A DNA stretch of 52,473 bases. Origin: a virus. The notes under the pieces were generated by a model, which was not told the origin of the DNA, did no database searches, and saw nothing but the letters and a program-made list of their open reading frames with translations. Below are positions 1 through 52,473 of the stretch, piece by piece. Positions within the stretch are counted from its first letter, which is position 1. The number at the start of each line of letters is the position of its first letter. The position numbers and the translations under genes are program-made. Location of the stretch: IMG/VR virus record IMGVR_UViG_3300037245_002311, positions 1 through 52,473 of that record. One strand, 5' to 3'.

Positions 1-47
1 CTGCCCGGCTCGGCAGGTTAGATCGCTGAATCGTTACCTGATACGGC

Positions 48-72
48 GCCCCCAGGCTGGGGGCTTGTTTCG
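48..72 (+). terminator. Intrinsic terminator-like hairpin
   Basis: A perfect inverted repeat, GCCCCCAG (48-55) and CTGGGGGC (57-64), is followed by TTGTTT and then TTTT. It probably ends a transcript entering from left of the window and insulates the first promoter at 123. The T-tract is interrupted, so efficiency is uncertain. Confidence 0.55.
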
Positions 73-122
73 GTTTTCTCACCATACCAGGGCCGCGACC
101 TGCCTGCCTGCGAAAAAAGTGC

Positions 123-150
123 TCAAGTGCCGAGACCGGTCTGCCGTTAA
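123..150 (+). promoter_or_regulatory. Sigma-28-like promoter P1
   Basis: TCAAG (123-127), a 15-nt spacer and GCCGTTAA (143-150), with an A-tract (113-118) just upstream. It matches the FliA-type pattern shared by twelve other sites in the left arm. Unlike most of them there is no ATG 8 nt downstream; the first gene starts at 188 with its own Shine-Dalgarno, giving a leader of roughly 30 nt. Confidence 0.75.
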
Positions 151-187
151 GGCTGGAAATCGCGCAGAGCGCGCCAGGGGGCACGGC

Positions 188-520
188 ATGGCAGTGATCA
201 GAACCTTCGAAATCGACTACGAGCCCGACACCGCCGAGAACGCTGAGCAGTTTCAGGTCGAAGCGATCGTCGAGATTCACGACCAGGCCGAGACGGTCGA
301 GGTCGTGATCGGCCAGGTCGATATTTGGGTGCAGCCGATCAGGCCGAACGTCTCGCCCTGGGTCGAGATCATGCACCCGCTGCCCGAGTGGCTCGAGACC
401 GAGCTGCGCGACCAGGTGCTCGACATTCTTCGAAGCGACGGCGCCGAATATGACGCGACCCTCGCCGCCCAGGAAGTGCTCGACGAGCTGCGCGCTCGCG
501 AAGCGCAGGCAGGCCTCTGA
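188..520 (+). CDS. Hypothetical acidic protein
   Basis: A 110-residue protein of unknown function, first gene after promoter P1. The start at 188 was chosen because AGGGGGCA lies just upstream and the open frame before it would cover the promoter. The product is strongly acidic with alternating hydrophobic strands in the middle (VEAIVEIHD...VEVVIGQVDIWV), suggesting a small beta-rich fold followed by a helical C-terminus (LRDQVLDIL, VLDELRAREA). Its stop overlaps the next ATG (TGATG), so it is translationally coupled to the following gene. Confidence 0.75.
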   Translation: MAVIRTFEIDYEPDTAENAEQFQVEAIVEIHDQAETVEVVIGQVDIWVQPIRPNVSPWVEIMHPLPEWLETELRDQVLDILRSDGAEYDATLAAQEVLDELRAREAQAGL

Positions 521-741
521 TGCCGGTCGAGACTCCTGAAGACCTGATGCACGAGGCCGTCGTGCGACTCGCCGAGAGCCTCGACCCTGCCCAGCAGGTG
601 CAGGTGCAACTCATGAAGGCGGCCGGCCGACTGCCGACCTGGTCGCCCAGGCTCACGAAGCTCGGGCTCGTCGCCGAGAATGGCCTGCTGACTGAGCTGG
701 GGCTCGAGGTCGCGACTCACCTGCTCGAGGGCGAACTGTGA
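520..741 (+). CDS. Hypothetical small protein, possible winged-helix fold
   Basis: A 73-residue protein whose ATG overlaps the upstream stop codon. The C-terminal half (LTKLGLVAENGLLTELG) has the pattern of a winged-helix recognition segment, a 'K-GLV-x-LTELG' arrangement seen in many small wHTH proteins, but no family can be named. The next reading frame overlaps its stop by 4 nt. DNA binding is an inference only. Confidence 0.65.
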   Translation: MPVETPEDLMHEAVVRLAESLDPAQQVQVQLMKAAGRLPTWSPRLTKLGLVAENGLLTELGLEVATHLLEGEL

Positions 742-968
742 AGAAAACACTCACGATTCTCGCACTGATCACCCTGCTCGCCGGCTGCGCGAGCTGGAAT
801 AACCCAGAACGAAGGGGGCACCGAAATGACGTCAGGCACTCAGCCGCCGAGCGACTCGAAGCAGAGAAGCTCTGGCTCTCGCACTGCAGAATCCACGAAA
901 ATGATGCCCGATGTCGATCGGGTGATTCGCAATCTCGCAGGCACCGCGACCAGGCCGACCGACGCTGA
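738..968 (+). CDS. Possible small lipoprotein overlapping the next gene
   Basis: A GTG start overlaps the preceding stop (GTGA) and opens with a lipoprotein signal: MKKTL, a hydrophobic stretch and the lipobox LLAGC, so Cys17 would be lipidated. The frame stays open to 968, but the last 143 nt overlap the following gene, which has a strong Shine-Dalgarno. Everything after about residue 30 may be the shadow of that gene, with low-complexity Arg/His-rich sequence. The signal peptide is convincing; the C-terminal half is not. It could be a membrane-anchored exclusion-type protein. Confidence 0.45.
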   Translation: MKKTLTILALITLLAGCASWNNPERRGHRNDVRHSAAERLEAEKLWLSHCRIHENDARCRSGDSQSRRHRDQADRR

Positions 969-1389
969 CGAAGCCGAGGTCGAGGTGATCTTCGAGCGCC
1001 GCGACGGCTGGCGGCTCGGTGCACCTCTGCACTTCGAGCGCACGGCATTCGAGACATGGGCTGATCGCTGGGTCGCCTACTGGCTGAGGGTCAGAGCGGG
1101 CCGATACCGCGGCTGGGAGCGCGTGCCGATCAGCCAGCATCGCTTTCTCGCCGTCGACTGCGAGATCGCAGCCGAAGAGCAGATTCGAAATCTGGTCGGG
1201 CGCTGGGGCCAGCAGGGCGCTGCGGGCTACCGGAAGGCGCTGCTGCTCGCCGGCGTGATCGACGAGCTGCTCGGCCGAGAGGTGCACGGCACGCTCTTCG
1301 CCTCGAGCCCTCCGGGCTGCAGCTACAAGCTGGCCCGGCGCTTCGTGCGCGAGACTCTGAACCCGACCGACGACGAGGTGACATCGTGA
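826..1389 (+). CDS. Hypothetical protein
   Basis: A 187-residue protein of unknown function. The ATG at 826 follows GAAGGGGGCACC, a typical ribosome site for this genome. After a polar Ser/Thr-rich N-terminus (about 25 residues), the sequence is amphipathic and rich in Trp/Arg (ERRDGWRLGAPLHF, WADRWVAYWLRVRAGRYRGW), followed by a helical region around 120-150. The stop overlaps the next GTG. No catalytic motif was recognised. Confidence 0.7.
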   Translation: MTSGTQPPSDSKQRSSGSRTAESTKMMPDVDRVIRNLAGTATRPTDADEAEVEVIFERRDGWRLGAPLHFERTAFETWADRWVAYWLRVRAGRYRGWERVPISQHRFLAVDCEIAAEEQIRNLVGRWGQQGAAGYRKALLLAGVIDELLGREVHGTLFASSPPGCSYKLARRFVRETLNPTDDEVTS

Positions 1390-1841
1390 GCGAGCAGACT
1401 GAAAGAGACGAAGGGCGCGAGCTTCGCCGCAGAAAGGTGATCGCGATGCTGATCAGGGCCGGCGGCCGCTCGATCTGGGATGGTGACGACAGGGTCGGCT
1501 GGGAAGACGGCGAGCCCAGGCAGACGATGCGAGGCTATGCGGTCGGCAGTCAGCTACTCGTCATGATCGAGAGCGAGGGCGGCATCGACGTGCTGCGCTC
1601 GATTAACCCGAAGAATTCGCTCGACGACCTGGGCGAGACGATCGCCCGAATCGGTAGGGGTGAGCCCGAGCCCTACCTGATCACGCAAGCGCTGCGCGAC
1701 AGCCTGATCGAGGCCGGCCGCCAGGCGATCGCGAAGCTCTGGTCGCACGAAGACCCAGAGCCGAGCCCCGAGCACCTGGCCCTGATCTCGGCGATCGACG
1801 AGCTGAGCCTGCTGCCTGCGGCCGCCACGAATAGGGGGTGA
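1386..1841 (+). CDS. Hypothetical protein
   Basis: A 151-residue protein starting with GTG overlapped by the upstream stop (GTGA). The N-terminal third is charged (TERDEGRELRRRK), the middle holds an aromatic beta-like segment (RSIWDGDDRVGWEDG, GYAVGSQLLVMIES), and the C-terminus is helical. No known domain was recognised. It lies in a tightly coupled run with the exonuclease gene downstream, which makes a nucleic-acid role possible but unproven. Confidence 0.7.
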   Translation: MSEQTERDEGRELRRRKVIAMLIRAGGRSIWDGDDRVGWEDGEPRQTMRGYAVGSQLLVMIESEGGIDVLRSINPKNSLDDLGETIARIGRGEPEPYLITQALRDSLIEAGRQAIAKLWSHEDPEPSPEHLALISAIDELSLLPAAATNRG

Positions 1842-1843
1842 GC

Positions 1844-2500
1844 ATGACCGAGACGCAAGCCGAAGAGAAAGACGAGGTCGCCTTTTTCGATCTCGAGACT
1901 GGGGGCTTCAAGAAATCCCAGCCGACGATTCAGGTCGCCGCGATCGTCGTCGACATCGCCCGCGACGGCTGGCCCGAGATCGAGCGCATCGAGGCGAAGG
2001 TGCAATTCGACCCCGAGATCTGCGACCCGCGAGCGCTCGAGCTGAATCACTACGACCCCGAGGTCTGGGCTCGTGAGGCCGTGCCAGCCGCCCAGGTGCG
2101 CCAGGATCTCGAGGCCTTCTTCAAGCGGCACCAGACGCTCGACCTGATCGGAAAGTCGAAGGGGGGCAAGCCTGGCAGGCCCTACAAGCTGGCGAAGGTC
2201 GGGGGGCACAACGTGAAGAGCTTCGACCTGCCTCGGCTCATACGCCTCTGGGGTGACGCTTTCCCGCCCTTCTGCCATTGGCGGTCGCTCGACACCCTTC
2301 AGCTGGCGGCCTGGGTGTTCGGATCAGGCCAGCACCCGCGGCGGCCGCTCGATCACAAGCTGCCGACGCTCTGCGCATTCTTCGACATCGAGCACGGGCA
2401 GGCCCATGAGGCGCTCGCCGATGTCGCGGCGACGATTCAGCTGGCCCAGAAGCTGCTCGAGCTGCAGCGCACCCTGGGGCTCGGGCAGAGGCCAGAATGA
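1844..2500 (+). CDS. DnaQ-like DEDDh 3'-5' exonuclease
   Basis: A 218-residue 3'-5' exonuclease of the DnaQ/RNase T superfamily, expected to remove nucleotides from 3' ends of DNA or RNA using two metal ions. All acidic motifs are visible: Exo I FFDLET (Asp16, Glu18), Exo II GHNVKSFD (Asp128), and Exo III HEALAD (His188, Asp193), so it should be active. The start at 1844 follows AGGGGGTGAG; an in-frame GTG lies two codons earlier. No polymerase domain is attached. It may proofread for an unseen polymerase or degrade host DNA or RNA. The stop codon is about 30 nt before the next sigma-28-like promoter. Confidence 0.9.
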   Translation: MTETQAEEKDEVAFFDLETGGFKKSQPTIQVAAIVVDIARDGWPEIERIEAKVQFDPEICDPRALELNHYDPEVWAREAVPAAQVRQDLEAFFKRHQTLDLIGKSKGGKPGRPYKLAKVGGHNVKSFDLPRLIRLWGDAFPPFCHWRSLDTLQLAAWVFGSGQHPRRPLDHKLPTLCAFFDIEHGQAHEALADVAATIQLAQKLLELQRTLGLGQRPE

Positions 2501-2534
2501 GCTGAGAAAAAGGCGCTCACCGCGGGAAAAACTC

Positions 2535-2561
2535 TCAAGTTTCAGGGGTTTCGACCGTTAA
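2535..2561 (+). promoter_or_regulatory. Sigma-28-like promoter P2 (leaderless arrangement)
   Basis: TCAAGTTT (2535-2542), an 11-nt spacer and ACCGTTAA (2554-2561), an almost exact match to the FliA pattern TAAAGTTT-N11-GCCGATAA. An A-tract lies just upstream. The ATG of the PP-loop gene is at 2569, 8 nt past the -10, so the transcript should begin at or next to the start codon. Confidence 0.85.
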
Positions 2562-2568
2562 GCAGTGC

Positions 2569-3528
2569 ATGACCGCCGCAAAAAACGCCGCCGAAAACGA
2601 CCTTCGAGACTTCGACTGGGTCGTCGTCAGCAGCTCAGCAGGGAAGGATTCGCAGGCGATGCTCGATCTGATCGTCGAAAAAGCCCGCCAGGCCGACGTG
2701 CTCGATCGCGTCGTCGTCGTGCACGCCGACCTGGGTCGCGTCGAATGGCAGGCGACCAGCCAGCCGATGCCCGAAGGCGTCGCCGAGATCTCAGTGCCTG
2801 ACCTGGCCGCCGAGCACGCTAAGGCCTACGGCCTGCGCTTCGAGATCGTGACACGACCGCAGGGCGACCTGCTCGAGCAGATCGAAGAGCGGGGCATGTT
2901 CCCCGGCATGGGCATGACTCAGTATTGCACCAGCGACCACAAGACCGCGCAGATCAAAAAGCTCTTCACCCGGCTCGTGCGCGAGACGAACGAAGCCGAC
3001 CCGAGCACGAAGAGCCGCCGAGTGCGAATTCTCGACTGCGTCGGGCTGCGAGCAAAAGAGTCTGACAAGCGGAGCGACCACCTTCTCGGCGGGCACTGGA
3101 AGGCCGACGAGTGGATCGTGAAGGGCGAGGCGCTGCCGATCGACGCGAACGGCTTCGCCTTCGAGCTAAACAAGAGAGCCAGCAACCCGACGAAGCGCGA
3201 AGTCATCAGCTGTTACCCGATCGCCGACTGGTCAGAGGCTGAGGTCTGGGCCCGAATCGACCAGGCCGTCACGCGATCGCACTGGGCCTATCAGGCCGGA
3301 ATGCCTCGCCTTTCTTGCTGCTTCTGCATCTATGCCTCGAAGCACGCGCTCATGATCGCCGGCCGCCATAACCCCGACCTGCTCGTCGAGTACGTGAGGG
3401 TAGAAAAGGCGATCGGGCACAATTTCCACGGCGAACCCGGAAAGAGCGGCAGCTTCTCGATCGCCTCGATCGCCGAGGCCCTCGAGACGGGCACCGAAAT
3501 CGAAGACGAAGGCTGGGGGAATTCATGA
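2569..3528 (+). CDS. PP-loop / PAPS-reductase-family protein 1
   Basis: A 319-residue member of the adenine-nucleotide alpha-hydrolase (PP-loop) superfamily, nearest in layout to phosphoadenosine-phosphosulfate reductases and DndC-like proteins. Visible signatures: ATP-binding loop SSSAGKDSQ (21-29), Cys120, GLRAKESDKR (159-168), YPIADWSEAEVW (216-227) and a cysteine cluster CCFC (250-253). The family activates a substrate by adenylation or reduces a sulfonucleotide; four clustered cysteines could hold metal or an Fe-S centre. It is transcribed from P2 with no room for a leader. Together with a second PP-loop gene and a DpdA-like gene nearby, it suggests nucleic-acid modification rather than sulfur assimilation; that role is inference. 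Confidence 0.85.
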   Translation: MTAAKNAAENDLRDFDWVVVSSSAGKDSQAMLDLIVEKARQADVLDRVVVVHADLGRVEWQATSQPMPEGVAEISVPDLAAEHAKAYGLRFEIVTRPQGDLLEQIEERGMFPGMGMTQYCTSDHKTAQIKKLFTRLVRETNEADPSTKSRRVRILDCVGLRAKESDKRSDHLLGGHWKADEWIVKGEALPIDANGFAFELNKRASNPTKREVISCYPIADWSEAEVWARIDQAVTRSHWAYQAGMPRLSCCFCIYASKHALMIAGRHNPDLLVEYVRVEKAIGHNFHGEPGKSGSFSIASIAEALETGTEIEDEGWGNS

Positions 3529-3908
3529 AGAAATGCCCGCAAGGCTGGGAAGACTGCGGCCGATGTCACCGGCCGAAATTCAAAAGCAACGCGCACGGGC
3601 CCGACCAGGCGATCAGGCCTCTGCTGCCTGGCGCGCACGGCGAGGCGATCGAGGTGCGCGAAGAATGGCACCGGAAACGCGAAGAGATTCTCGAAAACTT
3701 CGACCGGCGCCCCGACCTGGTGCGCGCTCTGGGCGCTGGCAGCCGCGAAGCCGTGCTCGCCGACACCCTGCGCGAGCTGCGCAACGTCGAAGCCGATCTG
3801 CGGCGCTGGGTCGAGCAGGTGCCCGTCGGCTGGCGCCTCGAGATGGAAATGCGCCTCGGCACCGTCGAGCTGGCGAATCGGGCCGTCGAGCGTGAGGGGC
3901 TCGAATGA
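3525..3908 (+). CDS. Hypothetical Cys-knuckle and coiled-coil protein
   Basis: A 127-residue protein, ATG overlapping the stop of the PP-loop gene (ATGA), so probably translated with it. The N-terminus carries a cysteine group (CPQGWEDCGRCHR, Cys4, Cys11, Cys14) that could bind zinc. The remainder is a long charged helix (REEWHRKREEILENF, LADTLRELRNVEADLRRW). No family was recognised. The coupling to a PP-loop enzyme suggests it could be a partner. Confidence 0.7.
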   Translation: MKKCPQGWEDCGRCHRPKFKSNAHGPDQAIRPLLPGAHGEAIEVREEWHRKREEILENFDRRPDLVRALGAGSREAVLADTLRELRNVEADLRRWVEQVPVGWRLEMEMRLGTVELANRAVEREGLE

Positions 3909-4150
3909 AGCGCCCGCAGGCCCTTGAGTCAGAGAGCGACATCGAGGAGCGAGAAGAAAACGCGCGACTGACGGCCGACGCGCTGCTCGACGAATGGCAG
4001 GCTGCAGCGCGTGCGCTCGAGAGAATCAGCGGGCACCTCGCCGGCCTCCATGCGATGCGAGAGCTTCGGCGCTTCGAGCGGCAATTCGAAGCGGCCACTA
4101 AGAAGCTAGAGGCCTTGGCCGCTCGGATCATTCGAGACGGCAAGCGCTGA
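3905..4150 (+). CDS. Hypothetical coiled-coil protein
   Basis: An 81-residue, almost wholly helical charged protein starting 4 nt before the upstream stop. Two heptad-like segments (REENARLTADALLDEW; LRRFERQFEAATKKLEAL) suggest a helical hairpin or dimeric coiled coil. Function unknown. A 52-bp gap with no recognisable signal follows before the next gene. Confidence 0.65.
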   Translation: MKRPQALESESDIEEREENARLTADALLDEWQAAARALERISGHLAGLHAMRELRRFERQFEAATKKLEALAARIIRDGKR

Positions 4151-4202
4151 ACGCGGCCGCCAGGCCTGAGGTTATGACGGGCCCAAGAAAAGGGGGGAAA
4201 CC

Positions 4203-4448
4203 ATGCACGACGAACTGAATCGCGAGACTCTGAAGCTGCTCGAGAAGCAGCACCGCCGGCGCGCGCTGGGCCTTCGAGGCTGCCTGGTGCGGGTGGTGGT
4301 GCTCGATGGGCCTAACGTGGTGAGATCATTCTTCGGCGAGCTGCAGAGCTTCGAGCCTGACGCCGACGAGATTCACCTGATGGGCGGGCACCCTGAGCTG
4401 ATCTCTTTCGACCGTGTCGTCGACATCAGACTCGCAGAGCCCTCATGA
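4203..4448 (+). CDS. Hypothetical small protein
   Basis: An 81-residue protein with a strong ribosome site (AAAGGGGGGAAACC before ATG). A basic helix (LLEKQHRRRALGLRG) precedes a beta-rich half (LVRVVVLDG, VRSFFGELQSFEPDADEIHLMGG) that looks like a small barrel of the Sm/SH3 type. No family is recognised. The stop overlaps the following zinc-finger gene. Confidence 0.7.
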   Translation: MHDELNRETLKLLEKQHRRRALGLRGCLVRVVVLDGPNVVRSFFGELQSFEPDADEIHLMGGHPELISFDRVVDIRLAEPS

Positions 4449-4639
4449 CCTTTCGCTGCTCGATCTGCCGCCAGGTCTATCTCGACCAGGGCGGCCAGGC
4501 TGGCGAGGCGATCGGCGTCTGCGAGGCCTGCGGCCGCCGGCTGCTCGGCGACGCCGGCTTCGAGGCTGCTCGAGATCGAGCCCTCGACAAAGTGCACCGC
4601 CTGCGCACTCGCCTGAATCTGAAGCGAAAAAAGGCCTAA
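4445..4639 (+). CDS. Small zinc-ribbon protein
   Basis: A 64-residue protein with two CxxC pairs (CSIC at 5-8 and CEAC at 26-29), a classic four-cysteine zinc ribbon, then a basic helical tail (RLRTRLNLKRKKA). Its stop codon TAA is also the first bases of the -35 element of promoter P3. One of at least seven small Cys-pair proteins in the left arm; such proteins often bind RNA polymerase or nucleic acid, but the target is unknown. Confidence 0.75.
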   Translation: MTFRCSICRQVYLDQGGQAGEAIGVCEACGRRLLGDAGFEAARDRALDKVHRLRTRLNLKRKKA

Positions 4640-4663
4640 AGATCTCGAGGGGCTCACCGATAA
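4637..4663 (+). promoter_or_regulatory. Sigma-28-like promoter P3 (leaderless arrangement)
   Basis: TAAAGATC (4637-4644), 11-nt spacer, ACCGATAA (4656-4663), with the A-run AAAAAA upstream. ATG at 4671 is 8 nt past the -10 and follows GGTGAGC. The -35 overlaps the stop codon of the upstream gene. Confidence 0.85.
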
Positions 4664-4670
4664 GGTGAGC

Positions 4671-5987
4671 ATGACCGACGCAAACACTCTCGAGACCCAG
4701 ACCCGCCGCTTCGTCGTGCTCAGCTACGGCATGGGCGTCGATTCGACCGCGATTCTGCTGCGCTGGCTCAGCGACCCCAGCTCTCGAGACTTCGACCTGG
4801 CCGACCTGATCGTCGTCACCAGCCAGACCGGCAGCGAGTTTCGGGGCTCGATCAGCCTCTGCGAGCAGCACGTGCTGCCGCTGCTCAAGGCCGCCGGCGT
4901 GCGCTTCGTCGAGATCGCCCGCCACCAGCGCAGCCAGAAGGGCCAGAAGTTTACCGTGCTGCAGGACTCTCGCAGCCCTGAGCGCCTGCACCCTGCCGGC
5001 GCCTATACGCTGGCCCGCGAGATGATCGAAGCCGGCACCGTGCCGCAGAGCGGCGGCGGTCACCTCTGCTCGATCAAAAGCAAGGCCGTGCCGATCGAGG
5101 CCTGGCTGGCCGAGCAGCCCGAGCTTCTGGGCGAGCGCGTGCACGTCATGGGCTACGCGAAGGGCGAAGAGAGCCGCAGCGCGAAAGACGTCGCCGCTCG
5201 AGCCGCCGCCGGCACGCTCGTGATCGAGCCCTACCGCATCGCCTTCGGCTTCGCGGCCGACGAGATGCCCCGAAGCGAGAAGACCGAGCGCGTCAGGGCC
5301 GAGAAAGCTCAGGTCGTCGCCGAGTTTCCGCTGCAGACCTGGGGCTGGGATCGAGACGCCTGCCTGGCCTTCATCGCCGAGCAGACCGGCGCCGTCTGGC
5401 CGAAGAGCGCCTGCACCTTCTGCCCCTTCGCCTTCAGTCGGAAAGACCGGCACCTGGTGCTCGGCCGCTTCGACGCCGAGCCGGCTGAGGCCCTCGAGGG
5501 CCTGCTCATGGAGGCTGGCGCGCTGGCGCTGAATCCCAGGGCGAAGCTCTTCAAGACGACCGGCCTGCGCGAAGCGCTCGAGGCCGCCGGGCACACCGAG
5601 GCCCTGGCGCTCTTCGAAGACGCCCTCGACGCCGCACCCTGGGCGATCTACCGCACCCGCCGGCAATTCACCGAGCGCCGCGATCACGTCGCCGGCTGCA
5701 AAAAAAGCACCTGCAGCTGCCCGATCAGCACCGAGAAATTCGGCGTGAATCGCTCGGTCGAGATCGTCGCCCAGGGCTCGCGCGCCGCGATCCTCGAGCA
5801 CCTCGAGCTGCTGGCTGAAGACCAGGGCCTGAAGGTCGACCGCGACGGGCCGATCGCCAGGGCGACCGTGCAGGGCTTCACCGAGAAGAGCCTCGAGGCC
5901 CGCGAAGAGATCCTCGCCGCAGCACCTCAGCAGGCCGAGGCGAAGGCGCCCCGATTCGACGAGGCGGCCTGGGCGGCGATCGACTGA
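4671..5987 (+). CDS. PP-loop / PAPS-reductase-family protein 2
   Basis: A 438-residue second PP-loop ATPase, distinct from the one at 2569. Motifs: nucleotide loop LSYGMGVDST (17-26), HLCSIKSK with Cys133, GYAKGEESRS (161-170), the typical tryptophan segment PLQTWGWDRDAC (220-231), and CTFCPF (248-253). A further cysteine group (Cys343, Cys348, Cys350) and a C-terminal extension rich in Ala/Glu distinguish it from plain PAPS reductases. It has the layout of phage-encoded sulfonucleotide-reductase-like proteins of unknown substrate. The start at 4671 is set by promoter P3, though an in-frame GTG two codons earlier exists. It is immediately upstream of the DpdA-like gene, favouring a DNA or tRNA base-modification role (inference). 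Confidence 0.85.
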   Translation: MTDANTLETQTRRFVVLSYGMGVDSTAILLRWLSDPSSRDFDLADLIVVTSQTGSEFRGSISLCEQHVLPLLKAAGVRFVEIARHQRSQKGQKFTVLQDSRSPERLHPAGAYTLAREMIEAGTVPQSGGGHLCSIKSKAVPIEAWLAEQPELLGERVHVMGYAKGEESRSAKDVAARAAAGTLVIEPYRIAFGFAADEMPRSEKTERVRAEKAQVVAEFPLQTWGWDRDACLAFIAEQTGAVWPKSACTFCPFAFSRKDRHLVLGRFDAEPAEALEGLLMEAGALALNPRAKLFKTTGLREALEAAGHTEALALFEDALDAAPWAIYRTRRQFTERRDHVAGCKKSTCSCPISTEKFGVNRSVEIVAQGSRAAILEHLELLAEDQGLKVDRDGPIARATVQGFTEKSLEAREEILAAAPQQAEAKAPRFDEAAWAAID

Positions 5988-6052
5988 GCTGGGGGCTCAG
6001 ATCCGGCACCTCGATCGAGGTCGAGAATCTGAAACCAGGCCGAGAAAAAGGC

Positions 6053-6080
6053 TCAAGTTTCGGGCACCTCTGGCCGTTAA
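6053..6080 (+). promoter_or_regulatory. Sigma-28-like promoter P4 (leaderless arrangement)
   Basis: TCAAGTTT (6053-6060), 12-nt spacer, GCCGTTAA (6073-6080) and ATG at 6088. The 65 bp before it contain nested palindromes (TCAGAT...ATCTGA around CCTCGATCGAGG) that could fold as a 3' stem-loop of the upstream message. Confidence 0.85.
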
Positions 6081-6087
6081 GGTGTGC

Positions 6088-6966
6088 ATGACCGACGCAA
6101 AAACCCTCAGATTCTACCTGGCAGGCATTAACTCACGACCGCTCGCAGCCGTCGCGAAAGGGCACGACGTGCTGATCAGCTTCGCAGACGTGAAGAAGGG
6201 CCCGGCATTCTGGGCCTGGCTCGCACCGATGATCGACGCCGGTCACTTTCGCTCAGTGATCCTCGACTCGGGCGCCTTCACCGAGCTGAGCGCTCGCAAG
6301 CGGGGCAAGACCTTCACGATCGACCTAGTCGACTTCGCCGACTTTGCAGTCGAAAACGCTCACCGCTTCACCTGGGTCGCGAATCTCGACTCGATCGAAG
6401 GCGATGTCGATCTATCGAATCGGAATCTGGCCTACCTCGAGAGCCGCGGCCTGCCCGTCGCACCCGTCTATCACGAGGGCGAGAGCCTCGAGCAGCTCGA
6501 GCACTGCGCCGCCCAGGCCCGCCAGGGTCGAGGCGTGCTGGCGATCGGCTGCCAGCGACCGAAGGGCTCTCTGCGACCCCGAAAGGTCGTCGAGTTTCTG
6601 ACCTGGCTCGCCCCCCAGCTCGAGCGCCTGGCCGGCGATCTCGAAGTGCACGGCTTCGGCCTGACCCGCTACGCGAGCGCAGCCTGCCCGTGCGGCTCTG
6701 ACGGCTTCAGCTTCGCGAGCGTCGACTCGACGACCTGGATCGCCGAGGGGTGCGCACTGTATCGATCGGGCGCGATCGCCGACCGTCACGCCTCGTTTCG
6801 CGCGACCGTCGACAGCTATCACGGCGTCGCCTGGGTCGACCAGCTCGAGCCCGACGTCGGCTTTCACGGCGAGCCCTTCGACATCGCCCAGGCCCTCGAG
6901 GCTGGCGGCCAGGCCGCGACCGTCGCCCGCCGGCACCAGGCGCTCGACCAGGCCGTCGCCGCCTGA
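6088..6966 (+). CDS. DpdA-like (TGT-fold) DNA transglycosylase candidate
   Basis: A 292-residue protein with the layout of phage DpdA/tRNA-guanine-transglycosylase-like enzymes, which exchange guanine for a 7-deazaguanine base. Visible signatures: LDSGAF (59-64) corresponding to the TGT DSGGF active-site loop, PVYHEGES (126-133), AIGCQRPKG (152-160), VHGFGLT (187-193) and SVDSTTW (211-217, Asp213 a candidate nucleophile). A CPC motif lies at 200-202. The short length and DSGAF signature favour DpdA-like DNA enzymes over genuine tRNA TGT, which is longer with a C-terminal zinc site. The fold begins at residue 8, so translation must start at the promoter-proximal ATG. QueC/D/E or FolE genes are not in the window, so the base would come from the host or from genes outside. 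Which nucleic acid is the substrate is unproven. Confidence 0.72.
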   Translation: MTDAKTLRFYLAGINSRPLAAVAKGHDVLISFADVKKGPAFWAWLAPMIDAGHFRSVILDSGAFTELSARKRGKTFTIDLVDFADFAVENAHRFTWVANLDSIEGDVDLSNRNLAYLESRGLPVAPVYHEGESLEQLEHCAAQARQGRGVLAIGCQRPKGSLRPRKVVEFLTWLAPQLERLAGDLEVHGFGLTRYASAACPCGSDGFSFASVDSTTWIAEGCALYRSGAIADRHASFRATVDSYHGVAWVDQLEPDVGFHGEPFDIAQALEAGGQAATVARRHQALDQAVAA

Positions 6967-7017
6967 GCCCAGGCCCTCATTCGCGCAGGAAAAACGACAA
7001 GAGCGCGAAAAAAGGGC

Positions 7018-7045
7018 TCAAGCTCGAGGCCCGTTCTGCCGTTAA
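7018..7045 (+). promoter_or_regulatory. Sigma-28-like promoter P5 without an adjoining ATG
   Basis: TCAAGCTC (7018-7025), 12-nt spacer, GCCGTTAA (7038-7045), preceded by GCGAAAAAAGG. At the place where other copies have ATG there is ACG (7053). It lies 147 bp upstream of a second promoter, P6, in the same orientation, with no convincing gene between them. Confidence 0.75.
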
Positions 7046-7164
7046 GAGAACTACGGCGCCCCTGCGCGATGACAAGCAACTAAAGCGCAACTTCTGCGCG
7101 GCCGTTCAGCTTTCCGCTGGTTATGGAATCGGTAATAAATCGACCGCCGAATGTGAAAAACCGC
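7046..7164 (+). ncRNA. Candidate short RNA between promoters P5 and P6
   Basis: About 120 bp lie between two sigma-28-like promoters. The segment is richer in A/T than its neighbours, contains a small hairpin (GCGCA-ACTTC-TGCGC) and has only a four-codon ATG frame. A long frame from ACG at 7053 reads in phase into the next gene, so an N-terminally extended protein is the alternative. No tRNA-like TPsiC or acceptor pairing was found. Confidence 0.25.
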
Positions 7165-7192
7165 TCAAGCTCAGGCCCTGCCCTGCCGTTAA
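7165..7192 (+). promoter_or_regulatory. Sigma-28-like promoter P6 (leaderless arrangement)
   Basis: TCAAGCTC (7165-7172), 12-nt spacer, GCCGTTAA (7185-7192), ATG at 7200 after GGGGTGC. A GAAAAA run lies upstream. Confidence 0.85.
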
Positions 7193-7199
7193 GGGGTGC

Positions 7200-7388
7200 A
7201 TGACCGCAGAGAAAAAAGGGCAGAGAATGACCTGCAAAGTCGCGATTCGATACGTCTGCACCGCCTGCCGCTACCGCTGGGTGCGAGACGTGAACGCCAG
7301 CAGCCCTCAGATCATGACCCGACCGATTGGAACGCCCGACTGCCCGGCCTGCCGGCCGGCGCCTCGAGGCGAGTGCCGCACGCGCTGA
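7200..7388 (+). CDS. Small zinc-ribbon protein with two possible starts
   Basis: A 62-residue protein with cysteine pairs CTAC and CPAC flanking a short basic segment, typical of a zinc ribbon. The promoter-linked ATG at 7200 begins MTAEKKGQR; a second ATG at 7227, in frame, is preceded by AAAAAAGGGCAGAG, a usable ribosome site. It may be made in two forms, or the first nine codons may serve as a leader. The stop overlaps the A-tract of promoter P7. Function unknown. Confidence 0.7.
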   Translation: MTAEKKGQRMTCKVAIRYVCTACRYRWVRDVNASSPQIMTRPIGTPDCPACRPAPRGECRTR

Positions 7389-7397
7389 AAAAAGGGC

Positions 7398-7424
7398 TCA
7401 AGCTCGCTGCCGTGCTGCCGATAA
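7398..7424 (+). promoter_or_regulatory. Sigma-28-like promoter P7 (leaderless arrangement)
   Basis: TCAAGCTC (7398-7405), 11-nt spacer, perfect GCCGATAA (7417-7424), ATG at 7432 after GGTGAGC. GAAAAAAGGG precedes it. Confidence 0.88.
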
Positions 7425-7431
7425 GGTGAGC

Positions 7432-7827
7432 ATGACCGCGACGCAAACTGGGGGCACTGAGATGAGCATCAGACTGAACGAGCTGCTGACGAAGCCGGCG
7501 ATCGACTGGGCGCACTATGAGACCCAGGCCGCCGAGATGACCGACGAAGAGCTGATCGCCGCTCGCGTCGTCGCCTTCGAGACGTCGCGCGACCCGATGG
7601 TCACCGGCACCGATCTCGAGGGCTGCTGGCGCGACGCCGGCAGCGTCTTCGCCGGCGAGACCCGATTTCGAGAAGCGAAGGCCGCGACGATCGCGAAGAC
7701 CGCCGCCAGTCTGCGCCTCGACTCGAAAGACTTGGCCGACCGGATTCACGAAGCCGCCGCCGCCGATCCCAGCTCGATCTGGGCCGGCATCGCTGACCTG
7801 CTCGACACCGTCGAGGCAACGTCGTGA
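7432..7827 (+). CDS. Hypothetical protein, dual start
   Basis: A 131-residue protein from the promoter-linked ATG at 7432, or 121 residues from an in-frame ATG at 7462 that has its own ribosome site (TGGGGGCACTGAG). The product is acidic and helical (NELLTKPAIDW, MTDEELIAARVVAFE) with no recognised domain. The stop overlaps the GTG of the OB-fold gene, so the two are co-translated and may be functionally linked. Confidence 0.72.
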   Translation: MTATQTGGTEMSIRLNELLTKPAIDWAHYETQAAEMTDEELIAARVVAFETSRDPMVTGTDLEGCWRDAGSVFAGETRFREAKAATIAKTAASLRLDSKDLADRIHEAAAADPSSIWAGIADLLDTVEATS

Positions 7828-8507
7828 GCGCGCCCTACCTCGACGACGGGCCGAAGGTCGACTGCCCCGAAGGTCGCCAGGTGCTCGAGGGCCTGGTCGT
7901 TTCCGAGAAGACCCGCGACGACGGCTTCGGGCCCGAGGGCCGCCAGGTGCTGACCGTGAAGGTCGAGACGCCCGAGGGCGCCTTCGTGATCTGGGGCACG
8001 TCGCCGAAGGCACTGCGCGAAGCTCCTGGGCTGCGTGGCTCGACCGTGCGATTCACCGCGACGCTGACTCGCAGCGACCGCGACGCGAGCTTCGGCTTCT
8101 TCAGCCGGCCGGCGAAGGCTGAAGTGCTCGAGCAGGGCGACGCCCAGAAGCCCGAGCTGATCGGCGCCTCGGGCTCGACCTTTCGGCTGCTCGAGCAGAT
8201 CATGCACGGCAAGAAAAACGCCGACCTGACGGTGAAGAGCGTCGGCCGAGTGCTCGCCCAGGCAGGCCTCGAGCGGCAGCGCTTCGAAGAGAATTTCGAC
8301 CATGACCGCGAGAATCACGCCCAGGAAATCTTCGACGGCGAGGGCGGCCGGCTCTTTCTGCGAATCTGGCCGAACGGCTGCGCGGGCGCCTGGTATGGCC
8401 CGCACCGAGACGAGCTGCGAGCCCAGGCTGAAGAGCGCGAAGCAGTGCTCGAGCGCGAGAAGGCCGAGCTGCTCGCCGATGTCGAGCGCTTCAGGGCTGG
8501 GCGCTGA
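7824..8507 (+). CDS. OB-fold single-strand-binding-like protein
   Basis: A 227-residue protein starting with GTG (GTGA overlap). The first 100 residues form an OB-fold pattern: VLEGLVVSEK, QVLTVKVETPEGAFVIWG, then STVRFTATLTRSDRDASFGFFSRP. The 'TVKVETPEG...W' and 'ATLTRSDRD...FGFF' segments recur in phage proteins with an RPA/SSB-like barrel. The C-terminal half is helical and ends in a charged coiled coil (EEREAVLEREKAELL). A role in single-stranded DNA handling is likely; the specific function is not known. Confidence 0.65.
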   Translation: MSAPYLDDGPKVDCPEGRQVLEGLVVSEKTRDDGFGPEGRQVLTVKVETPEGAFVIWGTSPKALREAPGLRGSTVRFTATLTRSDRDASFGFFSRPAKAEVLEQGDAQKPELIGASGSTFRLLEQIMHGKKNADLTVKSVGRVLAQAGLERQRFEENFDHDRENHAQEIFDGEGGRLFLRIWPNGCAGAWYGPHRDELRAQAEEREAVLEREKAELLADVERFRAGR

Positions 8508-8509
8508 TC

Positions 8510-8821
8510 ATGCGGCGAGAGCGCCTCAGCGGGCCGCAGATCAGCGCGCTCGAGTGCTGCGGGCTCGAGCACCCAGACGACGACGCCGAGCGCCTGCTCG
8601 CTCGATGCTGGGCTGCTGGTGATCGCCGAGCCCTCGTCTTCGACCCAGGCGAGGCCGAGGCACTCTGGGCTGCTCTGCGCGATCTCTCGAATGCTGAAGA
8701 CGATTTCGCCGAAGACCGCAGCCAGGATCGTGAAATGCGGCGACTCGCAGGTCGAGCTGCTCGCAGCCTGGGGGCGATCGGCAGCCGAGTGCTGATCTGC
8801 TGCAAGACCGGCCGATCGTGA
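8510..8821 (+). CDS. Hypothetical protein
   Basis: A 103-residue acidic protein starting 2 nt after the OB-fold gene and overlapping the GIY-YIG gene by 4 nt. It has a Cys pair (ECCGLEHP) and a C-terminal CC (LICCKTG) but no CxxC spacing, so zinc binding is doubtful. The middle is helical (EAEALWAALRDLSNAEDDF). Function unknown; it is in a coupled group with two nucleic-acid proteins. Confidence 0.65.
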   Translation: MRRERLSGPQISALECCGLEHPDDDAERLLARCWAAGDRRALVFDPGEAEALWAALRDLSNAEDDFAEDRSQDREMRRLAGRAARSLGAIGSRVLICCKTGRS

Positions 8822-9213
8822 GCGCGCTCGAGGCGATCGCCCTGAGCTTCGAGCAGCTGCGCCAGGCTGCCGCTCAGATCGTGATCGCTGACCTGCCGAT
8901 GATCGAGATCTGCGATCGTGAGATCTGGGCACGCCTGCCCTGCGAGTGCTCGGCCGTCTATTTCGTGACGCACCCGATCGACGGCGTGCTCTACATCGGG
9001 AAAACCGCCGCGATCCGGCAGCGCTGGGCCTCGACGTATCGGCTGGGCCGGCAGATCTATACTCTGAACCATTCGAAGCACGCCCAGGCTCTCGACCTGG
9101 GCGACTGCGAGCTTTCCTGGCTCGAGATCGATCGCTGCTACCTGGCCGCGCTCGAGGCCGCGCTGATCGGGCTGCACCTGCCTCCCTGGAATCTGCGCGA
9201 GAAATACACCTGA
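8818..9213 (+). CDS. GIY-YIG family endonuclease
   Basis: A 131-residue stand-alone GIY-YIG nuclease. Core motifs are present: VYF (47-49) for GIY, LYIGKT (58-63) for YIG, Arg67/Arg69 in the following helix, catalytic-type Glu113 in LEAALIGLHLPPWN, and Asn125. It should cut DNA through a single metal ion. The N-terminal 45 residues are a helical addition. GTG start overlapping the upstream stop. No homing-element context (no intron or interrupted gene), so it is more likely a phage repair, packaging or host-DNA nuclease. Confidence 0.85.
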   Translation: MSALEAIALSFEQLRQAAAQIVIADLPMIEICDREIWARLPCECSAVYFVTHPIDGVLYIGKTAAIRQRWASTYRLGRQIYTLNHSKHAQALDLGDCELSWLEIDRCYLAALEAALIGLHLPPWNLREKYT

Positions 9214-9226
9214 CCCGAAAAAAGGC

Positions 9227-9253
9227 TAAAGCCCTGGGCTGGTCTGCCGATAA
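9227..9253 (+). promoter_or_regulatory. Sigma-28-like promoter P8 (leaderless arrangement)
   Basis: TAAAGCCC (9227-9234), 11-nt spacer, perfect GCCGATAA (9246-9253), ATG at 9261 after GTAGTGC. CGAAAAAAGGC precedes it. This and P3 and P11 carry the TAAAG variant of the -35. Confidence 0.88.
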
Positions 9254-9260
9254 GTAGTGC

Positions 9261-9479
9261 ATGACCGACACAAACCTCGACAGCTTCGTGACACGAACCA
9301 ACGAGCACTTTCTCGTGCCCGAGTATCGGGCGCAGCGAGGCGCTGGCTGGACGCTGCACACCGACAAGGCGCAGCGATTCACCTTCGGCGACGCGATCGT
9401 CGAGCACCGGCTGCACGAGCGCAGCACGGTCGTCGAGGCCTTCGCCGACGCGATCGAGCAGCTGGCAGCAGCCAGCTGA
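9261..9479 (+). CDS. Hypothetical small protein
   Basis: A 72-residue protein beginning MTDTNLDSF at the promoter-linked ATG. No other start codon or ribosome site is available, so translation must begin on a leaderless or nearly leaderless message. The sequence is mixed helix and strand with His/Arg-rich centre (IVEHRLHERSTVVEAFADAI). Single-gene transcription unit between P8 and P9. Function unknown. Confidence 0.7.
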   Translation: MTDTNLDSFVTRTNEHFLVPEYRAQRGAGWTLHTDKAQRFTFGDAIVEHRLHERSTVVEAFADAIEQLAAAS

Positions 9480-9487
9480 AAAAAGGC

Positions 9488-9514
9488 TCAAGTCCAGCCA
9501 GGTCTCGCCGATAA
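9488..9514 (+). promoter_or_regulatory. Sigma-28-like promoter P9 (leaderless arrangement)
   Basis: TCAAGTCC (9488-9495), 11-nt spacer, perfect GCCGATAA (9507-9514), ATG at 9522 after GTAGTGC; the upstream TGAAAAAAGG shares the stop codon of the preceding gene. Confidence 0.88.
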
Positions 9515-9521
9515 GTAGTGC

Positions 9522-9746
9522 ATGACCGCGACGCAAAAAGGGGACACCATGACCGCCGAGATCGCCGAAGCCAAAGCTGATCACCTCGACACGATCGAGA
9601 CCTGCGAGGCCTACCTCGCCGACTACCAGGCGCACGTCGAGGCCGGCGGCAGCAACGCCGGCGCGCTCTTCAATATCACCGCCGCCGATTTCGCGAAGGC
9701 CCAGATCGCCTTCGAGCGCGACGCGATCGCGAAGCTCGAGGTCTAA
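9522..9746 (+). CDS. Hypothetical acidic protein, dual start
   Basis: A 74-residue acidic, helical protein (AEIAEAKADHLDTIETCEAYLADY). The promoter-linked ATG at 9522 begins MTATQKGDT; a second in-frame ATG at 9549 follows AAAAAGGGGACACC. A pairing of a leaderless ATG with a nearby canonical start, in the same frame, also occurs at 7200, 7432 and 10014. Function unknown. Confidence 0.7.
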   Translation: MTATQKGDTMTAEIAEAKADHLDTIETCEAYLADYQAHVEAGGSNAGALFNITAADFAKAQIAFERDAIAKLEV

Positions 9747-9756
9747 AGGGGCAGCC

Positions 9757-9987
9757 ATGAAAAAACACGTTCCGCAGAATCACGGGCTAATGCAGCGAAT
9801 CATCTCGGCCGAAAGGGTGAGCGAGCCGAGGCTCGAGCAGATCGTCGCGCTCGAATGCGGCCACGACTTCCGAGGCAACTGGACGACGTTATTTCCCCTC
9901 GGTGAGCTTTCGAGGTGTCGCGAATGCTTGTCGCCGAACGCTGACCCGACGAGCAGCCACTTCACTGGGGAAAAAGGCTCAAGTTAG
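9757..9987 (+). CDS. Hypothetical Cys/His protein
   Basis: A 76-residue protein with a strong ribosome site (TAAAGGGGCAGCC then ATG). A possible zinc site is formed by LECGHDF and CRECL. The remainder is polar. The C-terminus overlaps the -35 region of promoter P10. It shares the transcription unit of the gene starting at 9522. Function unknown. Confidence 0.65.
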   Translation: MKKHVPQNHGLMQRIISAERVSEPRLEQIVALECGHDFRGNWTTLFPLGELSRCRECLSPNADPTSSHFTGEKGSS

Positions 9988-10006
9988 AAGCTCGATCGAC
10001 CGTTAA
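9979..10006 (+). promoter_or_regulatory. Sigma-28-like promoter P10 (leaderless arrangement)
   Basis: TCAAGTTA (9979-9986), 12-nt spacer, ACCGTTAA (9999-10006), ATG at 10014 after GGTGAGC. It lies over the last codons of the preceding gene. Confidence 0.83.
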
Positions 10007-10013
10007 GGTGAGC

Positions 10014-10343
10014 ATGACCGCGACAAAAACCGCAAACCGAAAAGGGGCAGCCATGCAGCGACCTAATGACCCGATCACCCGCCTCGCCGACGTGGCGATG
10101 CACCTTTTCGCCGATCTCGCGGCCGCAGCTGGCCCCGAGGCGCCCTTCGCCCAGGCGCGCGAGCAGCTGGGCGATCGCTTCTTCACGGCCGCGACCGACG
10201 GCCTGCGCGCAGGGCTGAAGGCTCTGCTCACCGACGACCAGGTCGTCGCTGATCTCGATGCGGTCGGCCAGGCTGCGGCCGCTGAGCGTCTGCTCGGCGT
10301 CGCCCAGGCTGGGATCGACGCAGTGATCGAGGCCGCGGCATGA
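10014..10343 (+). CDS. Hypothetical Ala-rich protein, dual start
   Basis: A 109-residue protein from ATG 10014, or 96 residues from ATG 10053, which has the ribosome site AAAAGGGGCAGCC, the same 12-base block used at 9757. The product is alanine-rich and helical (LADVAMHLFADLAAAAG, LDAVGQAAAAERLLGVAQAGI). No family recognised. The stop overlaps the next ATG. Confidence 0.68.
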   Translation: MTATKTANRKGAAMQRPNDPITRLADVAMHLFADLAAAAGPEAPFAQAREQLGDRFFTAATDGLRAGLKALLTDDQVVADLDAVGQAAAAERLLGVAQAGIDAVIEAAA

Positions 10344-10492
10344 CGATCGAAGAGCTGCGGCAGAGACTTCACGAGATCTGGCTCGAGCACGGCGACGTCG
10401 AGGTGCTGATCGACGACCGAGGCGTCGAGCCGAAGCTCGAGATCGACATCGTCGACGAAGAGACCGGCCGGCTCGCAGTTTGGATCGGCTGA
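10340..10492 (+). CDS. Very small acidic protein
   Basis: A 50-residue protein beginning MTIEELRQRLHEIW, ATG overlapping the upstream stop. It is strongly acidic with a helix then a beta-like segment (VEVLIDDRG, LEIDIVDEETGRLAVWIG). The tight coupling and the coding-type composition support a real gene. Resembles many small phage proteins without known roles. Confidence 0.6.
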   Translation: MTIEELRQRLHEIWLEHGDVEVLIDDRGVEPKLEIDIVDEETGRLAVWIG

Positions 10493-10518
10493 GCTTCGTC
10501 GCTTGAAAGGGGGAAATC

Positions 10519-10809
10519 ATGCACGAAAAAACCGAGGCAGCGACCAGGGGCGCGATTCAGCGCGCGATCGACACTCGAGCGTGGAATCTCACCGGCCAGC
10601 CAGTGCGCCTGGTCGTCGACCGGCTTCGCGGCGGCCAAGGCCCCGAGCTTCACTTCGGCACGATCACCCTCGTGACGGGCTCAGTCGTCGAGCTGGCAAG
10701 CGACGGCACGGGCAGCTGCCTGCTCAGCACCTTCGAGATCGTCAGGGTCGACGCCGCGACCGCCGAAGATCTCGAAAAGGCTAAAGCCCGGCGGCCGGCT
10801 GCCCGATAA
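10519..10809 (+). CDS. Hypothetical small beta-rich protein
   Basis: A 96-residue protein with the ribosome site AAAGGGGGAAATC before ATG. The middle alternates strands (PVRLVVDRLRGGQGPELHFGTITLVTGSVVELAS), suggesting a small barrel; the C-terminus is a short helix overlapping the -35 and -10 of promoter P11. Function unknown. Confidence 0.68.
   Translation: MHEKTEAATRGAIQRAIDTRAWNLTGQPVRLVVDRLRGGQGPELHFGTITLVTGSVVELASDGTGSCLLSTFEIVRVDAATAEDLEKAKARRPAAR
10782..10809 (+). promoter_or_regulatory. Sigma-28-like promoter P11 (leaderless arrangement)
   Basis: TAAAGCCC (10782-10789), 12-nt spacer, CCCGATAA (10802-10809), ATG at 10817 after GGTGAGC. The promoter lies inside the last nine codons of the upstream gene, whose stop TAA is the end of the -10. 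Confidence 0.83.
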
Positions 10810-10816
10810 GGTGAGC

Positions 10817-10951
10817 ATGACCGACACCGACCGACCCGCGAATGACCGGCTCGAGCTTCCTGCCGACGTGGCAGCCCTCGAGGCGGCGATCGCAGATCTC
10901 GACCCTGAAGAGCAGGCGCTGGTCGCCGCGATTCAGGCCGCCCAGGGCTAA
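10817..10951 (+). CDS. Very small acidic protein
   Basis: A 44-residue acidic helical protein (MTDTDRPANDRLELPADVAA..., ending in IQAAQG) starting at the promoter-linked ATG. It shares the MTD start of other genes in this regulon. It is the only gene between P11 and the hairpin at 10991, so appears to be a single-gene unit. Function unknown. Confidence 0.6.
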   Translation: MTDTDRPANDRLELPADVAALEAAIADLDPEEQALVAAIQAAQG

Positions 10952-10990
10952 CAGGCGGGCCCGACTCCCAGGGCCTACTCGCCAGAGGGC

Positions 10991-11020
10991 CGCCCCCTTC
11001 GACCGTTCACGAAGGGGGCG
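10991..11020 (+). terminator. Strong 11-bp stem-loop
   Basis: CGCCCCCTTCG (10991-11001) and CGAAGGGGGCG (11010-11020) form a perfect 11-bp stem with an 8-nt loop. No T-run follows directly, so it may protect or process the message of the short gene upstream rather than terminate. It is symmetric and could act on either strand. Confidence 0.5.
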
Positions 11021-11078
11021 CGCTCGCTCTGCCGATCATTCTGCCGATTGAATTCGCCCCGAATCTGCCCTTTTTCGC

Positions 11079-11105
11079 TCAAGTTTGGCCGAGGCTCGCC
11101 GATAA
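11079..11105 (+). promoter_or_regulatory. Sigma-28-like promoter P12, best match to consensus
   Basis: TCAAGTTT (11079-11086), 11-nt spacer, GCCGATAA (11098-11105): 15 of 16 positions of the E. coli FliA consensus. ATG at 11113 after GGTGAGC. Here a T-run (CCCTTTTT) replaces the usual A-tract upstream. It drives a zinc-ribbon gene and the DNA methyltransferase. Confidence 0.9.
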
Positions 11106-11112
11106 GGTGAGC

Positions 11113-11310
11113 ATGACCGACGCACACCGACTCGAGACCGAAACCGGAAACCCGCTCATGCCGACGACCGCAGTCGTCGACTGCCCCGAGTGCCCGCAGG
11201 CGGGCCCTGGGCACACTCAGCTCGAGCTGCTCGCAGACGGCGGCGCGACCTGCCCGAACTGCAGCCGCTGGTGGGCCGACGCGAAAGCGCTGGTCGAGGC
11301 CGCACGATGA
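11113..11310 (+). CDS. Small zinc-ribbon protein upstream of the methyltransferase
   Basis: A 65-residue protein starting MTDAHRLETE at the promoter-linked ATG. Two CxxC pairs (CPEC and CPNC, the second followed by SRWW) form a zinc ribbon like those of transcription or translation factors. Its stop overlaps the start of the cytosine methyltransferase gene (ATGA), so the two are co-translated. Function unknown. Confidence 0.75.
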   Translation: MTDAHRLETETGNPLMPTTAVVDCPECPQAGPGHTQLELLADGGATCPNCSRWWADAKALVEAAR

Positions 11311-12242
11311 GGGCCGTCGATCTCTTCGCCGGCGCTGGCGGATTCACCCAGGGCGCGAGCCAGGCCGGCGTCGACGTCGTCTGGGCCGCGAATCACTGGC
11401 AGATCGCAGTCGATGCGCACTCGGCGAATCACCCGAGCGCGATTCACGTCTGCCAGGATCTGCAGCAGGCCGACTTCACGCAACTGCCCGAGCATGAGCT
11501 GCTGCTCGCGAGCCCGGCGTGCCAGGGGCACTCGAAAGCTCGAGGCGTCGACCGACCGCAGCACGACGTCACCAGGGCGACCGCCTGGGCAGTGATCGCA
11601 GCCGTCGAGGCCGCGATGCCTCAGGCCCTGATCGTCGAGAACGTGCCCGAATTCGCCGACTGGCAACTCTTTCCGATCTGGCGCCAGGCCCTCGAGGCCT
11701 ACGGTTACCAGGTCAGCACCCAGGTGCTCGACGCTGCCGACGCCGGCACGCCCCAGCATCGAGAGCGGCTCTTCGTCGTCGGCTCTCGCCAGGGCGCGAT
11801 CGACATCGAGGCCCCTCAGGCCGAGCACGTGCCCGCCTCGAGCTTCATCGACTTCGAGTCTGGCAGCTGGTCTGCGATCGATAAGCCGGGCCGCGCTCAG
11901 AAGACCCTCGACCGCATCGCCCGCGGCCGGCTCGAATTCGGCACGACGCCCTTTCTCGCGCCCTATTACGGCAGCGGCTCAGGGAAGACTGGCCGCAGCC
12001 TCGACCGCCCGATCGGCACGATCACGACCCGCGACCGCTGGTCACTGATCAAGGGCGACCGCATGAGAATGCTCACCGTCGCCGAGTATGCCGCCGCTAT
12101 GGGCTTCCCTCGGGGCTACGTGCTCGAGACCAGCCGAAAAAAGGCGATTCACCTGCTCGGCAACGCCGTGCCGCCGCAGCTGGCCGCGCACGTGATCAGC
12201 CAGGTCGCCGGCCAGATCGAGCAGGCCGAGCAGGCGGCATGA
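11307..12242 (+). CDS. C5-cytosine DNA methyltransferase
   Basis: A 311-residue C5-cytosine methyltransferase using S-adenosylmethionine. Motifs in order: I DLFAGAGGF (5-13); IV SPACQGHS (69-76), with Cys72 the catalytic nucleophile; VI ENV (111-113); VIII QHRERLF (150-156); X LGNAVPP (284-290). The variable region between VIII and X is short, so specificity cannot be read. No matching restriction nuclease is adjacent, so it is probably an orphan phage enzyme that protects the phage from host restriction. ATG overlaps the stop of the zinc-ribbon gene and both depend on P12. Confidence 0.93.
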   Translation: MRAVDLFAGAGGFTQGASQAGVDVVWAANHWQIAVDAHSANHPSAIHVCQDLQQADFTQLPEHELLLASPACQGHSKARGVDRPQHDVTRATAWAVIAAVEAAMPQALIVENVPEFADWQLFPIWRQALEAYGYQVSTQVLDAADAGTPQHRERLFVVGSRQGAIDIEAPQAEHVPASSFIDFESGSWSAIDKPGRAQKTLDRIARGRLEFGTTPFLAPYYGSGSGKTGRSLDRPIGTITTRDRWSLIKGDRMRMLTVAEYAAAMGFPRGYVLETSRKKAIHLLGNAVPPQLAAHVISQVAGQIEQAEQAA

Positions 12243-12270
12243 GTTTTTTCGATCGGCCGTCACTTTTCGC

Positions 12271-12298
12271 TCAAGGCTGGGCACTAACAGGCCGATAA
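12271..12298 (+). promoter_or_regulatory. Sigma-28-like promoter P13 (leaderless arrangement)
   Basis: TCAAGGCT (12271-12278), 12-nt spacer, perfect GCCGATAA (12291-12298), ATG at 12306 after GTAGTGC. Last of the series; no further copies were found to the right apart from a degenerate half-match near 20.6 kb. Confidence 0.85.
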
Positions 12299-12305
12299 GT
12301 AGTGC

Positions 12306-12335
12306 ATGACAGCGAGACAAACGGCAGGGGGATGA
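12306..12335 (+). CDS. Nine-codon leaderless mini-ORF
   Basis: The promoter-linked ATG opens MTARQTAGG and stops at TGA 12333-12335, one base before the next real start codon (ATG 12337). In other units the equivalent segment stays in frame with the downstream gene; here it is closed, so it would act as a leader peptide or as an untranslated conserved 5' end. This exception tests whether the ATGACC block is translated or is an RNA or DNA signal. Confidence 0.35.
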   Translation: MTARQTAGG

Positions 12336-12336
12336 A

Positions 12337-12435
12337 ATGACGACTCGAGCTTTCTTCGGTTTTATGGTTTTCTTCACGACCTTCGTGGCTGGCATGGTCT
12401 GCCTGCTGAGTGCCGCGACCGGCGGGTGCCTGTAG
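12337..12435 (+). CDS. Single-pass membrane peptide
   Basis: A 32-residue hydrophobic protein (MTTRAFFGFMVFFTTF..., then a second hydrophobic half ending GGCL) with ribosome site CAGGGGGATGAA. Almost the whole length is a transmembrane helix. It overlaps the next GTG at its stop (TAGTG). Small membrane proteins in early phage operons often inhibit or alter host envelope functions, but no family is recognised. Confidence 0.55.
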   Translation: MTTRAFFGFMVFFTTFVAGMVCLLSAATGGCL

Positions 12436-12662
12436 TGGGCGACTTTCAGACCGCCGCCGACATCGAGGCCGCCGACTTCGACGAGCACCTCGAGCAGCTC
12501 ACGCGCTCGAGGCTCGTCTCGAGGGCCGCCCAGGTCGCACCGCATTCGATCGACTTCGATCGGCTGGCCCTCGAGGTCGACCTGGTCGCCTTCGATCGCG
12601 ACCAGGTGCGAAAGGTCGAGACGATCGACCGGCACGACGGCCTCGACGACTTCGCCGAATAG
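12435..12662 (+). CDS. Hypothetical acidic protein
   Basis: A 75-residue acidic protein from GTG 12435 (an alternative GTG lies at 12426). It contains VGDFQTAADIEAADFDEHLEQ and repeated Asp-Phe-Asp patterns, and no recognisable motif. It is the last gene of the P13 unit. Confidence 0.6.
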   Translation: MGDFQTAADIEAADFDEHLEQLTRSRLVSRAAQVAPHSIDFDRLALEVDLVAFDRDQVRKVETIDRHDGLDDFAE

Positions 12663-12663
12663 C

Positions 12664-12719
12664 GGGCAGCCGAAAAAACTGCCCCAGGGCAGCCGCGGCA
12701 TGGTAAGCTGGCGCTTTTT
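12664..12719 (+). terminator. Competing stem-loops followed by a T-run
   Basis: GGGCAG (12664-12669) can pair with CTGCCC (12679-12684), which can instead pair with GGGCAG (12687-12692). A short AAGC/GCTT stem and TTTTT follow (up to 12719). The mutually exclusive pairing looks like a terminator or attenuator at the end of the sigma-28-like regulon, just before the gene at 12732. Confidence 0.4.
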
Positions 12720-12731
12720 CGAGGTGACCCG

Positions 12732-13088
12732 ATGTCGAATGCGCTGAAACCGAGCAAGCCCCAGCAGGCTCTGCTGAACCCAGTCGCCAGATCGAAGCTC
12801 GACGAGACGAAAACGAAGGTGAAGGCGCTCGAGAATATGGCGAACGATGCGAGCGACGAGGTGCAGCTCGATCTCGTGCGGTCGCTGGTCTCGAATCAAC
12901 TCGTGCACGTCACCGATCAGATCGAGCAGACGGCGGTCAGCCTCCGCAGCTTCGACATCGGCAGAGACGGCGAGAAGGCGCGGGCTGAATATCAGGCGCT
13001 GCTCGCCGACCAGGTGACGCTCTGCGACGATATCGTCGAATCGCTGGCCCACGTGACCGACCGAATCGCCGAGTGCTTCGAGCAGTGA
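12732..13088 (+). CDS. Hypothetical helical protein
   Basis: A 118-residue all-helical, charged protein with ribosome site GAGGTGACCCG before ATG. Regular heptad-like spacing (SKLDETKTKVKALENMA; QIEQTAVSLRSF; HVTDRIAECFEQ) suggests a helical bundle or dimer. Function unknown. It heads a long run of closely packed genes that lack sigma-28-like promoters. Confidence 0.7.
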   Translation: MSNALKPSKPQQALLNPVARSKLDETKTKVKALENMANDASDEVQLDLVRSLVSNQLVHVTDQIEQTAVSLRSFDIGRDGEKARAEYQALLADQVTLCDDIVESLAHVTDRIAECFEQ

Positions 13089-13345
13089 GCGAGCGAGACG
13101 AAGAGAAGGCCACACTCAAGGCGCTCGAGGCGCTCACCGACGCGACACCGCCGCCGAATATCACGAGTAACCCTGGCGACCTGCTGATGGTGCTCGACTT
13201 TGCGATTCGGCACCTCGACGGCATTCGAAACACCAGGCCGAGCGATCGCATCGCAGTGCTCGCCTCGGCGAAGGCAACGAAGATCGCGCTCGATACGTGG
13301 ATCGCGCTGGCAGAGAAAGAGATCGCCGGCGAGGCGCCGAACTGA
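13085..13345 (+). CDS. Hypothetical helical protein
   Basis: An 86-residue protein from GTG 13085, overlapping the upstream stop. Acidic N-terminus, then two amphipathic helices (GDLLMVLDFAIRHLDGI; ASAKATKIALDTWIALAEKEI). No recognised family. Probably made together with the preceding protein and possibly its partner. Confidence 0.65.
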   Translation: MSERDEEKATLKALEALTDATPPPNITSNPGDLLMVLDFAIRHLDGIRNTRPSDRIAVLASAKATKIALDTWIALAEKEIAGEAPN

Positions 13346-13365
13346 CTCAGCTCTGGGGGGGGCTT

Positions 13366-13605
13366 ATGGCGACGAAGACTCGAGGGGGCAAGCGGCGAGC
13401 GTGGAAACGAATCCACCCTGGCGGCGGCGGCGACCCGTATCACGCCGAGGTGATCGAAGTCTATGGGAAGATCGGCGGAAAGAAGCGCGGCTCGCACTAT
13501 TCGATCACGAAGCACGGCGTCGCCGGCGCGAATGCACTGGCCGACGGCTGGCTCGAGCGACATCGAGCGCAGGCTGCGAAATTCGAAGCAGGGGGGAAAT
13601 CATGA
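13366..13605 (+). CDS. Hypothetical small basic protein
   Basis: A 79-residue basic, glycine-rich protein beginning MATKTRGGKRRAWKR. The start follows GGGGGGGGCTT. The charge and Lys/Arg clusters (KIGGKKRGSHYSITKHG) suggest nucleic-acid binding. No catalytic motif recognised. Confidence 0.65.
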   Translation: MATKTRGGKRRAWKRIHPGGGGDPYHAEVIEVYGKIGGKKRGSHYSITKHGVAGANALADGWLERHRAQAAKFEAGGKS

Positions 13606-13883
13606 GCACGAGAGACCTGCGCGATCAGTCGCGCGACTTCGAGACCTGCGGAAATAAGCGGCTCACCGATCTCCGCCTGAATGCCTGGGGCTTCGAGCTT
13701 TTCGTCGAGAGTTACTGGGATCAGATCGAGAAAATGATCACCAGCGGCGGCGTGCCGCCCGATCGCGAGCCCGACCTGGTGCTCGAGCTGACCTATCGCG
13801 GCATGAAGATCACGCTCGACCCAGGCCCAGGCCTGGCTGCCTGGGATCGCCCCGAGAAAGCAACCGCCGAGGCCGGATCATGA
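13602..13883 (+). CDS. Hypothetical protein
   Basis: A 93-residue protein with ribosome site AGGGGGGAAATC before ATG, the same block as at 10505 and 49845. It has an N-terminal charged helix (STRDLRDQSRDFE), an aromatic middle (LNAWGFELFVESYWDQIEK) and a beta-like end. The stop overlaps the next ATG. Function unknown. Confidence 0.68.
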   Translation: MSTRDLRDQSRDFETCGNKRLTDLRLNAWGFELFVESYWDQIEKMITSGGVPPDREPDLVLELTYRGMKITLDPGPGLAAWDRPEKATAEAGS

Positions 13884-14449
13884 GCGCCCGACGCTGGCCC
13901 GCAGAGCACCCGACCGACAAGCGACCCTGCCTGGTCTGCGAGGTGAAGCCCGTCGTCATGAAGCAGAGCCAGGTCGACCAGGTCGGCCGATGCGCAAACT
14001 GCTCGACGCCTTACGCCTTCCGAGACGATGCCGGCGAACTACTCGAGCTGCTCGAGTGTGCACTCGACGCCCAACTGCTGGCTGCAGCTCGTGAGGCCTG
14101 GGCCTCGATGCACCTTCAGATTCAGATCAGGCCCTGGCTGCTGAAAGACTGGCCGATCTGCACCTCAGCCTCCCAGGCTCACGCCGATCGCATCGAGGTC
14201 GGCGACCCTCAGCTGACCGACTTCGAGCGCTACATCGATCACCATCGGGCCGCCTGGCTGGTGCGGCCTGACCCGAACCAGCTCGACGAGCGCCTGACCG
14301 TGCAGGGCCGCGGCCGCGCTGCCTGCTGGGTGCGCCAGATCCCAGGCCAGAAGACGAAGATCGAGCACGGCGCGCTGCGCATCGATCCGGTCGACCTGCC
14401 CGAGGGCTCGAGAATCACGATCGAAAAACCAGGGGGTTTCACCGAATGA
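13880..14449 (+). CDS. Hypothetical zinc-ribbon protein
   Basis: A 189-residue protein with an N-terminal zinc ribbon (CLVC at about 17-20, CANC at about 38-41) and a larger C-terminal part of mixed structure with a beta-rich end (CWVRQIPGQKTKIEHGALRI). The family is unknown. ATG and stop each overlap neighbours by 4 nt, so it sits within a translationally coupled run. Confidence 0.68.
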   Translation: MSARRWPAEHPTDKRPCLVCEVKPVVMKQSQVDQVGRCANCSTPYAFRDDAGELLELLECALDAQLLAAAREAWASMHLQIQIRPWLLKDWPICTSASQAHADRIEVGDPQLTDFERYIDHHRAAWLVRPDPNQLDERLTVQGRGRAACWVRQIPGQKTKIEHGALRIDPVDLPEGSRITIEKPGGFTE

Positions 14450-14775
14450 GCGACCTTCACCTCGTGCTCGACTGGGTGCTCTGGCTGCTGCTGATCTCGA
14501 GCTGGGTTTTCGAGATCGTCGTGCGACGGCAGCGAAAGCAACGCGACGACCTGATCGCGAAGAATAAAGGCCTCAGGGCCCAGGTCGACGCGAATTCGGC
14601 CGGCGTGCTGAAGTGCTGCGTCGAGATCGTCGTGCTGATCTGGGCGGGGCTCGACAAGAGCCCGGAGCGCGAAGCCTTCGCGGTCTCACGTGCGATCGAG
14701 CGGCTCGAGAAGGTGCGCAACCTCTTGAAAGAGCTGCGCGAAGAGCTTGAAAAGGTCAGGGCAGGGGCAGATTGA
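14446..14775 (+). CDS. Membrane-anchored coiled-coil protein
   Basis: A 109-residue protein with one N-terminal transmembrane helix (LDWVLWLLLISSWVFEIVV, about 8-26), a basic patch (RRQRKQR) indicating a cytoplasmic C-terminus, and a charged helical domain (AIERLEKVRNLLKELREELEKV). It could be an inner-membrane protein involved in superinfection exclusion or host membrane processes; no family recognised. Confidence 0.68.
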   Translation: MSDLHLVLDWVLWLLLISSWVFEIVVRRQRKQRDDLIAKNKGLRAQVDANSAGVLKCCVEIVVLIWAGLDKSPEREAFAVSRAIERLEKVRNLLKELREELEKVRAGAD

Positions 14776-15332
14776 TGCTCTTTCTGCGCGATCACCGCAC
14801 GCTGATCCTCGAGGGCATAAAGACCGAGACCAGGCGGCCGCATAGTCGACCGGTGAGCAGGCCTGGCGGCTCGCAGCGCACTCGGCTCGGCCGCCGGCCA
14901 GCGAGGCCCGAGGCTCTGCGGAAATTCTACACTCGGCCGGCATTCTGCAGGCCTGCCGGCGTGCCCTTCTGCACGTCACTGATTCTCGACTGCCAGCTCG
15001 AGCCGCTGGGCGACATCGACGCCGCCGGCGCCTATGCCGAGGGCTACTCGACCGTGCAGGGCTTCGTCGACGTCTGGAATCGAATATGGGGCGCCGGCAG
15101 CTTCGAGGCCCAGGCCGACGAAGAGATCTGGGTCGTGAAGTTTAAGCTGATCGAGCAGCTCGCCTGCGCGACGTGCGGAATTCCGAAGACGGTCGGCGGC
15201 TCGTTTCTCGAGGTCGGGCTTTCTGGATTCACCCAGGCCGAGCAGTGCTGGGCCTGCCGGCGTGGCGACATCGAGCGCGGCGAGTGGAAGGCAGGCGGCG
15301 GCGACGAGCCCAGGCGCGAACTCTACGCTTGA
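14775..15332 (+). CDS. ASCH-domain protein with C-terminal zinc ribbon
   Basis: A 185-residue protein. The N-terminus (MLFLRDHRTLILEGIKTETRR) and the segment YSTVQGFVDVWNRIWG ... EIWVVKFKL are typical of phage ASCH-domain (PUA-like) proteins, which bind RNA or modified bases and include nucleases and amidohydrolases. A C-terminal extension adds CATC and CWAC, a probable zinc ribbon. A TTG lies just before the ATG; ATG 14775 is preferred. An ASCH protein in a genome with probable base modification is suggestive, but its substrate is unknown. Confidence 0.72.
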   Translation: MLFLRDHRTLILEGIKTETRRPHSRPVSRPGGSQRTRLGRRPARPEALRKFYTRPAFCRPAGVPFCTSLILDCQLEPLGDIDAAGAYAEGYSTVQGFVDVWNRIWGAGSFEAQADEEIWVVKFKLIEQLACATCGIPKTVGGSFLEVGLSGFTQAEQCWACRRGDIERGEWKAGGGDEPRRELYA

Positions 15333-15357
15333 CATCGTAAAGGGGCAGCCGCAGAAT
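15329..15357 (+). promoter_or_regulatory. Sigma-70-type promoter
   Basis: A perfect TTGACA (15329-15334), a 17-nt spacer and CAGAAT (15352-15357). It overlaps the end of the ASCH gene and lies 35 bp before the gene at 15392. It is the clearest housekeeping-type promoter in the left arm and contrasts with the sigma-28-like sites. Confidence 0.5.
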
Positions 15358-15391
15358 CACCTGGCTGAATCGAAATCGGAGGCGGCACTTA

Positions 15392-15757
15392 ATGGCGAAG
15401 AAGCGAAATCTGCATGCACTGCCCAGGCCGAAGAAGGCCTACCCGAAGAAGCCGCACGACTGCGATCACGACGGCCGCAAATTTGAACTGCAGGGCACCG
15501 TGCAGCCGGCGATCGCCTTCAATAAAGAGATCGGGCCCGACGACCCCGACCGCCAGGTGGTCGGGCACGTGCTGGCGCTCGGGCTCGTCAAGTGCGACGA
15601 ATGCGGGCAGCCCTTTCGATTCTTGAATCTTCCGACGAAGGGCAACCTACTGCAGGGCCCGCTGATGTCGCGGCAGAATCTGCAGCTGACGACACCCGTC
15701 GAGCCAGATACGAAAATCATCGCACCCGACAGCGCTGCGATTCTCGTGCCCCGGTGA
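15392..15757 (+). CDS. Hypothetical zinc-binding protein
   Basis: A 121-residue protein with a canonical Shine-Dalgarno (GGAGG). Lys/Pro-rich N-terminus (MAKKRNLHALPRPKKAYPKK), then DCDHDG and a CDECGQPFRF pair that may bind zinc together. Central beta-like section (TVQPAIAFNKEIGPDD; QVVGHVLALGLVKC). Function unknown. The stop overlaps the next GTG. Confidence 0.68.
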   Translation: MAKKRNLHALPRPKKAYPKKPHDCDHDGRKFELQGTVQPAIAFNKEIGPDDPDRQVVGHVLALGLVKCDECGQPFRFLNLPTKGNLLQGPLMSRQNLQLTTPVEPDTKIIAPDSAAILVPR

Positions 15758-16377
15758 TCGGCTGGACGCTTCACTCTCGACGAGAGCTTCGAAAGGTCTG
15801 CTTAACAAAGGGCGCACACTTCGACAGCTGGCTCGACTACGTGCGCGACCTGATCGAGTTTCACGGCCGCAACTCTCGAATTGCCTACCAGGCTGCCATG
15901 CACAACGTCGAGCACGCCCTGCACTTCTGCGACTGGCGACTGTGGGCGATGTCGGTCGGCGGTCAGCCTGAAGGCGTGCGGATCGTTCACTTCTGCCGAA
16001 AGGCGATCGGGCACACTGGCGCGCACTCGCCGATCACACCCTCGACCCTTTACTGCTCACTCTGGTGGCGAGGCACTGAGCCGCCGCCGCCGATCGCCTT
16101 TCCGCCGCCCAGGCTGAAAAATTGCCGCTGCATCCTGGTGACTGAGGGCAGATCGCCGCTCACCGGCCTGGCCGCGATGCTGAACGGCGCGACCGTCAGC
16201 ACCGAGCTGACGCCGGAAGCTGCGCCAGGAATCGAGGCGATATTCGACGCAGTGCAGGAGTCGCGGCCAGAACTCAATACTGCTCGAGGGGGCCTGAGCC
16301 CAGAGCGGCTCGAGCGCCTGAACACGCCAGATCCGAGGGCGTATGAGTCGCCGATGAATCGAAAGGGGAAAAAGTGA
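15754..16377 (+). CDS. Hypothetical protein
   Basis: A 207-residue protein from GTG 15754, overlapping the previous stop. N-terminal helical domain with His/Trp clusters (RIAYQAAMHNVEHALHFCDWRLW), a Cys/His-rich middle (VHFCRKAIGHTGAH) and a Pro-rich linker, then a polar tail ending in MNRKGKK. No known family or catalytic motif recognised; metal binding through Cys/His is possible. Confidence 0.65.
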   Translation: MIGWTLHSRRELRKVCLTKGAHFDSWLDYVRDLIEFHGRNSRIAYQAAMHNVEHALHFCDWRLWAMSVGGQPEGVRIVHFCRKAIGHTGAHSPITPSTLYCSLWWRGTEPPPPIAFPPPRLKNCRCILVTEGRSPLTGLAAMLNGATVSTELTPEAAPGIEAIFDAVQESRPELNTARGGLSPERLERLNTPDPRAYESPMNRKGKK

Positions 16378-16598
16378 AGCTCATTATCGAGACGCGAAAC
16401 GGATTCTATGACGGCTGGCTGGCTGAGATTCTCGGCCTCGAGCTGCCCGAGGGGCTCGACGACCAGGGCGTCGAGAGCGGGCGACAGACGGCAGCCGAAA
16501 GCGGCGAGCCCTGCCTGCTTCTGCGGGCACTGAGGCTCGAGCTTTCGCAGGGGGTGCGGAATCTCAAGGCGAGCTTTCAGCTCGAGGTGCGCGACTGA
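16374..16598 (+). CDS. Hypothetical small protein
   Basis: A 74-residue acidic protein from GTG 16374 overlapping the upstream stop (GTGA). It starts with a beta strand (MKLIIETRNG), then mixed segments with a C-terminal strand pair (LRALRLELSQGVRNLKASFQLEV). Function unknown. Confidence 0.65.
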   Translation: MKLIIETRNGFYDGWLAEILGLELPEGLDDQGVESGRQTAAESGEPCLLLRALRLELSQGVRNLKASFQLEVRD

Positions 16599-16894
16599 TG
16601 AATGCTGACGACCTTCACCGCTACTGGCAGCTGCTGAACGAAACGATCGACATCGGCATGAGCCGCTTCACCGAGCAGGTCGACCGCATCGAGGCCGCAG
16701 CCGAGAAGATCGCGAAGGCGAGCGAGCCGCCGCGATATGAGGTCAGGACGATTGACCGCGAGACGATCGAGGCGGCCGTGCGCGACCTGATCGAGCGGGG
16801 CTATTCCGACGAGCAGATTCTCGGGAAATTGAAGAAGAGAGCAGGCTGGCGCTGGCGGCGCTTCGTCGGGCGCCTGAAGCTGGTGCTGCGCTGA
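16598..16894 (+). CDS. Hypothetical helical protein with basic C-terminus
   Basis: A 98-residue protein, ATG overlapping the upstream stop (TGATG). A coiled-coil N-terminal half (SRFTEQVDRIEAAAEKIAKA) is followed by an HTH-like acidic segment (IEAAVRDLIERGYSDEQILGKL) and a basic tail (KKRAGWRWRRFVGRLK). The middle resembles a small winged-helix or HTH; DNA binding is an inference. Confidence 0.65.
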   Translation: MNADDLHRYWQLLNETIDIGMSRFTEQVDRIEAAAEKIAKASEPPRYEVRTIDRETIEAAVRDLIERGYSDEQILGKLKKRAGWRWRRFVGRLKLVLR

Positions 16895-17238
16895 TGCCGC
16901 TGCCCAAGCCGTGCGAGGCTCAAGTGATCAAGCAACTCGAGGCCGCCCGGCTGCCGCCTGATATGGCACTTCGCTGGCAGATCACCCTCAACCCTGGCGC
17001 CGAGATCAGCAGAACGCTCGAGCTGCACTTCGACCTGAAGACGCAGCACCCAGATCGGCCTGGCGAGATTTCGACGCTCTTCAGGGTGAGGCACGTCACC
17101 TTCGAGCAGATCGAGCAGGCTTCAGACTGGCGATACTTCCTGAAAATCCAGATCGAGGTCTGCGCGACCGAGCTGCTCCAGGAAGGCTTCACTGCCTGGT
17201 TCAGCTGCGCACCGATCGCGCTGCTGAGGGCCGTCTGA
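16894..17238 (+). CDS. Hypothetical protein
   Basis: A 114-residue protein, ATG overlapping the upstream stop. The N-terminus is helical and the C-terminal two thirds beta-rich (TLELHFDLKTQ, FRVRHVTFEQI, YFLKIQIEVCATELL). Two cysteines only, no metal motif. No family recognised. Confidence 0.65.
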   Translation: MPLPKPCEAQVIKQLEAARLPPDMALRWQITLNPGAEISRTLELHFDLKTQHPDRPGEISTLFRVRHVTFEQIEQASDWRYFLKIQIEVCATELLQEGFTAWFSCAPIALLRAV

Positions 17239-17474
17239 TGCGCGACCGACGCCTGCTCGCACTTTCGAAGCTCGGCGAATTCGCCGCCTGGGCGAAGACG
17301 AAGGGCTACCGGCGCGAGAAGACAAAAGGCCACTATGAGGTGCTGCGACTTCGGAAGCCCGGCGAGAAGCCGAGGCTCTACTTTCGGCGCGATGTCGGCG
17401 GGGGCGTGCACGCGACCTGCCAGGCGGCATCGGTCGGCCTGGTGAAGCGATGGCTGCGCGAGCGTGAGGCATGA
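17238..17474 (+). CDS. Hypothetical basic protein, possible dsRBD-like fold
   Basis: A 78-residue basic protein. A helix (LLALSKLGEFAAWAKTKGYR), then strands (GHYEVLRLRK; PRLYFRRDVGGGVHATCQ) and a C-terminal helix (GLVKRWLRER) give an alpha-beta-beta-alpha order like the small dsRBD-type fold of HicA proteins. The HicA catalytic GSH motif is not seen (TKGHYE instead), and no antitoxin follows. Nucleic-acid binding is likely but unproven. Confidence 0.65.
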   Translation: MRDRRLLALSKLGEFAAWAKTKGYRREKTKGHYEVLRLRKPGEKPRLYFRRDVGGGVHATCQAASVGLVKRWLREREA

Positions 17475-18127
17475 AGCCCGATCCGCTCTGCGTCTGCAGC
17501 CACGTGCTGAGTCGGCACTTCTGCGGCAAAATCTGCGACGTCTGCGGGCCGCCGAAGGGCAAGGGCCGGAAAAATCGAGGCTGCCTGAAGTTTCGCGAGT
17601 CGCCCTTTCAGCTCGCGATCATGCCAGGCGCTCAGTTTGGGAAGACCCAGGCTCTCGAGACTGAACTGCGGCGGCGCTCTGGTGGCGACTTCGAGGTCGA
17701 TCGACTGACGCGCATGCCCGAGCGGCAGGTGCCGCCCGACCCGCAAAAGCCGCCGGCCAGCCTCGAGACTCAGGTGCCGAGATCGCACACCCCAGACCCG
17801 AGCACCAGCAAGCGAGCCGAGAAGCGAATGCGGCGCAGCGGGCTGATGAATGCCCAGAGCGCTGACGTGCTCTCGATCGTCGCCGAGTTTCCGATGAATG
17901 GCGCGAAGGCCCTGGCCGATCTGACAGTCGAAGGCTGCGCCGAGGGCCGCTGGCCGTCGCTCTGCGCTGACGACGAGACCCTGCGAAAGGTGCAGATCAG
18001 CCGCCGGCTCAGCGACCTGAAGGGCGACGGCTGGCTGATCGCGCACGATCACGACCAGGCGCTAAACGAATGCCCGCACGAGCTGGCGCCCTACGATCGA
18101 CTGCCCGACATCGAGGCGCCAGAATGA
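17471..18127 (+). CDS. Hypothetical zinc-cluster protein with winged-helix-like C-terminus
   Basis: A 218-residue protein with an N-terminal Cys/His cluster (CVCSHVLSRHFCGKICDVCG plus a later Cys, residues about 7-40), a proline-rich linker (90-115), and a C-terminal region (VLSIVAEFP...VQISRRLSDLKGDGWLIAHDHD) resembling a winged-helix in phage replication or regulatory proteins. It could be a transcription or replication accessory factor. No name can be given. Confidence 0.65.
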   Translation: MKPDPLCVCSHVLSRHFCGKICDVCGPPKGKGRKNRGCLKFRESPFQLAIMPGAQFGKTQALETELRRRSGGDFEVDRLTRMPERQVPPDPQKPPASLETQVPRSHTPDPSTSKRAEKRMRRSGLMNAQSADVLSIVAEFPMNGAKALADLTVEGCAEGRWPSLCADDETLRKVQISRRLSDLKGDGWLIAHDHDQALNECPHELAPYDRLPDIEAPE

Positions 18128-18243
18128 CGATCGACGCCGTGCTGAGCTTTCTCGGCGACCTGGCCGGCTGGGTGATCGCGATCGCCTTCATCGTCGGATT
18201 CTGCGGCTGGGTCGACCGCGGAAAGCGCACCGGGCACTGGTGA
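18124..18243 (+). CDS. Small membrane protein
   Basis: A 39-residue protein starting MTIDAVLSFLGDLAGW, one transmembrane helix (about 13-30, ending FIVGFCGW) and a short basic tail. ATG overlaps the upstream stop. Function unknown. Confidence 0.55.
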   Translation: MTIDAVLSFLGDLAGWVIAIAFIVGFCGWVDRGKRTGHW

Positions 18244-18247
18244 CCGA

Positions 18248-18511
18248 ATGAGCGAAGGCGACCAACTGCAGATCGAGCCCGGCATTCTGGTCGAGGCGGT
18301 CGTCGACGACGCCCTGATCGGCTGCGGCGAGGTCGAAGAGCGCAGCCGCAGCTATTCGATCCGGCGCTCTCACGCTAGAATGGCCTGGCTGATCACCGAC
18401 GCCGATTCAGGGCAGACCCTCGCCACGATCACCGAGCACCAACTCGCCGAACTGCCGGCGCCTAAATATCGGAGATTTCTACAAATGCTCGAAGATTTCG
18501 AGAGCCGCTGA
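18248..18511 (+). CDS. Hypothetical protein
   Basis: An 87-residue protein, ATG 5 bp after the upstream stop. Acidic N-terminal half (IEPGILVEAVVDDALIGCGEVEE), then a beta-like segment (ARMAWLITDADSGQTLATITEHQLAEL) and a helix. No family recognised. The stop overlaps the start of the exported protein gene. Confidence 0.65.
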   Translation: MSEGDQLQIEPGILVEAVVDDALIGCGEVEERSRSYSIRRSHARMAWLITDADSGQTLATITEHQLAELPAPKYRRFLQMLEDFESR

Positions 18512-18855
18512 TGATCGACCGCCGAGCCTTCCTGCAACGAGCGAGCGCGCTGCTCGCCGCCTGCGCGATCTACCGGCCTGCCGCTGCAGCCGCCGACGAC
18601 CTGCTCGAGCGCGAGAAGCTCGACGCGAAAGAGCGCATTCTCGAGCTGAATTGTCACCCCGACCCATGGCTGGCTGAGGTGATCGGACTCGAGGCCGGCG
18701 GGCCGATTCGCCTGGGCGACTTCATCGCGATCGACCCTCGAGGCCGAGCGATCCGAGCGACTGAGCCGGCGCAGGTGGTCGGCGTCGCCATTCGCTGCGA
18801 AGGCCGTCGCGTCTTCGTGCGCCGAAACGGCTATCTGAGGCTCGACGAATGCTGA
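18511..18855 (+). CDS. Exported protein with Tat-like lipoprotein signal
   Basis: A 114-residue protein whose N-terminus reads MIDRRAFLQRASALLAAC: a twin-arginine motif (RRAFL), a hydrophobic stretch and a lipobox (LAAC, Cys18). It would be a Tat-exported lipoprotein, or an exported protein cleaved after AAAAA. The mature part has an acidic helix and a compact beta domain (IRLGDFIAIDPRGRAIRATE, VVGVAIRCEGRRVFVRRNGYL) that resembles single phage cement-type barrels. An exported, folded early product suggests envelope-directed action such as exclusion. Last gene before the large repeat region. Confidence 0.65.
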   Translation: MIDRRAFLQRASALLAACAIYRPAAAAADDLLEREKLDAKERILELNCHPDPWLAEVIGLEAGGPIRLGDFIAIDPRGRAIRATEPAQVVGVAIRCEGRRVFVRRNGYLRLDEC

Positions 18856-19648
18856 ACTCTCAAAAGTTTCCGCGATGCCCTTCGTGACCTGGGAGCGGTC
18901 GCGATTCGTCGAAAGTTTTCGAGCGCCGGCGGCATCGATCTCTCGGCGCAACTCCTGCCCCTAGAAGCTCTCTAACTGCACGGCGTGCACTTTCAGCGCG
19001 TGGCGTTTTCACTTCAGCGAGATGCCCTTCTGGCCTGGGAGCGGGCCCGATCTCTTGAAAGTTTTCGAGATGCCCTTCTCGACCTGGGAGCAGGCCGGAT
19101 TCACCGAAAGTTTTCAGGATCACTTTTCGAGCTGGGAGCGCTCGAGATTTCACAAAAGTTTTCAGGATCACTTTTCGAGCTGGGAGCAGGCCGAGATCGC
19201 CGAAAGTTTCTGAGATCACTTTTCGAACTCGCAGCGGTCGAGATTCCGCAAAGGTTTCTGAGATCGATTCGCGCGCTGGAAAAGGTGGCTTCTTGAGTTT
19301 TTCGCGCATGACCAGCTTTTCGCGCGCCGAATCGGTTACCACCCGAGGCCCTCGGCAAGCCCGCGAAAACGCTCACCTTTTCGCGCAGGCGGAAACCGCT
19401 TTCTGCCAGGTTTCCGCTTTCTCGCAGTCGAATGAGGCCCAGGCTGAACTCGAGGCCGCCGCCGGCATTCATCCCGACCGAGATGCGATCGCGCGCTGAA
19501 AAACCAGCAAGCACGAAAAAAGCCCGGCGAAAAACGCAGCACTTTCAAGGGCTTGCGAGGCGCGATCGAAGGCCAGGCCGAAACGATCGGCTGCGCGAAT
19601 TATTCCCAGAAAGCAGCAGCGGCTGCCCTTTAGCGTTATTGTTTCGGC
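18856..19648. repeat. 793-bp non-coding region with 47-49-bp tandem repeats
   Basis: Units start with AAAGTTT(T) at 18863, 18912, 19058, 19107, 19155, 19203 and a variant AAAGGTTT at 19250; spacings are 49, 49, 48, 48 and 47 bp, with a gap of 146 bp (about three units) between the second and third. Each unit shares the core GAT(C/G)(A/C)CTTTTCGAGCTGGGAGC. Unit lengths that are not multiples of three argue against a repeat protein. Downstream (19296-19400) TTTTCGCGC occurs three times plus its complement, and GGAAACC/GGTTTCC forms a perfect inverted repeat near 19391. The layout is like iterons of an origin or a cluster of regulator sites. Open frames on both strands here are repetitive by-products. 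Confidence 0.7.
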
Positions 19649-20152
19649 ATGGCTGAGCAGGCCCTGCGCTACTTCGAGCTGCGAACTCGGGCGAAATATG
19701 AGGTCGAGACCGCGATCTTTTTCGAGACCGGCATCGAGAGCGCCGGCTTCGAACTGCCATTCTGCGGAATCACGCCGCCAGGCCTGCTCTATATCGACCC
19801 AGGCTTCGTCTGGGATGGGCCGAGCGGGCCGACCGTCGATCGAGAATGGAATATGAAGGCGTCACTGAAGCACGACCCGCTCGTGAAGCTTCTCAGGCAC
19901 ACCGGCTTCGGCCTGGTCGATCACGACGAGCGCCAGCTCGCTGCTGATCGCATCTATCTCGAGACCTGCCTCACTGCGATCGAGGATCTCGCCGACCTGG
20001 CCCCGAGAGAAACGGCCTGGGCCCGATTCAGCACGGCCGTGCGCTACAACTGGCGCCGCTCGAAGGCGCACCTGCACTATCGAGCGCTGAGGATTTTCGG
20101 CGCCTCAGCCGGCGAGCTTGAAGGCCCGCGCGAAATCCTGACGGCGATCTGA
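19649..20152 (+). CDS. DUF1353 family protein
   Basis: A 167-residue protein matching DUF1353, a family common in phages. The diagnostic block is IDPGFVWDGPSGP (about 49-61), then KASLKHDPLVKLLR and DERQLAADRIYLETCL. The family's role is unknown. No Shine-Dalgarno is evident; CGTTATTG lies 8 bp before the ATG and could be a -10-like element, so this may be another short-leader gene. Confidence 0.8.
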   Translation: MAEQALRYFELRTRAKYEVETAIFFETGIESAGFELPFCGITPPGLLYIDPGFVWDGPSGPTVDREWNMKASLKHDPLVKLLRHTGFGLVDHDERQLAADRIYLETCLTAIEDLADLAPRETAWARFSTAVRYNWRRSKAHLHYRALRIFGASAGELEGPREILTAI

Positions 20153-20403
20153 TGTCGCCCGAACTCGGCGAGATGACGATCGACCAGCTGGCCCGCGCGA
20201 TCTCCGATCACCTTTCGCTGCCCCATGAGCGAGAATCGCATAGCTGGCACGCCCAGATCGGTCGACTGCTCTCTGAGAAGATACGTCGCCAGGGTGCAGC
20301 GATGCAGGAAAAGCAGCGCCAGGCGAGACGGGCACTGGTGCAGCCGCCAGCTCAGGCCGCTGCAGGGGCGAGCACCAGCACCGCGGGCAGATCGGCCAGT
20401 TGA
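20152..20403 (+). CDS. Hypothetical small protein
   Basis: An 83-residue protein overlapping the upstream stop (TGATG). Helical N-terminus (MTIDQLARAISDHLSL), a basic middle (KIRRQGAAMQEKQRQARRA) and a low-complexity Ala/Gln/Ser tail. Function unknown. Last gene before the regulatory region. Confidence 0.65.
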   Translation: MSPELGEMTIDQLARAISDHLSLPHERESHSWHAQIGRLLSEKIRRQGAAMQEKQRQARRALVQPPAQAAAGASTSTAGRSAS

Positions 20404-20692
20404 CGCTATCCTGAGGCCTGAATGCTCGAGGCCTAGCAGAGGGCCAGCTACCCGACGCGAAAACCTGGCCGCACCAGCCAGGCCGGTCTCGAGCGCTTTG
20501 TCGCGACGGCTCTTCTCTTCTAGGGGTTTATGTAATAATGCAATAATAGTGATAGGTGCCGACCTTCCGATAAAACGCACCGAAGAGCCCGAAAAGGCTA
20601 AAGAATCCCGTTTGTCCGATCCGACAAAACTCTCGAGACCCGACAAAACGACCGCCGAGAATCGGCACCAGGTGCCGACTTTTGTCGGCTTC
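20404..20692. promoter_or_regulatory. Palindrome-rich, AT-rich control region
   Basis: This 289-bp segment separates early and late arms. It contains the most A/T-rich patch of the window (TATGTAATAATGCAATAATAG, about 20529-20549), a direct repeat GGTGCCGAC (20556 and 20671), a palindrome GGCACC-A-GGTGCC, and four TTGTCGG/CCGACAA elements, including CCGACTTTTGTCGG. A GAAAAGGCTAAAG half identical to the sigma-28-like -35 is at 20591, but its -10 partner (TCCGACAA, 13-nt spacer) is poor. The arrangement suggests several operators and a promoter for the gene at 20725. Confidence 0.55.
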
Positions 20693-20708
20693 TGTTCCAC
20701 GTGGAACG
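20693..20708. promoter_or_regulatory. parS: parS-like ParB-binding site
   Basis: TGTTCCACGTGGAACG contains a perfect 14-bp palindrome (GTTCCACGTGGAAC) and matches the bacterial chromosomal parS consensus TGTTNCACGTGNAACA at all but the last base; the CC/GG form is the one found in pseudomonads. It would load host ParB (a CTP-dependent clamp). No ParA or ParB gene is visible in the window. It lies 17 bp before the GTG of the putative late regulator. Confidence 0.8.
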
Positions 20709-20724
20709 CTGAGCGGGGCGCCTG

Positions 20725-21291
20725 GTGAGCCTGCGCGATCTCGACGTCGACGATGTTCTCTTTGAATTCCTCGAGCGGGTGCAGCGTATTGAGGCACCGG
20801 CCGGCGGCCGGCTGGTCGATGACTCTGGCCTGACCTACGCCGCAGCCTGCGAATGCGGGGGCACTGAGCGAGTCTTCGCCGCGATAAAACTGCGCGAGTG
20901 CGAGGGCGACGTGCTCGAGCGCTGGATCTGCGCCGAGTGCGACCAACTCTGGGTGTTCAATCGAGGCGAGATCGCCGTGCACGAGGTGCAGGTGCCGAAT
21001 GGCTGCGGGCCCGAGCACGCCCTGGCCGACATCGCAGAACTGAAGGCCGCGCTCGAGCTGCTCGATCTCTGGGAAACACGCCTTTATCTGCAGCTTTTTC
21101 TCTGGGAAGATATGCACGATCGCTTCGAGATCGCGAAGCTCGCGAATCGGCGCTGGCACTGCTCGAGGTGGTCTGAGTGGAAGGTGCGCCAGACGATCAG
21201 CGGCGCCCAGAAGAAGATTCACCGCCGCCTCGGGCTGCACGCGCGAGCCCGAAAAAATCCCGACTGGACACTCGAAGATCACCGGCGCTAA
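20725..21291 (+). CDS. Putative late-gene regulator (zinc ribbon + HTH)
   Basis: A 188-residue protein from GTG 20725. Its N-terminal half carries a probable zinc ribbon (ACECGGTE and CAEC). The C-terminal third (LYLQLFLWEDMHDRFEIAKLANRRW, then EWKVRQTISGAQKKIHRRLG) has the spacing of a sigma-region-4/ArpU-type HTH: an acidic helix, 'EIA', then 'VR..I..A.KKI...L'. It sits directly before a strong terminator and the terminase genes, the usual place for a late activator or antiterminator. The function is inferred from these two points; no family name is certain. Confidence 0.6.
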   Translation: MSLRDLDVDDVLFEFLERVQRIEAPAGGRLVDDSGLTYAAACECGGTERVFAAIKLRECEGDVLERWICAECDQLWVFNRGEIAVHEVQVPNGCGPEHALADIAELKAALELLDLWETRLYLQLFLWEDMHDRFEIAKLANRRWHCSRWSEWKVRQTISGAQKKIHRRLGLHARARKNPDWTLEDHRR

Positions 21292-21306
21292 TCGCTGAGA
21301 ATCCGC

Positions 21307-21321
21307 GGGCCTATAAGGCCC
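21307..21321. promoter_or_regulatory. Palindrome before the late terminator
   Basis: GGGCCT-ATA-AGGCCC is a perfect 6-bp inverted repeat with a 3-nt centre, 16 bp after the regulator gene. It could be an operator or a small hairpin. Confidence 0.35.
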
Positions 21322-21361
21322 CGACTTGCGTGACGCCTCATAAAGCGGCAGGATTTATAGC

Positions 21362-21400
21362 ACGGTCGTGAAGCTCGCAGAGAGCTGAGCGGCCGTTTTT
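21362..21400 (+). terminator. Intrinsic terminator ahead of the late genes
   Basis: ACGGTCG (21362-21368) pairs with CGGCCGT (21390-21396, one U-G pair), enclosing an inner AGCTC/GAGCT stem, and ends in TTTTT. It lies between the putative regulator and the terminase small subunit. Read-through of this site would switch on the late operon, so antitermination is a natural model. Confidence 0.65.
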
Positions 21401-21418
21401 GATCCGGGGGCGCTTTTA

Positions 21419-21958
21419 ATGGCAGCCCGAAAGAAGAAAACAACGAAGAAGGCACCGAAGAAGAAGGCGCCGGCGAAGCGGGCGAAGGCCCCTCGAGCGA
21501 AGAAGTCGAAGGCCTCGAGGAAGGGCACCGGCGGCGGGCGTCGGCGCTACGTCTTCGGAAAGCACGCCTGCGAGTGCCTGGCTTTGCTGGCCGGCGCAGG
21601 AAATACGATCGAAGACGCTGCGCGCATCGTCACGGTCTCGAAATCGACCCTCGAGCGCGCGATCGCGAAAGAAGGCAGCCCGGCGAGCGAGGCCTGGGCC
21701 GCTGGGAAGTCATATCTCAATAACCGGCTGCGCGTCGCCCAGGTCGAGCTGGCGATCGACGACAAAAACCCGACGATGCAGATCTGGCTCGGAAAGCAAC
21801 TGCTCGGCCAGCGCGACTATAAGCGCATCGAGGTCACCGGCGCCGGCGGCGGGCCTCTGAAAATCGGCGAGGGCGGCGAATACCTCGAGCTTCTCGGCCA
21901 GAAGATCGTCGAGCTTCAGCGCAGCAGACGAAAGGTCGATCTCGATCTGCCCGAATAA
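21419..21958 (+). CDS. Terminase small subunit
   Basis: A 179-residue DNA-packaging initiation subunit. The first 40 residues are a lysine/alanine/proline tail of the histone-H1 type (KKAPKKKAPAKRAKAP). An HTH follows (TIEDAARIVTVSKSTLERAI), then the family-typical helix and motif NPTMQIWLGKQLLGQRDY near residues 118-135. It should bind the pac/cos site and the large subunit. The basic tail is unusual for the family. Position immediately before the large terminase supports the call. Confidence 0.85.
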   Translation: MAARKKKTTKKAPKKKAPAKRAKAPRAKKSKASRKGTGGGRRRYVFGKHACECLALLAGAGNTIEDAARIVTVSKSTLERAIAKEGSPASEAWAAGKSYLNNRLRVAQVELAIDDKNPTMQIWLGKQLLGQRDYKRIEVTGAGGGPLKIGEGGEYLELLGQKIVELQRSRRKVDLDLPE

Positions 21959-21973
21959 GGGGGCAGGCCTCCG

Positions 21974-23422
21974 ATGCTATTCGACGACATCAGCGCGCAA
22001 CTCGACGAGCTTCGGCCTGAAGACGTCGGCGCTCTGATCGCGTCGCTGAAGACGACACCCGAGCACGCTCAGCGGGCGATTCTCGCGCCGTTTTACGACT
22101 GGCAGAACTGGGCCAGGCCGGCGCAACTCGAGCCGAAGGGCAACTGGCGCACCTGGGTGCTGAACGCTGGGCGGGGCTACGGCAAGACCCGCACGGGCGC
22201 CTCGACCGTTCAGAAAAACGTCGTCGAGGGGAAGGCCCGCAGAGTCGCACTCGTGAGCCAGACCGCGAGCGACGTGCGCGACGTCATGGTCGAAGGGCCG
22301 TCGGGCATTCTGGCCGTCGCGGCGCCCTGGGAGCGGCCAGCCTATTACCCGTCGAAGCGTAAGCTCGTCTGGCACTGCCTGAAAGACCGGCTCGGATATG
22401 AGCCCGTAGCCTTTACCTACACCGCCGAAAAGCCCGACAAGCTGCGAGGCCCCGAGCACGACTTCGCCTGGGCCGATGAGCTGGGCAGCTGGCGGTATCA
22501 TGCCGCATGGTCGAATCTGCAATTCGGCCTACGCCAGGGCGATCACCCGCGCTGCGTCGTCACGACGACGCCGAAGCCGTCGATTCTGATCAAAAAACTC
22601 TATTCGCGAGCCTCGACGGTGATCACCGGCGGCTCGACCTATGAGAATGCCGCTAACCTGGCCGACTCAGCGCTCGAAGAATTCATTCTCGAATATCACG
22701 GCACGACGCTCGGCCGCCAAGAGCTGATGGCCGAGCTGCTCGAAGAAGCTGAGGGCGCGCTCTGGCTGCGGCAGTGGATCGACGATAACCGGATCATCGA
22801 GCGCGACGAAGAAGGGCACCTGGTGCTGCCCGATCTCGACGCCCTGGTCGTCGCGATCGATCCGGCAGTTACTGCGAAGAAGACCAGCGACGAGACCGGC
22901 ATTATCGTCGTAGGCCGCGAGAGCCGCGTCATCGTCAGCCCGGTGAGTGGCGCCGAGAAGGTGCGCGAGCATTTCTATATCGTCGACGACGGCTCAGGCC
23001 GGCACCGCCCCGATCAGTGGGCAGAGGCCGCGATCGAGCTGAGGCAGCACTATGAAGCCGACTACATTCTCGGCGAAGTAAACAACGGCGGCGACCTGGT
23101 CGAATTCACCATTCACGCGGTCGACGAGACCGAACTCTTCGAGAGCGTCACCGCCTCGAGGGGGAAGCAGACGAGGGCGCACCCAGTCGCGGCGGCGGCC
23201 AGGCAGGGCAGGATTCACCATGTCGGCGAACTCGACGAACTCGAAGACCAGCTCTGCAACTGGATACCAGGCGGCACGCCCGAATATCCGAATGACCGTC
23301 TCGACGCTATGGTCTGGGGCGTCTCGAAGCTGATGAAGAAGGCGACCCAGAGGCCCAGGCGTAAGAATTTGGATCTGAGCCAGAGCCTCGGCAAGTCTTC
23401 GCACTTCAGGGGCTCGCACTAA
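21974..23422 (+). CDS. terL: Terminase large subunit
   Basis: A 482-residue packaging motor. The ATPase domain has Walker A AGRGYGKTRT (65-74) and Walker B FAWADE (164-169, Glu169 catalytic). The nuclease domain begins with VVAIDPAVT (292-300, Asp296 a metal ligand) and continues to ELEDQLCNW and NDRLDAMVWG near the C-terminus, typical of the RNase H-like fold. Start ATG after AAGGGGGCAGGCC. It translocates DNA into proheads and cuts it. Confidence 0.95.
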   Translation: MLFDDISAQLDELRPEDVGALIASLKTTPEHAQRAILAPFYDWQNWARPAQLEPKGNWRTWVLNAGRGYGKTRTGASTVQKNVVEGKARRVALVSQTASDVRDVMVEGPSGILAVAAPWERPAYYPSKRKLVWHCLKDRLGYEPVAFTYTAEKPDKLRGPEHDFAWADELGSWRYHAAWSNLQFGLRQGDHPRCVVTTTPKPSILIKKLYSRASTVITGGSTYENAANLADSALEEFILEYHGTTLGRQELMAELLEEAEGALWLRQWIDDNRIIERDEEGHLVLPDLDALVVAIDPAVTAKKTSDETGIIVVGRESRVIVSPVSGAEKVREHFYIVDDGSGRHRPDQWAEAAIELRQHYEADYILGEVNNGGDLVEFTIHAVDETELFESVTASRGKQTRAHPVAAAARQGRIHHVGELDELEDQLCNWIPGGTPEYPNDRLDAMVWGVSKLMKKATQRPRRKNLDLSQSLGKSSHFRGSH

Positions 23423-23433
23423 AGGGGGCGCAG

Positions 23434-25044
23434 GTGCCGAAACGAAAGAAGGCGCGAACCTGGTCGACCCTGCTTCTCGGCGTCGAGCCTCGGCCGCGAA
23501 CTCACTCAGAGCGCGTCGCCCTGCAGGTCGCGAAGACCAAGACGAATCTGCGGCCGTCATTTCTCGGCCGAGTCGGTGTGCGACTCACGAAGGCCGCCTC
23601 GATCGACCCACAAGGCACGCCGCCTTCGCGCGTCGAGATCGGCAGCACCGGCCTGAAAGAGCACGGCGGCATTCTCGCCGAGGAATTCCTGCCCGCGCTG
23701 CAGGGCAAGCAGGCGATAGAAGTCTATCGCGAGATGAAAGAAAACGATGCGACCGTCGGGTCGATGCTCTTCGCGGTCGAGATGCTGATGCGTCAAGTCG
23801 ACTGGCGGGTCGAGGTGAACGGCGAAGAAAAAACAGACGTCGAGAAGGCCGCCTTTCTCAGCGAGTGCATGGAAGATATGAGCACGACCTGGGCGGATAC
23901 GATGGCCGAGATTCTCACCTTCCTGCCTTTCGGTCACTCGGTGCACGAGCCCGTTTTTAAGACCAGAGGCGGCGCTTCGCGAGACCCTCGGCGAGATTCT
24001 CAATTTGACGATGGCCGAATCGGCTGGCAGAAGATTCCAGGCCGCGCGCAGGAAACGCTCGAGCGCTGGCTCTTCGATGAGCAGACCGGCGAACTCGACG
24101 GCGTCGTGCAGGTCGCGCTGCCGAAAATGCAAGAGGTCACGATCCCAGCGTCGAGGTTTCTGCTCTTTCGCACGACGACCGCGAAGGGCAACCCCGAGGG
24201 CCGCTCGGTGCTGCGCTCGATCTATCGTAGCTGGTGGTTCAAGCGCAGAATCGAAGAGATCGAGGGCATCGGCATCGAGCGCGACCTGGCCGGTCTTCCG
24301 GTCGCATACCTGCCGGCCGAGATGCTGGCGAATGATGCCAGCGACACCGACAAGGCGCTGCTCGCAGAGATCACGACCATCGTGCGCAATATCCGGCGCG
24401 ACGAACTCGAGGGCGTCGTCTTCCCGATCGACACCGATGAGAATGGAAACCCGCGCTATAAGCTCGAGCTGCTCACGACTGGCGGCCGGCGGCAATTCGA
24501 CACGACGGGCGTGATCGACCGCTACGACAAGCGAATGACGATGTCGATGATGAGCGACTTCCTGATGCTGGGGCAGAGCAGCGTCGGCAGCTTCGCGCTC
24601 TCGAGCGACAAGACGCACCTTTTCGCCGTCGCGATCGGCGCCTATCTCGACGTCATCGAGCAGGTTTTTAATCGGCAGGCCGTGCCGCAGCTCTTCAGGC
24701 TTAACACTTTCCCTGATCTCGACCGCCTGCCGAAGCTGGTGCACGGCGATGTCGAGTCGGCCGACCTGACTGCGCTGGCTGAATTCATCTCGAAGCTCTC
24801 GGCCGCTGGCGCTCTCACTCTGGGCGAAGACGAAGAGACCGAGAATCACCTTCGAAAGCTGGGGGGCTTGCCGCCTCGGCCTGAGGGGCTCGAGCCTGAA
24901 GACGAGCCCGAGCCGCCTGTGCCGCCTGCACCGCCCGACGTGCCCGAGCCCGAATCAGACGACACCAAGGGCGACGACGTGCCTGAGCCCGAATCAGACG
25001 ACGCCGAGGGCGACGACGTGCCTGAGGCAGCGGCCGAAACGTGA
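23434..25044 (+). CDS. Portal protein (DUF935/Mu gp29-like)
   Basis: A 536-residue portal protein, GTG start after GGGGGCGCAG. The order of segments (AIEVYREMKENDATVGSMLFAVEMLMRQVDW; LPFGHSVHEPVFK; KGNPEGRSVLRSIYRSWWFKRR; AGLPVAYLPAEML) is typical of Mu gp29-like DUF935 portals. The C-terminus is a proline/acidic tail with two copies of PEPESDD and GDDVPE. It forms the dodecameric ring through which DNA passes. Its stop overlaps the next start. Confidence 0.92.
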   Translation: MPKRKKARTWSTLLLGVEPRPRTHSERVALQVAKTKTNLRPSFLGRVGVRLTKAASIDPQGTPPSRVEIGSTGLKEHGGILAEEFLPALQGKQAIEVYREMKENDATVGSMLFAVEMLMRQVDWRVEVNGEEKTDVEKAAFLSECMEDMSTTWADTMAEILTFLPFGHSVHEPVFKTRGGASRDPRRDSQFDDGRIGWQKIPGRAQETLERWLFDEQTGELDGVVQVALPKMQEVTIPASRFLLFRTTTAKGNPEGRSVLRSIYRSWWFKRRIEEIEGIGIERDLAGLPVAYLPAEMLANDASDTDKALLAEITTIVRNIRRDELEGVVFPIDTDENGNPRYKLELLTTGGRRQFDTTGVIDRYDKRMTMSMMSDFLMLGQSSVGSFALSSDKTHLFAVAIGAYLDVIEQVFNRQAVPQLFRLNTFPDLDRLPKLVHGDVESADLTALAEFISKLSAAGALTLGEDEETENHLRKLGGLPPRPEGLEPEDEPEPPVPPAPPDVPEPESDDTKGDDVPEPESDDAEGDDVPEAAAET

Positions 25045-26051
25045 TCGCAGTCGTGCCCCAGGCCCGAAATCGGCGCTTCAGGCTGATCAAAAGCCGGCGT
25101 CGCGTGATCGGGGGGCACTCTTTTCGCGTCTGCGTGCAAAAGGGCAGCTTCACCGAGCGAGCTGCGAATCGGCGGGCTCGAGAGCGAGTCGCCGGCGCAC
25201 TGGCTGGCGACCTGGTCGAAGCCGTCAGCACGATGCAGCAGGGCATCGACTTCGCTGGCATCGCCGACAGCATCGCAGCGGGGGGCGATGTCGCGGCCGT
25301 CAATGAGGCGATCGGCCTGGGCCGCCTGCAGGGCACCATGAGCGCGCGAGTGCTCGATCGAATGCACGAGGCGATCGCAGAAGGCGCGAATATCGGCCTG
25401 CGCTTCTCGCCGCCGGCGCTCGAGGGCGTCTCGCCGCTGCTGGTGAATGAAGCCGCGGCCGGCTGGGTCGAGCAGCACGCGCTCGCAGCGATTCAGGGCC
25501 TGAATGAGCGCACCCAGGCCGGCATTCGGCGAGCGCTCGCTGATCAGCTGAGCGACCAGATCAGCCCGACACGGGCCGCAGCTCGGATCGGCGACATGGT
25601 CGGGCTGACCGAGCAGCAGTCGGTCACGCTGAACCGATTCAGGCAGCAGCTCGAGCGGCAGCTGATCCCAGTCGCCGAGGCCGAGACCGTGCTGGTGCGC
25701 GAGACGATCGAGGCGAGGGTGAAGGCGCGATCGCAGCAGCTGCTTCGGCAGCGAGGCGCGACGATCGCCGAGACCGAGATTCAGACCGCGATTCAGCAGG
25801 GCGAGCGCACCTTCTGGCAGGTCGCAGCAGACGAGGGCGCCGTCGATCTCGAGCAGGTCGTCAAAACCTGGTTCACAGTCGACGACGGCGACGTCTGCGA
25901 AATCTGCATGCCGATGCACGGCCTCGAGGCGAAAGAAACCGAGCCTTTCGAGAGCCCTGAGGGCTGGATAGGCGACGCACCGCCCGCACACCCGCGCTGC
26001 CGCTGCTACCTCGAGTATGCAATTCTCGACGTATCAGCCGAGGCCGCCTGA
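25041..26051 (+). CDS. Mu gpF-like minor head protein
   Basis: A 336-residue head morphogenesis protein. The diagnostic C-terminal block is DGDVCEICMPMHG ... PPAHPRCRCYLEY, the conserved Cys/His pattern of phage Mu F family proteins. The N-terminal two thirds is helical. It is associated with the portal and early head assembly. GTG start overlapping the portal stop. Confidence 0.88.
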   Translation: MIAVVPQARNRRFRLIKSRRRVIGGHSFRVCVQKGSFTERAANRRARERVAGALAGDLVEAVSTMQQGIDFAGIADSIAAGGDVAAVNEAIGLGRLQGTMSARVLDRMHEAIAEGANIGLRFSPPALEGVSPLLVNEAAAGWVEQHALAAIQGLNERTQAGIRRALADQLSDQISPTRAAARIGDMVGLTEQQSVTLNRFRQQLERQLIPVAEAETVLVRETIEARVKARSQQLLRQRGATIAETEIQTAIQQGERTFWQVAADEGAVDLEQVVKTWFTVDDGDVCEICMPMHGLEAKETEPFESPEGWIGDAPPAHPRCRCYLEYAILDVSAEAA

Positions 26052-26110
26052 CCTTTTCGGCGGGCCTGCTCATAAAACGCTAGTTTTTCTGCGACACCTG
26101 GGGGGGTGCT

Positions 26111-26569
26111 ATGCCGACATGGGGCGACAGAATCAATCGCACGCTGGGCCTGCTGACTGCTTCGAATCGCACGCTAAGCCGCGTCTCGGCTGTGGGCACC
26201 GGTGTCGTCTCGGCTGAGATCACAGTGCCCGAAGGCGAGCGATGGCGGGTAATCGGGGTCGTGATCAGGATCGTGACAAGCGCAGTCGTCGGCAATCGAA
26301 ATCTGCGATTCGAAATCGAAATCGGCGGCGTACTCGGCGGCGCGATTCAGTCGGCGGTCAATATCGCGGCAAGCAAAACGGTCGTCGCGACATTCTCGCC
26401 CGGCAACGCTGTGAGCCCTGGCCTGGTGGGTGATACGTTTCTCGAGCCGTTCGCCGAATGCGTCTCGATGCCGGGGGATATTCTGCGCGGACTGGCATCA
26501 GCGAACGGCAAGGCTGGCGACGTGATCACGATCGTCGCCCACGCAGAAAGAGAGGTCATAGCGACCTGA
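26111..26569 (+). CDS. Hypothetical virion or head-associated protein
   Basis: A 152-residue mostly beta protein (VVSAEITVPEGERWRVIGVVIRIV; NLRFEIEIGGVLGG; GDVITIVAHAEREVI) with ribosome site GGGGGGGTGCT. Its position between head morphogenesis and prohead protease genes suggests a head component such as a fibre or cement protein. The short upstream gap contains ACGCTAGTTTTTCTG, with no convincing promoter. No family recognised. Confidence 0.65.
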   Translation: MPTWGDRINRTLGLLTASNRTLSRVSAVGTGVVSAEITVPEGERWRVIGVVIRIVTSAVVGNRNLRFEIEIGGVLGGAIQSAVNIAASKTVVATFSPGNAVSPGLVGDTFLEPFAECVSMPGDILRGLASANGKAGDVITIVAHAEREVIAT

Positions 26570-27168
26570 TGCCTTACCCCAGGAATTCAGCCCTGCCGGC
26601 CAGAATTCGCGCCGAGATGCCGGGCGCCTGCTGCACAGTCTTCAGGCACGCCTGCAACTCGAGCCTGGGAAACGGCGCCAGCCGAGGGCGGGCTTTCGTG
26701 GCTGGATATGCGGCCATTCGGCGGGCCGGCTGGAAGAAGGGCAGCGGCGACGAGCACTTTCACAAGCGGCTGAGGCTGGCGAAGGCGAAGCTCGAGCTAC
26801 ACAAGCTCGACGAAGATCAGCGCATTTTTTACGCCTGGGCGACGATCGTCGAGAAGGGCGGGCAGCTCGTCTCAGATCACGAGGGCGACGGCTGGACGCC
26901 GGCCGAAATGGAAAAGACCGCCTGGCGCTTCGTCTCGAGCGGCGGCCAGCACGGCGTCATGCACGACGGCCTGGCGGGCTCTGACCTGGTCGCCTCGATG
27001 CCCTTCACTCACGACCTGCAGAAGGCGCTCGGCATCGATCTCGAGAAGGTCGGCTGGCTGGTCGGCTTTCACGTAAACGACGAGGCCCTCTGGGGCCGCA
27101 TTCGCGACGGCGATCTGCCGATGCTCTCGATCGGCGGCAACGGCCTGCGCGCACCGGTGACTGCATGA
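26569..27168 (+). CDS. ChaB/XkdF-type head maturation protein
   Basis: A 199-residue protein. The N-terminal 55 residues are ChaB-like (LPARIRAEMPGACCTVFRHA ... AFVAGYAAIRRAGWKKGSG). The rest matches XkdF-type putative prohead proteases: RIFYAWATIVEKGGQLVSDHEGD, KTAWRFVSSGG, then a conserved WLVGFHVNDEALWGRI and LPMLSIGGNG. XkdF-like proteins occupy the position of the prohead protease. ATG overlaps the upstream stop. Confidence 0.78.
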   Translation: MPYPRNSALPARIRAEMPGACCTVFRHACNSSLGNGASRGRAFVAGYAAIRRAGWKKGSGDEHFHKRLRLAKAKLELHKLDEDQRIFYAWATIVEKGGQLVSDHEGDGWTPAEMEKTAWRFVSSGGQHGVMHDGLAGSDLVASMPFTHDLQKALGIDLEKVGWLVGFHVNDEALWGRIRDGDLPMLSIGGNGLRAPVTA

Positions 27169-28682
27169 GGGTGAAAATTCGGAAAGACCCGAACGCGCCG
27201 GCCGTCGTGGCGCCGCTGAAGAATATGCTGGTCGACGTCGATGTCGACGAGCTTTCGAGTGTCGATCGCGGCACGAATCAGCTCGCTGACGTGATCCTGG
27301 CGAAGCAGCTCGGCCTCACGAAGGCGATGAGCGTGAGCCTCGAGCGGCGAGCCAGCGAAGGCCCTGCTCACGATCACGGGCCGGCAGAATTTCCCGACGG
27401 CCAGATCGCCGCGGGCTCTTATCGCTTTGGCGCTGGTGGCGAGATCGAGCACGAGCACACCGTCACGCTGACCCAGGCTCTCGAGCCAGGGGGCCAGGTC
27501 ACGCTCGAGTCGAGTGTCGGCGGGGATATTCCTCACCGGCACGACGTGACAATTCAAGCGGGGGAAGTCGTGAGAAAACGCTATGAGCGGCACCTGGGAG
27601 CGATCGCGAAGATCTTCGAGTCTGCAGCTGAAGCCGGCATTTCGATCGAAGAGATCGAGGCAGCACTGAAGAAGGCCGACGAAGAGCCGCGCACCTTCGA
27701 AGAGATGCGCACCGACGGCCGCATTCACGAGATCGACGGCGCGATCGACGACCGGTCTCGGGCTTTCATGTCGACGACCTGGGAAATCATCCTAAGCGAC
27801 GAAGACGACAAAGCGGCTCTGATTCTGCAAGCGGTCGAGGATTTCGCCGCAGTCATGCAGGAAGACGTGCCGCGACTTTTCAGCGGCGAGCTGGCGAAGC
27901 AGCTCGGTGAAGCGCTGATCGAATTCACGCCGGCAGGCGAGGGCCAGCCGACACTCAGCGACGTGCACGACTGCGTCGCAAAGCTGCTCCCAGGTGGGGG
28001 CAAGGGGGGTCATAGCACCATGTTTGAAAAACTGAACGCCGATGAGAAGGCAGCCCTCGACGAGCTGCAGAAGGGCAGCGACGCGAACGCCGAGAACGTC
28101 TCGAAGATCGCGACGCTCGAGGCCCAGGTCGAAGCGCTCGAGAAGGGCGAGCCCGGCGACGACGAGCAGCACGAGCTGCTGAAGGGCCTCAGCGACGAGC
28201 AGCGCACGCTGGTCGGGCCGGTCGTCGACTTCTTCGAGAAGAAGATCGAGGCGCAGACCGACGAAGCGAAGGTCGATCGCGAGAAATTCGAGAAGCGCGA
28301 GAGCGCAGCGCGCACCGAGAAGATCGCGATCTTCGTGAAGAGCCTCGACTCGATCGGAACGCCCGACGAAGAGCTGATCGAAGCGCTCGAGAAGGCGCAC
28401 GACGCAGGCTCTGGCGAGATCCTCGAGAAGACCCTCGCCGCCGCGAATGAAGCGGCGAGCGATGGCGGCCTCGAGCCGATCGGCAGCGAAGCCGGCACGA
28501 CCGTGATCACCAAGGGCGGCAAGGGCTCGCCCGCTGCGGCCTATGCCGTCGTCGAGAAGCGGGCGCACGAGCTGCGGAAGGGGCGAGAGGGCGAGATCAC
28601 CTTCGAGGGCGCCTACCTCGAGGCCGAGATCGAGCTGCCCGACGAGGCGGCGATCGCTGCCGAGGTCGCCACTCTTCAGTGA
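27165..28682 (+). CDS. Head protein with C-terminal scaffold-like domain
   Basis: A 505-residue protein coupled to the XkdF-type gene (ATGA overlap). The N-terminal section continues the head-maturation theme with VDVDELSSVDRGTNQ and a His-rich beta section (AHDHGPAEFPDGQ; EHEHTVTLT; PHRHDVTI) that could bind metal. The C-terminal 220 residues are acidic, helical and coiled (ADEKAALDELQKGSDANAE; EAQVEALEKGEPGDDE), typical of scaffolding protein. An internal ribosome site precedes Met286, so the C-terminal part can be made alone, as in lambda C/Nu3. Confidence 0.75.
   Translation: MRVKIRKDPNAPAVVAPLKNMLVDVDVDELSSVDRGTNQLADVILAKQLGLTKAMSVSLERRASEGPAHDHGPAEFPDGQIAAGSYRFGAGGEIEHEHTVTLTQALEPGGQVTLESSVGGDIPHRHDVTIQAGEVVRKRYERHLGAIAKIFESAAEAGISIEEIEAALKKADEEPRTFEEMRTDGRIHEIDGAIDDRSRAFMSTTWEIILSDEDDKAALILQAVEDFAAVMQEDVPRLFSGELAKQLGEALIEFTPAGEGQPTLSDVHDCVAKLLPGGGKGGHSTMFEKLNADEKAALDELQKGSDANAENVSKIATLEAQVEALEKGEPGDDEQHELLKGLSDEQRTLVGPVVDFFEKKIEAQTDEAKVDREKFEKRESAARTEKIAIFVKSLDSIGTPDEELIEALEKAHDAGSGEILEKTLAAANEAASDGGLEPIGSEAGTTVITKGGKGSPAAAYAVVEKRAHELRKGREGEITFEGAYLEAEIELPDEAAIAAEVATLQ
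28020..28682 (+). CDS. Internal start: free scaffold protein
   Basis: In-frame ATG 28020 begins MFEKLNADEKAAL and is preceded by AAGGGGGG (28002-28009), a ribosome site as strong as those used at real gene starts here; the spacing of 10 nt is slightly long. The product of 220 residues would be an acidic coiled-coil scaffold nested in the longer gene. Protein-level proof is lacking. Confidence 0.6.
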   Translation: MFEKLNADEKAALDELQKGSDANAENVSKIATLEAQVEALEKGEPGDDEQHELLKGLSDEQRTLVGPVVDFFEKKIEAQTDEAKVDREKFEKRESAARTEKIAIFVKSLDSIGTPDEELIEALEKAHDAGSGEILEKTLAAANEAASDGGLEPIGSEAGTTVITKGGKGSPAAAYAVVEKRAHELRKGREGEITFEGAYLEAEIELPDEAAIAAEVATLQ

Positions 28683-28723
28683 CCGAGGCGAACGTCACCA
28701 GGTGCAGCTCTTAACGCAACGAC

Positions 28724-28748
28724 GCAGGGCCTCGAGCTGAGGCCCTGC
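28724..28748 (+). terminator. 10-bp stem-loop before the decoration gene
   Basis: GCAGGGCCTC (28724-28733), loop GAGCT, GAGGCCCTGC (28739-28748). No T-run follows, so it is more likely an RNA-processing or stabilising hairpin at the 5' side of the abundant decoration/capsid message, or a weak terminator. Confidence 0.5.
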
Positions 28749-28774
28749 ACTTGAAAAAAGGGAGTCAATCGAAA

Positions 28775-29839
28775 ATGGCTTATGAAATTCCTCTGGGGAA
28801 GCACACCCTCGAAGCGGGGCAGGATCTTTCCGCCAAGCAGTTTTACTTCATGTCAGTGGCAGCCGATGGTCAGGTCGACCCGACGGGCGCTGGCGAAGCG
28901 AGTGTCGGGGTGCTGCAGAATAAGCCCGACGCCGCCGGCAAGGCCGCCGAGCTGACGACCCTGCTGATCTCGAAGGTCGTCGCAGGTGAGGCGATCGCGA
29001 TCGGCGCTTCGGTCGCCTCTGATGCGTCTGGCAAGGCGCGCACGGCGATCGCTGGCGACACGATTCAGGGCATTGCGCTGACGGCCTCGGGGGCCGACGG
29101 AAACGTCATGTCAGTGCTGCTCGGTCAGAGTCGTTTGGAAGGCGATCTCGGGCTCACCTCGGGGCAGGATCTTTCGACAAGCGTGGGCCTGTTTATGGCA
29201 GTGGCCGCCGATGGGAAGATCGACCCGGCGACGGCTGGCGTCATGTGTGCAGGCATTCTGCAGACTGGCCCGGCGGCAGTCGATCTCGAGGCGATCGTCC
29301 GACAGATCGGAATCAGCGACGTGATTTCGGGCGCGGCATTCACGACGGGCGACGCACTCGCCAGCGACTCGGCCGGCAAGGCCGTGAAGGCGGTCGGTAA
29401 CGATGTCGTGCAGGCGATCGCACTCGAAACCGCAAGCGCTGCCGATGAGACGATCTCGGTGCTGCTCGGTCAGAGCTTCAAGGAGGGCGATATCACTCTG
29501 GTATCGGGGCAAGACCTTTCCTCGGATCAGTTTCTTTTCATGGCCTACGCCTCCGACAGTAAGATCGACGCGGCCGGCGACGGTGTACTCGGCTGCGGCG
29601 TGCTTCAGAACGCACCGGGCGCAGTCGATCTGCCGGCGATCTGCCGCATCTCTGGGATCACGAGTGTGATCACGGGCGCCGCGATCACGGCGGGCGCTGC
29701 GGTCACCAGCGACTCGGCTGGGAAGGCGAAGACGGCCGCGACGGGCGACATCGTGCAGGGCGTCGCACTGAATGACGCATCGGGTGCCGACGAGACTGAT
29801 CTGATCCTGCTCTCGATCAATGGATACGTCGCAAGTTAA
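28775..29839 (+). CDS. Triplicated capsid decoration (cement) protein
   Basis: A 354-residue protein composed of three tandem copies of a DUF2190-like cement domain, starting near residues 14, 129 and 245 (period about 115). Each copy has GQDLS, FMA-type strand, DG/DSKID, G(V/I)LQ, a VVAGEA/VISGAA segment, ASDSAGKA and, in copies 1 and 2, VLLGQS. Such domains usually sit as trimers at quasi-threefold positions of the capsid; one chain of three may replace a trimer. The start follows AAAAAAGGGAG. Capsid-associated position next to the major capsid gene. Confidence 0.8.
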   Translation: MAYEIPLGKHTLEAGQDLSAKQFYFMSVAADGQVDPTGAGEASVGVLQNKPDAAGKAAELTTLLISKVVAGEAIAIGASVASDASGKARTAIAGDTIQGIALTASGADGNVMSVLLGQSRLEGDLGLTSGQDLSTSVGLFMAVAADGKIDPATAGVMCAGILQTGPAAVDLEAIVRQIGISDVISGAAFTTGDALASDSAGKAVKAVGNDVVQAIALETASAADETISVLLGQSFKEGDITLVSGQDLSSDQFLFMAYASDSKIDAAGDGVLGCGVLQNAPGAVDLPAICRISGITSVITGAAITAGAAVTSDSAGKAKTAATGDIVQGVALNDASGADETDLILLSINGYVAS

Positions 29840-29924
29840 ACCGCCGCTGGGCGATCCCAGCTTCACCGGCTGACCCGACGTCGGCGACGCCGAAAAGTGA
29901 TTCACCCTGAGGGGGATAAGGAAG

Positions 29925-30905
29925 ATGCGCAATACAGCTATTCGGAAAGGGCAGCCGTCGGCGGGCGACGTTCATGTGAATCGACCGCTCACGAATGTGT
30001 CGATCGACTTCTCGCAGAACGCCGAGGGCTTCGTTCACAATAAGGTTTTTCCTGTGATCCCGGTGGCGAAGCAGACCGATAGTTACTTCATCTACGATAA
30101 AGGCCAGTGGCAGCGTGGCGGCTCGCAGAAGCGCGCGCCGGCGACCGAATCGGCGGGGAGCGGTTACACCGTTTCGACCGATAGCTATGCCTGCGACGTC
30201 TGGGCACTGCACAAAGATGTCGCCGACCAGACGCGGGCGAATTCCGATTCGCCTCTGCGACCCGATCAGGATGCTGCCCGGTATGTGACCGAGCAGATGA
30301 TGATCGACAAAGAAGTCGAATGGGCGTCGGCCTATTTCGTGACGGGCGTCTGGACGGTCGACGAGACGGTGAGCCCTCTCTGGGATGCTGCCGACTCGAC
30401 ACCGATCGAAGACGTGCGGGCGCAGAAGACGGCCATGCTCAAGCTGACCGGTCGGAAGCCGAACGTCATGGTGATGTCGGTCGAGGTTTTCGACGTGCTG
30501 GTCGATCATCCCGATATCGTCGCTCGCCTGAGTGGCGGCGCGACTCCGCAGAACATGGCGATTCCGCAAGAAGTGCAGCTCGCGACGATCTTCGGCATGG
30601 AGCGCATTCACGTCGCCGAGGCCGTGCAGAATGAGGCAGTCGAGGGCGCGACCGATTCGAATGACTTCGTGCTCGGTCAGCACTGCTTGCTGCTTCACGT
30701 GCCGCGCACGGCTGGGCTCTACACACCCAGCGCCGGTTACACTTTCGCGTGGACTGGCCTGCTCGGCTCGAGTGCAGGTAACACGGTGATTTCGCGGATT
30801 CGCGCGGATCTTCTGAAGGCCTGGCGAGTCGAGGGTGAGTGCGCCTACGACCAGAAGGTCGTGAGTGCGGATCTCGGCACGCTCTTCGCCTCGGTGCTCA
30901 CCTAA
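29925..30905 (+). CDS. Major capsid protein
   Basis: A 326-residue protein starting after GAGGGGGATAAGGAAG, directly after the decoration gene. Segments such as VSIDFSQNAEGFVHNKVFPVIPV, AARYVTEQMMIDKEVEWA and LKLTGRKPNVMVMSVEVFDVL match phage HK97-fold coat proteins with a long backbone helix. It forms the icosahedral shell. No delta domain is obvious, consistent with a separate scaffold. Confidence 0.85.
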   Translation: MRNTAIRKGQPSAGDVHVNRPLTNVSIDFSQNAEGFVHNKVFPVIPVAKQTDSYFIYDKGQWQRGGSQKRAPATESAGSGYTVSTDSYACDVWALHKDVADQTRANSDSPLRPDQDAARYVTEQMMIDKEVEWASAYFVTGVWTVDETVSPLWDAADSTPIEDVRAQKTAMLKLTGRKPNVMVMSVEVFDVLVDHPDIVARLSGGATPQNMAIPQEVQLATIFGMERIHVAEAVQNEAVEGATDSNDFVLGQHCLLLHVPRTAGLYTPSAGYTFAWTGLLGSSAGNTVISRIRADLLKAWRVEGECAYDQKVVSADLGTLFASVLT

Positions 30906-30919
30906 AGGGGGGCGCCGCC

Positions 30920-31366
30920 GTGCCTGAGATCACCTACGTCGCAGGCCGCAGGCTCAAGGGTATTCCTCGCAACGGCGAGCTAGTCGACGTCGCTGCGAGG
31001 CAGCCCGTGCCCGAGGCCGCAAAATTCAGGAAGCTGAAAATCCTGATCAAGGCGGGTTTCGTCGTGCGACTGATCGACGGCGTGCCCGATAAGCCGTCGA
31101 AGCAGCGCGCTCGGCAGCTGGGGCTCACACCCTATCGAAGGCACGACAAGCCGAGCGGGTCGGTCGCTGCCGAGGCTGGCTCGGCAGCGTCAAGGGGGGG
31201 CGAGGCCGGCAAGCCCGGCAGCGATCGGCCCCAGTCTGACAAAAAGCCCGAAGACTCGAAGCCGGCCGAAGTAAAGCCTGCCGCGAAGAAGAAGACGCCG
31301 AAGAAGAAGGCGCCGAAGAAGAAGGCGAAGAAGGGCACGAGGCGAATCACTCGACGCGAAGGGTGA
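30920..31366 (+). CDS. Head-associated protein with Lys-rich tail
   Basis: A 148-residue protein from GTG 30920 after AAAGGGGGGCGCC. The first 75 residues form a compact domain (YVAGRRLKGIPRNGELVDV, KLKILIKAGFVVRLIDG), then a disordered spacer and a tail of KKKTPKKKAPKKKAKKG. The basic tail resembles histone H1 and the N-terminus of the small terminase here, so it may contact packaged DNA. Function unknown; the gene order suggests a head or connector component. Confidence 0.68.
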   Translation: MPEITYVAGRRLKGIPRNGELVDVAARQPVPEAAKFRKLKILIKAGFVVRLIDGVPDKPSKQRARQLGLTPYRRHDKPSGSVAAEAGSAASRGGEAGKPGSDRPQSDKKPEDSKPAEVKPAAKKKTPKKKAPKKKAKKGTRRITRREG

Positions 31367-31369
31367 CCC

Positions 31370-31810
31370 ATGGCAGAGACCTACACATACACGAATGATC
31401 CGGCGAATTCAGCGCGCGATCGGATCAGAATTCAAATTGGTGACGCCGATGTCGCGATCGGGGTGCCTATTCTCAGCGACCAGGTGATCGACTTTCGCCT
31501 GGGCGCTGAGGACACCGAGGCGAAGGCGGCCTGGCGCTGCTGCGAAGATATCGTCGCTGCGCTTTCCGCGAAGGCGGTCGACTGGACGACGGGCGGCCAG
31601 TCGGCGTCGAAGAGCCAGAAGCTCGAGCACTATCGTGCACTCGAGAAGAAGCTGCGCCGAGATGCGTCTGGGCGAAACGTGGCATTTTCTGCTGGCGGGC
31701 TGAGCCTCGACGAGAAGGTCGACAATAAGGCCGACCCAGATCGCACGCAGGGCACCTTTCACGCCGACATGATGCGAAACCCTGAGCGGGGCAGTGCGGG
31801 GCAGTCGTGA
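31370..31810 (+). CDS. Head-tail connector protein (gp6/adaptor-like)
   Basis: A 146-residue protein beginning MAETYTYTNDPANSARDRIRIQIGD, with the 'ILSDQVIDFRL...AKAAWRCCEDIVAALSAKA' helices typical of phage adaptor proteins attached beneath the portal. Located between capsid and neck genes as expected. Its stop overlaps the next GTG. Confidence 0.72.
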   Translation: MAETYTYTNDPANSARDRIRIQIGDADVAIGVPILSDQVIDFRLGAEDTEAKAAWRCCEDIVAALSAKAVDWTTGGQSASKSQKLEHYRALEKKLRRDASGRNVAFSAGGLSLDEKVDNKADPDRTQGTFHADMMRNPERGSAGQS

Positions 31811-32169
31811 TCGAATCCGACAGCATAAACGTGAGAGATCTCGAGCTATTCCGGCGCACGATGTCGGGAATAGGCGGCGACGGCACCGATGAGTCGCTGA
31901 TCGCCGACCTGGTCGCGCATCATGAGCAGGTCGACGAAGGCTCTCGCAGCGTGCAGGGGCGCGACAGTCGCGTGACTGATTCGCTTTATATTCACGGCTT
32001 CGACCCAGCAGACGGCTCGGCGCTCGATGTCAGAGAGCACGATCTCGCGTCGTGGACTGATCACCGAGGCACTCTGATCGAGAAGGTCTCGATCACTCGA
32101 GTCGCGGCGAACTCAGAGCCCGGCACTGGCACGCCTGGCACCGCGCACCTTCGGCTCGATATTGGCTAA
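31807..32169 (+). CDS. Putative head-closure protein
   Basis: A 120-residue beta-rich protein from GTG 31807. Position (second gene after the connector) matches head-closure/stopper proteins of siphoviruses. The sequence is acidic with no diagnostic motif. The end overlaps the TTG start of the next gene. Confidence 0.6.
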   Translation: MIESDSINVRDLELFRRTMSGIGGDGTDESLIADLVAHHEQVDEGSRSVQGRDSRVTDSLYIHGFDPADGSALDVREHDLASWTDHRGTLIEKVSITRVAANSEPGTGTPGTAHLRLDIG

Positions 32170-32569
32170 GAGAAAGCCGGTCACCGGCCGGAAATCGACA
32201 GTGAAGCGCGCGAAGATCGTGCTTCGAAACGTCGAAGAAGCCGTCGAGCAGCAGCTCGATGACAACGCCGCCGACCTGCTGAACCGATCCGATGCGATTT
32301 CGCCTCAGCTGACCGGCGCTCACATTCACACCGGAAAGGTGACGCGGCTCGGCCGCTTCTTTCGCGTCGTTTCGTATGACGAGGATTACTCGGTGAGGAT
32401 TCACGAAGATCGCTATAACCTCGGGCCGATTTCAAGTCGCAAGCCGCCGACATCCGACGGGCCCGTCGGTCGTCGCTTTCTTGCGAGAGCATTCGATCGA
32501 AACGCGAAGCGCTACATCGACGAAATCGGAAAGGCTGCCGCGAAGGCCCTGCGGCAGAGTGTGCGCTGA
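32162..32569 (+). CDS. HK97 gp10-like neck/tail-completion protein
   Basis: A 135-residue protein with TTG start. The pattern LLNRSDAISPQLTGAHIHTGKV ... RVVSYDEDYSVRIHED ... GRRFLARAF matches HK97 gp10 family: a helix, 'aP..TG.L' and 'Y...VHE' signatures. The role is head-tail joining. Confidence 0.78.
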   Translation: MAKRKPVTGRKSTVKRAKIVLRNVEEAVEQQLDDNAADLLNRSDAISPQLTGAHIHTGKVTRLGRFFRVVSYDEDYSVRIHEDRYNLGPISSRKPPTSDGPVGRRFLARAFDRNAKRYIDEIGKAAAKALRQSVR

Positions 32570-32982
32570 TGGCTCTTCTTCTCGAGCGTGGAATCGCAGA
32601 GGTGCTCGAGGCCTCAGACTTGGGCGACTTCAGCGCGCCGGCTTCGGCCGTGCCGCCGGCGATCATGGTCGGCGAAGAGCTTGAATATCCCGACCAGTCG
32701 ATCACAGTGAACGCAGTCGGCGGCGCCGCGAACGATCGAGTGCTCGGGCGCTTTCCGAAATTCGTGATCATCAATCGGGGGCCGAGCTACGCGACCGAGC
32801 GCGACCTGGCCGATGACATTCACGCAGCACTCGATCAGCACCAGGGCGCGCTCGACTCGCTGCCCTGCGGGCGCATTCAGCCCGACACCCTGCCCGTGTA
32901 CCTGGGCCGCGATCCCAGCGGCAAGGGCGGCGGGCTCGCGAAGTTTACCCAGACCGTAACGGTCTTCACGCACGACCTTTAA
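32569..32982 (+). CDS. Tail terminator protein
   Basis: A 137-residue protein at the tail-terminator position, before the tail tube gene. It contains LGRFPKFVIIN, ATERDLADDIHAALDQHQGAL and FTQTVTVFTHDL, consistent with the beta-alpha fold of minor tail (gpU-like) proteins. A clearly related domain is at the C-terminus of the protein encoded at 48103-49719 (shared DRVLGxFPKF and QHQGAL motifs). ATG overlaps the upstream stop. Confidence 0.72.
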   Translation: MALLLERGIAEVLEASDLGDFSAPASAVPPAIMVGEELEYPDQSITVNAVGGAANDRVLGRFPKFVIINRGPSYATERDLADDIHAALDQHQGALDSLPCGRIQPDTLPVYLGRDPSGKGGGLAKFTQTVTVFTHDL

Positions 32983-32996
32983 GGGGGCGAATCATC

Positions 32997-34094
32997 ATGT
33001 CAGTTCAGACCCGACCGGTAGATCTTCTCACTCGCGTGCACGGCCTGCTCGGCACGCCTTTCGTCGAATTCGCCTTCGCTCTCGCCAGCGGGGGCTTTTC
33101 ATCCTATCGCGAGATCGGCATCGTCGAGGCGGCCGAGGTGCAGCAGGCCGTCGCTCATGCCGATATGCGCGACCCGCGCAGCGGCACCTCGCAGCTCGTG
33201 CGCCGGCATACGCGCGAATTCGACCTGACTCTGAACGCGACGACGAAGAAATTCGACGGCGCGAATATGCAGCTGATGCTGCTCTCGAGCGCACTGCGCC
33301 AGGTCGCCGCCGGCGTGACGTCGATCGCCGACGAGGCCTTTCAGCTGACCGACGACGCCGACGACTTCGTCGATCTCGACAATGCCTCGCTGGTCGAGCC
33401 GCTCACTGCGGTATCGGCTGCTGAGGTCGTGCTCGAGCGCGTCGGCACCGGCCAGGGCGGCAGCTTCGGCGAGACCCAGGCCGACTTCGCGCTCGACTTC
33501 TCGGTGCTGATCGTCGCGAACGTCTCGAGCTACATCGAGACGAGCGCGGCCGGTGTTCCGACCGAGCGCGTCAGCGACATCGTCGCAGGCGCTTCGCCTG
33601 GTGCTGGCGAGATCGGAATCATCGAGGGCGCCTCGGCGACATCGGGCGAGATCAAATATCCCTCAGGCGAGGCACCGGCTGCGGGCACGACGATCGACGT
33701 CACCTATGAGCCGACGCACACCTTCACCGAAAACGCCGACTATTTCGTCGACCCGAAGAGCGGTCGGGTGCGGGTGCTCTTCTCGACCAACAAGGCCCGC
33801 GCGGCTCAGCCCATGGAAACCAGCTACGACTTCAATGCCTACGCGCACGAAGAGATCGACCCTGGCACGCAGCTGACCTTTCCTGGCCGCGCTCGCATCA
33901 GGCACCTGCCCGACGCCGGCGTGAATCTGATCTGGCCGATTCCGCAGGTTTCGATTCAGGCGAGCGGCGACGCCTTCACCTTCAATCCTGACGAATGGGC
34001 CGGCCAGGCCATTCAGATCACGCTCGAGCATGACGGCACTTCGACGCCTTACGGCACTTGCGAGATCTACGACGAGACGCTGACCGAGGCCTAA
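32997..34094 (+). CDS. Major tail tube protein
   Basis: A 365-residue protein in the tail-tube position with beta-rich sequence (REFDLTLNATTKKFDGANMQLM; ADYFVDPKSGRVRVLFSTNK; FPGRARIRHLPDAGVNLIWPIP). It would form the hexameric rings of the tail. Start after AAGGGGGCGAATCATC. A strong hairpin follows the gene, as often seen after abundant structural genes. Confidence 0.82.
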   Translation: MSVQTRPVDLLTRVHGLLGTPFVEFAFALASGGFSSYREIGIVEAAEVQQAVAHADMRDPRSGTSQLVRRHTREFDLTLNATTKKFDGANMQLMLLSSALRQVAAGVTSIADEAFQLTDDADDFVDLDNASLVEPLTAVSAAEVVLERVGTGQGGSFGETQADFALDFSVLIVANVSSYIETSAAGVPTERVSDIVAGASPGAGEIGIIEGASATSGEIKYPSGEAPAAGTTIDVTYEPTHTFTENADYFVDPKSGRVRVLFSTNKARAAQPMETSYDFNAYAHEEIDPGTQLTFPGRARIRHLPDAGVNLIWPIPQVSIQASGDAFTFNPDEWAGQAIQITLEHDGTSTPYGTCEIYDETLTEA

Positions 34095-34116
34095 CGGTCA
34101 GCCGCCAGGTGATCTA

Positions 34117-34149
34117 GCCTCCGGGGGATTCACCGCCCCCCCCGGAGGC
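34117..34149 (+). terminator. 11-bp hairpin after the tail tube gene
   Basis: GCCTCCGGGGG (34117-34127) pairs perfectly with CCCCCGGAGGC (34139-34149). Only a short TTC follows, so it is probably a partial terminator or RNase-stop that lowers expression of the downstream tail genes relative to the tube. Confidence 0.6.
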
Positions 34150-34157
34150 TTCACCTA

Positions 34158-34667
34158 ATGCCGAAAGACCGAACGCTTCGCGAGAAGCTGCTGAACGGAA
34201 AGACCCTCACCCTGCTCGACGGCAAGAGCGTGACGATTCGACCCTGGTCGATCGATCAGCGCGACCACCTGATCCCGGTACTCGCCGAGATCGTCGTCGA
34301 GATTCAAAAATCCGGCCGCGAAACGTGGAATCTCGCGGCACCGGCCTTCCTGCTTCAATACTCAAAGCAAACCGACGAACTCGTGCGGCTCAGCCTCGGC
34401 TGGTCTGATGCGGAAATGAAGAAGCTCACGCTCGAAGACTCTCTGCAGCTCACGAATGCAGTGATCGAAATCTGCATTATCCGCCCCGATGGGGGTGGGC
34501 CGCTGGGGGAATTGTTACGGCTCTTCTCGCTTGGGATCGACACGGTCGAGAAGGTGGTGGGGCCGGCACTTCTGGAAATAGCAGAGACGGACTCGAAGAC
34601 GCAGTCGCGATCATCTTCGCACGGGGTCACTCGATCGGAGAAATCCGAAGCTATCCCCCCGAACTGA
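34158..34667 (+). CDS. Tail assembly chaperone (G-like)
   Basis: A 169-residue tail assembly chaperone, equivalent to lambda gpG, located between tail tube and tape measure. Helical middle (EMKKLTLEDSLQLTNAVIEICII). A slippery CCCCCCG ends two codons before the stop, giving a -1 extension. The unshifted product ends KSEAIPPN. Confidence 0.8.
   Translation: MPKDRTLREKLLNGKTLTLLDGKSVTIRPWSIDQRDHLIPVLAEIVVEIQKSGRETWNLAAPAFLLQYSKQTDELVRLSLGWSDAEMKKLTLEDSLQLTNAVIEICIIRPDGGGPLGELLRLFSLGIDTVEKVVGPALLEIAETDSKTQSRSSSHGVTRSEKSEAIPPN
34655..34661 (+). other. Programmed -1 ribosomal frameshift site
   Basis: C CCC CCG in the zero frame (codons CCC 34656-34658 and CCG 34659-34661), two codons before the chaperone's TGA. 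Slipping back one base re-pairs both tRNAs on CCC CCC and continues in the open -1 frame, reading PP-ELIEELARIES. The heptamer fits X XXY YYZ. The -1 frame is open far upstream and down to 34936. Confidence 0.8.
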
Positions 34668-34936
34668 TCGAAGAGCTGGCACGAATCGAGTCGCAGCGGC
34701 AGCGGGCTGAACTCTCGATGCTGCTCACGATCGTGACCGTCGCAGCCGGCGCAGCCCTGACTGGGAAGAAGACCGCTTCGGATAAGCTGCACTCGCTGCT
34801 GACCGATCGGGGTGCAATCCCCGCAGACGAAAGAGACGATGCACGCCGTGAGCGGCGCGCTACTCTCGACGCCGGCAGCGTGAGGCGAGGGGGGGCCCGT
34901 GGGCGTCACGGTCGGCGAGCTGAAGGTCGAATTTGA
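34661..34936 (+). CDS. Tail chaperone T extension (-1 frame)
   Basis: This frame adds 91 residues when ribosomes slip at 34655-34661, making a 259-residue GT fusion. The extension is helical (ELIEELARIESQRQRAEL) with a hydrophobic part (MLLTIVTVAAGAALTG) and a basic end. It has no good start of its own. The tape measure start (34899) lies within it, as is usual for this gene pair. Confidence 0.75.
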   Translation, partial: ELIEELARIESQRQRAELSMLLTIVTVAAGAALTGKKTASDKLHSLLTDRGAIPADERDDARRERRATLDAGSVRRGGARGRHGRRAEGRI

Positions 34937-37079
34937 CGCTGAAACGAAGCGGCTGAACTCTGGCCTGAAGACCCTCGACAAGAAGCTCAATAGATTCGAG
35001 AAGAAGGCGACCAGGGCGACCGCCGCAGCGACCCGCGGCTTCGCGAAAATGCGGGCCGGTCTCGCGAAGATCGGGCCCCTCGTGGCCGGCCTCGCTGCAG
35101 CCCTGGGCCCGGCATTTCTTCTGCGCGGCGTCAAGAATGCGGCCGCATTCGGCGACAATATCGCGAAGACCGCCGACCGCATCGGCATCGGCACCGAGAG
35201 CCTTCAAGAGCTGGGCTTCGCTGCGACCCAGAGCGGCGTCGATCTCTCAGTGCTGCAGTCGAGCCTGGGCGCCTTCTCGAAGCGGCTCGGTGAAGCTCGA
35301 GCGGGCACTGGGGCGCTGATCACCCAGCTGAAGAAATCGAACCCAGAGCTGCTTGAAAATCTGCAGTCGGCGACCAGCCTCGGCGGCGGGCTCGACCTGC
35401 TCGCCGACTCGATCTCGGGCATGGATTCAGAGCTAGACCAGGCCGCACTGGCCTCGGCTGCATTCTCTCGAGCCGGCCTGGCGATGGTGAATCTGCTTCG
35501 CAAGGGCAGCGACGGCATGCGGCAAATGCGCGCCCAGGCTCGAGATCTGGGCCTGGTGCTCGACGATCACCTGATTCGAAAATCTGAAGTCGTCACCGAT
35601 CAGTTTGACATTCTAAATCGGCAGCTCGGCACGACCTTCAGGCAGATTCTGATCGATCTCGGGCCGCTGGTGGTCGGCGTCTCGAGGCGAATCGGCACCT
35701 TCGCGCAGAATGTCGGCTTCCTGGTCGCGAAGTTTCGCGAGATCGAGAATATCTCGACCGGCCAGATCCAGGCCGAAACGATCGATCTCACTCACGACCT
35801 GATCGAACTACGCTCGCAGCTCGAGAAGGCTCAAGAGCTGGTGGGCGACAGCAGCGTGAACGCCTGGCTGGAAAACATCAGCTCAGCCGGCGGCACCGCC
35901 GAAGAGCGCGTCGCAGCGATCGCGGCCGCGATCGATACCGTGCAGGCGAAGCTCGATCGAGGCGAGGCTGAACTCGAGCGGCGCCGGAAAGCGAAGGCAG
36001 GCTCGACCGGCGACGAGGGCGAGGGCGAAGTCAATATCGACGCCGACGCCCTGCTCGCCCAGCAGAAAGCGCTCGCAGACGCCCAGAAGGCCGGCCTCGG
36101 CGAGGTGCTCGCCCTGCAGCAGCAGCTGCGAAACGAGCGCCTGGCGGCGCTCGATCCTCTGCTCGGTGAGATCGACGCACTCGACCAGCAGATCGCCAGG
36201 CAGCAGACTCTCGTCGTCGCTGAGGGCGACGCAAGCGAGCGCAGGCAGGAAAATCTCGACAATCTGCGGGCCGACCGGAAGGCGCTGCAGACTGAACTCG
36301 AAGATGCGACGCTCGCCCAGGTCGGCCTGCAGGAGCAGCTCGGCCTGGCACTCGACCAGGTCGCCGAGAAAGACGGCGAGCGCGTCGCCCTGATCCTGCA
36401 GGCGCTGCGAGCGCGCCAGGCTGAGGGCCTGGGCATCGCCCAGAATGCCGAAGATCTGAAGCAGGCGATTCTCGACATCAGAGACCTGAAGGGCGCCGGC
36501 GAGGGCGACGAAGACGAGCCCAGCGGGGCCGACAAGCTCGGCGAGTCGATCGCCGGCTCGGTGAGCAGGGGCGCGCTGAGAGGGCTCGAGAGCGCATTCA
36601 GCGGCGAGGGCATCGACTTCGCCGAGAGCTTCGGCGACATCTTCGGCGACATTTTTCTCGACTCGATGCAAGACGTGCTGAGCGAGCTGCAGGATTCGCT
36701 CAGCGACATGATCTCGGAATTCGCCGAGGGCCTGGGCGGGGGGCCTGGGCTCAGCGCTGCGATCGGCGCCGGCATCGGCATCGCCGGCCAGCTCGTCGCT
36801 CGCCAGGTCGCCGGCACTGAGGTGAAGCAGCAGCGCTCTAGGACTCAGAGCGCCGTCACCGGCTCGCAAGAGATCAGGGGCGTCGTCGCGGGCCCGACTT
36901 CGATACCCATCGCCCAGGTCGGCAACGCGATCAGAGACGCCGGCCAGCTGCAGCTCGACGAGTCGAAGAAGCAGACGACCCTGCTCGAGATGATTAACTC
37001 GAAGCTGGGCGGTCTGGGCGGCGGCGGCGGCGGCGGCCTGGGCCTCGATCTCACCGCGAGCCAGGTGCTCGGCGGCTGA
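34899..37079 (+). CDS. Tape measure protein
   Basis: A 726-residue tail length-determining protein from GTG 34899. Long helical segments dominate; the N-terminus has the typical LKVEFDAETKRLNSGLKTLDKKLNRF coil, then a hydrophobic stretch (LVAGLAAALGPAFLL, about 53-70). A long coiled coil spans about 290-480. Hydrophobic, glycine-rich C-terminus. At roughly 1.5 angstrom per residue the length predicts a tail near 105-110 nm. Expected to line the tail tube and be ejected first. Confidence 0.92.
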   Translation: MGVTVGELKVEFDAETKRLNSGLKTLDKKLNRFEKKATRATAAATRGFAKMRAGLAKIGPLVAGLAAALGPAFLLRGVKNAAAFGDNIAKTADRIGIGTESLQELGFAATQSGVDLSVLQSSLGAFSKRLGEARAGTGALITQLKKSNPELLENLQSATSLGGGLDLLADSISGMDSELDQAALASAAFSRAGLAMVNLLRKGSDGMRQMRAQARDLGLVLDDHLIRKSEVVTDQFDILNRQLGTTFRQILIDLGPLVVGVSRRIGTFAQNVGFLVAKFREIENISTGQIQAETIDLTHDLIELRSQLEKAQELVGDSSVNAWLENISSAGGTAEERVAAIAAAIDTVQAKLDRGEAELERRRKAKAGSTGDEGEGEVNIDADALLAQQKALADAQKAGLGEVLALQQQLRNERLAALDPLLGEIDALDQQIARQQTLVVAEGDASERRQENLDNLRADRKALQTELEDATLAQVGLQEQLGLALDQVAEKDGERVALILQALRARQAEGLGIAQNAEDLKQAILDIRDLKGAGEGDEDEPSGADKLGESIAGSVSRGALRGLESAFSGEGIDFAESFGDIFGDIFLDSMQDVLSELQDSLSDMISEFAEGLGGGPGLSAAIGAGIGIAGQLVARQVAGTEVKQQRSRTQSAVTGSQEIRGVVAGPTSIPIAQVGNAIRDAGQLQLDESKKQTTLLEMINSKLGGLGGGGGGGLGLDLTASQVLGG

Positions 37080-37089
37080 AGGGGGGCAC

Positions 37090-37440
37090 GTGATCAAATT
37101 TCTCGACGACTCGACGATCGGCGCCAGCGCGAAGGGCGACTCGATAACCTACGGGCTAGCAGAGACGCTCGAGAAGCTCGAGAAGGGCGACGCCTTCGCC
37201 GGCCTCGAGCTGCTGCTCTGGGGCGTGATCGCCGCCTACCGCGAGCAGACCCAGCTGATGCGCGACCAGGTCGAGCACGTGCGGGGCAACGCACCGAATT
37301 TCGAAACGATCTTCGACCTGGTCGCCGAGAAGCTGCCGGGCATGGTGGACTCACTCGCTGCGACTGGCGGCGGCGACCCCTCGCAGGCGCAAATTTTCCC
37401 GAAGGCAAGCGGCGACGCAGCTGATGACGGGAGTTTTTGA
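37090..37440 (+). CDS. Tail protein of unknown role
   Basis: A 116-residue protein from GTG 37090 (GGGGGGCAC upstream), between the tape measure and tail-tip genes. Helical N-terminal half (LAETLEKLEKGDAFAGLELLLWGVIAAY) and a disordered end. Probably a small tail-tip or chaperone-type protein. No family recognised. Confidence 0.65.
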   Translation: MIKFLDDSTIGASAKGDSITYGLAETLEKLEKGDAFAGLELLLWGVIAAYREQTQLMRDQVEHVRGNAPNFETIFDLVAEKLPGMVDSLAATGGGDPSQAQIFPKASGDAADDGSF

Positions 37441-39126
37441 ATGTCGCTGAAAGAGATCTCGCGCGTCGACAAAAGCGCTTGGATTCAATCTATTCAAGCG
37501 GCGAGCCTTCTCGGCGATAACGACTCTTTCGCCGAAGCGGCCAAATTCTCGACGATCGTCGTCTATGAGCACTGGCGCGACCAGGTCTGGGCCTCGGTCG
37601 AGTCTGCGGTCGACGACTGGCTGCGCTTCGATCCTCTGATGACGATTCTCGGGTACACCGGCGGCACGAATCGGCACTATCAGACCAGCTTCAGCGGTGC
37701 ACTGGCTCTCGGTGAATACGACCCTGACCTGAGCATTCAACGCTTCTATGGGTACACGAACGGCGGAAATCACCTGATCGAGCACGTCGACGATTCAGTG
37801 CCCTGGCAGCTCGCGAGTCCGAGCTGGTCGACCGATAACTGGCGAGCGGCTGGCGTCTTTCACCTGCTCTCGACGGGCGGCGCAGTCGAAGGCGCGCGCA
37901 CGGTCGGCGCTGGCGGCCTGGTGGTCTTCGAGAATGCCGAGCCCGGCACCTGGCCGGCAGGCTATGCGCTGCAGGCCGACGTCAGCGTGCAAGAAGGCGG
38001 CTCGGTTTACCAGCACGTACTCTGCCAGATCGACCTGGCCGACGAGGGCGGCTCGACGGGCCCCCCAGGCGGAAACGGAAAGGCGCAGATCATCCCGACT
38101 GCAAACTGGTACACCGCGACACCCTCACCGCAGCACCCGACCGCGCACGCTGCGCCGCTCGCCGGCTTCGACGTCGCCTTCGATACGTTGCAATTCGTGC
38201 CCGACGACGACAGCACGATCGCAGCACCGAAAGGCCGGCTTTTCTTGTTCAATAAAAACATCGGCTTTCCTGGTAACAATCAACATCGCGACGGCAGCGT
38301 CGGGCCGTCGACGGGCACCGTCATGAATAAATTCGTGAAGGTGATCGACTGGAATCCAACCGCGAAAGACGCAACGCCTGGCAACGTGAGCCGAATTCAC
38401 CTTCGCGAGCGCCTGCTTTCTCGGTGCCGCTTCGTCGAAGAGCAGACGATCGCGCTCGGCGGAATCGGCATCAGCGCCGGCGTGACGGTCGGCTACCTCG
38501 AGCATCATGGTTTCTATCACCCGCCCAGCGACACGATTCGATTTCGGTTTAATGCAGCCAGCGGCGCGAATGACGGGCTCACGAGCGAGATGGTCTTCTC
38601 GATGCAGCCCGCGCTCGCGAGTCTTTCGACGCCGACGAATCACGGCGAGGCTGAGACGGCGAAGACGATCACCTTCGAAGTGATCGCCGCGGGCGATCTC
38701 GGCGAGCGAATCTCGGCGCTCGACATCGGCTGGGCTCTCGACCGGCGCTCGACTGAAGGCGAAGAGCTGGCAGCGTCGACGCCTGGCGGCACGGTCTTCG
38801 TCGATCATTTCCCGATCGACGGCGTCAGCGCGACCGACTCGAGCCTGGTCGTCTATGAAGACGGCTCGCCGCTCACGGTGACAACTCACTACACCGTCGT
38901 GCTGGCGACCGGCGCGATCACCGGCGTCGGTGCAGTCTTCGATTCGGCCAAGACCTATACCGTCGACTATGAGCACCAGCAGACTGGCGCGCAGCCGCCG
39001 AACGGTATTCTGCGCACGACGCTCAGCACGACCGACGAGAATGGCAAGGCGATCGCTCGAGTCGAAGCACCCGACGACCTGACGATCGTCGGCGAACTCG
39101 ACGCGATCGAAGCCAGCGAGGCCTGA
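37441..39126 (+). CDS. Large tail-tip protein A
   Basis: A 561-residue, beta-rich protein with N-terminal helices and many Trp/Gly/Asn-rich loops (DPLMTILGYTGGTNRHYQTS, GGNHLIEHVDDSVPWQ). The C-terminal 140 residues show Ig-like strands (FVDHFPIDGVSATDSSLVVYED, TYTVDYEHQQ). Probably part of the tail tip that contacts the host. No annotated homologue is recalled. ATG follows GACGGGAGTTTTTGA. Confidence 0.68.
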   Translation: MSLKEISRVDKSAWIQSIQAASLLGDNDSFAEAAKFSTIVVYEHWRDQVWASVESAVDDWLRFDPLMTILGYTGGTNRHYQTSFSGALALGEYDPDLSIQRFYGYTNGGNHLIEHVDDSVPWQLASPSWSTDNWRAAGVFHLLSTGGAVEGARTVGAGGLVVFENAEPGTWPAGYALQADVSVQEGGSVYQHVLCQIDLADEGGSTGPPGGNGKAQIIPTANWYTATPSPQHPTAHAAPLAGFDVAFDTLQFVPDDDSTIAAPKGRLFLFNKNIGFPGNNQHRDGSVGPSTGTVMNKFVKVIDWNPTAKDATPGNVSRIHLRERLLSRCRFVEEQTIALGGIGISAGVTVGYLEHHGFYHPPSDTIRFRFNAASGANDGLTSEMVFSMQPALASLSTPTNHGEAETAKTITFEVIAAGDLGERISALDIGWALDRRSTEGEELAASTPGGTVFVDHFPIDGVSATDSSLVVYEDGSPLTVTTHYTVVLATGAITGVGAVFDSAKTYTVDYEHQQTGAQPPNGILRTTLSTTDENGKAIARVEAPDDLTIVGELDAIEASEA

Positions 39127-39130
39127 TCTC

Positions 39131-40942
39131 GTGGCGATGACCGCCGACCAGATCACCTTTGAACTTTCAGGGGGCGCTGCGAACTCCGACCCGACGCTGA
39201 GCTTCGGCGGCGAGAAGTCGGGCACGCCGATCGAAGAGCTTCAGAGCACGGTCACGACGAACCAGGGCCCCGACCGCTCGATCTTTTTCGACTCAGCCCG
39301 AATCGGCGACGGCGACGGCACGCATGCCGATAAGTGGATTCTTTTTATCACGGGCCCGAATGCGCTCAGCGCTGGGCGAGTGCGCGACTTCCGATCGGCC
39401 GACGGCCGCTTTCAGCTCGAGGGCCGAATGCCGAGCACCGGCGTGATCGGGAATATCTATCGCCTTTTCGACTTGAATTCTCTCTTTCACGAGGTCACCG
39501 CCGAGCAGTGCGCGCTCGGGCACACCGACTTCAGAATGGTGTACGTGCGAAACACTTCGGGCGACTTCGCTTCGAAATATCAGTGTTACTTGAGAGCGCA
39601 CGGCGACGGGCCGAGCTGGGCTGGTGTCGACTTCGAGATCTTTTCGAAGGAAGATCAGAATCCACTCGAGGGCACACCAGCCGACGAAGAGACGCCGCCG
39701 GCAGGGCTCGACGCGATCGAGAACTTCTCGCGCACAACTGCATACTATGGTTTCCCATCGCCGCAGCCTTTCCGGGCGCGCACTCATGCTCAGAATTTCG
39801 CCGGCGGAACGTGGAAAGCGGTCTATCTGAAGCGCATCGTGCCGCTGAATCAGCGCCGGCAGCCCTTCGCGGTCTGCATGATCGTCGTCGAGATGCGCGA
39901 CGCAGGCTCGACGCTCGTCAGCTGCGGTTGCCTCATGCCTTTCGGCCTGCTGGGCTTCACGCCCGAGATCGCACTCAGCCGAGACCGCGGGCCGATTCGC
40001 ACCGAGCAGCAGATCGCTGACGGTTACGACTCGGCGATTCGCGTCGGGCACGGCGCGCGATTCACGGCCGAGGTGAGGTCGCAAGAGACGGGCCTGGTCG
40101 TGCCCGATCTCGAGGTCGGCTGGACGCTCGACGGGCCTGGGCAGCTCTGGACGCCGCCAGGGCCGCTCACCGATTCGAACGGCATCGCGAAGGCGACCTA
40201 TTCGGCGCCCAGCGAGGCGACTGCGACCAGGCAGACGATCACGGCAGGGAATGTTTCGAGTAAAGCCTTCGGGAAATCCGACACCAGCGGCGGGCCTAAC
40301 GCGCACACCGTCGCAGCTGGTGCTGATCGCATTCTCTGCTGCTACGTGCACGCCGGCACCGATGTCGACGGGCCGGCTGACCTGACCCCCTACGGCGGCA
40401 GCGTCTGCACCTATGACGACGACCCGATGACGCTGGCCGCTCGAGCCTTCAGCTTCAGCGGCCTGCTGATCGATCTCTTCTATCTGCTCGACCCTCCGGT
40501 CGGCTCTCACCTTCTCGAATTCAGCCTGCCAGGCGTCGCGGTCGGCATTCTGATGCAGGGGGTTGACTTTTCTGGCGTCGACCAGGTGAGCCCCCTCGAT
40601 GTCGCGCCGAGCGTCTTCGTCGAAGACGACGCAGCCTCGACTGAGATTATTCACCCTTTCACTACAGTGACCGACGGCGCGATGCTCTGGGGCACTGCCG
40701 GAAACGGGCATCCGATCGACCCGACCATGAATAACGGCGCCGGCCAGACGCAGACCGGCGGCGCGACCGGCGGCGACGTGCCGCATGAGACGGCCAGACT
40801 AAAGGCGGGCTACAAGCTGCTAGGCGCAGCAGGGGCTGATCAGCTGCGCTGGTTCAATATCGCCGCCGGCGGCGATCATCTCGGCGTCGCGGTCGCCTTG
40901 CGAGCGGCTCTCACGCCCGCCACTCTCACCGCAAAGGTCTGA
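39131..40942 (+). CDS. Large tail-tip protein B with Ig-like domain
   Basis: A 603-residue beta-rich protein, GTG start with ATG two codons later (GTGGCGATGACCGCCGAC). Middle segment about 315-380 (ARFTAEVRSQETGLVVPDLEVGWTLDG ... GIAKATYSAPS) is a bacterial Ig-like (Big_1/invasin type) domain, common in phage tails for weak surface adhesion. The C-terminal region is glycine-rich with ATGGDVPHETARLKAGYKL. Likely a distal tail/adhesion protein. Confidence 0.7.
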   Translation: MAMTADQITFELSGGAANSDPTLSFGGEKSGTPIEELQSTVTTNQGPDRSIFFDSARIGDGDGTHADKWILFITGPNALSAGRVRDFRSADGRFQLEGRMPSTGVIGNIYRLFDLNSLFHEVTAEQCALGHTDFRMVYVRNTSGDFASKYQCYLRAHGDGPSWAGVDFEIFSKEDQNPLEGTPADEETPPAGLDAIENFSRTTAYYGFPSPQPFRARTHAQNFAGGTWKAVYLKRIVPLNQRRQPFAVCMIVVEMRDAGSTLVSCGCLMPFGLLGFTPEIALSRDRGPIRTEQQIADGYDSAIRVGHGARFTAEVRSQETGLVVPDLEVGWTLDGPGQLWTPPGPLTDSNGIAKATYSAPSEATATRQTITAGNVSSKAFGKSDTSGGPNAHTVAAGADRILCCYVHAGTDVDGPADLTPYGGSVCTYDDDPMTLAARAFSFSGLLIDLFYLLDPPVGSHLLEFSLPGVAVGILMQGVDFSGVDQVSPLDVAPSVFVEDDAASTEIIHPFTTVTDGAMLWGTAGNGHPIDPTMNNGAGQTQTGGATGGDVPHETARLKAGYKLLGAAGADQLRWFNIAAGGDHLGVAVALRAALTPATLTAKV

Positions 40943-40946
40943 GCCT

Positions 40947-41564
40947 ATGAGTCTTCGAGTCTTCGAATATTTCGCAGGATCACCAGAGACGGCTGAAGAC
41001 GAGATCGCCTTCGTCGAGCTGGCCTCAGCGGGCGACCCGACCGCGAAGTCGCGGCTCGTTTACCCTGGCAGCCCGCCAGCTCTCAACCCAGTGACCTATT
41101 TCACGAACCCCGACCGGCGCCTCGGCTTCGATAACGACGACGTGATCGTGACGCCGGCGAATACCCTGGTCGAGACGCTCGACGACCAGGTGCTGCTGAG
41201 CTTCGAGCACACCATCGTCGACCGCATCGTCGTCGAGAAGTGGACCGTCGGCGGCAGCAAGCTCTCAATGTCGACGGCCTTCTATCGCGAGCTGCGCAAC
41301 TACCACGAAAACCCGCCCGACCCTGAGGTCGACGGCTTTCTGCAATGGTCGCCTGCGAACCAGAGCACGAAGACCTTCGAAGTGCAGCTCGTGACCCTGC
41401 AGCTCGGCAGTGACTTGCGAAACCCTGACGCGACCGAGTTTCGGCCGATCGGGGGCGACGGCACGAACGCCGGGCCCGACGGCGACCTGGGGGTCGAGTT
41501 TGCCTCGGCTGGCTGGCTCGATGTCGAGGTCGTGCAGACCCTGCGCATCGTCGCGGAGGTTTAA
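40947..41564 (+). CDS. Tail-tip protein
   Basis: A 205-residue protein, ATG 5 bp after the upstream stop. Beta-rich; LVETLDDQVLLSFEHTIVDRIVVEKW and FEVQLVTLQLGSDLRN suggest a baseplate or distal-tail barrel. It lies between the large tip proteins and the hub. No family recognised. Confidence 0.65.
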   Translation: MSLRVFEYFAGSPETAEDEIAFVELASAGDPTAKSRLVYPGSPPALNPVTYFTNPDRRLGFDNDDVIVTPANTLVETLDDQVLLSFEHTIVDRIVVEKWTVGGSKLSMSTAFYRELRNYHENPPDPEVDGFLQWSPANQSTKTFEVQLVTLQLGSDLRNPDATEFRPIGGDGTNAGPDGDLGVEFASAGWLDVEVVQTLRIVAEV

Positions 41565-41566
41565 GC

Positions 41567-43216
41567 GTGGGCCGAAGTCTTCCTGCAGCGCTCGATCAGA
41601 TTCAGCTTTCTCGAGAGCGCCGCGATGCCTGGCGAATCGAGGTCTTCGACCTGAAGTCGAGCACGGGCGACACGATCGGCGACATAGTGCTGGGCCTGAC
41701 CCTCGAGGCGATCACCGGGCCTCGAGACTTCACGGGCGACGTGAAGCAGTTTCACCTGCTCGAGGTCGCCAGCGACTTCGCGACGACCGGCGTCGCAGTG
41801 CCGAGTATCACCCTGCAGGTGATCGATCCGAATGGCGAATTCGACCCAGTCGAAAACCCTGGCGGAAACGGCCGCTGGCTGCGCCGAGGCAACGCCGTGC
41901 GACTCTATGAAGGCGACTCGAGAGTCGACTCGAGCCTCTGGCCCTGCACCTTCACCGGTAAGCTCGTCGGCCAGTATGGGCTCGACCTAAACCGCACCGG
42001 CGGCGGCCGCGCGATCGGCACCATGAAGGGCCTCGGCCGCGAAGCCGACTATCTGAACGTGCCGATTACGACTGACGACTACTCTGCCGGCACGACCCTG
42101 AAGTCGATCGGGCTCGACATCGCCCAGGCCGACATGGGGCTCGATATCGACGAGATCGACTGGGTGAACTGGGGCGCGCAGGTGAACGGGCACCTGAGCC
42201 TGCAATTCGTCGAGCTGCCGCCGCTGGTATCGATCGCGAATCTAATGATGATCGACGGCATGATGCCCAGATTCGACGGCGAGGGGAAGCTGACCCAGAC
42301 GCTCGGCCTGGTCACTCAGAACGCTGATCGCGTCTATACGAACCTGCGGCAGATCGTGAACATCGTGCGCCCCTTCAGCGAAGCGAATCCTGCTAACTCG
42401 GTGCTGGTGATCGGGCTCGACGCAGAGACGACTGAGATCAGCCAGCCCGCGCAGGATCTCACCGAGCTGCACGTGACGACGGGCTATTTCACCCAAGACG
42501 AAGCGATCGAGGTTTTCTGGTCGGAAGACCAGCGCTCAATGGCGAACGGCATCAGCCTGAAGATCATTAAGTCGGCGAATGGCGGCCTGAGCCTGCTCGG
42601 TGGCGGCGAGACCTTCACGACGCTGCCGGCGCCGATCGGCACGGGCACCGTCGGCGCGACGCTCACCATCTCGACGGGCTTCGCGCCCTATATCGTGATT
42701 TTTCTAACGGTCATTTATGTGACACTGGCGGCAGTGCCTGACCTGGTCGCGGCTTTAATCGTCGGCGAGACGATCTCAGTCGGTCGGATCATTCAAGCGA
42801 TCGCGCTGGCTGCGATTCTGATGCTGATGACAAAGATCGGGAAAGGCCAATATATCTTCAGCGGCGAGCCCTTCGAAAACGTCTATCTCGAGCTGCGGGG
42901 CCAGGCTGAACTCGAGGGGCTGACGACCGAGACCCGCAAGCAGATCACCATAAGCAACCAGGTGCTGCAGACCCAGGCCGATGTCGACTCGGTCGCTCGA
43001 AATACGCTCTTCAGGCAGCAGACGCTGGCGGCAACTCGCTCGGCCGAGATGATCGCCGACCTGGCGCTGACGCCTGACGACGTTTTCGAAGTGCCTGGCC
43101 CGAAGCGCTATCAGATTCAGACCTATGAGCGCACCGGCACGAGGGGCTCGGCTGGCACCTTCGCGACTGCCGCTCGGCTGACGCTCAGCGAGCTGACCGC
43201 GGTCGGCTTCGAATGA
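41567..43216 (+). CDS. Baseplate hub-like tail protein with two hydrophobic segments
   Basis: A 549-residue protein from GTG 41567. The N-terminal part (WRIEVFDLKSSTGDTIGDIVLGLTLE) and the region around 250-330 resemble siphovirus tail-hub proteins (gp27-like). Uniquely, residues about 372-426 form two long hydrophobic stretches (FAPYIVIFLTVIYVTLAAV; GRIIQAIALAAILMLM) suitable for membrane insertion. A role in opening the inner membrane during DNA entry is a reasonable idea but unproven. The stop overlaps the next ATG. Confidence 0.7.
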   Translation: MGRSLPAALDQIQLSRERRDAWRIEVFDLKSSTGDTIGDIVLGLTLEAITGPRDFTGDVKQFHLLEVASDFATTGVAVPSITLQVIDPNGEFDPVENPGGNGRWLRRGNAVRLYEGDSRVDSSLWPCTFTGKLVGQYGLDLNRTGGGRAIGTMKGLGREADYLNVPITTDDYSAGTTLKSIGLDIAQADMGLDIDEIDWVNWGAQVNGHLSLQFVELPPLVSIANLMMIDGMMPRFDGEGKLTQTLGLVTQNADRVYTNLRQIVNIVRPFSEANPANSVLVIGLDAETTEISQPAQDLTELHVTTGYFTQDEAIEVFWSEDQRSMANGISLKIIKSANGGLSLLGGGETFTTLPAPIGTGTVGATLTISTGFAPYIVIFLTVIYVTLAAVPDLVAALIVGETISVGRIIQAIALAAILMLMTKIGKGQYIFSGEPFENVYLELRGQAELEGLTTETRKQITISNQVLQTQADVDSVARNTLFRQQTLAATRSAEMIADLALTPDDVFEVPGPKRYQIQTYERTGTRGSAGTFATAARLTLSELTAVGFE

Positions 43217-43701
43217 CGACCCCGACGCAGCAACTGCGCGACTTCGTCGCTCGAGAAGTGCGCGCTCGAGGTGAGTCGATCTCGGGCACGGTACTGACGC
43301 CGCCGAAGCTCAAGAATTTCGGCGCCGGATCTTCGCCGGTCTGGGTCGTAGATGTCGCGATCGGCTCGAATCGTCAGCTCAAAAACGTGCCCGTGAAGGC
43401 CGACTCGAGAGGCTCGAGAAATTACGCCGCACTAGAGCAGGCCGTGATCTGCAAGCGGCAGACGGGCGAGAAGTTTCAGGTGATCGGGCCTGGCGATAAG
43501 AAGATCGCGGTCACCGTCGTGAAGACCTATACCGTCGGCGACATTAACCCGCTGGCGACTGCGAATCTCGGTCAGCAGGTGATTCGCCGGCCGTTTTCAT
43601 ACTATCAGGGCGACCTGCCGGGCACGCCGAATTCGGGGCTATGGGGCACGGCTGGGTTTCCGAAAATCGAGACCGTCGACGGCAACGGCGACCCGATATA
43701 A
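43213..43701 (+). CDS. Baseplate/tail spike assembly protein (OB-fold type)
   Basis: A 162-residue protein following the hub; the segments VWVVDVAIGSNRQLKNVPVKAD and FQVIGPGDKKIAVTVVKTY form a small OB-like barrel, as in gpV/gp45-type spike proteins attached to the hub. The C-terminal part is Gly/Pro-rich. ATGA overlap with the upstream gene. Confidence 0.65.
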   Translation: MTTPTQQLRDFVAREVRARGESISGTVLTPPKLKNFGAGSSPVWVVDVAIGSNRQLKNVPVKADSRGSRNYAALEQAVICKRQTGEKFQVIGPGDKKIAVTVVKTYTVGDINPLATANLGQQVIRRPFSYYQGDLPGTPNSGLWGTAGFPKIETVDGNGDPI

Positions 43702-43710
43702 GGGGGCGAC

Positions 43711-45093
43711 ATGGGCAGCAAAATCTCGACCGATCCGGCGATCTTCTTCATAAATTTCGATACCGGAAACGCCGCCGGCGACATCGACAGTTATTTGAAT
43801 TACGGCGACGATCTCGATTCTAACTTCGTCGACGTGCGCGACAAATTCAACATTCTAGTTGACGAAGTGAATGCGCTCGGCGGCTCTGGCGCGCTCGTGA
43901 ACTTCGACCTGATCAGCACCGACTCGGCCGGCACGCCTGGCGGCGTGCGCACTTCGGGCCTGATCGGCGCTCACTCTTATGCTGTCAGCATTAACGGCGG
44001 CGACGCTTCTTTTCTCGATGTCACCGCCGGCGTTGCGCTCATTAACGGAAAGCAGCGCGTCGAGAGCCTTTCGCCAGTTTCGCTCGACGGCGCCGCAGCG
44101 ACCCCGATCGTCGGCGTGAACTATGTCGCGCTCGACGTGAACGGCGCCCCATCGATTCAGACCGGCGCCGGCGCGAAGAGCCTCGACGTCGCTTCGGCAG
44201 TTTGGAGCGGCTCGATTTTCACCTCGGTGACCCGATTCGAAAGCTCGGGCACGCAGGTCTCGGGCGATCAGTTTCTCGCGACGATCATGCCCGACGGCGA
44301 CGCTCACCGAGAATTTCTATTTCGCCCGAATATCGGCTCGAGCTGGCAGGACAAAAATTACTATCGGCCGGTCGATCGAATGCTGGCGATCGAGCGCATT
44401 CTGGCCGGCGTCACGACTGACGGCGACGGGCACGCGATCGGGCCGCTCGCGCTCGATGCCGCCTGGCTCGCTGCGGGCGTCGTGAAGCACGAGCGAGGCG
44501 GGCTCGAATTCGACGCCTCTGCGGTCGTCGACGGCGACTTTATCGTCGGCACCGGCGCCGGCGCGATGGGGCTCGAGAGCGGCGCGACGGCGCGCACCTC
44601 GATCGGGCTGGGGCTCACCGATACGCCGTCATTTACCCGGCTTGGGCTCGGGATATTCGCGAGCGCCACGGCTTCCGAGCTGCTCCTGCTCTCGCGAGCT
44701 GGCGACGCCGAGCTGATTCTGGTCGACTCGACCCCGAACGCTCGAGTGGAAATCACCGCAGCCAGCACCGGCCGCCTGGCGACGAACTCAGCCCACGATC
44801 TCGAGCTATATCGAGGCGGCCTCGCAGCTGCGAATCTGCGGGCCGACTTGAATGCGAGCGGCGTCGACCTTTACGATGATGCCGGAAACATCGCCCTGAG
44901 CACGAACACGACCGGCGGCACCCAGGCCGTGCAGCTCGGCATGAGTGGCGGAAAGGTCGGCTTCTTCGCGACGACCCCGATCGCCCTGCCGACCGTCAGC
45001 GGGGCTCGAGATGACCCCGAGGCCGCCCTGGCGAATCTGCTCACGGCGCTCAGCAACCTGGGCCTGGTAAACGACACGACGACAGCGAGCTGA
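43711..45093 (+). CDS. Tail fibre protein
   Basis: A 460-residue fibre. Repetitive beta strands with TARTSIGLGLTDTPSFTRLGLGIFASA and a C-terminal tip (VGFFATTPIALPTVSGAR then ALANLLTALSNLGLVNDTTT) that is a common end of phage tail fibres with trimeric helical tips. Start after AAGGGGGCGAC. Receptor binding is likely; the receptor cannot be inferred from sequence. Confidence 0.8.
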   Translation: MGSKISTDPAIFFINFDTGNAAGDIDSYLNYGDDLDSNFVDVRDKFNILVDEVNALGGSGALVNFDLISTDSAGTPGGVRTSGLIGAHSYAVSINGGDASFLDVTAGVALINGKQRVESLSPVSLDGAAATPIVGVNYVALDVNGAPSIQTGAGAKSLDVASAVWSGSIFTSVTRFESSGTQVSGDQFLATIMPDGDAHREFLFRPNIGSSWQDKNYYRPVDRMLAIERILAGVTTDGDGHAIGPLALDAAWLAAGVVKHERGGLEFDASAVVDGDFIVGTGAGAMGLESGATARTSIGLGLTDTPSFTRLGLGIFASATASELLLLSRAGDAELILVDSTPNARVEITAASTGRLATNSAHDLELYRGGLAAANLRADLNASGVDLYDDAGNIALSTNTTGGTQAVQLGMSGGKVGFFATTPIALPTVSGARDDPEAALANLLTALSNLGLVNDTTTAS

Positions 45094-45118
45094 GATTTCC
45101 TGGGGTAAGCTCGAGCCC

Positions 45119-45412
45119 GTGCCCGCTATAAATTCGATCGAGGCCGTGATCGCCGCAGCTCGAGAGGCACGCCTGACTGCTGACGGGCACCAGCAGCTCG
45201 CGATCGCGATCAGCCAGGTGCTCACGCAGCTCGAGGCGGCCGGCCAGAGCGTGCCCGAACTCGAGCGCCGGCGACTTCGAATCGAGCGGCTCGAGCAGCA
45301 GCTGCGAAATGCTGGCCTCGAGCCAGAAGAAGGCCCCCCCGTCGAGAATGACCCACAGTCGAAGCCCCTTCGGGCGGTCGGCGCTTCAGAGTCTGAATCT
45401 GTAGAGGGGTGA
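45119..45412 (+). CDS. Hypothetical coiled-coil protein
   Basis: A 97-residue protein from GTG 45119. Helical repeats (AIAISQVLTQLEAAGQSVPELERRRLRIERLEQQLR) then an acidic tail. Between fibre and lysis genes; could be a fibre chaperone or lysis accessory. The upstream gap has TGGGGTAAGCTCGAG, no clear promoter. Confidence 0.6.
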   Translation: MPAINSIEAVIAAAREARLTADGHQQLAIAISQVLTQLEAAGQSVPELERRRLRIERLEQQLRNAGLEPEEGPPVENDPQSKPLRAVGASESESVEG

Positions 45413-45415
45413 GAA

Positions 45416-45838
45416 ATGCCGAGCGCATCTAGTGCATCGAATCAGTCGAGAGCCTGGTCTGCCTTTCAGGTAATAGCGGCGCCGCTCGCAGTGCTTGCGA
45501 TCATCGGCGTGATCGGCATGCGCGACAGTGTGCGCGACGGCGAGACCTTCGACCGCGATGCCCAGGTTTTTCACGGCGACGTGAAGACCCGACTCACGCA
45601 CCTCGAGCGACCCGAGGCGATCATTCAACTCGCCCAGGCGACCGAGGCGGTCTCTGATGTCAAAGAGACCGCCAAGCTCGCAGCTGCGAACGCCAGCGCG
45701 ATCGGCGTCGTGCAGGTCGAGCAGCAGGCCCAGCGCGCCGACCTTTCTCGGCAAGAAGGCTACCTGCTACAGCTGCTCGAGCACGCGAACGTGATACCGA
45801 AACCGAGGTCAGCGCCGAGGTCGACTGGGGGGCCCTGA
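45416..45838 (+). CDS. Membrane protein, lysis-cassette candidate (spanin or holin type)
   Basis: A 140-residue protein with one N-terminal transmembrane helix (AFQVIAAPLAVLAIIGVIGM, about 16-35) followed by a periplasmic-type charged coil (HLERPEAIIQLAQATEAVSDVKETAKLA). This layout is that of an i-spanin or single-pass holin accessory. It lies directly before the amidase gene (stop overlaps ATG). Confidence 0.6.
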   Translation: MPSASSASNQSRAWSAFQVIAAPLAVLAIIGVIGMRDSVRDGETFDRDAQVFHGDVKTRLTHLERPEAIIQLAQATEAVSDVKETAKLAAANASAIGVVQVEQQAQRADLSRQEGYLLQLLEHANVIPKPRSAPRSTGGP

Positions 45839-46389
45839 TGCCGAAGGCTCGATTTCCGCTCTTCATTCCCGACCGCATCGCAGTGCATCATTCAGCCTCT
45901 GGCCGCGCGACGAGCTTCGCCCAGGTCGTGCGCTGGCACACCGACCCGAAGCCGAAGACGAAGGGCGGGCACGGCGGGCACGGCTGGCCGGCCGTCGGAT
46001 ATAATCACATGATCGGGGCAAAAGGGGGCAGCCAGGTCGGCCGCATCGTGCCGCAGCGAGGCTGCGCGGTCGCCCTTCGCAACTCGGGCACGCTGAGCGT
46101 GCTGCTGATGGGGCACAATTCCGCAGAAATACCTCGAGGCCGTGCGCTCTGGAAGGTCGAGCACGAGCGCCGCCGCTGGGCTCAGGTGCAGGTCGACGCC
46201 CTGCAGCGATACCTCGACGCCTGCTTCGTGATCTGGCCTCACCTCGAGCACCAGGTCGGCGGGCACCGAGACTTCACCGCCCCGAATCGCCCGAGCGAGT
46301 GCCCTGGCCTCGACATCGGCGAACTGAGGGGCTACCGCTGGAATCTCGAGCTTTACTGGCGGCGCGCACTCGAGCGCGCAAAGGGGTGA
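45838..46389 (+). CDS. Endolysin: N-acetylmuramoyl-L-alanine amidase (Amidase_2/PGRP)
   Basis: A 183-residue amidase that cuts the bond between N-acetylmuramic acid and L-alanine of peptidoglycan. Zinc ligands and motifs of the PGRP/T7-lysozyme family: HHSAS (17-21), YNHM (55-58), GHRD (142-145) and CPG (155-157). No signal peptide, so a holin or membrane helper is needed. Located within the lysis cassette. Confidence 0.9.
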   Translation: MPKARFPLFIPDRIAVHHSASGRATSFAQVVRWHTDPKPKTKGGHGGHGWPAVGYNHMIGAKGGSQVGRIVPQRGCAVALRNSGTLSVLLMGHNSAEIPRGRALWKVEHERRRWAQVQVDALQRYLDACFVIWPHLEHQVGGHRDFTAPNRPSECPGLDIGELRGYRWNLELYWRRALERAKG

Positions 46390-46393
46390 TCTG

Positions 46394-46993
46394 ATGACGA
46401 CTCGAGACCCAGCAAGCGGCAAGAGAATCGGCACCGAAGGCCTGCTCGCTCTCACGCCGGCCGGCGTCGTGATCGTCTATTTCGCCGGGCAGATCTTTCC
46501 TGGCATGCCAGAAGAAGTGAAGCAGGCCCTGGTCGGCCTGGTCGTCACTGGCGGCGCGATCGTGATCAGCCGCCTGCGAGACCGCAGGCACGCCGGCAAA
46601 AGCCTGCTGGGTGTCGGCCTGGTGATCAGCCTGCTGATGCTGCAGGGCTGCGTGAGCTACGACGCCGCGGGCTATCGCGGCACGGCCTCGGCTGAGATCC
46701 GAGCGCTGAGCCAGACGCCTGCCCAGCTGACCGCAGCTCGCTGCCAGGCTCACCTGGCCGCCTCGAAGGCCCTGCTCGATGAAGACGGCGACGCCTCTGC
46801 CTTTCGTGGGCCTCTGGGTGCCGCTCGTGCCCTGAATCCGACCGCCCAGGCGCACGCGCGCCAGGCCGCGATCTGCCAGAAGTTTCTCGAGCTGGTCGCT
46901 GACGGCCGCGCGAGCCAGGCCTCGATCGACCGAGCCTTCGCCGCCTGGCTGAGGCAGTATCGAAGCGGCAACGCGCTGCTAGGGGGCAACTGA
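46394..46993 (+). CDS. Holin-like membrane protein with internal lipobox
   Basis: A 199-residue protein with two hydrophobic helices (LLALTPAGVVIVYFAGQIF, about 17-35; VKQALVGLVVTGGAIVI, about 42-58) consistent with a holin, then a third signal-like segment (RRHAGKSLLGVGLVISLLMLQGCVSY) with lipobox LQGC. The remainder is helical and periplasmic-type. The combination looks like a holin fused to an o-spanin-like lipoprotein. No clear internal start is seen. Confidence 0.62.
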   Translation: MTTRDPASGKRIGTEGLLALTPAGVVIVYFAGQIFPGMPEEVKQALVGLVVTGGAIVISRLRDRRHAGKSLLGVGLVISLLMLQGCVSYDAAGYRGTASAEIRALSQTPAQLTAARCQAHLAASKALLDEDGDASAFRGPLGAARALNPTAQAHARQAAICQKFLELVADGRASQASIDRAFAAWLRQYRSGNALLGGN

Positions 46994-47449
46994 ATGCCGA
47001 TCGACGCTGAGCTTCTGCGAACCTTCGCGACCAGCAGCGCCGCAGCGCTCGCTGCAGGCATCTCTGACACCGGCGCCGCCGATGTCGTGACCCTCGAGAC
47101 CGCGACGACTCAGATCGATCGCTTTATCGAGAAGCACGTCGAAGCGCTCGGCCGAGCCAGCGGCGACTTCGTCGTCGAGATCATCGCCCAGGCGACAGCG
47201 CCGGCCGTCGAGCCCGTGAGCTTCACCTATTCGCTCGAGGAACTCAGCGCCGACGAGCTGGCCGACCTGGCCGAGGCCGACGCCGCGATCGTCGGGCAGC
47301 TCGAGGCCGATATTCTCGGGGCTCGAAAAGAGCTGATCGCAGACCTGCAGCAAGCAGTCGGCACGCTGGCGCGCGCTGCTCTCGCTGCCGGCGTCGCAGG
47401 CCTGGCGGGGATGGATTCGACGCCCGACCTGCATGGGGGTGCCCGATGA
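46994..47449 (+). CDS. Hypothetical acidic protein
   Basis: A 151-residue alanine-rich acidic protein, ATG immediately after the previous stop. Helical in the C-terminal half (ELADLAEADAAIVGQLEADILGARKELIADLQQ). Between lysis genes and late tail-associated genes; function unknown. Confidence 0.62.
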   Translation: MPIDAELLRTFATSSAAALAAGISDTGAADVVTLETATTQIDRFIEKHVEALGRASGDFVVEIIAQATAPAVEPVSFTYSLEELSADELADLAEADAAIVGQLEADILGARKELIADLQQAVGTLARAALAAGVAGLAGMDSTPDLHGGAR

Positions 47450-48081
47450 CAGGAAGACGACCCGACATCCCGAGACCTGACGACTCGCTGCCGCCGGCGG
47501 CCTGGTCGATTCAATATCGCCCTGGCACCTTTCCCGATGAATTCAATAAGGTCGACGAATTCAGCTTCGAAGACTCGCCGAGCTTCGACCCGGATGATCG
47601 CGCGACGCACGCGAAGCCCTGGGAGGCACCTGGTGCTTATGCGGTTTTCGCGACCTACCTGGACGAATTCGGCAACCGTCGCGAAATCCCAGGCGCTGAT
47701 TTTATCATCTATCAGCGAATCGCTGAGCAGGGTATCACCGAGGGCACCTTCATCGGTGGCGGGCGCGATGACGTTGCCGATCGCATGGTCGACGGTGAAT
47801 CGATCGCCGTCTTCGCTGGCAAGTGGATCGCCGACGAGAACTTCGAGCGCGTGCGGCAGAGCGCTCGACATGACCGGCGATTCCCTGCGAGCCTAGACGA
47901 CCGCGACGGCGTGATCGCCGAACTCGAAGCGGCGGCAGCCGACACTGGGAAAAATCGTTATGACGTGATCATGCAGGCGATCTACAGGGCGCGAAATCTC
48001 GGCTATCCCCAGTCGCCTTTTATCGACGACATCGTCGAGGATGCGCTCTATGCCGCGATGCAGGCCAGGCGCGGCCGCTGA
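47446..48081 (+). CDS. Hypothetical tail-associated protein
   Basis: A 211-residue acidic protein from an ATG overlapping the previous stop. Polar N-terminus (PRPDDSLPPAAWSIQYRPGTFP), a beta section (AYAVFATYLDEFGNRREIPGADFIIY) and a helical end (IMQAIYRARNLGYPQ). No family. May be a structural or assembly factor for the next protein. Confidence 0.62.
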   Translation: MTGRRPDIPRPDDSLPPAAWSIQYRPGTFPDEFNKVDEFSFEDSPSFDPDDRATHAKPWEAPGAYAVFATYLDEFGNRREIPGADFIIYQRIAEQGITEGTFIGGGRDDVADRMVDGESIAVFAGKWIADENFERVRQSARHDRRFPASLDDRDGVIAELEAAAADTGKNRYDVIMQAIYRARNLGYPQSPFIDDIVEDALYAAMQARRGR

Positions 48082-48102
48082 CGCCGGGGGGCTTAACTCC
48101 GT

Positions 48103-49719
48103 ATGGGCGTTTGCATCTCCTGCAACGAACTCAGCCAGCGAAACTACGTCATTAGAAATAACGACGGCGGGCTGCAGCCTCCTGCCGACGGTGGGGCAAG
48201 CGCTAAGACTGACATAAACGAAGAAAAAGGGTTATTCGCCGCTGGCAACCGATACGCTGGCGGAATCTTCCGAGTCCGTGTGACTGTGCGCAGCACGTTT
48301 CCCGACTCTCACGTCTTCAGGTGGAAACGCAAGAAGGGAAATCAAAATTTTTTCAATCTACACACGACTTCGAGCGTCGCGCGCATCGCCTTCGACCCCG
48401 AGCGGGATCACTACGACCACAACGACGACTGCCCTTTTTATATCGGGGGGCTCGGCGAGTCGGCTCACATTGAAAACAATAACGGCGCGATCCGCAGCGG
48501 TGACTTCACCGGCACCTGCACCTTTCCGTCTGGCACCAACGAAGCCGAGCTAGAGGTCTCCGTTTACATACTGGCCGGCGACGTGAACTCAGGCCAGGGC
48601 GTCAGCTTTCGCGTGTACGAAGACAGCGGCCAGGCCTTCGATTCTGGTTACCAGAACACAGCTAAGGTCTTCGGACGAAAGCAGCTTATCGGCGGCGATA
48701 TGGTGCAGGCTGCTTTTCAAGTGCGAGCAGACGATGGGCCCGAGCACCTTCTGCCTGTTCAAGGCGGCGCCAGCAACCTCGCCGGCTTGAATCAGAATCC
48801 GACGATCGTCGTCGGAGGCGAGGGCCTTCGCGGAGAAGTGCAGAACTTTCGAAACCGTTACCTGATGCAGGGCGATCTCAACTGGCCGCAAGAGATTCAG
48901 CTGATCGAGGTCTATAGCGTCGACGACGGCGCGAACTGGCTCGACGTGCCCGAGGGCCCCCAGCTGGTCGCACCCGTCGAGCGCGTGCCGAGCAGCTACC
49001 TCAGGCAGGGCGACGACATCGCCGACGGGCCGGCACGACTCGGCTCGGGCACGTTTCTGAGTGCGAACGCCGGCCAGGTCGTCGAGACGAAGCAGGCCTT
49101 TCTCGAGTACCCAAGCGGCGAAGTCGAAACCGAGCTTGAATTCTGTAACCGTCCAGTGCCGAGTCTGATCGACGGCGACGTGCCGATTCGCTTCAGGCTC
49201 GAGCGCGTCACGCCTCCGATCGCCGAACAATTCAACACGCGCTCGAGCTGGTATCTCGACAGCTATGCCGACGATCTCGAGATCACCTTCTCGAAACAGA
49301 CCGCCGGCGCACTCGATGAAGGCATCGCAACGCTGCTGCAGTCGAAAGGCCTCGGCACGATCGGCGCACCTGCTGCGATCGCTGGCACGGCGATCGTCGT
49401 CGGCGAAGAGCAGGAATCGAAGCGCCCGCAGATCGCCATTCTGCCCGAAGGCGGCCGCAGCGATCGGGTGCTCGGTGAGTTTCCGAAGTTTCAGATCTTC
49501 ACGAGCAGCCTGAACTATGAAGAAGCGAGGGCGCTCTCTGAATCGGTGCACCAGGCGCTGAATCAGCACCAGGGCGCTCTGCTCGGCCGGCCGGTCGCTC
49601 GCATTCAGGCCGAATTCGAGCCGATCCCTCTGGGCCGCGGCACTGACGGCGTGCAGGGCGGCCGGCACCGATTCGCCCAGACCTTCGAAGTGATCACCCG
49701 AGCCTTCAGGCCGACCTGA
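48103..49719 (+). CDS. Distal structural protein with tail-terminator-like C-terminal domain
   Basis: A 538-residue protein. Start follows GGGGGGCTTAACTCCGT. The N-terminal 140 residues are Asn/Gly/Asp-rich and beta-like and are coded by visibly A/T-richer DNA (Lys, Asn, Ile codons such as AAT, AAA, ATT), unlike the rest, suggesting recent acquisition. The middle is Gly/Pro-rich beta (EIQLIEVYSVDDGANWLDVPEGPQ). The C-terminal 125 residues are related to the tail terminator at 32569 (shared DRVLGEFPKF, then HQALNQHQGALL, then FAQTFEVITRAF). Possibly a receptor-binding or decoration protein linked to the tail end. Confidence 0.68.
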   Translation: MGVCISCNELSQRNYVIRNNDGGLQPPADGGASAKTDINEEKGLFAAGNRYAGGIFRVRVTVRSTFPDSHVFRWKRKKGNQNFFNLHTTSSVARIAFDPERDHYDHNDDCPFYIGGLGESAHIENNNGAIRSGDFTGTCTFPSGTNEAELEVSVYILAGDVNSGQGVSFRVYEDSGQAFDSGYQNTAKVFGRKQLIGGDMVQAAFQVRADDGPEHLLPVQGGASNLAGLNQNPTIVVGGEGLRGEVQNFRNRYLMQGDLNWPQEIQLIEVYSVDDGANWLDVPEGPQLVAPVERVPSSYLRQGDDIADGPARLGSGTFLSANAGQVVETKQAFLEYPSGEVETELEFCNRPVPSLIDGDVPIRFRLERVTPPIAEQFNTRSSWYLDSYADDLEITFSKQTAGALDEGIATLLQSKGLGTIGAPAAIAGTAIVVGEEQESKRPQIAILPEGGRSDRVLGEFPKFQIFTSSLNYEEARALSESVHQALNQHQGALLGRPVARIQAEFEPIPLGRGTDGVQGGRHRFAQTFEVITRAFRPT

Positions 49720-49859
49720 TGCAGCTCGAGCGCCTGGTGCGCCGGCGCTTCGGGCTCGCCGTGCTGGGGTTTTCAGCCGCCTATGCCGGGCTACTCTGGG
49801 CGCTCACGAAGCCGAATCTGCTGCGCGATGTCGTCGCGTGGCTCTGGGGGAAATCATGA
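49719..49859 (+). CDS. Small membrane protein
   Basis: A 46-residue protein, ATG overlapping the upstream stop. Basic N-terminus (MQLERLVRRRFG) then one transmembrane helix (LAVLGFSAAYAGLLWAL) and a short end. May be a second holin or small envelope protein. The stop overlaps the ATG of the next gene. Confidence 0.55.
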   Translation: MQLERLVRRRFGLAVLGFSAAYAGLLWALTKPNLLRDVVAWLWGKS

Positions 49860-50338
49860 AGCAGCACACCGAGGCGCTCTGCAGCATCGCTCTGCTGATC
49901 GCTGGCATTCTCATCGCCGTCGCGCTCTGGTCTTCGATCACGGCACCAGCTCACGCAGTTGACGAGGTCTGCCTGCTCTCGGCGCTACCAGCTGAGCCGA
50001 CCGAGATCGACGCCTCGAGCGGAAAGATCGCGATCTGCTCGCCGCTCTTCGATAACTCGACGCCCGAGCTGGCCTGGCCGGAAACCGGCAGGCCGATGCG
50101 CTGCGTGATCGAGATCGACGGCGATGTCGTCGTGCAAACCGGCGACATCGGGCCCGGTGTCGCCTATGAATTCGTCGACTTGACGATGCGCGACGTGCAC
50201 CTTCTGCAGAGCTGGTGCACCTCTGCGCATATCGAGGGGAAGGGCGACCTGCTGGCGATTCAGCCGATCCCTGCGAATTTCCCGCCGACGCCGCCGCTGC
50301 TGCAGCCCTGCCGGCCTTTCATGGTGCCGCTGCAGTAA
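49856..50338 (+). CDS. Exported or membrane-anchored protein
   Basis: A 160-residue protein starting at ATG 49856 after GGGGGAAATC (shared block with 10519 and 13602). N-terminal helix (ALCSIALLIAGILIAVALW) works as a signal anchor; possible cleavage after AHA. The rest is a small beta domain with six cysteines, some possibly disulfide-paired (EVCLLSALP, IAICSPLF, MRCVIEID, SWCTSA). Periplasmic location is likely; perhaps involved in superinfection immunity or lysis. Confidence 0.65.
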   Translation: MKQHTEALCSIALLIAGILIAVALWSSITAPAHAVDEVCLLSALPAEPTEIDASSGKIAICSPLFDNSTPELAWPETGRPMRCVIEIDGDVVVQTGDIGPGVAYEFVDLTMRDVHLLQSWCTSAHIEGKGDLLAIQPIPANFPPTPPLLQPCRPFMVPLQ

Positions 50339-50427
50339 TCGTCTGGTGATCCTGGGCGATGCGCTCGAGCGCCGCCGCCTCTGAAAACGCCCGCCTGCCC
50401 TGAGATTACCGGTCGAAGGGCTGACGG

Positions 50428-50457
50428 GCGCCGGCTGGACTGTCCAGCCCTTTCAGA
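50428..50457. terminator. Bidirectional terminator between convergent operons
   Basis: GGCTGGAC-T-GTCCAGCC is a perfect 8-bp inverted repeat, and an outer AAGGGCTG/CAGCCCTTT pair flanks it on both sides. It lies between the last rightward gene (ends 50338) and the first leftward gene (ends 50453). Convergent position suits a two-way terminator. Confidence 0.6.
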
Positions 50458-50725
50458 GGTGCGGGGCAGGGCGCCCCGAAGCTGCACGCCGATCTCGAGC
50501 GCGACCGACCGAACCAGGCTCTGCGGCACCGGCGTCGCCGCTCTCGACCAGCGACTTGATGAATGACTCTCGAGCCTTCTTCAGCGCTCGCAGGCCGTCG
50601 CTTTTATTCTTCCCCTCGGCGAGCAGCTCGTCGACCAGGTGCGCGAAATCGTCGATCGGCTCGCTGACCCGCCTCAGCGCCTTCGTGTGGTGCTTGTGAT
50701 TAAAAAACCGCAGAAGCTCGCTCAC
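50453..50725 (-). CDS. Small helical protein, possible Acb2-like (anti-CBASS) protein
   Basis: A 90-residue helical protein. Sequence order (F-H-x-x, EPIDDFAHLVDELL, NKSDGLRALKKARESF) resembles the DUF7681/Acb2 cyclic-oligonucleotide sponge family: aromatic N-terminus, acidic helix, then Lys-Ser followed by an Ala/Leu-rich helix. Acb2 proteins are about 90 residues and form hexamers that bind cyclic nucleotides of CBASS. The typical MWANAAIA motif is not seen, so the assignment is weak; the C-terminal 30 residues are low complexity. The start overlaps the upstream gene's stop. Confidence 0.5.
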   Translation of the reverse strand: MSELLRFFNHKHHTKALRRVSEPIDDFAHLVDELLAEGKNKSDGLRALKKARESFIKSLVESGDAGAAEPGSVGRARDRRAASGRPAPHL

Positions 50726-51120
50726 GATGTCGCCCCCTTCAGAAAGCGCTGCCCGATTTCTTCAGTCGCACCCTCGACGGCGGCCATCGTCTCGCAGGGC
50801 CAGATCTCTCTGCACCTGGTGCAGATCCAGATATAGGCCGCATTCCCCGGCAGGTCGCCGACCATCTCGACGCGACGGTGAACGGCTCGCAGCTCGCCGA
50901 CGTGCTCGCGAATCGTTTCGAGATCATCTCTCACGCAGCCCAGGCACTGAAAGTCTCGATTCTCGTGCCGATCGCATTCGCTGAGCCAGGGCTTCTCGAC
51001 CATGTCGACCAGGCGCTCGACCGTCTCGAGCAGCACACCGGTGAGCAGATCAGACCCCGAGGTGTGACTTCTGAGAATGCGGCGCGCGTCTTCGACCAGC
51101 TGGTCGCGAGCCTCGCTCAT
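50722..51120 (-). CDS. Hypothetical zinc-binding protein
   Basis: A 132-residue protein with Cys/His pairs (CDRHENRDFQCLGC at about 49-62 and CTRCREIWPC near 99-108) that could bind zinc. Acidic helices flank them. Starts 4 nt before the stop of the upstream gene in the leftward operon. Function unknown. Confidence 0.65.
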   Translation of the reverse strand: MSEARDQLVEDARRILRSHTSGSDLLTGVLLETVERLVDMVEKPWLSECDRHENRDFQCLGCVRDDLETIREHVGELRAVHRRVEMVGDLPGNAAYIWICTRCREIWPCETMAAVEGATEEIGQRFLKGATS

Positions 51121-51491
51121 GACATCGAGACCGCGACATAAGCCGCGACCAGGTCGGCGACCAGGCCGTCGTGCGAGCGCGCATCGAGGTCTAACTGCGA
51201 GCCTTCGGTGACTCTCTTCGCGATCGCCGCGGCCGCATCGGTCAGCGCTTCGATCGCCAGTTTGCGCTCACTCTTCAAGCGCGAGAATTCGTCGGCCATC
51301 GGGCAGGTCGAGAAGTGACTCACCAGAAAGGCCGCCTCGCCCTCGACGATCTGACGGCTCGCCAGCTTCGCGACGGGCTGGCCTTGCTGCAGCGTCACCT
51401 CATAGGTCGGCGCCGAGACGTCGAGCGGCACTGCGTGCTGGCCTTCGACTGCGCCGAAAATGATCTTCTTTCCGCATTTACATCGCTTCAC
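51117..51491 (-). CDS. Hypothetical zinc-ribbon-like protein
   Basis: A 124-residue protein starting at GTG 51491 (GGGGGGCCAG upstream), overlapping the previous gene's end by 14 nt. CKCGKKIIFGAVEGQHAVPLD and HFSTCP could form a zinc site. The C-terminus is helical (LKSERKLAIEALTDAAAAIAKRV). Function unknown. Confidence 0.62.
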   Translation of the reverse strand: MKRCKCGKKIIFGAVEGQHAVPLDVSAPTYEVTLQQGQPVAKLASRQIVEGEAAFLVSHFSTCPMADEFSRLKSERKLAIEALTDAAAAIAKRVTEGSQLDLDARSHDGLVADLVAAYVAVSMS

Positions 51492-51771
51492 CTGGCCCCC
51501 CTTTCGGCCTGGCACTCTTCGCGACGAGCGCACCCGTCAGAAAGAGCTGCTCGATCGCTGAATTCATGTCGGCCGAGAGCAGGCGACTGCCGCCGGCTCT
51601 CTTAATCGCCTGCCCCAGATCGTCGATTCTGATCAGCAAGTCGCCGACGTTCAGGTCGCGCTCGAGCAGTCGCTCGAGGGTTGCTTTCGTGAGGCGCGCT
51701 ACTCTGCTCAGCTCTCGATTGCTGAGCGCGCAGAGCTGCTTCGCAGTCGTCAGCGCTTCGAGATCATTCAC
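51478..51771 (-). CDS. HTH-like small regulatory protein
   Basis: A 97-residue protein from GTG 51771 (GGGGGGGCAGGC upstream). Segment CALSNRELSRVARLTKATLERLLERD has an HTH spacing reminiscent of small phage regulators. The rest is helical. It is the first gene of the downstream part of the leftward operon after the operator-like inverted repeat. Confidence 0.6.
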   Translation of the reverse strand: MNDLEALTTAKQLCALSNRELSRVARLTKATLERLLERDLNVGDLLIRIDDLGQAIKRAGGSRLLSADMNSAIEQLFLTGALVAKSARPKGGPGEAM

Positions 51772-51786
51772 GCCTGCCCCCCCATT

Positions 51787-51840
51787 GAGTCGATCGCCGG
51801 CACTCCAGGGTGCAAAAAACCCATCGCCGACGATCGACTC
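51787..51840. promoter_or_regulatory. 10-bp inverted repeat operator candidate
   Basis: GAGTCGATCG (51787-51796) and CGATCGACTC (51831-51840) are perfect inverted repeats, with a 34-bp centre containing GCACTCC...GGGTGC. They sit 16 bp upstream of the GTG at 51771 on the leftward strand. A binding site for the Cro/CI-type protein encoded next door is likely. Confidence 0.5.
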
Positions 51841-51853
51841 GCCTCACTTCCAG

Positions 51854-51885
51854 CGCTGGGGCCTCATCGCTTAAGAGCCCCAGCG
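51854..51885 (-). terminator. 9-bp stem-loop after the regulator gene
   Basis: CGCTGGGGC (51854-51862) pairs with GCCCCAGCG (51877-51885) across a 14-nt loop, 37 bp past the end of the regulator gene. No T-run follows on either strand, so it may be a weak terminator or an mRNA stabiliser. Confidence 0.4.
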
Positions 51886-51921
51886 ACCGCTACCGCGACA
51901 CCGTTGCCGCGGGCGATTCGT

Positions 51922-52164
51922 TCAGCGCGCTCTGCGCATTTTTCCCTTGCCGAGAATCAGCCAGTCGAGGCTGACGCCTTCCTTCAGCGCGATCGTGATC
52001 AGAAAGTCGATATGCGGATTCGTGCCGCTCTCGTAGCGATTCACATTTTGCTGGAAGACTCCCAGCTTTCGAGCGAAGGCGCGCTGGGATCGGTCTGGGC
52101 CCCTCACCGCCGCGATCCGGTCGGCGAGGTGCCGCTTCACTTGCTGAATACTACGGTCGGGCAT
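51922..52164 (-). CDS. XRE/Cro-CI-type transcriptional regulator
   Basis: An 80-residue HTH-XRE protein. The DNA-binding unit is SQRAFARKLGVFQQNVNRYESGTNPHIDFLITIALKEGVSLDWLILG, the classic five-helix arrangement with recognition helix around QQNVNRY. Length fits Cro or a small repressor. ATG after AGGAGAATGAGACC, inside the end of the ATPase gene, so they are co-expressed. It could regulate the leftward operon or the early/late switch. Confidence 0.88.
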   Translation of the reverse strand: MPDRSIQQVKRHLADRIAAVRGPDRSQRAFARKLGVFQQNVNRYESGTNPHIDFLITIALKEGVSLDWLILGKGKMRRAR

Positions 52165-52168
52165 GGTC

Positions 52169-52473
52169 TCATTCTCCTATTCGGGCAGCGCCAGTGCCGC
52201 CTTCAGTGAACCAGGTCACGACGCCGGCGAGCTGCGCCGCCGGGGGGTCGGGCTTCTGGCAGGTCGCCAGGGCCAGCACCGCCTGGTAGTTCGGCGAGAC
52301 GTCGACCAGGGCTCGCAGCAGCGCGCCCTTTCCGACCTGGTCGAGGTGATCGACTCGGTCGACGACCAGCATCGGAAAGCCAGCGATCGAGGCGATCGCG
52401 TGCTGCACGGCGACCGCCAGGCGCTCTCGGCAGCTCTCGCTGAGCTGCTGCCAGCGCCGCCAGCGGCCAGCCC
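52169..52473 (-). CDS. ABC/SMC-type ATPase, C-terminal fragment (partial)
   Basis: About 100 residues of a leftward gene that runs off the window. The order LSESCRERLAVAVQHAIA (ABC signature, like LSxSE), IAGFPMLVVDRVDHLD (Walker B) and a Rossmann-like end match the SMC/Rad50-type phage AAA_23 ATPases. The usual Glu after the Walker B Asp is replaced by Arg (VVDR), which would normally abolish hydrolysis unless another residue substitutes. The Walker A and coiled-coil part would lie outside the window. Confidence 0.7.
   Translation of the reverse strand, partial: AGRWRRWQQLSESCRERLAVAVQHAIASIAGFPMLVVDRVDHLDQVGKGALLRALVDVSPNYQAVLALATCQKPDPPAAQLAGVVTWFTEGGTGAARIGE

Follow-up and report, generated by a model that had tools for sequence, protein, structure and literature searches.

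A phage array of thirteen sigma-28 (FliA)-type promoter elements, probably read by the flagellar sigma factor of the host

Introduction

Phages are known to transcribe their genes using the housekeeping sigma factor of the host, a sigma factor of their own or a phage polymerase. The left end of an IMG/VR virus record of 52,473 bases (64% GC; the whole record was analysed and is called the window here) carries a series of two-box elements resembling promoters of another kind, those of the flagellar sigma factor FliA. The question raised by this locus is which sigma factor reads them. No report of a phage regulon built on FliA was found in the open-access literature; most subscription journals were not covered, and an earlier description is not excluded. 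The flxA gene of E. coli lies in a defunct prophage. It resembles the array described here in having a phage origin and depending on FliA, but it is a single gene and not an early regulon. This single FliA-dependent gene is the nearest precedent in the literature (PMC4183435).

Results

Thirteen elements on one strand

The array was confirmed. All 13 start coordinates given by the initial annotation were exact, each marking the T of TCAAG or TAAAG (Table 1). When both strands of the window were searched with the pattern T[CA]AAG-N10-20-NCCG[AT]TAA, 13 matches were obtained on the plus strand and none on the minus strand, in agreement with the claim that the elements share one orientation. The chance expectation for this two-box pattern, derived from 200 simulated first-order Markov genomes, was 0.055 per genome with a maximum of 2, and CCGWTAA alone occurred 20 times compared with 3.2 expected.

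The two boxes are separated by 14 nt (seven of the 13) or 15 nt (six). The –10 box reads GCCG[AT]TAA in nine elements, ACCG[AT]TAA in three and CCCGATAA in one, and is followed directly by G in every case. An A-tract lies upstream of 11 elements and a T-tract upstream of the other two. P12 matches the consensus TAAAGTTT-N11-GCCGATAA at 15 of 16 bases, as originally stated. The TAA of P11 doubles as the stop codon of the gene at 10519–10809.

Table 1. Elements and associated features of the window (L003 is a related contig described in the text; SD, Shine-Dalgarno)
Feature	Position	Strand	Description
Terminator-like hairpin	48..64	+	7-pair stem GCCCCCAGGCTGGGGGC then T-rich tail; directly upstream of P1
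P1, FliA-type	123..150	+	TCAAG-N15-GCCGTTAA; leadered gene, SD, ATG at 188; boxes identical in L003 at 3753
P2	2535..2561	+	TCAAG-N14-ACCGTTAA; ATG at 2569
PAPS-reductase-like gene	2569..3528	+	Pfam PF01507 E 2e-9, phrog_424; leaderless (predicted) from P2
P3	4637..4663	+	TAAAG-N14-ACCGATAA; ATG at 4671
Second PAPS-reductase-like gene	4671..5987	+	phrog_424 E 6e-12; leaderless (predicted) from P3
P4	6053..6080	+	TCAAG-N15-GCCGTTAA; ATG at 6088
Queuine tRNA-ribosyltransferase-like (DpdA-like) gene	6088..6966	+	phrog_887 E 4e-23; leaderless (predicted) from P4
P5	7018..7045	+	TCAAG-N15-GCCGTTAA; no clear ORF downstream
P6	7165..7192	+	TCAAG-N15-GCCGTTAA; ATG at 7200
P7	7398..7424	+	TCAAG-N14-GCCGATAA; ATG at 7432
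P8	9227..9253	+	TAAAG-N14-GCCGATAA; ATG at 9261
P9	9488..9514	+	TCAAG-N14-GCCGATAA; ATG at 9522
P10	9979..10006	+	TCAAG-N15-ACCGTTAA; ATG at 10014
P11	10782..10809	+	TAAAG-N15-CCCGATAA; ATG at 10817; counterpart in L003 at 10673
P12	11079..11105	+	TCAAG-N14-GCCGATAA; ATG at 11113; top FliA matrix score, 24.8
C5-cytosine DNA methyltransferase ORF	11190..12242	+	PF00145 E 2e-47; downstream of P12; conserved part from about 11307
P13	12271..12298	+	TCAAG-N15-GCCGATAA; ATG at 12306; boxes identical in L003 at 11203

The elements score as FliA promoters

As the elements define their own consensus, we used instead a matrix derived from E. coli FliA ChIP-seq data (25 sites; PMC4183435, Table 2), with N14 or N15 allowed. 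Scanning the window in this way, a check proposed with the initial annotation, gave nine best sites in 52 kb, all of which were listed elements (P2, P3, P4, P7, P8, P9, P10, P12 and P13; 17.4–24.8 bits). The full set of 13 scored 12.3–24.8, E. coli's own sites scored 8.9–28.4, and simulated genomes contained a mean of 1.7 sites scoring 13 or above. P1, P5, P6 and P11, at 12.3–14.2, are near background by the E. coli matrix alone, and their membership therefore rests on their likeness to the other elements. No sigma-70-type promoter was detected when positions 1–14000 of the window were scanned for one.

The boxes that define the FliA (sigma-28) class, TAAAG or TCAAG at –35 and GCCGATAA at –10, are both present, as is the N14 spacing from TAAAG to GCCGATAA found at E. 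coli ChIP sites. The E. coli class 3 promoters (flgKL, flgMN, tar and fliL among them; PMC4183435) likewise combine TCAAG or TAAAG, N14 and GCCGATAA, and the phage scores fall within their range. Unlike them, the phage elements occur as 13 copies in 12 kb, also use N15 and GCCGTTAA, and have transcripts predicted to be leaderless.

A 12.8-kb viral contig (L003), about 80% identical to parts of the left end of the window, extends 3.6 kb further left and keeps three of the elements in place. Across these three pairs of sites the boxes agree at 40 of 42 bases and the spacers at about 30 of 46, the pattern expected if the boxes are under selection, although only three pairs could be compared. A fourth site in this contig keeps TCAAG but has GCCGCTAA. 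The original reading of the elements as a sigma-28 signature is supported by the E. coli matrix, by the conservation of boxes in L003, by a cheV promoter beside flgM as the only match of a genome-wide search, and by the leaderless arrangement shared with Xanthomonadaceae cheV genes (below). We consider it very probable that the 13 elements are FliA-class promoters; transcription data are lacking.

Most start codons lie at a fixed distance

In 11 of the 13 elements an ATG begins exactly 7 nt past the –10 box, its A being the eighth base, a regularity absent from the initial annotation. Transcripts from these elements are therefore predicted to be leaderless. The exceptions are P1, where the ATG lies behind a Shine-Dalgarno sequence, and P5. 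The ATG of P13 opens a 9-codon leader peptide ending at the start of the next gene, and P6, P7, P9 and P10 have an additional internal in-frame ATG behind a Shine-Dalgarno-like stretch. In a 43.9-kb viral genome carrying 12 elements in its first 8.4 kb (G006), all 12 elements have A at the equivalent position and 11 have C just before it, although only four place an ATG there. This suggests that the position is the transcription start; the assignment is inferred.

Besides the genes in Table 1, the region from 0 to 12 kb encodes an exonuclease and a GIY-YIG protein, and from this gene content we infer early or middle timing. Genes for terminase, portal, major head protein and tape measure lie at 22–37 kb without any such element, and must therefore use another signal. 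Several large proteins of the tail region gave no PHROG match. The gene at 20725–21291 was considered as a regulator with a helix-rich C-terminus and set aside; the AlphaFold model, made without an alignment, carries no meaning (pLDDT 38). Megablast of the first 12.5 kb against known phages gave no match, and neither did a search of IMG/VR with the DpdA-like protein.

The same geometry at a Xanthomonadaceae chemotaxis gene

We searched 257 Gb of bacterial and archaeal genomes with a strict pattern derived from the phage elements; an estimate from pattern length predicts about 0.01 chance matches. The single match, in Pseudoxanthomonas japonensis, is the promoter that serves a cheV gene (MTQDLLNRIDQRT..., identified by sequence). 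About 1 kb away lies flgM, with a TAAAG-N14-GCCGATAA promoter of its own. Among Xanthomonadaceae cheV orthologues, 13 of 18 have TCAAG-N14/15-GCCG...., with the box ending 6–8 nt (mostly 7) before the ATG; a further orthologue with TCGAT (L058) would be the fourteenth. The distance printed as 10 for L069 arises because the match begins at residue 2. Of 28 cheV genes from other gammaproteobacteria none is leaderless, and 16 have a FliA-type site 31–90 nt upstream of the start.

The Xanthomonadaceae cheV promoters thus share with the phage elements CTCAAG, both N14 and N15, GCCGAT.. and an ATG 7 nt past the –10 box. They differ in serving a single chromosomal chemotaxis gene with no A-tract array, and in a –10 end that is often weaker (GCCGATAC/T). 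Of the evidence at hand, this resemblance says most about the host, without proving it. The capsid protein had no relative, and revealed no prophage, among 200 genomes from the Pseudoxanthomonas order. When a looser leaderless pattern was run against 398 genomes of the phylum, P. japonensis alone was matched. A host in or near the Xanthomonadaceae is somewhat favoured over others, and its identity is not established.

Which sigma factor reads the elements

The initial annotation reported no sigma gene in the window, and searches including Pfam on the predicted proteins agreed, finding no sigma-70 domain in the sequenced part. It had left the choice between host FliA and a phage-encoded factor. 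Sigma region 2 was also absent from all 14 other records inspected (L003, G006 and 12 further element-bearing contigs), which makes reading by host FliA the parsimonious interpretation. The cheV geometry points the same way, to FliA of a Xanthomonadaceae-like host as the likely reader. We regard it as likely that host FliA reads the elements, both the sigma factor used and transcription itself being inferred; the phage-encoded alternative is disfavoured without being excluded.

That alternative holds that the elements are FliA-class promoters read by a sigma-28-like factor of the phage, encoded beyond the ends of the available sequence or too far diverged for Pfam to recognise. The record, which IMG/VR lists as linear and without end repeats, may be only a fragment, and L003 indeed continues further left. 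Other phages encode a sigma factor, for example the phiEco32-like phage 7-11 (PMC8948821), and a 109-kb viral genome with 8 elements (G007) does so as well. The factor of G007, however, the only one found, appears by sequence RpoD-like rather than FliA-like; a sigma-70 family gene, the mark of a phage with its own sigma factor, is missing from the window as far as sequenced, and no sigma domain was seen in L003 or 13 other records. The match to host cheV promoters, moreover, needs no phage factor. We therefore judge a phage sigma-28-like factor improbable.

A host sigma factor of the WhiG type might read the elements instead, linking the phage to sporulation or pili and not to swimming. WhiG controls type IV pili in Rubrobacter and has the same promoter specificity as FliA (PMC8325347), so a non-flagellar member of the clade is not excluded until the host is known. 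Yet the leaderless geometry and CTCAAG box fit cheV of the Xanthomonadaceae, a chemotaxis gene beside flgM, and G006 carries a T5 A1-like gene whose protein is closest to those of Stenotrophomonas and Xanthomonas phages, which leaves this explanation with little support. Still weaker, and very unlikely, is the proposal that the elements have no promoter function and are instead repeats associated with gene starts, or operators bound by a phage regulator, like those known in some mycobacteriophages: the repeat does often continue into the start codon (CATGACCG), but it consists of two conserved boxes with a drifting 14/15-nt spacer, matches an independent FliA matrix strongly, lacks the ATG at P1 and P5 and shares its geometry with host cheV.

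Several points were counted against reading by host FliA: transcription data and an established host are lacking, P5 has no clear gene, and in a possibly incomplete window a phage sigma gene could be missing. FliA is also scarce in many cells, an odd choice for a lytic programme.

Discussion

If host FliA is the reader, it would recognise the 13 promoters through TCAAG or TAAAG and NCCG(A/T)TAA placed 14–15 nt apart, and the upstream A-tracts may serve as UP elements. The predicted start is about 8 nt beyond the –10 box; for 11 promoters this falls on the A of the ATG and would give leaderless mRNAs for early or middle genes (PAPS-reductase-like, TGT/DpdA-like, DNA methyltransferase, exonuclease and small proteins). 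FlgM sequesters FliA for as long as the hook-basal body is unfinished. The phage programme would accordingly do best in cells with flagella already built, and be most active where hook-basal bodies are complete. To take over the cell, the phage probably relies on the factor that drives the host's swimming genes; whether infection is truly gated by motility, an inference from known FliA and FlgM biology, we regard as evenly balanced. If it is, the outcome of infection would vary with the motility state of the host cell, irrespective of any receptor.

Two known systems are similar in part. In the phiEco32-like phage 7-11 (PMC8948821) a repeated promoter class drives a temporal gene set, as is inferred here, but that phage encodes a sigma factor, and searches of the window detected none. 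Chi and other flagellotropic phages (PMC9266447) depend on motile hosts, a dependence only inferred here; that of Chi lies at adsorption rather than at the promoter, and no such array was present in the 50 kb of Chi tested.

The control phages KPP23, RDJL and Mulvp2 (capsid relatives), Chi and FSL SP-088 had 0–3 scattered one-mismatch sites in 50 kb tested, and the parts of DLP_5 and KB12-38 searched had no elements. Distant relatives of the exonuclease (L036–L043) and of the G006 A1-like protein (L045–L047) had 0–2, which shows that the array is not common to whole families. Most single matches in the viral search appeared to be coding sequence or chance, L018 and L019 excepted.

Arrays do recur elsewhere. 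G006 has only one weak protein match to the window and was treated as unrelated; the reversed pattern, used as a control, gave no match in G006 or G007. When viral contigs were scanned for the exact 16-base consensus, at least 120 stretches were returned. Viral contigs other than G006 carried 2–11 elements, and 13 contigs picked from the matches listed gave 65 matches to the pattern, with up to 11 in one contig, compared with 3 for its reversed form. These contigs were chosen for holding matches and include what look like near-duplicates (G648 and G649), so recurrence is shown but not its frequency. Several unrelated phage lineages may each have placed their early genes under the flagellar sigma factor of the host, without a sigma factor of their own, so that productive infection is restricted at transcription to cells committed to swimming; we see the chances of this as about equal either way. 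The array itself provides a signature by which flagellated hosts could be predicted for phages known only from sequence.

FliA-type elements in other viral contigs and in cheV

Twelve FliA-type elements, among which GCCGTTAAGGTATTCATAA is conserved, were found in G006 (L018), a phage contig that is unrelated to the window phage and carries a T5 A1-like gene. Three viral contigs, among those chosen because they held pattern matches, contained 11 (G639, L126), eight (G640, L100) and five (G641, L112) elements, all on the same strand within each contig. No sigma region 2 was detectable when each of these three contigs was searched. A FliA-type promoter of predicted leaderless geometry, with the ATG about 7 nt past the −10 box, was present at most of the Xanthomonadaceae cheV genes compared (L053–L069), and at none of 28 cheV genes of other gammaproteobacteria.

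Other features of the window

Each of three consecutive genes, two PAPS-reductase-like and one TGT/DpdA-like, has a separate FliA-type promoter; the arrangement is suggestive of a module for modifying bases in DNA or RNA. The solitary palindrome TGTTCCACGTGGAACG lies directly 5′ of a gene and closely resembles parS, the site bound by ParB in bacteria, so that ParB of the host may be recruited to it by the phage. AAAGTTTTC occurs within a set of degenerate tandem repeats, which are possibly origin or regulator sites. Close to the right end, a CI-like repressor gene could mark a control region that is divergent, or descent from a temperate phage.

Coordinates of window features
Feature	Position	Strand
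Putative base-modification gene row	2569–6966	
Tandem repeats, unit ~48 nt	18854–19250	
parS-like palindrome	20693–20708	
Gene following palindrome	20725–21291	
CI-like helix-turn-helix repressor	51922–52164	minus
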